A stretch of 64,000 nt of DNA from the NCBI GenBank assembly GCA_002197995.1, contig NGZR01000002.1, forward strand, positions 9,114,001 to 9,178,000, read 5' to 3'. The position numbers and the translations under genes were made by a program. The stretch is from Gaeumannomyces sp. JS-464 (taxonomy: Eukaryota; Ascomycota; Sordariomycetes; Magnaporthales; Magnaporthaceae). Below the pieces are notes generated by a model. It saw only the letters and a program-made list of their open reading frames with translations. It had not been told where the DNA came from and searched no databases. The number at the start of each line of letters is the position of its first letter. Positions within the stretch are counted from its first letter, which is position 1. Positions 1 through 64,000 of the stretch are shown here, one piece after another.

Positions 1-288
1 AATCCCCGTCTAGCACCGTCGCGCTCTGCCTTGTTTGTGGCGTTCCGTCGTTTGCACTGTTTGCAATGTCGCCCACATGTACCTTCCCACCCGCCGTCCC
101 AGGAGACCCAGTCCGCTATCGCGTCGCGCTCGCCCGCGCTCTCGCCGCCGCCTACCCCGTCGGCCTCCGATAACCCTGTGTTCGACTTCAGCTCCGTCAA
201 CCTCTACGACGACCAAGACATGTACGACTTCATGAACGACAACGACGGTGACGGCGGCGATGACGCTGAGCAGGCGGCCATGGACTAG
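1..288 (+). CDS. 3' end of an unrecognised gene (partial)
   Basis: Frame 1 is open from the first base of the window to a TAG at 286-288, so this is the tail of a gene that begins upstream. The readable C-terminus is a Ser/Pro-rich stretch (SPALSPPPTPSASD) followed by an acidic tail (ending GDGGDDAEQAAMD). Such composition is common in the disordered ends of fungal transcription or signalling proteins, but no domain is visible. A candidate intron acceptor (cgtcccag) just before codon GAG near position 109 suggests that part of the first 100 bases is intronic, so the exact exon is uncertain. I do not recognise the protein. Confidence 0.5.
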   Translation, partial: NPRLAPSRSALFVAFRRLHCLQCRPHVPSHPPSQETQSAIASRSPALSPPPTPSASDNPVFDFSSVNLYDDQDMYDFMNDNDGDGGDDAEQAAMD

Positions 289-1572
289 GAGTTCTTGGAG
301 CCTTCTCTGTAACACCACACTCCACAACAACACCTACTCGTGTCCAAATACTGTACCAACACATCATTGCCCTTCCCCCACATGTCGGCGGAAGCCATCT
401 TCTGAGCAATCACGATATCACCCACGGCGTGTAGAGGGCAGGCAGACCACGGGCAGCAGAGCAGTCCCGGAACCAGTCGGAAGCGGGCCCAGCTGGCTCC
501 AATCCGACATGGCTCCTCTGGGAGAGATCTTGTGTTTACAAGCATCAAGAAGATTGCTGGCTGATATGGGCTGACATGGGCTCCCGGTATAGCTTCCGCG
601 TACCACGAGGCAGTGTCAGTTCTGCCCGAGCGACGCCATGGTTTTTCCAGTCCCAACAACGAACGGCCGAAACAGGAATGGTAAGCAAGAATCCGTCATT
701 CATGTCTGACCCCCCGCCTTCTTGCGAGTTCATGGTCTAACAATGCGTATCCTCTTCTCCCCAACACAGAAACAAATCTATGTTTGCGTCGAGTGCTCCA
801 AGCCGCAGCGCGATTAGCGTCAGCTTCCACCTCCTCTCTGCACCACGCAGACGTCGACCTTGTCGGTTTTCCTAATCGACGAGAAAGACCCGGGATACTG
901 GAAGCAGAATGTCATAGACAGGTTGTATTGCAATTCAGGCGCGGTGGACTTTTCTTTCAATACCTCCAGCATTTGTGTTGAGAGGAGGATTTGTTTTCAT
1001 GGGCATCTTGCTCCGGCCTCGTTCTATTTTTCATGCTCTAGAATGCGAAAAGCGAACCAACAAGGCATAATCAGATGGTCAAGATTCCATCTGCTATTCA
1101 TATTTTTTCTTTCTGTTTTATTTGTTCAAGTACCTAGTTGTCCTTCGGAGATTGCCTTCTCACCACACGCGATGATTACTGATTCCTCTAGACGGACAAT
1201 ACATTTCGTTGCGAATCATAAGCCGTCGCTCATATGCGCTCTCTGCCCTCTACCTAGCCACCCGTGATGTGACACGTATGATACAGGCCCCGTTACCCTT
1301 GTGAGGGTGACTCGATGAAGTCACTTTCCTGAGTACATGAGCTCCTGGGCTCTGCCCAACTGCTGCGCCGCGCTGCCTTTTCTCCAGGCTTATGTTTTCC
1401 TGGGGCTTTGCTAGCCGGCCATGGAACCGGCCGAGCAGACACTTCCCATCTCCACGTTCCTGTTCCTTCACAACCGCCAGACATTTCCCACTCCGCATCT
1501 CCCCGTGCCCCTCCACCGCCGGCTTCCCTCGACCTTTGAAGACAAAGATGCTTGCTGGCGCCCCGTCTTTGC
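289..1572. other. Intergenic region
   Basis: This 1.3 kb lies between the 3' ends of two convergent genes and presumably holds both 3' UTRs. Small open frames on both strands have no recognisable content or splice structure. I see no RNA gene or repeat. Confidence 0.6.
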
Positions 1573-1904
1573 TTAGGTGTACATCGGAGCCATGGACAGG
1601 ATCTTGCTCCACTGCTTCTTGCGCAGCTCGGCGCCGACGACGCCGTTGATGCGGGAGCCGACGGGGTCGCCGGCCTTGTTGATGAGGACGCAGGCGTTGT
1701 CGTCGAAGCGGACGACGGAGCCGTCGGGCCGCTGGCTCTTGTACTTTGTGCGCACGACGATGGCGTGGCGGATGTCGCCGCGCTTGACCTTGTTGGCGGC
1801 CGACATGGCGCCCATGCCCTGGGCGCCCTGGCCGCGCTGTGCCTGCACGACGACGACGATGCGGTCTCCTGGTGGGAGGGAGGGGTTGTTGCGCTGGTCG
1901 TCAG

Positions 1905-1944
<40 letters not shown>

Positions 1945-2188
1945 CTGGCTGGCTGGCTGGCTGGCTGTCGATGGACGGGGCTACGGGGCACATGGGGGTC
2001 GCATCGCACCTATTGCGGCGTGCCGCTTCTGGCCGACGATCATGGCGCATTCGACGAGGGCAGCACCCGAGTTGTCGATGCAGTTTAGGATCGTCTGCCG
2101 GATCCGGCAGGTTTGCATTGTCAACCCGTGTCCACCAAGCAGAGCAAGCGTCGAGAGCAAAATCAGAATCTACCTTTAATTGGATCAT
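1573..2188 (-). CDS. mrpl38: Mitochondrial large-subunit ribosomal protein uL14m (three exons)
   Basis: A structural protein of the mitochondrial 54S subunit (yeast Mrpl38, bacterial L14 family). Exon 1 is only 15 nt (2188-2174, MIQLK). Intron 1 runs to 2095, exon 2 is 2094-2010, intron 2 is 2009-1869 and exon 3 is 1868-1573. Joined, it gives about 131 residues, the usual L14 length, with the family hallmarks CIDNSGAALVECAMIVG near the N-terminus, GDRIVVVVQ after the second junction, RRGDIRHAIVVRTK-type basic strand, FDDNACVLIN and the C-terminal GVVGAELR. Both junctions keep frame with GT-AG borders, which fixes the start at 2188. Intron 2 carries a run of 12 CTG units on the + strand, followed by GGCT repeats. 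The gene is transcribed divergently from set9. No frameshift is needed. Confidence 0.93.
1906..1967. repeat. (CTG)12 microsatellite plus GGCT tetranucleotide repeat
   Basis: Twelve uninterrupted CTG units at 1906-1941, then four to five GGCT units to about 1967. The tract lies inside intron 2 of the uL14m gene, where the transcript strand reads CAG. Confidence 0.95.
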
Positions 2189-3546
2189 CTTGGGCAATAC
2201 CGCCTTGGGGCTGTCCAGGGCTGTGCTGTTCCGACGGCAGTCTTGATGCTCCTCCCGCTCTCCGACGTCGTCAATTCGGCCCCCGTCGCCCAAGCTCCGC
2301 CAAAATCTTCGCGGCACATCGAGGCGCTTATGTCATCCGACGCCGAAGCTTGGGGTCGGCTTAGCCAACCATTTCTCACCGTACTGTCCCCACACCACCC
2401 ACCCAGTCGTCAGGGGCCTTTTTCCAAGCGTGGCCCGGCTGCGCCCAACCAAAGACGGCAGGAATGCACAATAGGAACAGGGGCTATTCAGCCCCCGGCG
2501 GGGATGCATCGATCGCTCCCATTTGGGATGGAGAAAGCAACAGCGGCGCAGGCAGTACATAGGGAGGTCTCCAGTGGCCTTCCCTCCCCCCTCGCTCGCG
2601 CTCAATCGAACCATCTGTCTTGTATTGTTCATCTCGTCCCATGTCGTTATGCATTGCGCTAATGAGCTGCGTCCCAGCTTGGGCAGGTGGCCAGAAGATG
2701 CTGGTTATTATTGTCCTTCTGCGCTTTTCAGGACCGACAATTGTCTGAGCAATTGACAGGGGAAAGGGACCCATTGTGTCCGCCCGCGTTGGGTCCCGCC
2801 CGCCAGCAATCGATGAATGAGGAGGATGCAGATGTCAATAGAGGTGGATCAAAATACCTGCATTCCACTCACGCGGTGTAAACAACTGAGCGCATCTCTC
2901 AGCCCCAGCCGCTTTCATCTTCCTCCCTCGCCCATCTTGCCGTCCGCCCTTTTTGCATTGCATTGTCTCAAGGCGCATTTCTGTTGCCGTAACCAACGGC
3001 CCCGTTGTCCTGTCTGCCCTGCACGCACAGCTGCTCTCCGCGCCGCTTTAACCTTTCATTTTAGACCGGCGACTCCCGCTGCGTGGACCCATGACGACAG
3101 CCCGTCACTTTCAACCTCCGCCTTGGCCCCTGCTCTGACGAGACTTCGACCCGACTCTCACGCAGGCCCGCGCCGCAACTCTCTCTCTCTCTCTCTTCCT
3201 TCTCTTCCCGCAACCCCAAACCGCCCCCTCTAACCATCACCAGGGATTTCTATCTGACGGGGCCATCGCGTTCATCTTGATTTAGTCTTTTCTTTTTCTC
3301 TGTTTCTCTTTCTTTCTGCTTTTCTCTTTAATCTCATCTTTTTTTGCGTCACCTGCGTTGCGCGCTCGACTTAGACCCTCAACCGCGCATCTTGTCTCGC
3401 CTTTACCTCGAGAGGGCGTGCGCCTCCCCATAGCAAACTTTGCGCCCCAGCAGCCATCGCAGTCGTGTCAATCGCCTAATCCCCACGGAAATTCTGTGGA
3501 CTCGGTCGAGCAGCGGAGCCCAGGCCCGCCAACGGCAAAGGCCACC
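2189..3546. promoter_or_regulatory. Divergent promoter region of mrpl38 and set9
   Basis: A 1.36 kb region between two head-to-head start codons. It contains a CT dinucleotide run at about 3181-3200 and a strongly pyrimidine-rich stretch at 3285-3345, both typical of filamentous-fungal core promoters and 5' leaders. The set9 start codon sits in the context gccaccATG. No specific operator can be named. Confidence 0.55.
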
Positions 3547-6383
3547 ATGCCGCCGTCCAAGTCTGCGAAGAAGCAGACGCTGACGTTTGCGCAATTGGCC
3601 GCCTACGATGACATTCTGACCGATGCGCTGGTCGACCACGTAAGTGGCTGTTGCTGAAGCTCCCGCGCAGGCTCCTGTGGCCGCCGACACGCGCGGCTGT
3701 GCTGTGCGCCGGCAACATCTGCCACGGCTGCTGACACGTAGCCCTGCAGACATTCTACTGGACCACCATACCCAAGAACCGGCCATCATACCATCCTTCC
3801 CGAGGGATCAAGCAGGACGAGATCACCAAGATCATCCAGCACCATGTCATCATCGAGCAGGACATCAAGGTCGCGGAGCAGAAGCTCCTGGCCACCGACG
3901 GTCTCAAGAAGTTCTCCAGGTCCCTAGCCACGCCCAAGGAAAAGGAGGACTTTGTGGACCATCTCCGCCGCTACCTCTCCATCTACCTGCCCGACTGCCC
4001 GTTCGAGGTGAACGCAACGAACCGCTACACCATCTTCACGCACGAGGCGAGCGTAACAGCCAGGCGACCCATCCGCAAGAACGAGACCATCAAGGGCCTG
4101 TGCGGCATCCAGGTCGTCATCACCCCCGAGGAGGAGGCGCAACTCTCGCTGCGCAAGAAGGACTTCTCCCTCGTGGTGAGCTCGCGTAACAAGTGCACGA
4201 GCCTCTTCATGGGCCCGGCCCGTTTCGCGAACCACGACTGCGGTGCCAATGCCAGGCTCAAGACGGCCGGCCAGGCTGGTATGGAGGTCCAGGCTCTCAG
4301 GAACATCGACATTGGCGAGGAGATCACCGTTACGTACGGCGATAACTACTTTGGCGAGGGCAACTGCGAGTGCCTCTGCAGGACCTGCGAGCTGGGACGC
4401 GTCAATGGCTGGGCGGCCGCGGGCGGCGAGAATGCCGACGCCCCACTGGAAAAGAGCATCGAGGAGGACTCAGCGCCGTACTCCCTCAGGCGAAGGAGGC
4501 GCGACGAGAGCACCAGCCGCGCCATGTCCAGGACTCCCTCGGTCACACCCGACATCCGCCCGCGTATCCGCAAGACGAAATCCAAGATGCACCTTTCGAC
4601 TTCTGATAGGGCTTCTACGGCCGACTCGAGCGCCGTTGAGACGACCGGCGCCCTCCTCAAGCGCAAGCGCGAATCCGAGATTCTTGCCACCCCGCCCGAG
4701 ACACCTGCTAAGAAGCAGAAGACAGACCATATCGACGGCCTGGAGCCTGCCGCTCACGCCCTCAACAGCCCTCCAGCGAGCTCTGCTTCTTCTGAGGCTA
4801 GCCGCCAGTCGTCGGTCTTTGAGGGCGGCGACAACGCAGACCCGCATCTCACCGACGTGACCTCGCCCGAGGCCAGCAGTCCCGATATCGACGCCGATCA
4901 TTCGAAGGAGCCGGATCACCAGGCACCATCTACAATAGCACAGGAGCAGGATTCTGCACCAGTTATCCACTCCCCGAGGCCGCTGCACGCCAATCGCGCA
5001 ATCCAGGTTCTCAAGCAAGAGGATGAGCCCTCTATGGTTGTGAGTGCCGAGACTCTTGTGCAAGCAGCGGATGGCACCTGCATTCTATCTATTCCTGCGG
5101 CCCTGTCCAGCTCGTCCTCACACTTGGAGTCGGACGCCGGCAATCTCAAGGTCGTGTCGCCTCTCATGCCTCCGCCTCCCAGGCCAGCAGGAGACACTCC
5201 CTGCGCTCCTTCAAGTCAGACAAGCACGTCCGCGTTCGAGTCAGGCCCCGCGACGCCAACCGAGGCGAGCCATGCTAGGGAAAAGTTTGAGGTTCTTGAG
5301 CAGATAGCCGTAGAGCATGCGGAGGCTCTCGAGAAGCTTCGAGCCAGCCAGGTCCAGACTCGAGTCGAGGCCATCACGGGTGGGGTCGAGCCAACTGTCG
5401 AGTCGAACACGGAATCGGCAGCTTCGAAGCCAGAGGCGGCAGCGCCAACCCGAAGGAAGCGTGGAGGACCACGGAGAAGCAGTGTCGCCACGGCGGCTGA
5501 CGCTGACAATGGTCTCTCACCTCCTCCGGCCAAGCAGCGCATACCGGGCGACTACACGCTGACACCGGTCCTGCTCTCGGAGCCCATGACGGCGTGGGTT
5601 CACTGCGTCAACTGCGGCACTGCCTTCGTCCAGCGCGACGCCTACTACACGCGCGCGTCGTGCCCACGCTGCGAGCGCCACAGCATACTGTACGGCTACG
5701 TCTGGCCCAAGACGGAGTCCGAGGGCCCCCACGATACTGAGGAGCGCGTGTTGGACCACCGCACCATCCACCGGTTCCTCGGCCCCGAGGACGAGGCCAG
5801 GGCCCGCGGCAAGGCGCCACCGGCCTGGATCGCGAAGAGGGCGGCAGCGGAGGAGGCGCTGGCCGCTGCCACAGCGAACAAAGTGTCAGGCAAGCCAGCT
5901 CGCAAGACAACTGGCAAAGCAACGGCGGCCAAGACTACAGTCAAGGCTGTGGCCAAGACGACCACCAAGACCGTGGCGAAGCCCGCCGGGGGGAAGCTGC
6001 AATTCAAGGTATCCAAGACGTCCGCCTCCAGCAGCACGACCAAGAAGACTGCGAAAGCGAGCGGCAGCACCAACATCAGGAAGACTATTGCCGCGCGTGC
6101 CGCCGCCAGCATGCTGATGAAGGGAGGCGGAGTGTCACCCATCGCTACGCCCCCTCCTGGCAGTCGCGCCACCACTGTCGAGACCGAGACCGAGACCGAG
6201 GGTGATAATGACGACAGCGGCGACTTTGACGATACGGACGCGGACGGGGACGAGTACCGCGAGAAGAAGGTCTACGGCGTCAGGCGATCCATCGAGGCGG
6301 CCGAGTCCGCGTCGCAGGGCGTTCGCCGTAGCGGTCGCGCCTGCAAGGCCACGGTCAAGGCCGTCAGCGTCACGCCGACGTGA
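3547..6383 (+). CDS. set9: Histone H4-K20 methyltransferase Set9 (KMT5/Suv4-20 family)
   Basis: Nuclear SET-domain enzyme that methylates histone H4 lysine 20. Exon 1 is 3547-3639 (31 codons, ending before gtaagt). Exon 2 runs from 3750 (after ctgcag) to the TGA at 6381-6383, about 908 residues in total. Visible motifs are the conserved N-terminal helix (FAQLAAYDDILTDALVDH), SET residues NHDC at about 192-195, GEEITVTYG at about 220-228, and a post-SET cysteine cluster CECLCRTC at about 237-244. A second zinc-binding CxxC...CxxC lies near codons 640-680 (CVNCGTAF, SCPRCERH), as in fungal Set9. The long middle and C-terminal parts are disordered: Ser/Pro-rich, then Lys/Thr/Ala-rich, then an acidic TETETEGDNDD stretch. 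No frameshift is needed over 2.6 kb. Paralogous SET proteins are unlikely, given the N-terminal helix. Confidence 0.93.
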
Positions 6384-6964
6384 GCAGACGGCGTGGTTAT
6401 CCTCGCTCGGCTCCTTGGGCCACCCAGATCCCTGACCATCATCCCTTTTTTTTTTTTTTTTTTTTACTGGGGCGTCTTTTTTGGTTGTTCCTCGTGCCGG
6501 TACCTTGATTTTTCTCGCATTTCCCAGGCTACCTTCTACACCTTCTACTTTTTATCAGCATCTTCATCTTTGCTTTGGTTGAGATATCCACATGTTTTAC
6601 ACCCCAAAGAGATGCGCCGTTGGAGGAAAGATATCTCTACCTATCGATATCATATTATTGGACGGAGGAATGAGCGGGACGAGATAGACGATGATGGAAG
6701 AAGGAGAGTCGCGTGTTTGTCGGCACCATTAATCATGTATATCTAGTCGCATTGAGCGTTGTTCGTATCCTCCTTGGAGTCCTTTTATTGCGCTGCAACC
6801 AGTTGGAGTGCTTTTATCGCATCATATCCTCTCCAGGGGAGAGCCGCACAGGCTATGGCAGGGGTTCAGGCGGGGCACATAAGGTGCCTACGCCGACACA
6901 AACAAGAAACATTTCACTGATTGCCTCCTCCGCCATACATTGATGCCACCCCTGTCTCTTCACA
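6384..6964. other. set9 3' flank with a T20 tract
   Basis: Intergenic region between convergent genes. A run of 20 T at 6446-6465 follows the set9 stop by about 60 nt and probably lies in the 3' UTR or just downstream. Nothing else is recognisable. Confidence 0.6.
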
Positions 6965-7701
6965 CTAGTCCTTCTTCCGGAGGCTCTGCTCGCGGGCGAC
7001 ACAGGCGTGCAGCGTCTGGTAGAACTTCATCTCTACCTTGTCTAGCGATCCATCATCCTCAACCGTCAGAAAGGAGAAAATCATATACAGCAAAAGGGGG
7101 GCGGGGGAGGGAGGGATGAGGCACTTACTGTAGCTCTGGAGGACCTCAGCCTCGTCGGCCGAGTCCTCGCTGTCGTCCTTGGCCCCGACGACGGTGACGT
7201 CGTGGGAGGCGCGGTACGTCGCCCTGGGTGGGACGCGGTCCTCGATGTCGAGGGACTCGCGGACCTCGACGGCGAGGCGGTAGACGCCCGGGCGGCGCAG
7301 CACGAAGCCGCCGACCTCGTAGTAGTAGCGCGGCTGGCGCGCGACGCGGCCCATGGTGCTGGTGCGCGTGTGCACGACCAGCAGGCGCGCGTCGCCGTGC
7401 GTGTTGCCCGCCTCCCGGTCCAGCCGCTCGGCCGGCCACGAGACGAAGGCGGCCTGGTCGGCGGCGCGGTGGCCGTCGGCGCCGGCGCCGTGCACGGCCA
7501 GCCGGAAGACGAGGTGCTGGAGGTTCCAGCGCTCGGCCGCCGCCGCGTCGACGCCCACGATCAGCGGGAACGCCGCGGGCGCGCCGGCCGTCGCCGTCAC
7601 GGGCCCGTGGGTCAGCAGGCGGCCGTCGGAGCGCTGGTAGGGCCGCGGCTGGGCGGCTGGGCGGGCGGGTTGTCTGGGTTGGCTTTGCGGATCCGGCCCA
7701 T
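6965..7701 (-). CDS. Compact velvet-like domain protein A
   Basis: Probably a single-domain relative of the fungal velvet regulators (VeA/VelB/VosA, an NF-kB-like fold). Start ATG at 7701 (MGRIRKANPDN) is joined to the main frame by one missing base near 7640 (a CC that should be CCC). The intron is 7128-7042 (GTAAGT...CTAG), and the last exon ends VEMKFYQTLHACVAREQSLRKKD-like at 6965. Total is about 216 residues. The family signature is the strand pair EVGGFVLRRPGVYRLAVEV followed by RATYRASHDVTVVG, matching the velvet block 'F-x-F-x-D-L-x-V-x-x-x-G-x-Y-R-L' and the following 'V-x-S-x-x-F-x-V'. Alternating hydrophobic strands precede it (AAFPLIVGVD, HLVFRLAVHG). No nuclear localisation signal is evident. 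It is the first of four same-strand paralogue-like genes. The family call is made by eye. Confidence 0.55.
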
Positions 7702-8509
7702 GGTGGAGAGTTGAGAGAGATGGTGCAGGTTTCCCGTCCCCTGTTCCGATCAAGGTTGCTTGGTCTCTTTAGTGCGCCGTCTTGGTGCGCTGTCTTGCTG
7801 GCTGGTGTGATATATCGGACGGGGGGTGGCAGGTGATTTCGAGGGTGGCATATTTTTGAGTGTTGGTCGAAGTGTGGTTGTGATATTGGTCGGTAGGAAG
7901 GGTTGGGGTGCCGTGCCCTCTCTGTTTTTGACCGAGCTACCAGGTGGGTTGGAACGGCCATGGACTTAGCGGCGGATCTGAGATCTGTGTGAGAGCACGC
8001 TCATATCAGGCTGGGGCAACCAGCCATCTTGGCTGCTATCCTTTCGGAGGAGCAAAGACTATGAATCTTTCGTACAACCCTCCGGCCTTCCTTTGATCGG
8101 TAGCTGCGGCGTTGTTTCTTGGTGATGCAATTATATAATTAATGCATATAGCAGGCTGTTGCCGTTCCCCATTTCTGTATTGCTTCTCTCTGCTCCGAGC
8201 CCTCGCCTTTCCCCTCTGGGTATAGGTCACCCTCGGCTGGAGAAACTTCGTGACTGGGGGACTGTTGGATTACCCAGCTCACACACATTGTCACCATATG
8301 AGCCCAAAACTCAGAGATTTACTGAGCGAAGCGAGGCGTGCAAGCACTTCTAGCAACCTGATGACAAACCAACGCAAACATCACACACTAGAGCCCTCGC
8401 CCGACCATATTTTATACTTCGACAGACTCAGACAGGTACCAAACACAAACACCACAACAGCGAGTGACCTGCTGCCCAGTTCCAAAGACTCGAATCTCAT
8501 CCAGTCTGC
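7702..8509. other. Intergenic region between velvet-like genes A and B
   Basis: About 0.8 kb, upstream of gene A and downstream of gene B. No open frame with recognisable content and no repeats of note. Confidence 0.5.
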
Positions 8510-9192
8510 TTACCAACCTTTGCTCCCAAGACACCCATTTTGGGGAGTTTCAAAGAATAGCACAGAATCCTGACTCTTTCTGGGAAAGCCCGGTCCCTGG
8601 CGGGATATAGTCGGATCGACAAGAATACCGCGAACTTTGAGGTCTTCCATGAGCTCGGCTTGCTCGTTGTCTGTGTGTTTAGTTGTGGTTAAGTGCTGTA
8701 TCAGTTTGATGCCGAGACATGTTGCGGGAGCCATAGTGCATAGTGACGCGTTTCCTGTACGTACTTGGCTGGGGCTTGGACGCGAGGTACCTCTCCACCT
8801 CACCATCTCCTGCCGACTTGCCGACAATCACTACCGACCGTCGGCCGTGTCGGGACCTCTTGATCTTGGCCGCGATGCCAAACCAGCCGTCGTAGTGAAT
8901 GGAGGGCGCGTGTACGACGAAGTAGGCCGCGCCATTGTCCCAACGGACCGCGCGCTGCCTCGCCACCTTGTCCCGTGGCTCCAAACGGCACCAAACTCTG
9001 GATGCAGCTCTTGTCCGCCCCTGGTCACGAGGTGGAATTCGACATGCAGTTCGTCAATCAGCATATCCGGGAACTCGTCGGCTCGGATTCTGAAGACGAT
9101 GGGCACGGCGAATTTCTGCCCCTTTCGGCAATCTCTGGCCCGGCCAGGATAAACTCTCCATGGGTCGGGACGCCGGGCTGTGATGAGGCCAT
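8510..9192 (-). CDS. Compact velvet-like domain protein B
   Basis: Start ATG at 9192 (MASSQPGVPTHGEFILAG). The reading frame must be shifted twice: near 9120, where a G run appears one base short, and near 8985. This restores a continuous domain: KFAVPIVFRIRAD, then ELHVEFHLVTRGG, then FVVHAPSIHYDGWFGIAAKI, then RRSVVIVGKSAGDGEVERY. The third block aligns without gaps to the velvet 'FxFxDLxVxxxGxYRLRF' block of its neighbours. The intron is 8764-8671 (A|GTACGT...ACACAG), joining QPN to NEQAELMEDLKVRG; the stop is at 8510. Total is about 195 residues. Like gene A it has almost nothing outside the domain. It could be a decaying copy, but the frameshift types match those in essential genes of this window. 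Confidence 0.5.
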
Positions 9193-9845
9193 CCTGGGTG
9201 GAAGCAAATGATGGTCTCGTTCGTGCCTTGCTAGGTATTTCGTAGCTTATGGCGATGAAAAGAGTCGAAATGAAACGCATTCGTCTCCGAGTCTCTTTCC
9301 TGCCAGGTCACACCGTCCGGCCCCTCTGTAGTATTTATGTACACAATTCGCCGTTTGTGACACAGTTGGCGAACGTTCACCATTCACGTACTTCGGTGGT
9401 AATGGAATGGGAACACACTAATTCGCCGAATCGGTGTCACCGCATGCGTCCGGGTTTTTTGTTGGTCCAACATCAACACCCCAGAGCCAATGATTTGCCT
9501 GACAACCACGTGGGTTTGGGCAACAGGTAGCCGTTCAGAAAACAGAATATTTTGGATCTTCCGATTCACGGAGAGGGTTTCAAATGGTTGTTCTTTGTTA
9601 TATTTAGGGATGGAGTATCCGGTAATCTTTCCCTCCGTGTAATTATGGGCGTCTATCGTCGTGGCGTAGAAGCTCAAAGCACAGAAGAAGTATCCCCAAA
9701 AATCCGCCCCGTGTCCAAAATCGAGTTCGAGTCTTCGGACCTGTGATTCTCCTTCCTTCATCTCTTGCCCCGTCCTGCAATGCTTTATCGGACTAAGACT
9801 TCATCTTGGATCAGCACCGCAAAGGAGAGGATCTCATAGATGCGT
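9193..9845. other. Intergenic region between gene B and the secreted-protein gene
   Basis: A 125-codon open frame on the minus strand (9761-9384) lies here, but it has no recognisable motif, signal peptide or splice context. I do not call it a gene. Confidence 0.45.
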
Positions 9846-10534
9846 TTAGGAGCAGTTGAAGGGAAGGCGGAGGCATGCAGTGTGGCCGTTGTTGTCATTG
9901 TAGTTGTTGCGGTGGCCCTGGTCGAGCAGTGTCTTGCGGCCCTTGTACCTGTAAACGTGGTGTGCTGGAGTGTCAGCTTCACATGCTTGAAGGGAGACGA
10001 AGTCTGGAAACTGCATGTGGTCGTTGGAGAGAGAAAACCCTTGCAGCTCGCATAGACTCGTGCAGCCAAATCTCTTCCTGTCCAGGCCCCTTAATCTGGA
10101 TACAGGGAGGGGGAAACTAACCATATGTAGCCGCGGGGTCGATCGGGATGGTCGATGGTCAGCTTAACCGTGTAGGGAAGCTTGGACCTGAAGCTCCAGG
10201 TGCCCGACGAGGGGAGCGGGTCGTCGTTGTCCGAGAGTGTGCCCTGTGTGTTTGCCAGGCGGCCCTAGGTAAGCAAGTATTCCAAAGCCGTTGATACCTC
10301 TGAGTCCAGATCGTCCAGGATCACGGGCCGTTCACTAACCAGCCAGCGGCAGTTGCTGTCGTAGAGGGAGGCAATGTGGCCGATCGGGGAATCCATCGAA
10401 AAGATGGCCAGGGTGCAGAAGCCAGGTCCGGTGGGCGTGCACAGGTGCGAGGGAGCAATGCGCTGGGCGTTGGTGGGAGCAACCTGGCCCGCAACGGCGG
10501 CGAGAACGGCAGCGAGGATCTTGGGGAGACGCAT
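9846..10534 (-). CDS. Small secreted cysteine-containing protein (effector-like, unrecognised)
   Basis: The start at 10534 opens a clear signal peptide (MRLPKILAAVLAAVAGQV, cleavage likely after PTNA near residue 23). Proposed exons are 10534-10298, 10243-10122 and 9948-9846, giving about 153 residues. Intron 1 (10297-10244, 54 nt) has GT-AG borders and a CTTAC branch-like motif; intron 2 is 10121-9949. The mature part has about five cysteines (HLC, GFC, SNC, TAC and the C-terminal FNCS) and beta-rich segments (TWSFRSKLPYTVKLTI). This is the profile of small secreted proteins of plant- or insect-associated fungi, but I recognise no named family. It lies between velvet-like genes B and D on the same strand. 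A shorter intron 2 is possible and would change the C-terminal third. Confidence 0.6.
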
Positions 10535-12007
10535 TGCGGATGGTGATCTTCAAAGGAGGAAAAGGAGATTGTCGTTTGTGGGAGGTCTGGGCTGACAAAG
10601 CTGTCCCTGGCGGGCGCGTTGCAGGTTTGGTTGAGGGTAGTGTTAGTGGTTGAGGTGTAGAAGAGAGAGCTTGGGTGGCAGGCCCGAGATGTTTTACTGT
10701 TTATATAGACCGAAAGTCTGCCTAGTGAAGACCTTTCTCTTCCATCTGATGCCGCCGCTGCTAGGCCCACTATCAGATGTCGTCCACTCTACCCTTGTAG
10801 TCCTTGCTATTTTGTCATTACCGCTTGCCACCGGCGGCCGACTACCACGGCCGGCCCTAGCTCCGAGTCACCTCCTCTCAGCCTTGCCTCACGTCTCCCT
10901 CGTACTCATAAATCAACCTCTCGTCCCTGAAGCCATCTACCAACAAAAAGATGCGGCTGCCGTTATAATTACTAATTATGTCTAGGTGTTTGCGCCGGGC
11001 ATAGCTCACGGGAAAAGGGCCCAACTATCACAGAAGTACCCGGTTGCCTGGGTATCGGAGGTATCAAGAATTTGAGCAGGGCCCTCAGTGCGGGCCTATT
11101 GCAGAGGTCCAGTCCATGTTTGCATGTAGACGAGAGGTCTTTTTATTGCTGTGACAGTGGGACTCCATCTAGGCACAGGTGTCCCTTTTTTTGCTATCGG
11201 AACACGCCCCTATTCGTGCCACTTTTGGCATTTGCGGCAAAGCCACAGCACTGCTTCAGCCACTGGGTCTTTGCACCGGGCTGGCAATCCCACCCCATCT
11301 GCATCGCGGTGCACGGCCTCCAGCCCAGAGAGGGAACCAAGAAAAGAACAGGGCATGGCGCACTTCAAAACCCCTTGCCCCCCGTTCTCTGCTGCTCTCC
11401 ATCAAACTCTCCTTCTCCTCCAACACATACCATCCAACAAGGCTGGTGCTCTGCTGCTTATAGGACCATTTGGCACAAACTTCACTTGGGGCACTTTTAT
11501 TTTCTCATAGTGCTCATTTCTCTTTTTACTATTTTCTTTTGCATTGTCTTTCATTGTCTTTCATTATCTTTTCCTTCATGTTCTCGTTTTCTCCCCTTTT
11601 CACTCGAGAAATTCCCGCTGGGCTTGGACATAGTTTCCTCCACAGTGTCCCTCGTATTAAACTATCTCGGGGTGACGCGAACATTTTTTTTCATTGCTAT
11701 CATGGCTTGCGCCGGCTACAAAAAAGAAATTCCCATTGTTGTCTCTCACATATTGCACTCTCCTGGCGTCGTGCCTTGCGTGGGGGGCACCTCGCGCTTC
11801 TGTTCTGGACGGCGGTTGGCTTCAGCAGCCTTGCTCAAGGTCTGATTATCGGCGGATGATTTTCCATGGCAGACTTTGCCAATCGCCCAAGTGGCCTTGA
11901 AGTTCAAGCGACCAAGGGGAGAGGGAGGAGTCCCGTCCATGGCAGAGGAGAGGACGGGGAGCGGGCACTCAGCAAATGCACGAAGTTTAGCCACAATTGT
12001 GGTTCGC
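10535..12007. other. Intergenic region upstream of the secreted-protein gene
   Basis: About 1.5 kb containing the promoter of the secreted-protein gene and a T-rich stretch at 11500-11700. Overlapping open frames on the plus strand (11072-11900) are pyrimidine-rich and have no recognisable protein content. I see no gene. Confidence 0.5.
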
Positions 12008-12454
12008 CTACTGAAGTCTCTCGGTGATCTCGTCGATAACACTCTGTTCGAGCCCCTTCGGCTTGTTCCTCTCCTCCTGCTCCGCAGTCAGGGGGCCCGG
12101 CACCACCTCGAACGTGTTGCGGCACCTGAGGGACGCAATCCGCCGGTGTTTGTTCCAGGCCTCGACCTCGATCTTGTACGTTCCCGTCTGCAGGAAACGG
12201 AGACGTCTGAACATGAACCAGTACTCGACACTGTCGTGAGTGCAAGGCGTGCAGTCGACGTCGGCTCCCTCGAGATAGCCCGGGAGCAGATACTCCTCTC
12301 CCGAGGGGCCCTTGAGTCGAAGCTTCAGGTGGAAAGGACCCAGCTTGTCGTCGTCGACGATCATGACGATGATGGGGACGTCGATATCCCTGCCGACAAT
12401 GACCGTCTGAGGCCCGCTGACAGGGATGCTGATGTCGAAGGGGTTCCAGATCAT
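12008..12454 (-). CDS. Minimal velvet-like domain protein D (148 aa, single exon)
   Basis: The cleanest member of the local family: one uninterrupted exon from ATG 12454 (MIWNPFDISIPVSG) to TAG 12008, with no frameshift. The order of strands matches a velvet domain reduced to its core: DIDVPIIVMIV, PFHLKLRLKGPSGEEY, FMFRRLRFLQTGTYKIEVEA, then SLRCRNTFEVVPGPLTAE and a C-terminal helix (GLEQSVIDEITERLQ). The third block aligns gap-free with genes A, B and E and with the velvet 'FxFxDLxVxxxGxYRLRF' consensus; the fourth matches the 'VxSxxFxVxxAKxFPG' position. There is no nuclear signal and no disordered extension, unlike VeA or VosA. An alternative reading is an unrelated beta-sandwich (arrestin- or NF-kB-like) domain. 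Confidence 0.6.
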   Translation of the reverse strand: MIWNPFDISIPVSGPQTVIVGRDIDVPIIVMIVDDDKLGPFHLKLRLKGPSGEEYLLPGYLEGADVDCTPCTHDSVEYWFMFRRLRFLQTGTYKIEVEAWNKHRRIASLRCRNTFEVVPGPLTAEQEERNKPKGLEQSVIDEITERLQ

Positions 12455-14282
12455 TGTCGGTAGATGGACAGGTAGAGATCGGAGTTCTTTGGTGTTTGCT
12501 GCTTGATTTTCAAGGGGGTCGAAAATTATCAACCGGTTGGTGTTGCGAGAAGGCGTTCCTTGCTTTTACAACGGAAAGGGACCGGACGGGCTTATTTGTA
12601 GTCGTCAAAGCACGGATATCACAGACATCCGGCTTCTTTGTGCCTGTCTTTGGTTGACTTTTCAGGACGAGGATTCCCGGAAGCGGACAACAAAGGCGCC
12701 TGACTGTCGATGTTGCCGCGGTGGGCCCCCATCGCAAATCGTATTCTTTGTCGAGAGAGCTGAAGAGTCTCAAAGAAGAAACACACTCGGGAGGCATGTA
12801 CGGTGTTGTCAGGGACCTCGAATACTGCAATGTCTCTGTCAGCGAGGTTTCCGACCCAAAGCATCACAACCAAGTGCCGACCTATTAATTATCTCGATAT
12901 TGTTGCACGAGGGTTCCCTTGATCGCTATGTGTGATCTGGTTGCCATAGAGAATCTCCAGGTTCGATAGATTATGCGTTTGAACTGCGGACTTTCAGTGC
13001 TGCTTGTTCGGAGTTTTCAAGAGGACGAACGTGACGTGAGCAAAAGAAGAAACAAAGAAATCAAATATAGTGCGCGGCACAACGCTACCAATCCGTTTGC
13101 GATGTATCGGTGGCGAACAGTTCTGTTTTTCTTCTTTGATGCATGCGAGTTCCATTTCTTTGTCGTCGTTGGTGGTCACCAGGCATCGAGCCTTTGACGC
13201 GTGCACGTGGACTTGCCCCGGACGAAAGCGTGACTGTCTTGGGAGTGCGCGTCAGAAGCGGTAGGTGTTGCTCCGCGTCCCTTGTGAACCAAAAAAGCTG
13301 ACACATCCACTTGCACTTGCTTGAAATTGACAGGGGGCCGCTGGCCTCCGTACCTAGGCGCGGGAAGGACCGCGTTAGTGCACGTGCGGTGGAATGATTC
13401 CGAGCCTGTCCGCCAAGGGGCTCGAAAATAGGTAACCATTTTAGAACAGGCAGGGTTCTCTAATTATTTCATTCATTTTCCCTCTTTGGCTGGTAGCTAT
13501 ACATGTATTTAACCCCAGTCTGCCATGGCATGGTATCTCGGCTCTGATTGCCCGAGGAAAGCAGGCGATACATACATCGAGAACTTGGAATACACCAAAA
13601 CAGCCCCTGTAATGATGTGCCTCGAGTGGGATAGCATACTAACCAGGACAGAGTTCCGAAAGCTCCGAGAGAGAAACGTCCGTTCCAACCCCTTCCTACA
13701 CCAGTCCCATCAGGGTAGGTCTCGCGGCTGGTCGCGTTCCCGTATTCACGGCCAACGAGAGGGCGGGAACTACTGCATCCATCATGGCTAGGAGAGTCAC
13801 ATGCCCGTCTTCTGCATGGATCCGCACTAAAGGCGTGGCCCTAGTCTAGACAAAGTGGTGGGGAGTCTGGGAGTGTGCTCAAGGGCTAGGAGGTATCGGC
13901 CGGCTCCCCGACGTTCGTCAAAATAGCGCGCATCCCTGGCCCAGGCCTAGCCGGCCTTGGCACAAGGCCAGCCTGGAAGGCTACGGGAGACGGAAGAGGC
14001 GGGCCACGGAGGGGACGGCACCCCTAGGCGTGCAAAAACATGGTCTTCCGGTGCGAGACAACTTCAACCCATCCTCCACCTCAGCCTGGCCTTCTCGCTA
14101 CCACGGTGCTATCCCGTTCCAGGGGCTACATGAAACAAACGAGAGGCGAGCTCTGAGCCGGAAACACCTGGGTGGGTGGACTAGTCACGATAATTAGTGA
14201 AGAGCCGGTCTAGTTATCTTAACCGGTTCCCTGGAGGAGGGATGGTCTCTTGCTGTGAACTGTGCTCAAATTAGTACAGGGG
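12455..14282. other. Left flank of the nested retrotransposons
   Basis: About 1.8 kb of normal-GC sequence between velvet-like gene D and the outer LTR. No convincing gene, tRNA or repeat. The base composition changes abruptly inside the LTR at about 14.6 kb. Confidence 0.5.
14278..14282. repeat. Target-site duplication AGGGG (left)
   Basis: AGGGG directly precedes the left outer LTR and recurs directly after the right outer LTR at 28582-28586. Five base pairs is the size expected for Ty3/Gypsy integration. Confidence 0.9.
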
Positions 14283-14593
14283 TGTCACAAGGGTGCAATG
14301 CAGGCTTAAAAGGGTTGGTCTCTATTATGAAAGCTAATAATCTTTCATGGCCTCAAAAGATGCTTAAGGAGCCAGTATCTGCTGAGGGGGTTTATGGAGG
14401 GTGCAGGGATTAAATAGCCAGATCCTCGTGGCCCGTGCGAAGGCTTCGCCCACTTATGCCCCGCCGTTGGCCCGATTGGTAGCCCCATTTGGATAACTGG
14501 CTCCGCTGTTCCGGCGCTTACTTCCTGCAGGCGTTCGGTCTTTCGGGCCTTTGTAAGGCTTTTCCCAAAAGTTAAGGATGCCTCCGTGTAACA
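14283..14593 (-). repeat. Outer element 3' LTR (311 bp)
   Basis: A direct repeat of 28271-28581 with TG...CA ends. The second half (about 14400-14590) is GC-rich and differs from its partner mostly by C/T and G/A transitions. Confidence 0.92.
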
Positions 14594-17500
14594 CAATCCT
14601 CCCTTTCCTAAAGGCGCGCCCCGAGACCCTCCTAGGTTAACCGTGGCTTTTTGCGTGTTAAAGGTTCCTGGTCGGCCTTTTTTTTAGTGGAGGTTAACGT
14701 GGCAAAGGGCACGCGTTCGTCCCTAAGCTTATCAGGGTGTCGTTAATGGAAAGCCACGATTTTGGCCTTGGCTCCCTCGCCATTAAAATGCTTCCAAAGC
14801 TTTTAGGTTTTTATCTCGTCTTTCGGGTATCCTTCCTACTTTACGCGGTATAACACCTTCCTTTAGGGGCTAACTATGGATTTCTTTACCTTTTCGACGG
14901 TGTACTTTCCTTTTATCGGGGGAGCTTTTCGCAAAACCTAGTTAAGGTTAAGCCGTGCTTAAATGCCAGCGCGGTAAAGCTTTATAAGTAACACGTGGAA
15001 AGCATCGTGGATTTTCCAGGTTTTTGGCAAGGTTAAACGGATTGCGAAGGGGGAAATTACCTTCGAAATTCGGAAGGGGCCGAGCATTTTTAAATCGAGT
15101 TTTTTAACAGGGCGGCGAGTTTTAACGTGGCGGGCGTTAAGCATAACGAGCTGTTTTTCGGTTAAAACCGGCAAAGGGCTTCGCTTTTTATCTGCTTAGC
15201 GCTTTATTCGTTCTCGTGCTTTTTTAAGGTAGCCTTTGGCCTTTTGGTGTATTTGGGTCATTTAATGGTTATAAAGCTTGCTATTTGGATTCCTTGTTCG
15301 ACCCGGGAGTAAAAGATTATTAAACGTTAGGTAATATTCATAATTAGCGAAAAAAGGAGTAACGGTGGTATTTGCAAAGGAAGTATTATTATAGGCAAAT
15401 TCCGCTATAGGAAGGAGATCGACCCAGTTGGTTATTTCGTAATTAACGAATAAACGGAAGTAAGCTTCCAAGTTTTAGTTAAGTTTTTCGGTTTGTTTAT
15501 CCGTTTAAAGGTGGAAAGCCGTGCTTATTTTAAGCTTAATCCCGACTAAACGAAGGAAGTTTTTCCATAAGTGGTTCGTAAATTTGGAATTTTTATCGGA
15601 AATAATGTTTAATAGCATACCGTGTAATCGCTAATATTTTTTAGCGAATGTCCGGATAAAATCATCCGTTTTTTTACCTTTTATTTTAAAAAGTACGAAA
15701 TGTGCCATTTTGGTAAATGGGTTTACCATTACCCAAATTAAATTACAATTGTCGCTTAAAAAAAAATCCGTAATAAAATCTATAACTATAGTTTTCCAAA
15801 GCTGGTAATGCAGCTTTATAAATTAAAAGGGTTTAAATGGCGCATGCTTAAAAGCTTTGTTTTTTTAGCATTTTAAACAACTTTTTACGTATTTCCGAAC
15901 GCCCTTTTTAATATTTAGCCATTAAAAGTAGCGCGTAATTAACTCGAAGGTTTTATTTTATCCCTATATATCCGGCGACTTTTATGTTATACTTAAATTC
16001 GAGGACCTTTTTTTGTAAAGCCTTTGGCATTTACAGTTTGTTTTTGCGGTAAAGGAGTTTATCTTTTACTTTTTTTTTTCCTGGCCTTTGCAAGTAGCTT
16101 TGGTACTCGGGATTTAACTCGCCGGTTTTGCGGATTTTGTCGGTAAACTTTGTGGTCCACTTTATTAAGGGGATATTACAAAGTTTAGCGGATGCGAAAA
16201 GCATTAACAATGGTTTTTAACCTTTTTCCGTCGTATTTTCCGTCGTTAAAACCGCCGTTTTAGTTTCGGGGAAGTGTTTTTTTTGCAAAATCGTCGCAAT
16301 CGGTTAATTTTTACTCCCCCCTTTTTTAAGCCTATATTAGGCTAGTTTTAATAGCACGTCGGCTTTATCATTTTGCTTGCCCGGTTTATAATGGATTATA
16401 AAATTATAGCTTAACAATTGCTAAGCTTATTTTGCTTACCGCCTGTTTAAAACCTTAGCGGTAAAGAAATATTCCAAATTCCGGTGGTTTATGTAAACTT
16501 TTATCCGGTATTTGGCTCTTTTAAAATAATAACGCCATTTGCCAAAATTGTCGATAATTGCTAGGAGCTTTTTATTATAAATTTCGTAGTTAATTTCGGC
16601 CGAGGTTATTTTACGGAAGTAGAAAGCGACGGGGTAAAGTTTATTAATAGCGGGGTTTCGTTAAAAAAATATTGCGCCGTAAGCAAAATTTAAAAAGTCG
16701 GTTTTCATTTATGCAAAAAGTTTTAGGTCGAAATGTCGAAGGATCGGTGGTATCGTAAATGCCTTTTTAAGCAATTCGAAAGCTTATTGCATGTTTTTGG
16801 TTTATAACCATTATGCTTTAAAAAAAAAATTAGCTATAGTTAATAGTCGAACAATAAATAAAAAGTTTTTAATAAACCTTTTAAAAAGTTAGCGAAGCTA
16901 ACGAACGATTGGCAATCTTTTAATGTTTTTCGGGGCTTTTTAATCGAAAATGGCTTGGATTTTATTATTGGATATAAAAATGCTTTATAAGCCGATAATA
17001 TTTTAGGAATTCGACTTCCTGGGTTAACTAAACGCATTTTCGGGGAGTTACGGCGAGGTAATGGTCCGTAAATCGTTATAAGATTTCCTTAATTAGTTCG
17101 TCGTGCTATTTTTCCATTTCCGCGTAAATTAAAAGGTTATCGAAATACACTAATAGGCCCGTATTAATTAGGTTTATAAAAATGTGGTTTATAAGGCTTT
17201 AAAAAGTAGCTAAAACGTTAATAAGTTTTATTAGCATAACGGTAAATTCGAAAAGTCCGTATTTATAGCGGAATGCCGTAAGCTATTTATATCCCTCTTT
17301 TATGCGGATTAAATTAAAGCCGGTTTTTAAATCGATTTTCGTTATCCATTTCGCGTTTCGCAGCTTATTTTAAAGTTCGATAATTAAAAGGATAGGATAG
17401 CGGATCGGTATTATTTTAAAATTAAAATCCCTATAGTCGATAACGGGTTGTAAAAGGTCCAAAGGGTTTTTTTTCTCGGCGAACAGCAAGGGAAAACCGA

Positions 17501-20500
17501 CGGCGGAAATTAACCTACGCATCCGTCCTGCTTCCAGGTTCTTTTAAAGCTAAAGCTTAAAAACTTCCAATTTTCGGGCACTTATTTAATATAAAGGTCC
17601 CCATATAGGTTTGGTTCCTTTTTTAAAGTTAATTTTATGGTTTTAGGGTTGGTAATCCGGTAAGCGTATGGCGGTTTCGGCTGTTATAATAGGAAGGAAT
17701 TCTTTAAACTTTTTCGGCATTATGTTAAATTCGCCGGGGGGTTTAAAGTCCCGTAACTTGTCCTTAAGTTTACCGGGGGGCTTAAAATCCCGGGGAATAA
17801 TAGTACGTTACTTAATAAAAGCGATGGTTGCTAGTTCGATAGTTAGGATGTTTTCGGGCAACGGTGCTTTAAGCTTCCGGGCTTTTAGCCGATTGCATTT
17901 TCGACATCCTTTTAATTCGAACCGGACGTGTTTTAGTTTTTCGAAAAATCCTAAAAGTTTATGTTTTTTAGTCCATTCGTAAAGCATAAAAACGTTAAAG
18001 TCGGAATTAAAAGGGCTAACTTCGAATGTTTCCATTGTTCGGTAGTTTTAATATCGTAATACGACATTAAAAAGGAGTTGTTTTTCTCCTATTCCTGTTA
18101 AACCCCCGTAAAAAGCTCCCATAATTCGGGGAATAAGCCGGTTAGTAACGTGTTTAAATAATAAAACCGTAATTTGGTCCGAAATAACGGTAATGTCGCT
18201 TTTTAAATCGAAAAGGACTTTAACAGGAATTTCGGGGTAACCTTTTAATCGGATATATATATCGACGATAAGCTTTTTTTTTTTCATTTTTGCCCCGGTT
18301 TTAGTTAAGGCGATTTTAAATTGTTAACAATCGAAATCCGATTCCGAAAGTTTTTCGAAATATCGGTTTATAACGGGGGATGCCTATCGTGGCCGGGTTA
18401 CGGCCGCGACTTTAGCTTTTTTAAGTTCGTAACCCGCGGGTTCGTTAAAAGCGACCCTTTTATTGCTAGCCACTTTAGTCGGGGGCGGAAAGAGATTTTT
18501 ACCGGCAACGTCCTTCCTTGCGAAGCATTTTAAAGTATAGTGGTTTTCCCGTTTACATTTCTAATATGCCGCTTTTGCTTACTTCCTTTAATCCACGTCC
18601 TTTTGGTTAACACCTTCCAATGCTTGTTTAATAAAAGGCCAAACGTGGTCCTTTTTATCGCTTATAGCGGCTTTTTTAGCTGCCGCCGGTTTTAAAAATT
18701 AGCTTAAATTATTAGCTTTTTTAAAGCTGTTATCGCGGGGATGGCCCGCGTTCGAACGCTTTTATGTTAAAACGGGCCCTTTTTTTCCCGATTGCGATTT
18801 TAGCCCCGGGTTTTAAAGCATAACCTTATGGATTTTTCCTGCCTGTTAAATAGCAATTAGGAATTCCTCGTTCGTATTAAAAAGGCTTTCCCGTTGCGAA
18901 TATATAAAACGAGTGATTTTTTTAAGCAAAGTGTTAAAAATATATTCCCGGAAAGTAACGCCGAACTATTACACTGCCTCGTTAAAATCGAAAAGCTCGG
19001 TAATGTATTGCACGGTATTACTTTTATATTTAAGTTTTCGCATTTTTCGGGCGTTGCGGTGGTGCTTAATAGCGTTTTTAAAACGCTTTTAAAGCGCGAA
19101 CGAATAAACGCGCCAATTGTTTTCCAGTCCTATTCCCCGGATGGACTTTATGCGTTAATAATGCCAAATTTAAGCGTTTTCGGTAAGGAAAAACCTAACC
19201 CAGTTAATTTTTATAACATTATTTGGGAAGCTATCTATTTAAGTCTTTATATAGGCTGTAACGCGGAATTACCAGGGTTTAAATGCCGCTAGGTCCTTTT
19301 CCGCGTACTTTTTAGGTTTATTAAGCTAAATTGGATTAACGATAGCGGTTAAGGCCGTGGATCGGTTAAAACCGCGACGAAGTTCCCGAATAATGTCCCG
19401 AAATCCCAAATCCCTAAACCGTCGGGACATTTTTCGAGGATCGCCCCGGTTATTCCCACCGTGGTCGTTTTTATTATTTAACGACGATTCGGAAAAGTCC
19501 GATAAGTTTTCCGGGGTTGTAATATAATTAGGGGGTTCGTAAAGCGGTCCTTAAAAAAGGGCCCCGAATAACCCACTTAAACTGCCTAAATAACGTAACC
19601 CGGCGGTAGCAGCGCGGTATTATTAATAAGCAGCAGCGGCCGTAGCTTTAACTTATTACCGTTACAGGTTATTAAAGGATAAAAGGTCGTTTTCGGCGAA
19701 ACTTTGTTTAAAAAATGCGGATTGTTTAAAAGCCGATTGTTTTATAAAATCTACTTCCGTTATGGGAAGCGGGATTTCGGCTTAAACCTCCTCCTTTATT
19801 AGGGTCCTTTATTAGGATAAAAGTGGTAGCGAGCTTCGTTATAAAGCGGAATAAACCGTGGTAAATTTCGGGCGAATGCTTTGTTTTTCCAAACGTCGTG
19901 CCTTTTTAAAAGTTTCGCGTATAAAAGGTTTAACTTAAGCCAAAATGCGGCGTTTTAGCTTTGTAAAATCGCCTAAAATGGCGGCTTCCTTAGCTATAAG
20001 GTTTCGAATTTGGGTTTCGGTTTGCCCAGTTTAATTCGTAACACTTTATTCGAAAAAAAAAAGCGTTAATAAAGTTTCTTAATGTAAATTTGCTAAGCTT
20101 TAAAAACTTATCGCAAATGTGCTAATGCGCCATTTTAAGCACGGTAATCGTAAGTAAAAAAAGCGATAACGGTTCATATTTGCTATGCGAAAACTTAACC
20201 TTTTTGTTTTACCCGTTGCCGGAATTGCTTTTGTTATTCTTTCGTAATAGCAATCTCGTTTTAGTAAAGCGATATAATGGTTTAGTAAATTCGAGTTATA
20301 CCTTCGTATTGCTATTTAAGGGTTTATAAATCGGCCCGTTTTTTAAGGCGTTCCGAAATAACATCGCGTTGTAAAAAGGCGATCGCGTTATAAGCGTTAA
20401 TAAACCCATATTACACCTCTTATACCTAAGCTAATAGCGCGGGAAAAATGGCAACCTAAATAATGGAATAAATTCTTATAGCGTCGTTAAACGATAGGGG

Positions 20501-20879
20501 TTGGTATAAAATAAAAGCGTTATCGGCATCGGTTATAAGGGTGTCGGGAGCTTTTTGCGACCCGGAATAGAACCGACGGTCCCGAAAGGGGTTTTAGGGT
20601 CCGTTTATCCTGCTATTGTTAACACCGGGCCCTAATTTTTTCCTTTTCCTTAAAGCTGGATTTCTCCGGGTCTTTACTAAAAAACAACTTTGGAAATTCC
20701 CGAAGGGAAATAAACGCCGAAGCGGGTTATTAGGACGCAAGCGCTTAAGTATAGCCGTTTGCGAAGTTATAATAGGATTCGTATTAAAGCGGCCGATAAA
20801 AATTGCCGATTTATACCTATAAAAAATGCGGGGTAAAATCGCGTAAAGCAGTAATTTTTTAAAGCTTAAAAGGAAAAAT

Positions 20880-20884
20880 AATAA
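20880..20884. repeat. Target-site duplication AATAA (left, inner element)
   Basis: AATAA immediately before the inner 5' LTR is repeated immediately after its 3' LTR at 28229-28233. Confidence 0.9.
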
Positions 20885-21374
20885 TGTTACGACCAAACAT
20901 AAAAACAGGAAGCTAGGAAAAGGAAGGAACGGTGGCCTAAAGCATTGCGAACCCCGAGCGGGGCACGACCACGCCCGGGGCCCTCCTCCCCCTATCACGT
21001 AACCAGGTTACCTAAGCTAAAAGTAATTTGTAATTTGCCAAAAATTACAAATTACAAGGAAAAATGATTTGCGATTTGCTAAAAATACAAATCGCAGGGA
21101 AAAGTGATTTGTAATTTGCTATAAATTACAAATTAGGGACGATTGCCATATAAAAACTACGAGTATAAATAAAAAAGGTTTCCTACCACTTTAAATAGCT
21201 TAAACTAAGGCTTCGGCATTAGTTAACCTAAGTTAGCTTTAAAGCACCCCCTTAGGTAAGCAATTAAACTACTATTACCAAATTACCAAATTCCTTTAAA
21301 ACCTTTTAACTAGCGTATTGTTCCAACACCTTTCCTAAATGTCTTACCCTAAAAGCAAAAGCTTGTTTGTAACA
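20885..21374 (+). repeat. Inner element 5' LTR (490 bp)
   Basis: Begins TGTTACGACC and ends TTTGTAACA; a direct repeat of 27739-28228. It is more AT-rich than the 3' copy. It contains three tandem hairpin-forming units at 21023-21136. Confidence 0.95.
21023..21136. repeat. Three tandem palindromic units in the inner 5' LTR
   Basis: Three successive units of roughly 38 bp. Each is an inverted repeat around a short A-rich loop: the first and third have arms of the AATTTGTAATTTG / ATTACAAATT type and the middle one GATTTGCGATTTG / CAAATCGC. The same array is present in the 3' LTR at about 27876-27990. Confidence 0.85.
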
Positions 21375-24300
21375 TTTTAACTAATCCTGTTTAGCATTTA
21401 CCGGAAGTACGAACAATACGATAATAGCGATTTTAAAAGCTAGCAAAACAGCGCTTACGGCTAGTTTCGACTACGGTAGCGTAACTTACACCACCGCTAA
21501 TGCTTTTAACCTTTTTTAACTTGTAGCTAAGGAATTACAGCAAAGTAAAAATAAGCTAGCCGAAACCGAGGTTAAAGCGACCGGAATCGGCGGTTAGCCG
21601 AAACCCACGGTGCTTACGTACAAATTCCCCACATTTAACAAATACGATAGGAAAAAAGGGAAGCTAAAAACTTTTTTTACTAAATGCAAAAAGTATTTCC
21701 TGTTTTACTAAACTTATTTCGAACGAAAAAAACAAAAAGTTGCTTACGCCGCCACGCGCTTAAATGGCAAAGTTAAAAACTAGTTCGAACTTATATGGGC
21801 GGATTACTTAAAAGGATATAACGAGTTTAACGAAAATAAAAGGTCGTATTTGCCAGCTTTAACCGGTTCGGAGAAAAAATCGCCAAAATGTTCGGACAAA
21901 TCGATAAAAAAAAAGTGGCTAAAAAAAAGCTATTTTAGCTTTAATAAAAAGGAACAGCGTTAACTTACGTTTTAAAATTCCAGCGATTCGTTAATAAACT
22001 TAATTAAATTAAGCAAACCAAAATCACCCACTTTTATAACGGTTTACGGGATAATGTAAAAAACGAAATGGTTAAGGTTAAACGACCAAAAGCTTTCGCC
22101 GAATACGTTATTACGGCCGTTAGGATTAGCGATAAGCTATACGAACGAAAGCTGGAAAAAAAAGGCTAATAACCTAAAACTATGGTATAAAGCAAAGCTA
22201 ACTAGAAAAAAGCTAAGCAATAATAATCGATAACGTTAAAAACACATTTTAAACTTATGGACTTTAATGCGGGAGCTACGCATTAAAAGAAAGCCCGGTT
22301 CCAAAATCCCAAAAATAGGAAGTGCTTTAAATGTGGCCAATTAAGCCACATAAAAAAAAACTACCCGCAACGTAATAAACGCCAAACAGCGGTAACCCGG
22401 AAAGCGGAAAACAGGAAAAACGACAACCTGTGCCTTAAAGCAGCGTTTAATTGGACTTTTTATTATAAAAACTCGTGCCCGGTACATTAGTTTAATAAAA
22501 ACGCATTAGGATGGTCCTTTTAAAAAAGGCTGGCTATAATGCGTAAAAAACCCAGCAAAAGCCCCATTAAGCTCGAATACGACAGCGAAAGTAAGCAGTA
22601 CGTTATATGCGAACTTACGAAATCCGAAAAAAAAAAAAAACAATATCGCCCGGATCGTTGCCGAAATTAAAAGAACAAAGCAAAGGTTAAACAATTCGGC
22701 ACTCGAAAAAGGGTACGAGGCTTTACCCGGCGAAATTAGCAATAAAAAAGGGATTTCTTTAAACACAAACGACGAAATTAACCGCGAGCCGCTAGGCTAA
22801 ACTTACCTCGTAAAAAGCTACGAAAAAAAACCAAACCTTAGCTAAACGATTCGAACGTTCGACGTTAGTAAAGCATACACCTCGCTTAGGTTTTCCAAAA
22901 ACGACCGATAGTTTTAAAACCAGCTTAAACCATTTGGAGGGGTAATGCGCAAAGAACCGGCCCACGGCGACGATAGCTAATTTTTGGACTGGTTTCGGAA
23001 TGATTAAGCCGTAACGTACTACGGAAAACCTTACGACGGGGCCCCGGAAATGGAACGACGGGATACGGAGGGATATCCGCTTAATTACCCAAATTTGGAT
23101 CCTAATTCGACAAAATATGTCGAACTTTTCTAAGCAAAATGCACATAGGATAAATGCCAATAGCATTTAGCGATTAAGTTAAAAGTCGACTTTTTCCCTA
23201 AAAAAAATAGTAAAAGGCTTGTTAAGCACCCAAAGCGAAACTGGCAATTTCCGAAGTGGAAATTTAAAACGGTGGATTTCCGACAAACCACCGCCACTTT
23301 CGCGCCGTTACCAAAATACTTTATGCTATGCATATTAAAAGTCCTAATATACCACAACTGCGGGAAGTTAAAATGCAAAATGCATATAAAAAAAAGCAAA
23401 AGCTTGGACCGACGGGTTTACCCGGTCCGGAATGCTTGCAAATAAAAGAAAAGCACTTTAGGAAGTAAAAAACTAAGGAATCCACCCGAGATAAAAGCAC
23501 GGCGTAAAGCATAACAACGAACAAAAACCTTAACCGCTACGAACATCGATTAACATTAACATTTAATGGTTATGCTATTGCATAAAGGAAAAAGGCTAAA
23601 CGCTTTAATCGATAGCGGGGCCTAAAGCAATTACCTTTCGCTAAAAACTATTACGGCAGGTAAGGTGGCTGCAAAAAAAGGCCAAAAAGAAATGTATTAA
23701 AAAGAAATCGAGGCCGGAAGCTTAAACGCGTGCCGTGCACTTTATTTACTTGGAAGGGGCTTATTTAATCGGCTGCTAAGCCCGTGCGCTTAAAAAACCC
23801 CTTACATGCCGTAACAAAAACAGCGAAAAGGTACGGCATTTTAATATAAAGGAAATAAAAACCGTACAGTTTAAAAACTGTAAAAAGGAAACCAATTACG
23901 TTTAATAATGGTTTTATCGATAAAAAAACCGATCACTTTAAATTTCGATACCAACGGAAAAATTTTCAAATAACCCTGGACGTTATGGATATAAAAAGGG
24001 TAAATGTAATTTTAAAAATCCCCTAGCTTAAAAAGCACAACCCACGAATAAATTAAACCACCGGCCAAATTTAATAAAAGGAGCCACTAGCAACCGAGGA
24101 AGCTTAAAAGCTACGAGCCCCGAACAATGCGCAAATAACACTACTAAAGGCAGCCATAACGGTGGCAAAACAAAGCAGCCAGTTTAGGAAGTTAATAATA
24201 ATAAATTCGCGATTATTTAGCAATAACATCGATTAAAACGAATAAACGGAGCTCGTCGCCCAAATAAAAAACGTCCCAAAAAAGTACCACAAATATTAAA

Positions 24301-27030
24301 AGTTGTTTAAAAAAACCCTAATAACCGAACTTCCGGAACATAAGCCGTTCGACTTTAAAATTAAGCTTAAATTAAAAGCATAACTTAAATACTAAAAGCT
24401 GTATTAACTTACCCCTCGATAATAAAAGGTGTTAAAAGAACAGTTAAAAAAGGACCTATAAAAGGGATTTATCCGTCCTTTTAATTCGCCAGTAAAATAC
24501 GGGATTTTTTGGAAGCCCAAAAAAAATGGGACGGATCGAATATGTATTAACTACCGCCTATTAAACAAAGTTACTGTAAAAAATCGGTATCTTTTACCTT
24601 TTATTAACGAGCTAAAAAACATGCTCGGGAAAGCCTAGTACTTTACGGCTTTGGACTTACGCAAAGCTTACGGCTTGTTACGGATTAAAAAAGGCCAAAA
24701 ATGGTTAACAACTTTTAAAACAAAACTCGGGTGTTACGAATTTTTAATAATAACCTTCGGTTTTACTAATGCGCTAGCTATATTTTAAAAAATAATTAAC
24801 CACGTACTGCGCGAACATTTTGGGGTTTTTGTATTCGCGTACCTGGATAATATCCTAATCTTTTTAAAAATAATGGAAAAGCATAAAAAACACGTTTATA
24901 AAATGCTTTAAAAGCTGCTTAACGCAAAGCTTTTAGTTAAACCAGAAAAATGCGTATAATATACTTAAAAAGTTACATTTTTAAAATTCGTAATTATATT
25001 AGGACAAATTGCGATAAACCTTAAAAAAGTTAAAAAAATAAAAAACTGGCCCGTATTTAAAAACGTTAAGGAAATACGAGGGTTTTTTAACTTCGTAAAC
25101 TTTTATAAAAGGTTTATCCAAAAATGCAGCAAAAAGGCAGCACTATTTACGAATTTTACTAAAAATAACACCCAATTTTATTAGGGGAAATAAAACAAAA
25201 AGCTTTCGAAACGCTACGGGACGCAATAGTATAAAAGCCAGTACTATATTGCTAAACTTAAAAAAACCATTCGAAATCGAAATTAACGCGTTAAATTATA
25301 CGATCGAAGGACAATTCGGATAACGAAACAACCAAAAAAAGCTACATTTATATGCTTTTTTTTCGTAAAAACTTAACGGATTTAAGTTAAATTACTAAAT
25401 TCACGATAAAAAACTTTTCGCAATTATTCGAGCTTTCGAAAAATGGCGCCCGTATTTATACGAAACAAACTATTAGGTTATGGTATACATCGATTATAAA
25501 AATCTATTACATTTTACTATAAGCAAAAACTTAAATAAAAGATAAGTCCGGTAAAGCGAGTTTTTTTTAAAATTATAACGTCCGGATCGAATACCGGAAA
25601 GGATTGGAAAACGGCAAAACAAATGCTTTTAACCGCCGATTAAACCACAAAATTAACATATTAAAACAAACTCGTGTAATCCTAGCGCAAAAACCTAACG
25701 AATCCTTAATTCCGGTTTAGCGAACGCTAGCTAAAACAAAAAACAGGAAAAATAAACCCCTAAAAAATCCTACAATTTATAAACAATTGGCTTATAAACA
25801 TTAAAAAATAACCAAAACTTGGAAACGCTTTCGGCAGCATTACGGGTTTATAAAAACCCGCGCCGAAATATAAAAAGCAATTAAAAATTGTAAAAGCTAT
25901 GCGAAAAATAAAGCCAGCAAACATAAACCTTACAAACTATTATAACCTTTACCGGCGTTTAATAAAGCATAGTAAAAAGTTACCATAAACTTTATCGTTA
26001 AACTTTCTAAATCGAAAAAGCTTTTAACGAATATCTAATATAAAGCATTTTTAATAATAATAAATAAGCTTACCAAATACGCTTTGTTTTTACCTTACAA
26101 AAAAAGCAGCAATGTTAAAAAATTGGCATATACCTTTATTAAAAACGTAATAGCGGAATACGAAACGCCGAACCGCTTAATTACGGATAAAAATAAGCTA
26201 TTTATAAGCAAATTTTAAAAAGGACTTACGGCTAGCTTAAAAGCAAAGCACTTTTTATTAACTGCCTATTATTCGCAAACGGATAAACAAATAAAACGGA
26301 TAAACCAAACCATAAAACAATACTTACGGCATTACGTTAATTACAAATAAATAACTAGATATAACTATTCCTTATAGCGCAATTCGCGTATAACAGTTTA
26401 ATGCACGAAAGCATAAAAACCACACCGTTTTACGCAAACTACGGGTTTACATTTACGGCGTACAAAAAACCTAAAGCGGGAAAGCACGCTTTTACAGCAG
26501 GAATACAAGTGAAAAAGCTTACTAAACTGCATAAACAATTCCAAAAAAAGCTCGAAAAATTACGACAAAACATATCCACTTAAACAAATAAAAAAAGAAT
26601 TAAAAAACCGACTTTTAAAAAGGGGATAACGTTTATTTTTTTCGACGCAATATTAAAACAAAACGACCAAACGATAAGTTAAACCATAAAAAACTGGGAC
26701 CTTTTAAAATGCTAAAAAAAATTTCGAACGTTAATTACGAACTTTAATTACTACCAACCATAAAATCCCACCCGGTTTTTCACGTTTCCTTATTCGAACT
26801 AGCCCCGCCGGGCTTTAAAAGCAACGAGTTAATAAAAGTTAACGCAAAATAAAAATACGAAATCGAGGAAATCCTAAGCGAGGATATAATCGACGAAACT
26901 AAGCACTATTTGGTTAAATAGGTAGGGTACGAAATCGAAAAAAGCACGTAAAAAAAGGAAGCTAACTTTAAAAAAGCGCCGGAAGCTTTGGAGGAGTACT
27001 AGCGAAAGGCCTTAAAAAAAAAGTTAACCT

Positions 27031-27408
27031 TTATGCCGAAACTCGAATTCCAATTCGAAACACCCGCACCAAAGTAAACTTACCAATCCGAAACAAAGCT
27101 AAAAGATCGAGGTCCGGGTTAATTACAAAATCGGCCCAGCTCGGGGATAGCGAAGGAAACTCGGGAGCTAATAAATCGAAAAGCCCAAAAAAAACCGGCG
27201 TGCTTACCTTTTCGGCTTCCTCCCGCTTAACACGCTCCAATTCCTCTACGAAGTTAATACCGCGCCGAATCGCGCGTATTTTTTTTTCGTTCCATATACG
27301 CCGCTGTTTTTGCAAACGTATAACCTTTTCCATCGCAATTTCCAATTCCAAATTTAGCTTAAAGCATTGGGCGAAAATATAACGAAGCTTTTTAAAAAAA
27401 GGACCCAA
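27031..27408 (-). CDS. Antisense open reading frame at the 3' end of the inner retrotransposon
   Basis: A 125-codon ATG-initiated frame runs opposite to gag-pol, between the chromodomain and the 3' LTR of the inner element. It is one of the longest open frames in 13 kb of stop-rich sequence. The first half is basic and helix/coiled-coil-like (EKVIRLQKQRRIWNEKKIRA, then FVEELERVKREEAEKV); the second half is hydrophobic and Pro-containing. I do not recognise it. It may be a retained accessory gene of the element, a captured fragment, or a chance survivor of RIP, since antisense frames can escape the Gln-to-stop changes. Confidence 0.3.
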   Translation of the reverse strand: MGPFFKKLRYIFAQCFKLNLELEIAMEKVIRLQKQRRIWNEKKIRAIRRGINFVEELERVKREEAEKVSTPVFFGLFDLLAPEFPSLSPSWADFVINPDLDLLALFRIGKFTLVRVFRIGIRVSA

Positions 27409-27738
27409 AATGTCGCAGCCCGTTTAGTTAAAACGCAAGCATTCCATATAACGAAAAAAATCCTAAAGCGAAGCAAAACACTTTTCCTGCTTTAAAACTT
27501 CGAAGCAGTAGAAATAAAAAGGCATTAAAATAGCAAATGTAAAGATAAAAGCTAAAAAGTCCTTACGACGAAAGGTTAAAGCACTAACCACGGAGGATTT
27601 CTTTTTTTGCACCCGACTAAACATTTTGTTAGCTAAAAAAGGGAATGGGAAAAGGTAAAAAAGAAAGTACTTACCATTAACAAAAGGGAAAAGCAGCAGT
27701 TATAGCCAAAAGGATTTAGCCTGGGAAGGGAAACCTAA

Positions 27739-28228
27739 TGTTACGACCAGATACAGGGACAGGAAACGGGGAAAAGGAGGGAACGGTGGCTTAAAGCACT
27801 GCGAACCCGAGCGGGGCACGACCACGCCCAGGGCCCTCCTCCCCCTGTTACGTAACCAGGTTACTTAAGCCAAAAGTAATTTGTAATTTGCCAAAAATCA
27901 CAAATTATAGGGAAAAATAATTTGCGATTTGCCAAAAATCACAAATCGCAGGGAAAGGTGATTTGTAATCTGCTATAAATTACAAATTAGGGACGATTGC
28001 CACACAAAAACTACGAATATAAGTAAAGGAGGTTTCCTACCACCTTAAATAGCTTGGACTAAGGCTTCGGCATTAGTTAACCTAAGTTAGCTCCAAGGCA
28101 CCCCCTTGGGCAAGCAATTAAACTACTGTTACCAAGTTACCAAGTTCCTTTAAAACCCCCTGACCAGCGTACTGTTCCAACACCTCTCTTAGGTGTCCTA
28201 CCCTAGGAGCAAAAGCCTGTTTGTAACA
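27739..28228 (+). repeat. Inner element 3' LTR (490 bp)
   Basis: A direct repeat of 20885-21374 with the same TGTTACGACC...TTTGTAACA ends. It is preceded by the purine-rich gggaagggaaa tract that would serve as plus-strand primer. Confidence 0.95.
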
Positions 28229-28233
28229 AATAA
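28229..28233. repeat. Target-site duplication AATAA (right, inner element)
   Basis: Matches 20880-20884. It shows that the inner element integrated into the outer one about 40 bp from the outer 5' LTR. Confidence 0.9.
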
Positions 28234-28270
28234 ATCATTGTAAGCGGTCCTAAATGGAAAAAAAATTATT

Positions 28271-28581
28271 TGTTATAAGGGTGCAATGCAGGCTTAAAAG
28301 GGTTGGTCTTTATTATAAAAGCTAATAATCTTTCATGGCCTTAAAAAATGTTTAAGGAGCCAGAATCTGCTAAGGGGTTTATAAAAGGTGCAGGGATTAA
28401 ATAGCCAAATCCTCGTGGCCCGTGCGGAGGCTTCGCCCACTTATGCCCCCGCCGTTGGCCCGATTGGTAGCCCCATCTGGATGACTGGCTCCGCTGCTCC
28501 GGCGCCTACTTCCTGCAGGCGCTCGGTCTCTCGGGCCTTTGTGAGGCTTTTCCCAAGAGTTAAGGATGCCTCCGTGTGACA
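28271..28581 (-). repeat. Outer element 5' LTR (311 bp)
   Basis: Direct-repeat partner of 14283-14593. It is followed by AGGGG at 28582-28586, identical to the left duplication. Confidence 0.92.
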
Positions 28582-29851
28582 AGGGGCCCCTTGGCGCAGA
28601 AAGGGGGCATACATGGATTGGGAGGGAGGCAGTGTCACTGGAGTCCTCCCCTTCGGGTTCACAGACCCCTTTCTCGCCCGGCAGAGGGACGAGACCAGTG
28701 CTGACGTAGAACGGTGATAGACCCAAGACCGATAAAGGAAGAACGGCAAGGTGATGTTTATGCAAGTAACATGATCCTTTAGTCCGTGGAGGGCCTAGAC
28801 CTTGACCGTATATCCTGCAATCTAGACTCCTTCTTGTCCTAGGGCAGGGCACCGTGGGAGTTCACGCGGAGGTAGGAGTCCTTTTGGTGGAGGGTCACGG
28901 GCGCCAAGCTAATGCGAGGGAGGGAGGCGAGGAGCTTGAAAGGATGTCACTGCCACAGTGGCCAGTCTGGCCGCCACGCCCCTTGGCTCACAGCTATGAC
29001 AAATACCTTAGGCGTGGTATCTGGAGCGGCATGAATGCTATCAACGAGAAAAAAGTGAGGCGAAAGACGCGATTCCCACCGAACTAGTTATGTAGTTCCA
29101 CATGCACCGCAGATCATGTCTTCTTTTATCATTTGGCCACAACCCCCGAACCTACCTACGTAACTGGGAGACCTGTGATCGTCAGGACCGTTGCGGAGGC
29201 CTCACGCCTCGAACTTGGCTCATTGATCGCCGCCTCGGGACCTCGCGACTCCGGTCGATTCTATGAAGGGACTGCATGCCTGGGCATCGGCCGGCGTGCC
29301 GATCAGTTCCCAAAGGGGAAAAGAGAAAGCTGACTAGGAATCGGGGCTGAAGTGTTGTAGGGATGGATACCAAGGCTCTCTTCACATCATCAACGTCGCC
29401 CGCGTCCCGTCCCGCCCTGGACGAGCGATGCCAGCCCTAGTCGCATGAATCACTGGACCCGGTGCCCGGCACGACTCTTTTGGGCACGCACCAAGCTGTG
29501 GGCACGGTTGGGTCGACTGTTCTGACGACTCTGGTAGCTATCGGTTCCCTATTTGAAGCATCACGTCGGTAGAAGCTGTAATCGAGAAAGCTCGGTCTAC
29601 ATTTACATGTGCGATTTCTGTCTAGCAAAAAGCCACAAGGTATGTAACGCACAATGAGTATCATCCCCACTTCCAAACACTGTTCCATCTTGACCCTGTT
29701 CGCCTAGCCCACCGTTTCCGCAGCAATAAAACAGCATCAGATGAACCGTAAAAGAAACCAAACGCCAACAAAGAGAACGCCACCAGGGCTACCTTGACAT
29801 ATCAAACAAACTAGTCTCGTGGAAACTGCCATTAGTGATCCCTTTGCGCCC
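28582..29851. other. Right flank of the nested retrotransposons
   Basis: Normal-GC sequence between the outer LTR and velvet-like gene E. Short open frames only; none is convincing and no repeat is seen. Confidence 0.5.
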
Positions 29852-30624
29852 TCAGATAAAGTCGATAAAATCACTGCTATCAATTTGGAGGTTGTCCATA
29901 TTGTGATGGTCCTGGAGCCGGAACAAAAGTCTCTGGACGGGTTTGCCTGCAAATAGTGGTCGGTCAACATCAAAGGAGCACAAAGTGAAGGTCGTGTATC
30001 TTACTAAGTTTCTCCTTGGGAACGCTGCCCTCCATGACTCGGATGGGGCCCGAGACGACCCTCGCGACAGGCTCCGCATATTCAGAAGCGGTAGACCTCG
30101 ACGTGCAGAGCATAAGTCCCAGGCCAGGCGATCTTGAGGCCCGAGAAGGCAAAGTAGAGGTGGACGTCCCTCCGTCGGCACACCTACTCCACCGGAGACG
30201 TCCAGGCGGCCTTGTTGTTGCTAGCGCTGTTGCTGCTGCTGCTGCTACCACCACCGGCACGGCTGCTGCCGCCGGCGCTTCGCTTCTTGGAGCTCTCCCT
30301 GGCCGGGTCGACGATGATGGGGTCCGAGTATGTGGGCTGGAGGCGTGGCACATCAGGGCGTGCGTGCCGCGCTGCGACTCGAGGGCTTCCTGGTAGTTTG
30401 AGGTGCCCGGGATCACGGCGGCCTCGACGGGCTGGTCATCCAGCGTGACGAGGCTGCAGTGGGCGTAGACGGTCTCGCCGGCCTGGTTCGGGGCAGGATG
30501 CGGACCGCCACGGGCGGGATCAGCTGCCCCACCCCGCGTACGAGATGGGCTGGACGACGAAGCTGAGGTCCCACGACCTGCGGATGTCCTCGTCGCTCAG
30601 GTGCTGATGTTGCTGGTCAGACAT
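29852..30624 (-). CDS. Velvet-domain protein E (about 250 aa; several frameshifts)
   Basis: The member most like a classical velvet domain. Start ATG at 30624 (MSDQQHQHLSDEDIRRSWDL). Following the protein across frames gives LSFVVQPISYAG, then LIPPVAVRILP, GETVYAHCSLVTLDDQPVEA, a Ser/Gly/Asn-rich loop, FAFSGLKIAWPGTYALHVEV, and PVARVVSGPIRVMEGSVP. These match, in order, the velvet positions for 'VxQxP', 'DPPPIVQL', 'SLW', 'FxFxDLxVxxxGxYRLRF' and 'VxSxPFxVxxAKxFPG'. An intron at 30004-29947 (GTAAGA...TTTGCAG, 58 nt) keeps phase, and the last exon ends SSDFIDFI at 29852. About five 1-base shifts are needed (near 30530, 30490, 30348, 30185 and 30085). The gene may be intact with assembly indels, or decaying beside the retrotransposons; the sequence alone cannot decide. 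Confidence 0.62.
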
Positions 30625-33600
30625 GGCGAAGGTCTGTCGAACGGGGCAAGGACTGATGACACAATCAGGAAAGAGTAGTGATTCGAGTACTACGAGATCA
30701 AATGGCTTGACGGCCGACAGCCTCGTGAAGATATCGCCACCCTGGAAGGTAGGAGTGTAAGTGGGCCGGATAGCAAGTGAGAGGAGGCTGCTGTGATGGT
30801 ATAGGGGGAGAGACATGATCTTGGACGGGCATGGCCGACACATTTATACATACCTAGCCAACAGCAGGCTGTCGAGTGCGGCACGCATAGTCTCTGTCTT
30901 GATCATGTCCAGCTCGGATGTGGTTTCGTTAGCGCCCCTGCCGGGACTCTTTTCCTGCCAGCCTCTCTCGTCCTTGCGAGCCGCTCTCCCTCTTTGCTTT
31001 CCCTCGGAGTGAACCGGCGATGCCCGCGAGATGTGGCTTGCAGTCACCAGGCCTTTCGTTGAGTAATCTCGTCCAAGAGGGGAGTGTAGGCGACGCCCGG
31101 GTCGGGGGCAGGTGGCCGTGATGGCCAGACACGGGTGTGCGACCAGTAATTAAAAGAAAAGAAGAAGAAACACCAAGCGGCGAGGCTTGATCGGAGGACC
31201 GCCCCGGCCTGTTTGCCCGTATGCGAGCGGCTCGGGATGGATGGGACAGTATCTTGGCATCCAAGGAAGGCGCAGGTCTGGCCCAGAGTGGATGAGGCGG
31301 AAGGGAGCCCTGGAGGGAAGGGCCGGTTAGCTGGCTGGCCCTGAGGCGGTCTCTCGATTCGGAGGGGAAGGGTCGGTGGAAGCCCTGCGGGGGGCTTCTC
31401 GTCGGGGGTAACAGACAGAATGGTCAGAGTACGGTGCTGAGCCCTTTGTGGAACTGAAAAAACGCCCGCCCGCGGTGAGTCTTTCCGCGAGGCCTGCGGA
31501 AGCAGGCCGACCAATCCCCGTCGACACCTCTTTGCCCACTCTCTTTTCCCTCTCTCCTCGCGCGCTCCTCCGAAAGCACCGCAACTCCTGCTTTTGAACC
31601 GGCTTCAACGCGAGGGACCTAGGTGTACCTACGTCAGCATGTACCAGGTTTGGCAGTCGCAGGAGCAGACAGACAATGGGAGGCATCAGAAAGGGGAGCC
31701 GGTGGCCTGACCCATCTCCAAAGGAAAGGCAGGCCTGGTTGTTTGCGGACTGGCGTTGCTGTGGCTGCCCCCCTCGAGGCTTGCCGTGACGGCACCGTAA
31801 GTGACGCCAACCCTCCCATCCACCACTACGGCGCGGTGGCGCCTCTCTTGGAGGCTGTTCAGTAATCCGAGCCAGACTAACAAGGATCAAGGCTTGATGG
31901 GAGAGCAGTCCAGTATGGTGGCACACCGCGATGGGCGCGAGAAATGGCAGTGAGGCGAGGACAGCATTCGGCAACCTCCGCATGGGGAAGTGTGGCGGAA
32001 CCCCATGGCCCCAAAGCATGAAGGATAGCGCGAGTGCGCGACCAGCGCTCCGGTCTAGCGATCTGGGACCGCCGGCACGCTCGGCTCCGGCTCCCTGGCA
32101 TCGACCTTCGAGTCGTTTCCCCGGCACAGCCCAAGAACCCAGGACTCCTGTAAAGTGTAAGCAAGCCATCTACACCAACAGCGCCCTCACCAGTTCGTGG
32201 GAACCGACAGCCCGGTTCGCACGGCCTTGCTCTTCGGACGTCACCACCATTGGCATAATGGGACGGGCATGGGACGCCTACCTGTAGGTATACCTCTGCG
32301 CAACATCAACCATCCGCCCGCAGAGATAACATCAACAAGACGCCAATCTCCTCCCATCTCCCTGTCAGCCCTCTTTGGCACGCTCCACCAGGTCTCTGTG
32401 TGACGTCCGTTCACCGCAAAATCTTGCCCACCCCCCTTAATTATGTGGTGGGACAGGCACTCCAAACCTCCTGCACTGTTGGTGCTGGGACCCAGCCGCG
32501 TGTGCACATGGACACGTGATCGAAGCTTGGCGCAATGTTGCACGCAGATCAGAACGGAACCAGGAAGGAGAAAGAGCGCACGGGGCGGAATGCAGACCGA
32601 GAAAAAGCAAAGATGGAGGTGGTAGGGATGTCCATCAAGGGACACCTTCTCCAGGAGGTCGGTCGCCAGACGGGGAAAGAATAATAATAATGATACGAGG
32701 ATAGACGATCGCGGCTCTTGTTTTCAGCTGCTTTCGCATTTTTTATTGGTCCTCAACGACCGGTCTGAAAATCTCCGGCCAATAGGTCCAATAGGCTGCA
32801 CGCCATGGCGGGCGCCACCAAACGCTAAAAACAATCCGGCCAACCATGCTGGCGAGTTTGGACCCTGAAGATTGGAGGCAGCCTCGGCTCAGAAGTAAAG
32901 ACAGACACCTAAGAGGAGGCAAAAGAAGAAAGAAGAGAGAGACAAGAAGAAGAAAAGAAAAAAAAAAAACACAGAGAAAAAGCACGGTGGGTTAAGTTTC
33001 GCCCCATCGTCAGCATGATGATTGCCTGAATGCCCTCATCAGTCTCTGAAAGGCCCGCCTCCCCGGTTGCTCCTCCACCCTTCTGGGGCCCGATCTTGAG
33101 ACCATCCCTGGGTTCGCAGCGATCACAGGGATCAACAATAGAGGGTGTCCAGCAACCCCTGCCCCGGTCTCGATGTGGCGTTGGGTAAGCCAAGGAAGCA
33201 GCCAGGGGACAAACCATCGGGGAGATCAGCACAGGACGAACGCATCTGCAAGGCCAGCGTTCCATCTGCGCCAACAACGACGTCCTCCCTCTTTGTCTAG
33301 CGTGTATTATAGAGCGCAACACCATTAATAGGTGATTAGTAGTCGTACGATTGCAGTGAAAGCAAGGTTGTTTCTTTTCTTTTTCCCCCCTTCTCTGCTG
33401 CTCGCACTACCAGATACATGGAGCACTGCCTCCGATCGTGAACCCTGGCCGTCGCGTCCAGGCGATCGAGATGTGAGGCATCATCAGTCTGATCACAGCC
33501 GAACGGCTCTGCCACGGAACCTACCCTACCTTGTCCGCTATCGACCCCGGGATGTGCAGGGCTGTCCTCCCGTTCCGTCCTGCACCTTTGGCCAAGCGAG

Positions 33601-36547
33601 AGTGCTAGCGCGCCGCCCGGTCCCGACCTCAACCTTGTTAGCTCGTCATTATCTCGGCCACCCCTGGTAAAATGGGTGAATGGGCGCTGAGCCCACAGCA
33701 TCATCATAATCGCCCTCCGTCTCCTGATACGGTGCCTCCTGTTCACGAGGCCAGCATCGACGGGCCGACGGTCATTGTTACGCGGGTTCTGCTCCTGTCT
33801 GCCTGCCTGCCTGCCGCTACGGTTGATTGTCAAACCGAGCAGCCACACGCCCTCAACCATCCCGAGGCGCCGAGCTGAAGTGAAACCGCTGGCCAGCAAA
33901 GTACCTAGCCCAGCACAGGGCAAAACTTCGGCACGAATGAACAGCGTCTGCATTGACTTGGTGGACTTCCACAGTATGTGGTGGTAATGGTTGGCTGGTG
34001 CGGAAAACCTTGTGTGGGAAGCGCGTGCGCCGAGACGGCGCCTCCAAGCCCGTCCATGTTCCATGTCACGGTCGAAGTTCTCGCAGCTCTCTTACGGAAG
34101 AAACACATCAAATCCCGTGCTTCAATCCCGAACCAGACTACAAGACTACGAGCTACTATGGCGCGGTTGACGGGTCTGCCTGCCGGACCACATACGCCGC
34201 GGTCCCTATGACCTGGTATTCCTCCTCTCTGCGCCACACTGCCTCCAGAACAAGGCTTACGTGGGCCCTTGGGGTCGCACGGCATGGACGCCCACCCCGC
34301 TTCCTTCCAGGAACTCGTTCACCGGCCGACAACGGACAGCACATCGGCCTGTGTCGGGTCTCGAGGAGGGCTCCCAGAGAGAGAGAGCTCCATCAGATGT
34401 ACCGGTTACCATCAGGCACATCATTGACGCCATCGACACCCAGTCACCATCGCAATGGATACAAAGCAACACGGCACACATGTACAAGGTCATCATCTCT
34501 CAGGATACCTAGGCACCCAGCGCCGTTCAGCTCGCCTGCCCACCGGATCTCAACCCAGTCCGCGCCATCTTGCCAGATGGCCCGTCAAGCCAGACACCCC
34601 ACCACAATCTGTTCCAAGGCCTGTGGGGTCTACCTACCACAACATGAGTGCGCCAAATGCTTCAGCCGCAAACTGCAGGTTTCAAAGGCCCGATAGCGCG
34701 CGGCAGCCCTGGAAACCAAAGCACAGCGAGCGCGCCGGTGCTCTTCTCTTTCAGGGGAGCTCCTTGCTGCGTCACCCTTCCTGAGTGTCAGCGAAACGAA
34801 GCCATGATATTTTGGAATTTTTTCCACATTGAGATGTCGGTAACGCCGCCCATCATCTCTTTTCTTATTCAGCTAGGGCACATGAGCCGAACAGTCGTTA
34901 CTGACCAGATTAACCTTAGGCAACCGTCCGTCAGGGGGCCCCTTTGCTGGTCAATTACTCCACCTGACATTTTCCCACGCTTCCTCCATGCGGTGACGTT
35001 AATTTTTCCCGGTTGAGATGTGCCGTCATACCGTCTTCCCAAGCCAAGCGGCCAGGGGCCTTTACCACCAACTGCGCAAACCTCTATTCCGTCATCACCT
35101 CGAGTCCATTCGACCTCGTAATTGTATCAAATCTTCGCTTCTCAACCAACCACGTATATCTAATGAGGATAATTCAGGGAACCTTTTCAGATCCTGACGC
35201 CTGGGGTTTAACGGCATTTGAGGGTGCCCACCACTTTTCACCAGCACTATTCTCTAGCTGCTGCAAGTTTACAGGGAGAACCCTGCAGGAATATGCCGGC
35301 CGGCCTCGTGTTGAGCTGACAACTTTCGGTCTAGTGTTGGCGACCGCAGGGCTGAGAACAGCGGAGGATGCCTGCCCGAGTTAGCTCCTGATCTCGGCCG
35401 CCTCCTTCCGTGCTACCACGGCTCGCCTAGTTTCGACCCTCGCCCCAATGGAGTCGCCCAGCAGCTATCCGCATTCCAAGCATGGCCGTGATTTAAATTA
35501 TCACGCATGCGTGGATGTGACGAGGAGAAGAAGCAAGGTTCAGCGGCCTAGAGATCCTGGAAACAGTGGAATCAGAATGAGCCTGCATACTGTGTGGTGT
35601 TGCTTTCTGCCATGTCCTCACAGCCTTCGCTCGACGAAAGGTCTCCTTTTTGCTTCCAACTCCTACCTGGAGATGTATTTTGATGACAACTGCGGTAAGG
35701 AGAACCAAAATCATAAAGGAAGGTTTGAAAAGCAGAGAGAATGCAGTCTGAAAGGCGTCTGAAAGGCAGGCAGCCGCTGCGGCTCGCCATTTTGCAGGAA
35801 CCACACTGCACCAGCCCGAGCCCAGATCTCTGGTTTCCCTGATCGGGGCCGTGTGCCGTCCTCTCTGCAGCCTGCCTCGGCGAGATCTCTGCACTGTTCA
35901 GCAGGACACGCAAAAGGGAGTTGCACCACATTCCCAACAGATCTAAGGCTCCACCCATGCTTCGGCGCGGTCGTCGGCTGACATGTAATAGGAACACGCC
36001 GTGGAGCGCGTCTACATCTGCAGACCTGCAGGAGGCCGGCCGCCAATGACAAGATAGAACATCTGTCTTGGCGTTTTGCTGTGATACCTTTACTTCTCTA
36101 GGCAATCACCGCGATGGGGTCCTGCCTAGGACCTAGGACATAACCGAATAGCTAATGGCCGAAAGATCGGGTGGGAGCAATCGCTCAATATCAACCCTGT
36201 TCCCTGTCTTTCTCCCCCTTTTTTTTTTTTTTTTTTTTTTTTTTTCTATTCCGTCTTTCTTTTGTTTCTTTCTCACAGTAAAATGGCCCACCGTTGGAAT
36301 GTCTCGATTACAAACTTGACGACGGACCAACTTGTCCATTAGAAAACGCCTGAAGATAAATAAATACGGCTAATAAGAGGCCAACAATTAAGTCGAGAAA
36401 ATAGAAGGCGAACAGAAAGGGGGTTGGTGAGTGTGATGTTATGTTAGGGGGGGTTGGTCCAAAAGGGGTGACGGGTGGGGATTCGGGATTTGGGTCTGCG
36501 GTGGCGGGCATATAATGCTACCAATCAGGCAGGAAAACATCAAGCAA
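30625..36547. other. Gene-poor region of about 5.9 kb
   Basis: GC content is normal, so this is not RIP-mutated. Many medium-length open frames occur on both strands (for example 32169-31327 minus and 33953-34696 plus), but none shows domain-like content, conserved motifs or a consistent splice structure. A T27 tract lies at 36219-36245. It could hold non-coding RNA or fast-evolving genes that cannot be recognised by eye. Confidence 0.45.
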
Positions 36548-36638
36548 GCGGGCTTAGCTCAGTTGGGAGAGCGTCAGACTGAAGTTACACTTCGGACATC
36601 TTATCTGAAGGTCGTGTGTTCGATCCACACAGACCGCA
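36548..36638 (+). tRNA. tRNA-Phe (GAA) with an 18-nt intron
   Basis: Cloverleaf parts are in order: acceptor strand GCGGGCT, D-arm TAGCTCAGTTGGGAGAGC (A box), anticodon arm CAGAC-TGAAG with anticodon GAA at 36581-36583, an intron of about 18 nt (ttacacttcggacatctt) one base 3' of the anticodon, ATCTG closing the stem, T-arm GTGTGTTCGATCCACAC (B box), and 3' strand AGACCGC plus A. The intron position is canonical for eukaryotic tRNA-Phe. One acceptor pair is mismatched (G opposite A), which might be a base error. Confidence 0.9.
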
Positions 36639-37906
36639 TTCTTTGACTTTTTACTCATTTGCTGCGCGGGCCCCTCCCACATACTACGAACATCTTGCGC
36701 CATATAACAACAACAATTTCTTGCTTTTGTGATTTCCTCGCCTGGTACCTTTTGGATCTGTCACCCAGTTTCGTTTGGCCACTGCTGAACCGTCAGCAGC
36801 TGGTGGCACTGCCCGATTTGCACCACCACTACGGCCGGGACGGGGGTCGAGCGACCTTTCTAATGGAAGACAGGTAATCATGGCATTCTTTCTACTGCCT
36901 GGGGTCATCCACAGCTCCCAGTGAGCCTCTGCCTGCAATGACGCACGGCTCGCAGTTTCTTACAAGATGGCCAGCCAGCCGAGTAAGATCTCCGGCCGCT
37001 GTCGGTCTCGTGGAGATCGCAGGTGAGCCGTCGTACAGCAGGGGGTGGGCGCCGCATGCACAGTTGATCGGCGTCGCTTTTTCTTGCCTGGCTGTGCAGC
37101 GAGTGGACGTATTGCTTCTCATTCCTGTTATCATGACAAACGACTGGCCATCGATCGAGGGCGGCTGCCAAAAATACAGGCTGCGTCCTTGGGCAGCTCA
37201 ACAGTCTGTCAAAGAAACCTCGCGTGTGAGGGCGGCGCTTGGAGGCCGGCGGGGGAACTGGTCGATTGGCTGTGGGCGCTTGCCGAGGAGGGCGCTTCGG
37301 GCTGGAGCCAAGGCCCCTTGCAGGCGGGGACCACGTGCGCTGCCAGGAACAAGGACGGCACCCAGCGGCTTTGCCACTGGCACGAACAGCTGGCCGACGC
37401 GGAGTCGCCCATGCCAGGAACATGAAACGGCCATCTGCGCTTCCATGAAACAAACGACGACGCCGGCCAGTCAACTGGCTTTGCTGCCCGGTTTGGGCGG
37501 CGCTGCTGTGGTGCAAGTGCCATGATTCGCAATGACACGCGGAGAGTTTCTGCCAAGCGCAATCTGCTGGCGGCCGAAATGCCCATTGAAAACGTCCCCA
37601 GCTGGGACCCCTGCCGGCCTGCGGTGTCGTCGCCAATGCTCTCAGCATTTTCGCCTCCTGGAATTTGCCTCTGTTTGCGGGCCATTCACGATCGTGGACC
37701 CGTGCTTCCTTTTTTGTTCCGCTATCTCTGTGTCGTTTTCTTTGTCTTGTCGTTCTCGCTGTCCGTCCGCCGTAAAAGTCTGCTTTCTGTTCTCCGCGAC
37801 ACCACGCGCTGTTGCGCCATATGCTGAACCGAGCCCGAGACACGAACCACACCACCAACCACCACCACCACCAGAGTCCGATCAGAGACCATACACCTCC
37901 ACAATC
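36639..37906. other. Upstream region of the 37.9-kb gene
   Basis: GC-rich intergenic sequence. A 359-codon open frame on the minus strand (37984-36905) spans it, but it looks like a product of high GC. CCACCA-type repeats at about 37845-37872 precede the start codon at 37907. Confidence 0.5.
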
Positions 37907-40150
37907 ATGAGCAACAGCTTCCCAATGCTCCGAACCAGCCGGAGCGAGGCCAGCCTGCGGCGCAAGCCAACAGCCACCGCGCAAGAGCCCGCGGTGCCGA
38001 GCATCCCCAAGTTCCTCAGCTTCAAGCCGCCGACACCATCACAGCAGCACCCTGCCTACGCCAACGCCGGCATTGGCCTGGGAATCCGCACCGACGTGCG
38101 CCCCGTCCGCGGCCCCGAAGACCTCTTCCAAGATGACTCCGCTTCCTCCGTCTACGCCGACGCCGACACCTGGAACGACGAATACGCGAACCGCCTGGTC
38201 CCAAAGGCCATCCCGCCGCTTCCCTTGCGCCCCCGGCCAGCACGCCCTCGCCAATAGCGCCACTGCCCCGTCGCCGCCACTGCCCCAGGGCACCGTCCAG
38301 CGCCACGTCGAAGTGCACACCCAGGAGCACACGCACCATCTGCAGATGCGCGCGCGCACCTTCACGCCCGTCGAGGTCCCGGAGCTGACCAGGCCGGCCA
38401 CCGCTTCGGGCACCCCCGTGTCGCTCAGCCCTGCCACACCCACCAGCGCCGACGGTGCTTTCCCGCCTGCCGCCGCCGCCGCCGCGGACCCCGCGGCCCC
38501 GCCCAAGAAGAACTTCTTCAAGAAGGCCGCCGATGATGCGGCCCTGTTCGCGGGCGGCCTGCTCCCGCACCCCGTCGAGTCGACGCGGCACTACAGCATA
38601 ATGCGCCACTCGCCCGCCATCGTCATGTACCAGGGGCCCGAGACGTCGGTGTCCATCTCGATCTTCTCGGACCAGCCGCTCCCAGCCGACCGCACGCTCT
38701 GGCTGCAGCAGCGCGGCTTCACGGGCGACAAGGGCATGCGCCTCAAGTCGCTCGTCGGCGCCACGGGCTCCTGGATCAACGTGACGCCCGCCCAGCGCGC
38801 GGGGCCCGAGGCCGTACCCGAGGGCGACGAGCGGGCCTTCCAGCGCGACGTGACAAAGTGGCTCAAGAAGGCGGCCAAGGCCGGCGGCAAGGTCGGGAAG
38901 CACGCCTGGCGCTCGACGCACGTCGTCCGCATCCCCGCCGCCGCCGAGGACGGGTACTTTCGCATCATCCTCTGCTCCAACGCCAACTCGGAGCGTGAGT
39001 ACGGCGGCGGCAGCGGCCACTACAACAGCGAGTACGAGGACGACGTCGCGGGCGCGCAGTACTACAAGAAGAAGGTGCTCTGCTCCAGCCCCGTGTTCCG
39101 GGTGGCCAGCGCCAGCACCGACGCCAGCATCCTGCGCGGCGCCAGCGTCAGCACCATGCCGCTCGAGGTGGGCATCAAGGTCGCCAGCACGGTCGGCATC
39201 GTGTACGTGAGCAAGTACACCAAGCCCGTGACCATGGCGGCGGGCGCGGCGCAGGGCACCGTGCTCAAGAAGGCGACGACCATGGTCGAGAGCAAGGTCA
39301 AACACTCGGCCGCCATCGCCAAGGCGGGCAAGATGGCGTACCAGCGCTCGGGCGTGCAGGGCGAGCTCGAGGGCGCCAACGCGCGGTACCGGGCCGAGGG
39401 CCACGCGGCGGGCCGGTACGACGCGCTCGGCGCCGGCGCCGGGCAGGTGTTTGGCGAGAACACGGTGGGCGCCGACGACGGGCCCGAGGCGCCGTTCCCG
39501 CTCAAGTTCGCGGGCAGGGTCGTGCGCGGGTCCGCGGCCAGCCTGACGAGCGGCGCGGGCGTGCCGACGGCGAACCTGGACGACGTGCCCGAGGAGGTCC
39601 GGCAGCGGCTCCGCGGCGTCTACTTTGGCTGGGCGTGCGTGTGTCGGCGTCGGGCGGGTCGCGCAAGAAGCCGCTCGACGAGCGCATCGACTACGACTGG
39701 CACCCGGCCATCATCACGGCGGGGCCCGCGGCGACGGGGCGCAACGGCCAGGTCGCCGTGGCGGCGCGGTCGACGGTCGTCGTCCACCTGCTGCAGGACC
39801 TGGCCGGGGCCGAGTTCTTCGACGTGCGGCTCAGGGTGATGCTGATGGGGTACCTGCGGCCCCGGCTGGCGCGCGACACGCCTCCGGCCAAGCAGCAGCA
39901 GCACCTGGCGGTGGACGCGTCGCTGGCGCGGGCCAGCCTGGCGCGCGAGTGCTGGCAGCCCGACGTGGTGCGCGACTTCATCCGCGAGCAGAACAACGCG
40001 CGCACCCTGTCGGACCGCCTGCTGGGCGCGCGCGCGGCCCAGATGCAGATGGACCGCGTGCCCTTACACCTGCTCGGCGTCCGCACCGAGGCCTCGGGCC
40101 TGATGGACCGCGCGCACGGGAACGGGGGCTACTGGATCCCCAGGGGCTGA
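37907..40150 (+). CDS. Conserved fungal protein of unknown function (about 750 aa)
   Basis: Start ATG 37907 (MSNSFPMLRTSRSEASLRRK). The N-terminal 150 residues are disordered and Pro/Ala-rich. A well-formed globular region follows: FFKKAADDAALFAGGLLPHP, HYSIMRHSPAIVMYQGPET, SISIFSDQPLPADRTLWLQQ, VRIPAAAEDGYFRIILCS, KKVLCSSPVFRVAS and RGASVSTMPLEVGIKVAS. I recall similar sequences in Aspergillus annotated 'LipA and NB-ARC domain protein', but I see no P-loop or lipase motif, so no function is given. Two frame changes are needed, near 38235 and 39645, both in GC-rich repeats. The C-terminal part (GSRKKPLDERIDYDWHPAII to GNGGYWIPRG) is clearly continuous with the rest. The stop is at 40148-40150. 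Confidence 0.75.
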
Positions 40151-41109
40151 TGTGGGCGTGTTTTTGTTTGCTGCGAAGCCAAACCGGGCAGGGCCCTCCC
40201 ATCCCGAAACGTACCTATCGCCAGACCACCAACCGCCTTTGCTCCTTCCTTCCCCTTCGCGCTTTCCTTCCTTCCTTTATTAACTGATTTCCCACACAAT
40301 CCGTGGCGTGGTGGTATCATCTTCTACTGATAGGTAAAGGTACCGGGTTCGAATCCCGGTTGGTGCTTGACGCCAGTCAATTGCTGGCCTGCCAACAGTT
40401 GACTAGGGGTCTGCCGCTCTCTTTTTGTTTTCTTTCGTTTTTTTTTTACCGCTTTCATATAAGGAACAAGTCCTGCAGTCAGTTAGCCTGGCTGGTCCTC
40501 GCGTTTGTTCTATTCTGCATCCTTTATTGGCTTTTACGCACTGGCATAATATTTGGGTTACGGCATTTAATATGGGCATTATGATGATGAGCGAGGGAGT
40601 TTTGTTGGTTTGTCTAGCATGGGTGCCGGAGTTTAGCATTTACGGCTGCGTCTTGCTCGGGAGTAATATATTGAAAGCATTTTGACCGTCTGTCCGCTTT
40701 GCCTTTTTGTCCGCCCTGGCATGCAAGCTAACTCAGCCCCATTGTCCGCGGCACCACAGGCGGAGCTCCGCCGTGCTCGGCTGGCGGCAGGCTGGCGGGC
40801 TGGTCCACAGCAGCACAGCATTCATGCCGGCCGCCGCAGCAGGGGTCTGCGGGGACTTAGAATGTCGGTGCGGGGCAGGGCACGTCAACTGGCGGCGCCG
40901 TCTCGTCCATCTTCCTTCCACCCAAGTTTCTGTAGTGCGAGCCCGACCAGCAGGGCCCCGAGCTGGTATAAAGTGATTTTTGTCCGCCCGGGCTTCACCA
41001 CCTTTTCGTCTTCCTCCAGGCTACATCGTTCGATCCCTTCCACTCCTCGCAGCCCTCATCCGCCCAAAACACCCAGCCCCGCGCCCCAACGCGCGGCCGA
41101 CAGCCCAAG
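40151..41109. other. Intergenic region with a tRNA-like sequence
   Basis: Between the 37.9-kb gene and twinfilin. It contains the tRNA-like stretch described separately, T-rich leader-like sequence near 40430-40450, and otherwise nothing recognisable. Confidence 0.5.
40303..40368 (+). tRNA. tRNA-like sequence, possibly degenerate
   Basis: A perfect T-arm/B box (CCGGGTTCGAATCCCGG) at about 40347-40363 is followed by TTGGTGCT, and an A-box-like TGGCGTGGTGGTATCATC lies upstream with tRNA spacing. The acceptor strands and anticodon stem do not pair well as written, so no anticodon is assigned. It may be a pseudogene, a tRNA damaged by assembly indels, or a SINE head. Confidence 0.35.
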
Positions 41110-42315
41110 ATGCAGTCGGGAATCTCTGGCAAGTCCCCGTCGGGCATCGCAACTCAGCAGCCCTGGCCCCTGCTAACACAAGCACCCATCTCCAGCCTCC
41201 GAGGAGCTCAAGACGCAGTTCGCCGAGCTCCTCTCCACGCCCTCCCACTTCGCGCTGATGGTCACCATCGACAGCGAGACCATCAAGCCGACCGGGTTCC
41301 TGACCGACCCCAGCGGTACCGACGCCGCCGCCGACGCCGCCGCCTTCGAGAGCAACCTCGACCGCCTCCTGCAGCCGCGCCTGGCGCCCAACCAGGCCCT
41401 GTACGTGCTCCTCCGCCGCAGCCCGGCCTCTGGCCCGGGCCCCGTCCTGGTGGCCGCGACCTACATCCCGGACTCGGCGCCGGTGCGGCAGAAGATGCTG
41501 TTCGCGTCGACGCGCCTGACGCTCACGCGCGAGCTGGGCTCGGAGCACTTCCGCGAGTCCGTCTTTGCCAACTCGGCCGACGAGCTGAGTGCCCAGGGCT
41601 TTAGGCACCACGACGCCCACGGCGAGACGGCCGCGCCGCTGACCGAGGAGGAGCGCACGCTCGGCGAGGTCCGCCGCGCCGAGCAGGAGGCCGGCGCCGG
41701 CACGGGCGTGCGCGAGATCCACCTCAGCAAGAACATGGCCATGCCCATCGCCTCGGACGCGCTCGCCGCCCTGAAGGAGCTGGCCGCCTCCGAGGGCGGA
41801 GGTGGCGGTAAGGTGCTGGTTATGTTGGTACGTTTTTTTCTTTCTTTTTCTCTGTTCTCTTGGTTCGTGTTTTTGACTGACATTGGCTCATACCAAACCC
41901 AACTCCCTCCCACAGAAAATCAACCCGAAACCGAGACGGTCGAGCTTGTCCCCTCCTCATCGTCCCCCTCGTCCATCGCCGAGCTGTCCGGCTCCATATC
42001 CGCGACGGAGCCGCGCTTCACCTTTTACCGGTACGCGCACACGCACGCCGGCGCGCCGTCGGAGCCGGTCCTGTTCTTCTACACGTGCCCGACCAGCCCG
42101 GACGGCGCCGCGTGTCCATCAAGTTCCGCATGATGTACCCGCTCATGAAGCGCGCCGTTCTGACGGCCGCCGAGCAGGAGTGCGGGCTGGCCCCCGAGAA
42201 GCGCTTTGAGGTCGAGGAGCCCGCCGAGATCACCGAGGCCATGGTCCTGGCCGACCTGCACCCCAAAGTCGAGGAGAAGAAGGCCTTCAGCCGGCCCAAG
42301 AGGCCTGGTCGGTAA
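41110..42315 (+). CDS. twf1: Twinfilin (ADF-homology actin-binding protein)
   Basis: Cytoplasmic regulator that binds ADP-actin monomers and filament ends through two ADF-H domains. Exon 1 is 19 nt (41110-41128, MQSGIS + G). Intron 1 (41129-41195) starts with GC rather than GT and has a perfect TGCTAAC branch site before ctccag. Exon 2 is 41196-41827, intron 2 is 41828-41915 (GTACGT...cacag) and exon 3 is 41916-42315. First ADF-H: SEELKTQFAELLSTPSHFAL to the ADELSAQGF region. Second: IHLSKNMAMPIASDALAALK to VSIKFRMMYPLMKRAVL. The tail EKKAFSRPKRPGR is the conserved twinfilin C-terminus. Two single-base deletions are inferred, near 41925 and 42110. Total is about 335 residues, the usual length. 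Confidence 0.93.
41129..41195 (+). other. Non-canonical GC-AG intron in twinfilin
   Basis: The donor is G|GCAAGT and the acceptor CTCCAG, with branch motif TGCTAAC about 20 nt before the acceptor. The phase joins MQSGIS to ASEELK, the normal twinfilin N-terminus. Confidence 0.8.
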
Positions 42316-42873
42316 AAGGGAGGCGGCCTGCTGTGTGGTTTTTTGGGCGGCGTGGGATTGATTTTGGCGATGCGACGGCATGCCTGTCGCTCTTTTCGAC
42401 CCTGTTTTCCTCTGCCACGACGATCCGACGCAGCATTGCGAGATATTTAAACTAGGGCTTCCAAGGATGAAGCAAGCAGCTAGGCGGACAGGTGCTAGCT
42501 AAGCTCTCTGGGCAGTCGGCTGCTACGAGTCGACTGCTACAAAAACAAACAGCAGCATGATGACCACCCTACAGCCCACACAGCCCAGACCAGAACTTGT
42601 TGTAATGCATTGGGTTTCCACCGGCTATGCAAGTCAGCAATGCACCTGCCCTAGTACATGTTCGAAACAAAAACGACCAGATCTTCTCGGAACCGCTATT
42701 CCTTCTTCTATCCAACCACCTCTAGATGCTAACTTTCGGATGCCGATATGGAGAGACGGCTGTGTCACCGCTCTGCCCCATTCCGCGTTACAGCCAGCCC
42801 AGCGTTGCTCTCATTCTTCTCCCCGTCCTCTTTTCCCCGACCCCTCTACAGTCCCGCGCCGGAACAGGGACCT
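42316..42873. other. Intergenic region between convergent genes
   Basis: The 3' flanks of twinfilin and the succinate/fumarate carrier. I see nothing else in it. Confidence 0.5.
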
Positions 42874-44205
42874 CTAGTCCTGGTAATCGCCGCCAGACAG
42901 GGAAAAGGGCCCGCGCGTCTCGAGCTTCTCCTTGAGGTACTCGTAAACGGTGAAGGTGACGGCCTGGCCCGGGGCCACGCGCATGATGCGGGGTGTGATG
43001 CCCTTGTAGAATGCGTGGAAGCCTTCTTGTCTGCGTTGTTGGGTTCAAGACGTCAGCCAGGGAAAACCCGAGGGAGGGGGGCAACATAACAAGCTGCACA
43101 GAGACAAAAGGCAAGACGGGCCACCACCACTCACTTGAACATGTCGCCCGCAATCTGCGCAATCCTCCTGAACGCGCCGACGCCCTCGACCGCCTGCGCC
43201 TTCTGCAGGCGCGTCTTGATGGTGTCGATGGGCGCGTTGCTCAGGGGCCCCATGGCGCCCGACACGAGCCCGATCAGGGTGGTCTGGTACCCGGGCAGCG
43301 TGGACCCCGCGTACTCGGGCTGCCAGGCGACGAGCGACTCCTTGAAGTAGGTGTAGGCGGTGAAGTTGACGGCCTGGTTGGACCCCTGGCGCAGCGCCGT
43401 CAGCGACACGCCGCGGTACAGCGCCCCGAACCCTTCCTCCTTGACGACCGTGTAGAGCGCGTGCGCGGCGTTGCGGTACTTCGGTATGTCGAGCGGGTCC
43501 GCCATCGAGTGGTGCTGCGCCTGCAGCCGGATCTTGATGACCTCCATGGGCGTCACCACGGCCACGGCCTCGGTCACGCCCGCGGCCAGTCCGGCTGTTT
43601 GATGGGTTGTTTTCTATCGTCAGTTCATGCTGTGCTGGATGGAGCCAACCGGCAACGTCGAACGGGGGAACAACCAAGCAAGAAAAAGGATGACAGCAGC
43701 AGCAACAGCAGCAGCAGCAACAGCAGCAGCAACAGCAGCAACAACAACGTCAGCAAAAAACCTACCCAGGAACGTGGCCTGCCCCGTCACGGCGCCCGTC
43801 TGCTTGTCGGCCAGCAGCTGCTTGTAGGCCTCGAAGCTGGTGAAGCGGATGGCCATCTTGGGCACGATTCCCGTCAGGACCGCGCCCAGGCCCTTGTACA
43901 GGCCCAGCGGCGTCTCCTTGCGCATAATCTCGCTGCCCGTCTTGATGAAGCCGCGCTTGGGCGCCCCCGGCTGCCGCGCCCGCCGCGACAGCTGCATCCG
44001 CACCTTGATCGTGTCGAGCGGGTGGCATACCAGCGCCTCCATCATGCCGGCTCCTCCGCCCGCTGGTTGGGGCCGTTAGCCGCGGGTCTTTATTTTCTCC
44101 CTTCTTCTGTTGTCCTGGCCCTCGTCGCGTTTGGGAGCCCCTACCTATTAGGTTGACGGCCGCCGACGGTGGCGGCTTGCCGTCCTTGGCTACTTTTGTT
44201 GCCAT
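42874..44205 (-). CDS. sfc1: Mitochondrial succinate/fumarate carrier (Sfc1/Acr1; AcuL in Aspergillus)
   Basis: Inner-membrane carrier that exchanges cytosolic succinate for mitochondrial fumarate, linking the glyoxylate cycle to gluconeogenesis during growth on acetate. Four exons: 44205-44145, 44062-43766, 43594-43135 and 43030-42874. They sum to 975 nt, a whole number of codons, giving 324 residues with no frameshift. Three carrier repeats are visible: CHPLDTIKVRMQL, VTPMEVIKIRLQAQH and NAPIDTIKTRLQK, each the Px[DE]xx[KR] signature, with LYKGLGAVLTGIVPKMAIRF and YKGITPRIMRVAPGQAVTF. The spacing and wording match yeast Sfc1 better than Ctp1 or Odc1. Intron 2 holds an interrupted CAG/CAA repeat. 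A T28 tract lies about 180 nt upstream of the start. Confidence 0.93.
43694..43748. repeat. CAG/CAA repeat in sfc1 intron 2
   Basis: About 55 nt of CAG interrupted by CAA on the + strand. The transcript strand therefore carries CTG/TTG. The tract lies wholly inside intron 2 (43593-43767). Confidence 0.95.
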
Positions 44206-46802
44206 GGTGGCGGCTGTTTCTCAAGCGCTCTCCCTTCTCCTCGATCTCTGCTCTGCCTTCCGGGAACCTGGAGCTTCCTGTTTTGCTGCCGATAGCAACC
44301 TTGGGGTTGGTATGACTTGCTTCGGTTCTTTGTTCCGGCTCCTGGAGCGTTTTGGGGATCTTCTGCAATCGCAAGCGCCGAAGCTGTTTTTTTTTTTTTT
44401 TTTTTTTTTTTTTTAGTCGACAATGGAGAGACTGAAGCGTCAACTTCAGATCGCGTGCCCTGCCTGAGCTCTTTGTTCGTGTCGCGGGTGCAGACTTTCA
44501 CGTGCTTCCGCTCCCTCGGGAGTCCAACGACGGACTGGCCCAGGCTGCAGACGGTAGCTCCAGCAAGGGAGACCCAGCTGCAATAGAAGTGTCTTAATGC
44601 GCCTTTATAGCCGCTTCTGCTTCGGCAGCCAGATACCGAGTAGTGGAGCTCCAAGCAGGCCAAGGACGTGGGAACGGTGTAAGTGAGGATAGACCCGGAG
44701 CTCTGTAATAAACAAGCTGCCGTCGCATGCAACCCGGTCGGGGTGTGTTCATGCAGAAGACCAGAGAATAAAAGAAGAAAAAAAGAATGCAAAGGGAGGT
44801 AGGGTGTCTGTCCTTGTGAGGGAAGAAGCGTGTCACCGTCTGAACATGACACGAGCGGCGGAAGCTAACAATGCCTCGGCACTATGACGGAGGGCAAGGA
44901 AGGGGGAGGGCACCACGAAAAAGCCACGCGATGGGGGGTAGCTCCGGGCGCCAAGCTTGGGGTCAGGGGGCGGGAGCAGGGCTAGTTATAGCAAGAAGCG
45001 AAGCAGACAACGACTTGATCCAGCCCCTGGGGGCTCCCGGGGAGATGGCCAAAGTGACTCAAGGAGAGCGAGAGAAGAGAAAGAGCCGGATCGGAGTCTC
45101 CACAAGCGGAAAGGGGTGTGACGGCAAAGGGGAGTGTACATCTCTGTGTGTACAAGTCTCTATTCACCTCTGGCCCGGGGAGCAAGGGGGGTACACATCA
45201 GCTGCCATTGAAGCCGACGGACGGGTAAGGGGTTCCCTCGGGCTAAGCATGGCCGGCTGGCTGCTGTCAGGGATGCGGGCCTGGGATGCCTTTTTTTGTG
45301 CCCGGGGCGCGGGGCTCATCCCTCCTGACCTAGCTGGCAGCCGTGAGGAACATTCAAAAGGAATGTTTGCTGCCACTAGCAGCAGCTCCCAGTCGAAAAC
45401 ACAGGGAAACAAGCACGTGCGAGCCACGGCCGGCGGGCGGGTGCTTGGCTTGGACGTAATTCTATACAAGAATGGGCACATGGTCGGACATTGGTTGAAC
45501 ACATACACACGCAATATGTACGGGATCAGCCAAGGACCATACACGCATATACCAACTGGCATCTTCCTACAACCAAGTGACACAATCATTGGTTGTGGGG
45601 TCCTCGAGCTGGGGGGCGAACGGCCAGCCGGAACCGCGTCGCTTCGGCCGAAGGGCAGTGGGGACGAAGACTGGTTTTTTTTCCCTTGACAAGAGTGACG
45701 TGCTGCTGGCCTGGGCAGATCGGCGGCCCCTCGGGACTCAATGTTTACTGTGCTCAGTGTTCGCTGTGTGATTGTGGTGAATCAAGCGCTGGCCTGGAAT
45801 GCACAATGATTTGATTGCTGCCGGCTTTCTCTGCAACAAATCCAGCCGGAATAAAAAAAAATAAAAAAAATCAGCCTGCTCAATCAAATCCCAATTCACC
45901 TCGGCCATCGTCGGCTTGTGACAGCCGCAGCCCGTCTCTGCTGGAAGAAAACAAGGGGGCCGAGGGCGTCGGGCTGTCAAGTGACGTACTCCTGGCCCTC
46001 ATCGAACCCCTGCCCCTCCCTGGCCCTGGCCCCACGATAACCGACTAGCAGCCGGCAAGACTTCCTTGCAGCGTCGCAGCTTGTGATTTTGCGGGGGAGC
46101 GGGGTTCCGCCTGGCCGCACAGCCTAGCCCAGCCTGCTGGAATTGAGCTGATCTCCATCAGCAGCAGCAGCGGCAGCCACAGCTCGAGACTCAAAAGACA
46201 CCAGCAGGCTGTCTCGTTGGAGATCCGTCTAGCCGCTTTTGTCAGATCGCATGCACCCACCTCGGCCTGGGGAAATCGTCAACAGACGGGCCTGCCGACG
46301 CCCGATCCCGAAGCAGCATCACGGTCAGAGTTCGGCATATCAATACTGCCGACATGCACAACGTCCAGCCTGCTCATAGGATGTAGTCTACAATTTCGTA
46401 CCTAGGTAGGTAGATAGCATTACTGCCTTCTCGCCCCACACATCAGATATAGGCCCCTGCGGGCCTGACCTTTCCAAAACTCCGGCGCCGATACGAATAT
46501 TTTTGTGTTGATAAACCACCCGAATGCCCAAGATAAACAAAATGGCATGCACCATTCCGTGCCGCCCCTCGTGTCGCGGTGATGCATTAGGGCACCCCGA
46601 AAGCGAGGCATAAAGGTTTCCAATGCGTCGGCCACGCTACACATGCAGAGAAGAAGAGAATAAAGCCATGGAAGGGTATGATGCAGAAAGTTGAAAAAAA
46701 AAAAAAAAAGATGAAGGATAAATGGCAGGCTCAAGATGTCGCAAAACGTGGCGAGTAAACAAACAGATAAAAAAGAGGAGATATGGGAAGAAACCCAGGC
46801 CG
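44206..46802. other. Intergenic region, sfc1 promoter and scon-2 3' flank
   Basis: 2.6 kb. T28 at 44387-44414 (A28 on the sfc1 sense strand) is a plausible nucleosome-depleting poly(dA:dT) element in the sfc1 promoter. A16 at 46694-46709 is near the scon-2 3' end. The 272-codon plus-strand open frame at 44871-45689 has no recognisable content. Confidence 0.5.
44387..44414. promoter_or_regulatory. Poly(dA:dT) tract upstream of sfc1
   Basis: Twenty-eight consecutive T on the + strand, about 180-210 nt upstream of the sfc1 start codon. Such tracts exclude nucleosomes in fungal promoters; that role here is inferred. Confidence 0.45.
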
Positions 46803-49367
46803 CTAACTAGGCGTACCCAGTTCTTCCATACCCTCGGTGTCGTGAAAGCTGTACAGGCGCACCTCGCCGTCCTCGCCGCCCGAGGCCATGCGAGAGTCGC
46901 TGAGGCTGACGCACGTCACGGGGCCCCGGTGGCCCGTAAAGGTGCGCTCGCACCTGCCAGACGTCGGCTCCCAGACCTTGACCATGCCGTCGTTGGCTGC
47001 CGTGACGGCCCGCAGAGTGTCGCCCGCCAGGCCCCAGATGCCCTCGAAATGCCCAAAGAAGGTCTTGAGGCACCGCCCGTCGCAGTGTCGATCAGCCGGA
47101 TCGTCGAGTCCAGTCCGCCCGACAGCATATATCGACTCGGCAGCGGCCGCGTCGGGTCCGCGGCGAAGGCGTCGCCGTATGCGGCCCGGAGCCGGCTGGG
47201 AGAGAGGTCGACATCCTGCTGCGGGGACGCTGACCTGGCGCCGTTCTGGGATGTGGTGTTGGTGGCGGGCGGATGTAGTAGGCTCACGTCGGGCTCAAAG
47301 TCGGGCGGCAGAGGCAGGACCTGCTGGACGTGGGCGGTGTGGCTGTCAAAGGTGCGTATACACTGCTTGGTGTTGAGGTCCCACAGCTTGACCTTGAAGT
47401 CGTCCGAGGCCGAAAAGACGGTGCGGGACTCGGTGTCGACGCGGACCGAGTTGACCCAGTCCGTGTGGCCCTTGAGACAGAAGGTCTCCTTGGTGACAAA
47501 GTTGAAGACCTTGACGCGCGTGTCGATGGAGCCGAGGCCAGGAACTCGCCCTCAAAGTGGACGCCGATGACGCCGTCCGAGTGGCCCTGCAGGCTGCTCA
47601 GCAGCTCGCCCGTGTGCCAGTTCCAGATCTTGACCGTGTTGTCGAGACTGCCGCTGATGAGCTTGCTGTCGTCAAACTGCAGCGTGCGGATCCCGCGCGT
47701 GTGGCCCTTGAGCGTCCGCAGCTCCCGCCCCGTCTCGATGTCCCAGATCTTTATGGTGGCATCGTACGAGCCCGTGGCCAGGATTGTTGTCCAGCAGCTG
47801 CAGCACGTCACGCCGTTTGTATGGCCCTTCAGGATCTGATGGAGCACTTGCCGTGCCTCCAGTTGTATCCGATCCGGAACCTGTCCCTGTACACGTCCTT
47901 GAACGGCCGCGACTTTTGGCCTCTGGGGCTGTTGTTGCTGATCCCCCTTTGTGCGGCTACCACTGCCCACCCTCGACAGGCACCGTCGCTTGAGCTGCGA
48001 GGACTCCTCTTCTGCCTCGCGCTCCCCGCTTCGGCGGCGTCGGTGATCGGAGGGAAAGGGGCGTCGGAATTCGAGGTGGTGGTGTGTATTCGGTGCCGTT
48101 GGTAATCTGCCGCGCCCTGTTCTTTTCTATTTGCTGCTGTCTTGACCAGTCCTTCAACCTCTTGCGCTCGAGCAGCGGCAGGCCCCAGCCGCATTTGTAC
48201 ACTTCCGGTCGATGTGTTGCGCTGTTGGATCGTGAGATCGTCAGTTCCATGTTGCCCAAGACAAGTTAAGAAGTGCAAATATATGGGAGAAAAGCGACCC
48301 ACCACATGTGATGCCACACTTGGTCGTCGTCAGCGAGCTGGCGCCACTGGCGGCTGACCTGGGCGGCCTTGCAGAGGGAAACAGTGTCAAGGTAAGACAG
48401 GATCTTGTATGAGATCTCGGCGGGGAGAGCGGTGACAAAGTCGATCTTGAGCTGCTCGTGAACCTCGCGCGAGACGGTCGAGAGCTGTGGGAAGCAGCAC
48501 TGCGTGATGATGCCCTGGAGCATCAGCTCGCGGTGCTTGGCCGGGCGCCGGGGCGAAGAGCGACCAGACGTGCGTGATGGCCTGCTTTCGGCGTTGGGAA
48601 GCCTCTCGAGGGACTGGCCAAGACAAGTCGCACAGTCAGTCAGGGGAGCAACAAGGCAAGAAGACTGGAGATATGCAAGCAGGGTAGGCATACATTCTGT
48701 ATCGAAACCATCTTGGTCTCGTCGGCAGCCCCCGGCACTTGAGGTCGGGCCGGTGACGATAGCAGAACTTGCTGTTCGAGTCTCTGGGCGGGACCATGCT
48801 CGTCGACGAGGCTGAAGGCGGGTGGTTGCTCTCCGACTTGGCCACGGGGGCGTACAGGCCTGGGATGTGCTCCCGCAGGAACGGCGTCATCGCCATGCCG
48901 ATGGTCTGGGTCGCCATGGCGGGGAGCCTGGGGTGGTGGTGGTCCTCGTCCTCGGGTCGTCTTCGATCGCAGTTCTTCTCGCGGTTGGCGAGGGTCAGGG
49001 ACGCCTCATTGTCTGGAGTCGTCTTGTTTGGTCGGTCTGAGAATGGGATGTATACTGGCTGCTGTCTCTGGCGAGCCAGGTGTGTCGAGGTTCGAGGAGT
49101 CGAGGTGGCTGCGGCGGACGATAATGACTCCGAGGGTGCCGCTGAAGGTTCGGTTGGGTCTTGGCTCTCAGAGCTTATGGAAGGTCGGCCCGGGAGGGGA
49201 GGGCCGGAGCTAGCACTGGGATTGGAGGCGGCAGATTGCAAGAGCGGCATATCATTGTGCCTGTTCTGGGGTGAGCGGCCAGGGGCTACGACGGCATGGC
49301 CGTTGCGAGACGCAGCAGCAGCAGCATTGCCGTGCTCTGGGTGCGCCGTGGCAGCATCTGGACTCAT
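46803..49367 (-). CDS. scon-2: F-box/WD40 sulfur controller (SCON-2 / sconB / Met30 family)
   Basis: Substrate-recognition subunit of an SCF ubiquitin ligase that down-regulates sulfur assimilation when sulfur is abundant. Start ATG 49367 ([20 protein letters not shown]) opens a long disordered N-terminus, then [12 protein letters not shown], an F-box ([39 protein letters not shown]), the linker [19 protein letters not shown], and WD40 repeats ([79 protein letters not shown]). Inferred introns are 48693-48614 (80 nt) and 48302-48222 (81 nt). Several indels break the frame: near 48735, a compensating pair around 48600 and 48540, near 48200, a compensating pair near 47795, and near 47530. Compensating pairs within conserved text point to base-calling errors. 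Confidence 0.9.
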
Positions 49368-51153
49368 GTCCGTGCAATATCACGGCGAGCGAGCGGGAGG
49401 GAGAAGGAGGGGGGAGCAGCCAGGGGGTGGCGGGCAAGCAAAAGCAAGCGCAGCAGCGTCGACAGGCTCAGGCGCCACCGGCTGGTTGCAGTTGCGTCGC
49501 TAGCCGTGCAGATGATGCCAGCACCCAAGAGGGCCTGCCATTGGAATCTGCACCAGACGGGCGCAGGACGGCAGGCTGGGTGGACGAGCAATGCGACCAG
49601 ACTGGTTGGGGGTGTGCGAGTCTGATGGCGATGGCGTGCTGGCAAGGAGATTGACTCGGGAGCCAAATTGATGCGCTGCACTAGCTGCTATCAGGAGCGG
49701 AGGTGGTCCAAGCTCGTACTGGGCTGCGATAGGCGGAAAGAAGATGGATGGGAATCAGCCTCAACCACGAAAGTAAAATAAAAAATATATATAAAAAAAG
49801 AGCGGTCTTTGTCAAACAGTGGAGCAAGGCCCTCCGCAAAAAGTCGACGAGGTCTCGTGGGCGCTGCAGCGGGATCGAAGCTTTCTGCAGCCGCCTCCTG
49901 CAACCCCTTTGGACACGCTGTTTGTGCCCAACCCCAAATTCTCTCGTAAAAATCTACGCAGGTGACAGCTCTTGGTCGCACAGACACGCCACACCGAGCT
50001 TCGCCTGAGGCTGATCGCCCTTGGCCAGTCAAGAGACCAGTCACGGCCGTCGGGATCGGCTCGGGTCTTGGGACGACGGATATCGCATCTCGCGGCGTGC
50101 ATAGCCAATTCTGTATGTATTCCAGCCACCTCTCGCCCGTTCCTTGAAGGTTCTTGCTCGAAATTCAAGCAAATGAAGGTGACGATGAAATGAAGACTCG
50201 CGGCCGACATCGGCGACGAGCTGGCCTGGATCCCCGCCTGCGCTGCTGCAGCGATTGTGCGTGCATGCTGACTGCGCCGCTGCGTCTTTGCAACCGCGCT
50301 CATCGGTGGGGGCAATGGCGAGCAATCCAGGGGCGATGGGACGGAGGCTTTGTTGCTTGGGCGGCCAAATGGCATCATCCGCAGCCCCTCTCGTTCGCTG
50401 CGGGATGTCAGGTACCACGAGATAGACAAGACGTGGGATCCTGGCGTGGCTGCTAAACAGAGGCGACCTGCGCCTTGGCGTGGGCGTCATGTTAGTGTTC
50501 AGGTTGGGCGAGAATTCATTGATTTGATTTGCATGGATGACTCCACACGCTACCAGCCAGGCGGCTTCCACCCTACTTTCAGCTCTCATTCAGCCCTCGC
50601 CCCACTCACGTCGCAACAGCAATGAACACACTGCTGGACAAAGCCACTGCAGATGCCATCACTCGATCGATCTCGCTTTGTGCACCCCAGATCCCTATTA
50701 GCCTCGCCCACCTTCCCCTCGTCAACTGCCGGCGCCAACGAGTTTACCCCAGCATCTTTTATTCCTCTTATGGGTTGCCGTGGGACGCTGTGAAGATTCA
50801 TACCAGATCCAAGTCGTCAGGAACTCACCTTCTTCCTCTCCGCCATGCATGGTCGATGCTACAAATGATCAACGAATGAGGTGGACAGCCGGGCCATCCG
50901 AAAGAAGCTCATACAGCCCCTGGATCGCCTCACTTACACCCAGTCCCGCGACGCGTTGGGCTGAGATTCTGCCAGAAGCCATGGCCGTGACGCCATTCTA
51001 GGACTCAACATTTTCATGCCTGTCTTCTACGAATCGCATGCGGCCTGGTATTGTGACATTTCATATTATTTCGAATTGGGTATCAACTTGTTGTAGGTAT
51101 CAAATTGGTCATCACGATCGGCCCATCGACACATCCAAAGCCAGACCGGAAAC
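49368..51153. other. Intergenic region upstream of scon-2
   Basis: 1.8 kb comprising the scon-2 promoter side and the 3' flank of the channel gene. Open frames on both strands (such as 50589-50041 minus) have no recognisable content. Confidence 0.45.
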
Positions 51154-54050
51154 CTAAACCCCGCGGGCACTCTTCCTCGTCCCCGTCGTCGAGACGCCAA
51201 TGAACTCGTTGATCTCGATGGCCGAGCTGGCCGCCACCGTCGTCTCCTTCTCCACCGCCGGCACCCTCTGCAGCGTCGCCAGCGCCACCCGCTCCGCCTC
51301 GACCGCCTTGGCCCTCTCTTCCTTCTCCCTGTCTCGGCGCTCGCGGTCTTCACGCACCGCCGACGGGTCTGCTCCTGTTGTGTTGGTAGCAGCAGCAGCT
51401 TCCCGGTCCCTCTTCTCCGCGTCCTTCTCCGCGTCCTCGTCGTTAGAAGGCTTTTTGCCCATCCTCAGCCCTTGCGCCTGTCTGCGTACGCCGCCGCCAT
51501 CTTGGCCGCGGCCTCCTCGTCAATGTGCGCCGTGTAGACGGGCCTCCCCACGGCCCCCCCGGACGGCTGGTTCAGCTGGATCTTGCGCACGGCCGCGAGC
51601 AGGGCGCAGTAGAACTTGTTGGAGCGCGCGGCGCGCAGGCGCTCGTTGGCCCAGTTGCTGCGGTGCGCGACGCTGCAGCGCAGCTCGAGTTTGTTGAGCT
51701 CGTGCACGCCGACCAGGCCGCACGTCACGTCGGGCATGTAGTCGCGCCGGTTCTCGGGCGCCGCCACAAAGGCCGCCAGCTCGCGCCGCAGCGCCGCCAG
51801 GTCCTGGAACGACGTGGTGAAGTCGACAAACATGGATAGCCACTGCCGGTTGACGCCCGACCGCGTGATGTTCTCGACCCGCTTCATGACCAGCTGCTGG
51901 TTCTGGATCTGCATGTCGGACCCCGTGTCGACGCGCCGGAAGACCGTGTAGAGCAGCGACACGCGCTTGACCACGCACGCCGTCGCCGTCGTCGACGACA
52001 GGTTGTACACCTCGACCCGGTCGCCCACGTCGAACGGGTGGTCGAAGAAGACGTACACGACCCCGATCAGGAAGTGGTGCGCCGCCCGGCCCGCCGCGAA
52101 CCCGAGCCCGACCGCCAGCACCGAGACCTGCTGCTGGATCTGCTTGATCGAGGGGACGTAGATGAGCACTGCGAGTAGGGTTTTTTTCCGCCCCCGTTAG
52201 TCACGCTTCTCAACACACAAAGATGGGCAGGCAGCGGAGGCGGAGACTCACTTATAAAGAAAATCATGATAAACGCCAGCATCGTCAGGCACACCCAGTC
52301 AAACGTGTTGATGCAGTGGTCGGCTGCGTGCATACCCTTGTACACGTCGTGGCGCATCTTGCCGGCCTCGACGACGGCCATGACCATCTCGTCGAGCCGC
52401 ACGTCGCCCGCCCCGTCCGGGTCCAGCACCCTGAACGCCTCGGCGCCTCGTCCTTCCGTAGGGCCCCAGGACCTCGGCCACGTCGGCGGCCGTCAGGACC
52501 TCGGCCCCGCTGGCGGCCAGGGGCACCCAGATGCGGCGGGCGAGCGCCGCAGCGGCGCGCGGGGACGCCAGGCAGCGCTCGACGGCGGCGTACGACGACG
52601 ATGGCCGGAACCAGTGCGACTTGGGGTCGGTCGACGACACAAAGTTGCCAAAGAAGGACGCCATGCCGTACGAGTCGACGCCCAGCCGCGACAGGTACGT
52701 GGTCGCGTGCCGCCGCCGCGTCGTGTGCTCGCGCCCGCCGTGCGCGTCGCGGATGACCGCGTCCTCCTCGTCAAAGGCGCCCGAGTGCGCCGGGTGCAGG
52801 TAGAGCGACGCCTCGTACAGCGTGATGAGGGCGTTCATCATGTCCTTGGACTTGAGGATCTTGGTGTCTGTGTTGGTTGGGTTAGTACTTGTCCTACCTT
52901 TTCTGACTCCAACGAGGTTTTTTTTTCCATGAGGCTAAAAGAAAACACAACTGGTTAGATGGACTTACTGTTGCCGCGGTAGTGGTAGTGTATCGAGATA
53001 TACAGGATCATCATCTTCTCGACCAGGTAGAAGCCCGCCCAGAGGGTGACCTGCTCGAGGATATCGGAGATCACGTCGTCCCAGCCTGCTTCGTCGGGGC
53101 CCTGTCTTTCTTGACGGCAAGCTCGTCGTTCAGAGTGATCAACTAAATATGGCGTGATGCCTTGGTCTCAGCACATGAACTTCTCCGAGTCTCTTTTGGT
53201 CCACCTCGCCCTTTGGTGTGTTCAGGGAGTAGATGGGATGGTAACACTTACACAGTAAAGGACACAAAGCAAATTGCGATACCAAAGGTCAGGCAGATGG
53301 GCAGCCTCATTGTGCGCAGGAATCTCCAGTACTTCTGGTGTGCCGGGTTCACGTATCTGGATGCATGGAGAGATGTGCCTCTGTCAGCCTATTGAAAGTG
53401 ATGATATACGGTTGGGGAGGGGAACAAACTGACCTCGCGATAAACCTAAACAGGTACGGCAGCGCAAGGCCGACAAGGTCAAAGAAGACGAAGCTCACCC
53501 ACGAGACCAGCAGCCACGAGAAGACGTAGTAGATGAGCTGCGCCTTCCTCTTGCTCTTCACGGCGACAGGGTCGCCAAGGTCAACGTCCCCGTCCTTCTC
53601 CGTGACGATGATGGGCACGAGGAACGCGACGAAGACGACGGCCACGACCAGAAAGTACCGCAGCGCCCAGAGCCACAGCTGCCGCCGCTTGTGCGCCTCG
53701 ACCGGGGGCGGCAGCACGCCGTCGGGCGCCGTCACGGGGTCCTGGTCCTCGGCGTACGCCGTCGGCCCGCCCGCGCGCCCGGCTGGTCGACCGGGGTGCT
53801 GTCCTTGAGTTGGTACCCGCCGCCGCCGAACGCCGTGGTCGGCATCATGGGCGTGTACTGCTGCTGCTGCTGCTGGCCGAGCGGTGGCGGCTGCTGGACC
53901 ACGTACTGCTGCCGTTGCGGGTTCGAGTACAGATTGACGTCGTGCATCTCGGGGCTGACGTCGTACGTCTGCCCCTGGGCCGGAGCAGCGTTGTAGGGCT
54001 GGCTCGGCCGGTAGTCGCCATACGAGTTGGACTGGAACTGCTGTTGTTGG

Positions 54051-54084
<34 letters not shown>

Positions 54085-54217
54085 CGTTTCCATAACTTGA
54101 TCCATCGTGTACTGAGGCCCGGATGTATCCCGGTTGTACTGCGGCGGCGACTGCTGTTGCTGCTGCTGCTGCTGCTGTGGACGCCTGGGATTCCGAATCC
54201 CTCCACCGGCTGCTCAT
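51154..54217 (-). CDS. EF-hand/MscS-type mechanosensitive ion channel
   Basis: Probably a calcium-regulated channel of the fungal MscS-like family (Msy1/Msy2 of fission yeast, in the endoplasmic reticulum). Start ATG 54217. The N-terminus is Gln-rich, with a CAG-encoded run of about ten Gln interrupted by His. Membrane segments follow: WALRYFLVVAVVFVAFLVPI, LIYYVFSWLLVSWVSFVFF, the segment after MRLPICLTFGIAICFVSF, and LWAGFYLVEKMMILYISIHY. Next come an EF-hand-like loop (LDPDGAGDVRLDEM), another helix (WVCLTMLAFIMIFFI), and the MscS core (VSVLAVGLGFAAGRAAHHFL, FDHPFDVGDRVEV). At least four introns occur. Frameshifts are inferred near 53783 and 52445. A TGA ends the core frame at 51465; one more missing base there would extend the protein with a charged tail to 51154, so the true end may be either. 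Confidence 0.85.
54050..54085. repeat. CAG/CTG tract encoding polyglutamine
   Basis: A CTG-rich run on the + strand within the first coding exon of the channel gene. It reads as about ten Gln, a His, then more Gln, and lengthens the disordered N-terminus. Confidence 0.9.
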
Positions 54218-55814
54218 GGCGAAACGACGAAGGGCAAGACTGGAATGTCTCGCCAAGCCTAGTATGTTATATAGCAGCGCCGCGGAGAGACACTAGCACG
54301 GGAGGTCCGAGACAGTGGCTGGGGGAAAAGGTCCAGACAACCGACGGTTGGCAAGCGCGTCTCCTGGAACACAGACAAATATGCGCTAAAGGCAAAAAGA
54401 AGCAAGGAAAAAAAAAAAAAAAAAAAAGTGATCAAGCATCTCGTAAAGCATCGAGGCACGGCAGATAAGAGCATATGGTTGCCTGCTCGTTAGTTTGTTG
54501 CCGTGACCGGGCTAGCTACCTACCTACCTACTGGCCTAGGGGGCGGGCGGCAGCGGTCGTACGTAGTGCAACCAACCAACCAACCAACCATTCCCCATCC
54601 CCGTCAGCCCTAAGCCATCTACATCGCGCCTCAGGACCCTGCGGCCGGGAAATCCTTCTGTGATGGCCTTGGACCTTGCATGCCCACGTTTGCCAGGGCT
54701 GAGAAGTCGAGTCTGGGTCCCGCCTCCCCCCATGCAGGTCCGACGGCGCAGCTCCTGGAGAAAATAAGGTGTGGGCTGGAGCACGATTGGCGAAAGCGAT
54801 GCGACGGAATGGGAGGACGTGCCTGATTGGGCTAGGTAGGGATGACGCTGAGCTGGCTCGCCGACCCCAGCCTTGTTCGCGTCAGCGAGACTCCCTAAGC
54901 GAGCCGTCGTAAATAAGCAGCCAATCCGACCTGTGCTCCAAAACCAACGCCAGCAGTGTAATTACACGCCAAGGATCGTGATGCCTGGCCCGACAGCTTC
55001 AAGGGCGACAACACACGTCCCTCGCAGGCAGGGGGAGATGGGCAGCTGGCTCGAGTTGAGCTTCTTATCTCGGCCAAACCAAGGTCGAGCGGTCAGGTGC
55101 CTGGGCAGACATGTTGGAGAGCTCGCAAGACACGGCTTGTCTTGATTGGCCTCCCCTGGTGCCCACGGTCAACTTTACCTCGACCCAAGCGCCTGTACCG
55201 TAAACCTGGGGCCAATGGGAACTCGGTGTGACTGCGGATGGGTCGAGTACAGGAGGGTCGAGGCGATGCGCGTGCGCGTAGTAAGCAGTCAATCCAGCAA
55301 CACTGCATGCTAGTAATAAATCATAAGCAGGCACAGCACTGCCCCAACCCTGGGTTTGATCGCACCGCCTGCGCCCAGCTACCCTCACCACACCGTGCCC
55401 TTGATGCTTTTTTTGTCACCCCTCCATCAACACATGGAACCGTTTGAAGGTCGGAAACTGAGGCTGGCCGATCTAGACCCTGCAGGTTTGCGAGTATGTG
55501 AATCAACACTGCAGTGGTGGAAAACGAAGAGCAGGACGAGACACGATGAACAGTGTATTGAAATGCATCGCAAGGCCTTCGTTTCTAAGATATAAGAAAT
55601 ATCGTAACAAAAAAGCAGGCGAACATGAAGCCATAAATAAACAGTCGTGCAAAGTGTATACCCATAAATAAGTTCGTCCAAAGACATCGAAAGAGCGACC
55701 TGTAAGCAAACACCAAGCGCTAGAGCGGACAATCAAGGACGCCACCATGGAACCTTTTTACAATCCTCAACTCCAGAACCGCCTTACACAATGACAAACA
55801 CTGTGCTGTCCCTC
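54218..55814. other. Intergenic region between acetyl-CoA carboxylase and the channel gene
   Basis: 1.6 kb. It contains A20 at 54408-54427, a CCTA microsatellite at about 54516-54530 and a CCAA microsatellite at about 54570-54588. No gene is seen. Confidence 0.5.
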
Positions 55815-58800
55815 TTACTCGCGCAGGAACTGGAGCACCTTCTCCCTCTCCTCCACTGGCATGACGCGCAGAACATCGCGTACGCCCTTCCAGCTCGTGC
55901 TGACGACCGCTTTGTTGAGGCCGGGTGCCGGCGTCTGGGGCGAGTTTGGCGGCGATGTGCCCGTCGGGGCGGGCGTCGCATCGCCCTCGGCTACCACCCA
56001 GGTGCCGCCGCGGATGAGCTCCCTAATCTCAGCCGCCACCGCCTCCGACTTGAGAGCCCGGATCTTCTCCGCCACCACCTGGCGGTTCTCCTCGTACCAT
56101 GTGGCCACCTCGCGATCAGCACGGTCAAACTCGGGCACACCGCTCCAAGCCGAGAGCAGCTGCATGTGCCGGGCGCGCGCCTGTGTCGAGACCTTGTGCG
56201 ACGGCGAGACGGCAGCGGCGCCAGCCGTGCGCGCGCGCGATGCTGCGCAGAAGGTACTCCTCATTGATTCGCCTGCGCACACGCCAGTAGAAGAAGCGAC
56301 GCGCCTCCTTCCACTCGATCACGTCCCGGATGACGCCCTTGGCCTTCATGCGTCCAGCCCGGTCGTGCAGATCCGCGAACTGGATGGCGATCTGCTGGTA
56401 GATGGGCATAAGCTGCTCCTCGCGCTTGGTCATCTCCTTCTTGATCTGCTCCAGCTCCTCTTTGTTCGCGCCCTTGTTCTTGGCCGCCTCCTGTGCCACC
56501 AGCATGCGCTTCTTGAGGTTCGCGTACACAGGGTCGAGGCGGCCATGGTCTCGAGCTGCTTCTCCTTCCGGTACTTGATGCCGATGATACCCTCAGGCTC
56601 GAGCACACCACCGCGTGCGTCCGTGTCGGCGTACATCTCCATGGCCGTAGGGTTGATGGTTGGGTCCACCACGACCCAGGAGCCACCACGCAGCTCGCCG
56701 TGGGGCGGGATGTAGACGAAGACGGGCTGCTCGTACTTGACAAGAGCGTCGACGATGAAGGAGCCATACTTCAGGACCTCGTTGTACATGTCGCGCTGGC
56801 CACCCGAGAAACCACGCCAGTTGGCCAGGATCATAAGCGGGAGCTGCTCGCCATGGTTGAAGTCGTTGATAGCCTGCGCCGTCTTGAAGGCCGAGTTGGG
56901 ATACCAAACGCCGCCAGCCTCGTTCGTGACCTGCTCCATCGAGTCCGAGTTGGCAGGGTCCGCCGGCGTGATGTTCTCGACCGAGCGCGTCTCGACAGCG
57001 ATGACACCCATGGGGATACCGCCCAGACGGGCGCGGCCGACAACAACGGTCCTGGCCCATCCGCCCAGCGTCTCAACAAATGAGCCGCGATCGAAGAGAC
57101 CCGGCTGGAAGCCCTCCTCGTCTTCCTTGCCGGCAATCATCCACCTCGGGTCGTAGGGCTGGCGCTTGGGGGGAGTGAAGTCGACGTCGCGGTCCCATCC
57201 ATCGACGCTCGGCATGATAGGCACGGGCATGTTCCTCTTGGCGGGAACAAACGCCATCCACTCCATGATCTTGGAAATGCCCTCCATGTCGTCGTTGGCA
57301 GTCATGTGGGACACACCGTTGCGGTACATGATCTGCGTGCCTCCCAGCTGCAGGTTGGAGGTGTACACCTCGCGACCAAGAAGGTTGTTCAGGGCAGGGG
57401 CACCCGTCAGGATGATGGGCTGACCCTCGATCTGGACGGCACGCTGGCCCAGACGGACGAGGTACGCACCGATACCCACCGAGCGGCAGGTCACGAGTGT
57501 GCAAGTGAAGATGTCATTGTACGCCCTGCTCGTGGCACCGGCGATAAGACCGGAACCGCGCAGACACTCGACACCAAGGCCGTCCTCGGCACCGACGATG
57601 GTGAGGATCTTGTGACGCGTCTCGCCGTCAACGTTGACCTCCTCGGTGATGACATTCTCCTCGAACGTCTTCTTGGCGGCATCCGTGAGGTACAGGTAGT
57701 CGAAGCCCTTCTGCGGATTCGCGGCATCCGTCCAAGCGACTTTGAAGTGCGGCATGAGCTCGTTGGCAACACCCAGCCTAGCACCGGAGTTCGCAGACAG
57801 GTAGATACGAGGGATGCCAAGCTTCTGGGCAAACTCGGTGCACTTGTTGAAGAAGTGGTCCTCCTTGGGGCCAAATGAGCCGATGTTGTAGGTGATATCG
57901 TTGGCCACAACAACGAAGCGACGACCCTCAGGGTACTCGGGAGTAAAAGCCGTGATGATCCAGCCGACCATGCCGCAAGTGTTGGTGCCCGGCTCGCGAT
58001 CGATGGGCTGCAGAGTGTCGTGATCGTCAAGGACCAGCTCGAGAGTGCTGGTGCATTCGCCCTCCTGGGGACGCTTGCCCGCGGCCGAGGGTTGCTGTGC
58101 CTCGAGCTTCTTCCAGCTGTTCTGAATGGCCTGGCGGAACAGCTCCGGGAAGTCGTAGACGTACTGGGTTCCCATCAGGTGAGCCTTGTATCGCTTCGGC
58201 TGCAGCCAGTTCTTGGTCGGGTAGGGCGAGTTGACAGGGAGCAGATGCAGGGCGCCCGTCTTGGATGTGCCCGAGAAGTAGTGCAGAGCAACCTCGCCCT
58301 TCTCCGACTTGCGCTCATGGTAGAGCTCCACCTTCACGACGTATCCCGAGGTGTTGGTGATGTAGACACGGATTGGCAGCCTGGTGCCTGTGTTCTGGTC
58401 GGTGCAGATGATGCGAATCTCCACCTGGGCCACGCGCAGGCGCCAGGCGCGGGAGCCGAAGCGCTCGAGGAAACCCGCGAGCGCCTGCTCGACATCCTCG
58501 GGCTGGATGTTGAACGTCGGGATGAAGTTGAGGAACAGATGGTTGAGGTCCGAGTTGTTGTTGCCGATGATTTCAAGAGCGTCGAAGATATCGTTAATGA
58601 CTCTATCAGCTTCCGATATCAGATACTCGGCAGTCGGGATCTCGTCGCGGAGGCGACCAGGGCGGATGACTGCACGAGTGAAGTAACGCTTATCGGAGTC
58701 GACGCCTTGCCAACAGCCTCGTACACATGGATGTTCTTGTTCTCAGTGAACACCGACTTGTACTTGAACTTGGACAGACGGCTGAGCTCAAGCTGGAAGG

Positions 58801-61800
58801 CGAGGGCAGGCTCGCTGTGACGAATACTGTCGTCCTCGTCATAGTTGGGCCCGCGGAAAGTAAAGTAGCCAGGGTACGACGCGTCATTCTTGCCGCAGAT
58901 GAAGGTGATGCGTCGCACGCGACGGGCAAAGAGCTCGTCCTTGAACTGGGCAATGAAGGGCTTGATCCGAGAGAGTATCTCGTCGTCGTCGAGAGTCTCG
59001 GCGTCGTGAATTGCGATGTTCACAACAGCCGTCAGCTCGTCATCACTGTCGCGGCGTGCCGGGGCGGGCCTGCGCTTGCCGTCGAGGGTTGGGATAAGGC
59101 CAGCGGCCGGCCCGGCGAGCTTCTTACGCGCGCCCTTGGACGGCAGGGTCTCGAGGGCCTTGGCCAGAAGATCCTCCGCATCCTCGAGGTACTTGCAAGG
59201 CACAATGACACCCTTGCGAGTCGGCTGCTTGGCCGTCTTCTTGGACAGGTACGACAGGTCACTGATCGATGTGACGCGGCCGAAGCTGAAATCGTTGGGC
59301 GTGACAGGAGACGACGGCGTGGCAGACTGCAGCGGTCCACCGAAGCTGAACTCGATGTCACCGCTCACCTTCATGACGAAGTCCCAGGTGACGAACGACG
59401 GCTCATCGGTCTCGTCGCTATGGTACTCGATCTTGCCCAGGTCGTAGGCACGGTACGCGCGGCGGATGTAAACCTCAAGAGCAGCGAGACCAACCCAAGG
59501 GTCGTCGTGCGCGAAGAAGAGGCTGAGCACGTCGAACACGGTGTACTTGGAGTCGACAACCTCCTTGATCACCTCGATGTTGGGCTCACGATGGTCCCAG
59601 GCGGCTTCTCCGTAGCGCGACTCGACGACAGCTGAGCGCAAGATATGCTCCATTTGGCTCTTGCGCTCCTCGAGCGAGGGCAGCGAGCACTGAATGAGGA
59701 CCTCGCGAGCCTTGATGGCAACCTTGGCAGTCTGCCTGGACTCGAGCTCGGTGAGCTTCCTCAGGACATCGCGGAGATACTTGGCGACGTTGCCGACATC
59801 GGGCTTGTTGGGCCGGTACTCCTCGATGATGGCCAGGACTAGAAGACTCTTGGCGGCGACGCGACTATGCGACAGAACCGTCTGCACGATCTTCTGGATA
59901 TTCGTCCTTGTTATCATCTCGGAGCTTCAGGATGACTTCCTCGTCCTGCTGCCGGCGACCCGAGAACAGCTTCTCCGTCTCGACGTACTTGCTGAGCAGA
60001 GCAGCCATGACCTTGAGCTCATGCGCCTTTTGGCCCTCGGAGTACAGATCGAGAACGTCCGTCAGGGGAGCGAGCGTGGCCCTGAGGATGGCGGCGTCCC
60101 CGCGGGCAACATGGTCGTCGACGAACTTGTTGAAGGTTTTCTGCAGGTTCTTGGCCGGGAACTCAGCCTGGCGAGCCCTAGCCCGGTCGATAACCTGCCC
60201 AAGCTGGGACTCCAGCTTCTGGGGCATGCGGGTGTGCAGGGCAGAGAACTGGGCATTCCATTGGCTGTAAGGAAGCTCGGGGTCTCGGAGCACCTCGATC
60301 AGCGCAGCAGGCTGTCCTTCATGATGGTGGTGTTGTCGAAGCCCAGCATGATATTCTCGAGAATGTTATGCAGGAGAGAGAAGCGCTGGGCAGGCTTGTT
60401 GCCGGTGATAACAGCAGTACCAAACTCAGGCAGCCTCTGAAGGAAGGGCTGCGCCTGCTGGACGCGGCTGGGGTCGTCCAGCGAGAGGATGCCGAGAACG
60501 TCTCCAGCCTCCAGAGTAGAGCCAGGCTGCTTGATCAGCTGGACCGTGCCGTCCTCCTGAGCCACGAGCGGCATGTACATCTTCATGACCTCGACCTCGG
60601 CGAATGTCTGGCCGGCCTTAACGTGCTGTCCATTCTCAACCGTGTATTTGACCAGCTTGCCGGGGCTGGGGGTGCGGAGCTGCGTGGGGTCGTTCTCCTG
60701 CTCCAGCAGGCAAGTCCTGTTGTCGACGGAAAGGCGGGTGGCGCCAACCTCCTCTTTCCAGTAGACGTTGTGGCTCTTGCCGTCGAGAAGGATGAGCAGA
60801 CCACCATCGCTGAGCGGTCGCACACCAACCGAGCAGTTGGAGCCGTTGATGAAGAGGTGGTAGCTATCCCTGCTGGAGCGGGTGACAGTGAACTTGTACC
60901 GGAAGCCCTCGTAGATGAACTCGACGGGGAACGTGGTCTTCAGAATGTCCTTGGACGGCACCTGGCCCTTCTCGAGACCAGTCTTGTACTCTCCCAGGCA
61001 CTGCTCGCTGGCGAGATGGGCCTTCGTGACGGCACCAGAAACAACAGCAAGCATGGGATCAGGACGCTCGGCGGTGAGCTTCTTGGAGATAAGCTCATCC
61101 AGCCAGCCGGTGGTGATAGTGTTCTCCTCGAAGGCCTCGGTCTCCAGCAGCTTGATGAGATACTCAACGGTGGTACGGAAGTCGCCACGAATACTCAGCT
61201 CCTTCAGAGCAATGACCATGTGTTTCCTCGACGCAGACCGGTTCTCGCCATAAGCGAAAATGTGACCGAACTGACTGTCAGAGAAACTGTGGATGCCACC
61301 CTGGGTGCCGACGGAAAAGTAACCCCAGACGTTCGAGCTACTGCGGAAGTTCAGCTCGTGCATGACACCGTTCGAGGGCTTGAATCCCTCTCCAGGGTCC
61401 TCGGAGGTAATACGGCACGCGGTCAGATGGCCCTTGGGAGACGGCCGCCTCTGCGTCTTCTCGCTATCAGGGTTTTTGAACTCAAAGTCGATCTCGGTCG
61501 CCAGCTTGGGGTCCACGCCGTACAGCAGCCGGATGTCTGAGATGCGGTGCAGCGGAATACCCATGGCGATCTGGAGCTGAGCAGCCGGCAGATTGACGCC
61601 ACTGACACCCTCAGTCGTGGGGTGCTCGACCTGAAGACGAGGGTTGAGCTCCAGGAAGTAAAACTTGTCGTCGGCATGCGAGTACAGATACTCGACGGTG
61701 CCTGCAGAAACATAGCCGACGAGCCTGCCCAGACGGACGGCGGCATCCTCCATGGCCTTAAATGTGGGGGCCTTGGCGATGGTGACTGGCGCCTCCTCGA

Positions 61801-63034
61801 TGATCTTCTGATGCCTGCGCTGGACGGAACAATCTCTGCCAAAGAGCGAAATGTTGTTGCCGTACTGGTCAGCAAGCAGTTGGACCTCGAGATGCCTCGC
61901 GTTTCCAGCGAGCTTCATGATGAAGATGGGAGAACCGGGAATTTCGCTGGCCGCAGCCTTGTAGAGCTCCTCAAAGCCCTCCTCGGCCATGGCCTTGCGG
62001 ATACCCTTGCCGCCACCACCCTCTGAAGCCTTGATCATGACTGGGAAGCCGATTTCCTTGGCCTTCTCGAGGCCCTCCTGCCACGAGGTGACGCAGCCCT
62101 TCATGTAGACGTCATCGTCCACCGTAACAATACCCTTCTTGTCAATGCCAACCTGGTCAACGCCGGTGCCGGACCAGGGAATGCAAGGAACCTGGGCATG
62201 TTGTGCCACGATGGTAGAAGAGATCTTGTCGCCTAGCGAGCGCATGGCAGACCCCGGAGGACCAATGAAAATAATCTTCTTGGGTGATGCCGCCAGCGAC
62301 TCGGGCAGTTTTGGGTTCTCTGAGGCATGACCCCTACAAGTCGACTCTGTTAGTCTCTGAGTGGCACCAATCCCGGCGCCAAACACCGCACGGTGCCCGC
62401 AATTGACTTTCTGGGGAAACCTACCATCCTGCCCAGACAGCGTGGACATTCATCCGCTCCGCAACGTCGACGATCAGCTCGACGTTGGCGTAGTTGTTGT
62501 TGTTTGTGCCTCCTGGAACCTCGACGTAATGGTCTGCCATGCGGATGTAGTCTGCATTCGCCTGGAGATCCTCAGGCGTGGCCATGACCGTAAACTGGAT
62601 GGCCCTCTCATCGCCGAACGTCTCGTATGCCCATTTCCGAACTGACCGGATCTCCTTGACGGCAGCGATACCGTTGTTGGCAATCAGAACCTAGCCGGGG
62701 TGTTCCTGTTAGCAATCCGCGTCTACCCAGACCGCCCAACGTGCGCGAGGCGTTTCCCTAGCGGCGGGTACGCATGCGACAGGCAGGCACTGTGGGAGCA
62801 TTCATGCAAGCAACTCACGTTTGTGATGACGGTGTGGCCATCGTGGGCTGCCACCCACTCCTTCACCTTGGAGGGAGGGGCATTTTCCAGCCTGTTCCCA
62901 CCGATGAAGTGGTCGGCGATCCTGTGCTTCTCTGCGTACGAGGCCTTGCCGTTTGCAACGGAAACTGTGACGCTGCTCCCGTTGCGCTGCCGCGAGGTGT
63001 TCGCAGCTGGTGTGCTACCGTTCGTCTCCGACAT
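55815..63034 (-). CDS. acc1: Acetyl-CoA carboxylase (cytosolic, multidomain)
   Basis: Biotin-dependent enzyme that makes malonyl-CoA, the committed step of fatty-acid synthesis; essential in fungi. Exon 1 is 63034-62819 ([20 protein letters not shown]), exon 2 is 62690-62425, exon 3 runs from 62333 to the TAA at 55815; both introns are GT-AG and in phase. Total is about 2,330 residues. In order: biotin carboxylase ([50 protein letters not shown]), biotinyl domain EVMKMYMPL (Lys codon at 60583-60581), the central domain, and carboxyltransferase ([40 protein letters not shown] core, [20 protein letters not shown]). Five frame breaks occur: about 60300, 59910, 58705, 56540 and 56235. Each needs only 1-2 bases and the protein is otherwise highly conserved, so assembly error is the simplest explanation. 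Confidence 0.95.
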
Positions 63035-64000
63035 TCTGAAGGCGGCGCGTCGAGGCGTGGAAAGAGAAGTGAGTGGTGGTCGTCGCAAGGTCGGGGATTC
63101 AAGGGCCGGCTGCAGTCATGAAATGCTCCTGGGAATTGAGGAGCGAGCTGGCAAGCTCGGAGAAAACCGGGGGTGGGCCAGTTTCGAGCTTTGGGAGACG
63201 GGGCGAGCTGGCGGCGACTAGCTTCGGTGGGCGGTTGGATGCTCCAGGGATTCGCGGCTGTGGGGCAAGTGAGTTTCACGGCTCGACCTTGGGCGAAATG
63301 TCGTCGTCGCTGGGCCGGCTCGGGTGCTTGCTTCTTCACGGACAGGCACGGCTGGGCCGGAGGGGTATCGAATTCTAATTTGTTGAGCGGCTTGCCAAGG
63401 TCTAGAGCAGGAGTGCCGTGTCGCGCCCAGGCTGAAGTGTACGGATGGGGGCGGTGTATTCCTGGCAAAGGCGGGCACGGGAAGATTGAAAGCCACCGAC
63501 AGGCTGTGGGGAGGTTCGATAGCGTGTGGAAGCTTCTGTTTTTGTCCCGCCGGGAAATAGAGCGGCAGGAGACGTGGGAGTGGTGCAGAACAAACGAGGG
63601 GAGCGAGGGATGGAAGGAAGAAGTCGGAGGCAGATGCAATTTGCAGGCCCGGAGCGGAGGGACACACGGCAATTATCCATGTTGGCGCATTCACCACTTT
63701 TGGGGCCGATCCCTGTCCGCCCTCCGTGCTTCCCCAAAAACGCTGCGCGAGGCTGAAGGCGGGACCAATGACGGGACGCCGCGGCGGGAACTTGGGCCAC
63801 CCCTCGAGTTGAGCTCAGCAAAAAAAATCCATCCCTCCTTCCAATGGGAATCTGCCAATTTTTTCGGTGTTGGGGAAGGGACGCCTCCGACAGGGTGGGC
63901 CGCGCAGGGCCGCACAGCGCCGTGCCTGCATGCATGGACGGCTTGCGTCTTGTTGTGAATGGCGGGTGTTTGGGATGTGGTGGGGGTGGTGCAAACGTCA
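63035..64000. promoter_or_regulatory. Upstream region of acc1
   Basis: About 1 kb of promoter and 5' leader, to the end of the window. No specific regulator site can be named, and no gene is recognisable. Confidence 0.5.

What the first reader, a model, noticed from the sequence alone, without database searches (positions are those of the whole stretch)
6965..30624. A cluster of four compact, highly diverged velvet-like domain genes on one strand
Genes A (6965-7701), B (8510-9192), D (12008-12454) and E (29852-30624) share one strand and a gap-free block: EVGGFVLRRPGVYRLAVEV, FVVHAPSIHYDGWFGIAAKI, FMFRRLRFLQTGTYKIEVEA and FAFSGLKIAWPGTYALHVEV. This sits where velvet proteins have 'FxFxDLxVxxxGxYRLRF', and each block is followed by the 'VxSxxFxV' strand. 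Known fungal velvet regulators (VeA, VelB, VosA, VelC) are, to my knowledge, dispersed, and most are much longer. Here they are nearly bare domains, very different from each other, so this is an old tandem expansion. They could be dominant-negative or alternative dimer partners of the velvet complex, or a separate regulatory set. The function is inference.
Basis: partly seen in the sequence, partly recalled or inferred. Interest (0 to 1): 0.85.

Follow-up and report, generated by a model that had tools for sequence, protein, structure and literature searches.

The report
Cryptic velvet-fold gene cluster in fungi
A fungal chromosome carries a conserved cluster of four short genes that look like stripped-down relatives of the velvet regulators of fungal development, without the DNA-gripping part, so they may act by pairing with or blocking the normal regulators.

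The parts
6965..7701 (-). Gene A: velvet-like protein; ATG at 7701, one frame change near 7644, phase-1 intron 7128-7042, stop at 6965
   Evidence: orthologs P0004-P0006; low-confidence model best matches VelB/VosA
8550..9192 (-). Gene B: ATG at 9192, three frame changes (about 9126, 8984, 8599), phase-1 intron 8764-8671; last frame ends in CAIL and stop (CaaX-like)
   Evidence: orthologs P0013, P0015; weakest velvet link
12008..12454 (-). Gene D: intact single frame, 148 aa, velvet-fold protein
   Evidence: orthologs P0001-P0003; model and PDB matches
29852..30624 (-). Gene E: ATG at 30624, six frame changes between about 30537 and 30086, phase-1 intron 30004-29947
   Evidence: orthologs P0011, P0012, P0014, P0014 named as velvet domain protein in UniRef
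14001..28000 (.). AT-rich block between D and E with the base-pair signature of repeat-induced point mutation
   Evidence: TpA/ApT 1.28-1.52 and (CpA+TpG)/(ApC+GpT) 0.54-0.85 in its seven 2-kb steps; 0.40-0.98 and 0.93-1.50 in the other 25 steps; GC

Best explanation
A, B, D and E are an old tandem set of compact velvet-fold proteins, seen so far only in the Gaeumannomyces/Magnaporthiopsis group. They keep the velvet beta-sandwich (shown by model for D, suggested for A, inferred for E and B) but lack the N-terminal DNA-binding loop and its arginine cluster (shown by alignment). Most likely mechanism (inferred): each forms dimers with VelB, VosA, VeA or with each other through the sandwich; such dimers bind DNA poorly, so the proteins tune or block the canonical velvet complexes that control development.
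Against: No Pfam velvet match; no velvet chain in PDB sequence searches. A's model has pLDDT 53. The beta-sandwich is shared with Runt and immunoglobulin folds, and VeA and Runx1 tie for D. B is not found by velvet or E+velvet profiles. Dimerisation residues could not be placed. No interaction or expression data.
Confidence: 0.5

Rival explanations
1. They are velvet-derived but still DNA-binding regulators that contact DNA by another surface, acting as a separate regulatory set.
For: Velvet-like fold of D and weakly A; B has lysines near the lost loop and a neutral to basic charge.
Against: The arginines essential in VelB are absent from the aligned columns in most sequences; D, E and A are net acidic.
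Confidence: 0.17
2. They share only a general beta-sandwich fold (Runt, immunoglobulin or other) with velvet proteins, are not of velvet descent, and do something else, for example protein binding in the cytosol.
Against: Velvet chains rank above all other beta-sandwiches for D and mostly for A; E+velvet profile beats 2000 of 2000 shuffles on D; E ortholog is named velvet.
Confidence: 0.2
3. A, B and E are decayed pseudogenes in this strain, and only D is active.
For: Ten frame changes in three genes, six of them in E; a decayed partial copy of A lies about 400 kb away; E lies near a block of RIP-mutated DNA.
Against: Identity to orthologs is not lower than for intact D (E 80%, A 74%, B 72%, D 69%). 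Of 13 junctions that I chose in HSP70, CCT and acetyl-CoA carboxylase genes, 9 overlap or abut in different frames, leaving no room for an intron, so the assembly has such errors in essential genes.
Confidence: 0.12

Closest known systems
Velvet family regulators VosA, VelB, VeA, VelC (Pfam PF11754; PDB 4N6Q, 4N6R, 9I2S)
   Same: Fold of D and weakly A; the F-x-F-x-x-L...G-x-Y block; a proline-rich strand before it that resembles the velvet 'PPP-I/V-V' strand
   Different: 148-248 aa instead of mean clade lengths of 398-554 aa (PMC10845976); no Pfam match; DNA-binding loop and arginine cluster lacking; clustered in the genome
VelD, the fifth velvet member of most Aspergillus section Flavi species (PMC10845976, section 4 part 1)
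   Same: A lineage-restricted extra velvet gene
   Different: VelD groups inside the VosA clade and is found by ordinary searches; the genes here are not
Runt domain (Runx1)
   Different: Animal family; scores below VosA for D; not among the rows listed for A
Id proteins and IkappaB-like inhibitors of dimerising transcription factors (recalled, no call)
   Same: Proposed way of working: keep a partner-binding fold, lose the DNA contact
   Different: Analogy only; unrelated folds; not tested here

Membership tests
Velvet family (canonical regulator) | Velvet domain detected by the family model PF11754 | tested here: not met
   No PF11754 match up to E 10 (HMMER filters drop most matches above 0.1) in 10 window ORFs of A, B, D and E, in D and A again, or in 11 orthologs; not every frame piece of E was scanned. 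The model does find five loci elsewhere in the genome
Velvet family (canonical regulator) | Velvet-type beta-sandwich fold | tested here: met
   For D only: (predicted model; residues 1-13 below pLDDT 50). A inconclusive (pLDDT 53). B and E not modelled
Velvet family (canonical regulator) | N-terminal DNA-binding region with the arginine cluster R71, R80, R81 (VelB numbering) | tested here: not met
   arginine at R71 in 0 of 11, R80 in 1 of 12, R81 in 4 of 12 A/B/D/E-family sequences; seven loop columns are gapped in the 11 with an aligned N-terminus. Depends on an alignment of very diverged sequences
Velvet family (canonical regulator) | Dimerisation residues G240 and L331 (VelB numbering) | tested here: inconclusive
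   A, B and D rows are gapped at the glycine column; the E glycines lie in a low-complexity stretch; the leucine column is mixed
Velvet family (canonical regulator) | Homo- or heterodimer formation with velvet proteins | not testable with these tools
   No complex prediction or interaction data on hand
One tandem family A-B-D-E | Common descent of the four genes | tested here: inconclusive
   For: shared phase-1 intron 29-40 residues before the C-terminus in A, B, E, cross-profile hits, A+D+E profile on B reached by 0 of 2000 shuffles for both orthologs. Against: D has no intron, profile-profile P values 0.001-0.3 with probabilities up to 20%, B not found by E+velvet profile
Runt or other beta-sandwich families | Better structural match than velvet | tested here: inconclusive

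The most novel reading that the evidence does not exclude
The velvet system of these fungi has a hidden inhibitory arm: a conserved cluster of velvet-fold partners that cannot bind DNA, diversified so that each may pair with a different canonical velvet protein, with one of them (B) carrying a CaaX-like end in two of three species and so possibly holding velvet partners at a membrane.
Probability: 0.3. Interest if true: 0.85.

Novelty: new variant of a known kind. Interest (0 to 1): 0.62.

Why it matters
About 70% of 1,320 Pezizomycotina genomes are counted as having four velvet genes (PMC10845976, section 4 part 1). The two surveys used BLASTP with a canonical velvet domain and kept full domains (PMC10845976 section 20; PMC12077163 section 12), which would probably miss proteins like these. 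If this cluster is what it seems, the velvet family is larger than counted, includes members without DNA binding, and may regulate itself through them. That is directly testable by two-hybrid and gel-shift assays. It would also suggest functions for a set of 'hypothetical proteins' in root-associated fungi.

Tried and rejected
Pfam on window ORFs and orthologs found no velvet match. PDB sequence searches with D, an E ortholog, the E profile and the A profile listed no velvet chain; B was not searched in that way. Profile-profile comparison of tiny alignments gave P values of 0.001-0.3 and probabilities up to 20%, used only as hints. CCDC84, PKD, DUF6941 and Pyridox_ox_2 were dropped because their scores are below cut-off. 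Further copies in the same genome were sought with single D, A, B and E queries: only the genes themselves and one decayed partial A copy were listed. A secreted-effector reading was set aside because none of the four starts with a signal-peptide-like stretch (by eye; no predictor was run). In one search the glycine of E at the G240 column lies in a serine/glycine-rich stretch and was not counted. A tree linking the four to one canonical velvet was not attempted, because divergence is too high. AlphaFold-Multimer, orthologous DNA and dN/dS were not available.

Full report
WHERE IT IS. The window is part of contig C12 (9114001-9178000) of a 53.0 Mb genome in 34 contigs, unnamed here. The named homologs found come from Gaeumannomyces and Magnaporthiopsis, so this is a fungus of or near that group (Magnaporthales; order recalled).

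THE OBSERVATION. D is a clean 148-residue frame. A, B and E are not: aligned to orthologs they need one, three and six frame changes. D needs none against P0002; against P0001 one was used in the last residues, past D's stop. B ends near 8550 in the frame that matches its orthologs, not at 8510. A, B and E each have one phase-1 intron (donors at 7128, 8764 and 30004), 29 to 40 residues before the C-terminus of the ortholog; none is needed in D. Sharing phase and place although the sequences are hardly alike speaks for common descent of A, B and E.

WHY THE FRAME BREAKS ARE PROBABLY NOT BIOLOGY. Protein identity in the broken genes (A 154/207, B 126/175, E 189/235) is no lower than in intact D (104/151). 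Housekeeping genes of the same genome are broken likewise. I chose 13 junctions between neighbouring profile segments of HSP70, CCT chaperonins and acetyl-CoA carboxylase from the matches; 9 of the 13 overlap or abut in DNA but lie in different frames, leaving no room for an intron; the other four are separated by 19, 58, 60 and 91 bases. Acetyl-CoA carboxylase lies in this window, at 56433-62449. Six changes in about 0.75 kb of E is still dense, so recent decay of E is not excluded.

CONSERVED CLUSTER. D has three homologs (3 of 21 candidates): G. hyphopodioides RB595_006875, G. tritici RB597_007569 and one unnamed. A has three (3 of 2020 candidates): G. hyphopodioides RB595_006872, M. poae MAPG_09252 and one unnamed. 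One combined query of B and E pieces gave five (5 of 645 candidates): B in G. tritici RB597_007568 and M. poae MAPG_09253; E in G. avenae RB594_008039, M. poae MAPG_09259 and one unnamed. So A, B and E have close tags in M. poae, A and D in G. hyphopodioides, B and D in G. tritici, and the longest-contig lengths printed for the members of each of these groups agree. No other genome was seen with all four. Gene order could not be viewed; it is read from locus tags. No Pyricularia protein came up, but the search needs shared 5-residue words, so this is a weak negative.

PROFILE TESTS. A profile of the five canonical velvets of this genome ranks E's core first and D third of 1478 window stretches, but with E-values of only 0.24 and 4.9. 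An E+canonical profile finds D (0.005) and A (0.049) ahead of unrelated stretches (1.3), but B only at 15; the E-only profile does not single out A or D; the visible part of B's list shows no A, D or E at the top (that output was cut). Shuffles reaching the real score, of 2000 each, for two sequences per family: canonical profile, E 0 and 1, D 1 and 5, A 10 and 96, B 24 and 171; E+canonical, D 0 and 0, A 0 and 1, B 44 and 120; D+E+canonical, A 0 and 0, B 10 and 15; A+D+E, B 0 and 0; A+D+E+canonical, B 0 and 0. The shuffles keep composition only. My confidence in velvet descent is about 0.9 for D, 0.85 for E, 0.75 for A and 0.6 for B.

WHAT IS MISSING FROM THEM. [quoted passage not shown] Loop A residues K37, K39, R41 and K42 of VosA are needed for DNA binding (PMC3876986, passages). 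VelB R71, R80 and R81 are essential and present in 85%, 91% and 84% of 4,999 velvet domains (PMC13389560, abstract passages). With this genome's VelB-like protein as reference, arginine stands at the R71 column in 0 of 11, at R80 in 1 of 12 and at R81 in 4 of 12 sequences of the A, B, D and E families, and seven loop columns are gapped in the 11 that have an aligned N-terminus; canonical velvets of the genome have arginine in 2 of 2, 4 of 4 and 3 of 4 (one truncated locus has no letters there). The two D, two E and two A proteins tested are net acidic; B is neutral or basic. The dimerisation residues G240 and L331 (98% and 95% of velvet proteins, PMC12077163, passages) could not be placed reliably.

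MECHANISM. Shown: velvet fold for D (by predicted model), absence of the DNA-binding features in the alignment, conservation of sequence and neighbourhood. Inferred: binding to VelB, VosA, VeA or each other through the sandwich, and a modulating, probably inhibitory effect on velvet-controlled development. B's M. poae ortholog ends in CVVL and the window's last B frame ends in CAIL, both CaaX-like (CaaX rule recalled); the G. tritici ortholog ends in CCLHLH. If prenylated, B could hold partners at a membrane.

LITERATURE. Searches on velvet with tandem/paralog (4 papers), Gaeumannomyces (39, 20 listed), velvet-like/VosA/VelB (45, 20 listed), Magnaporthe/VosA/VelC (27, 12 listed), dominant negative (0), VelD (7) and expansion/duplication (2) listed no paper that by title or start of abstract describes such a cluster (open-access papers only). 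A 2025 genome paper on nine Gaeumannomyces strains (PMC11905480, passages) has the word velvet 0 times in its main text.

VERDICT. I do not file them as canonical velvet regulators, because two defining features (family-model match and DNA-binding arginines) were tested and not met.

Noticed in passing
56433-62449 (-): Acetyl-CoA carboxylase gene, split over three frames with overlapping, profile-continuous segments, which points to indel errors in the assembly.
   Followed up: partly
L005 (G000:C12:1435615-1435926): A fifth Pfam velvet locus resembling L001 but matching only the C-terminal part of the domain: apparently a truncated extra copy.
   Followed up: partly
L011/L012 (G000:C12:8718978-8719365): A decayed partial copy of gene A about 400 kb from the cluster.
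   Followed up: partly
10265-10531 (-): Short frame with a signal-peptide-like start (by eye) and several cysteines, between B and D; possibly a small secreted protein.
   Followed up: no
14001-28000: AT-rich block with a strong RIP signature separating E from A, B and D; its content was not identified.
   Followed up: partly
3735-6380 (+): SET-domain protein frame of 882 aa next to the cluster.
   Followed up: no
37911-39836 (+): Frame with a riboflavin kinase domain match near its end.
   Followed up: no
8550-8599 (-) and P0015: CaaX-like ends CAIL (window) and CVVL (M. poae) on gene B, absent from the G. tritici ortholog.
   Followed up: partly
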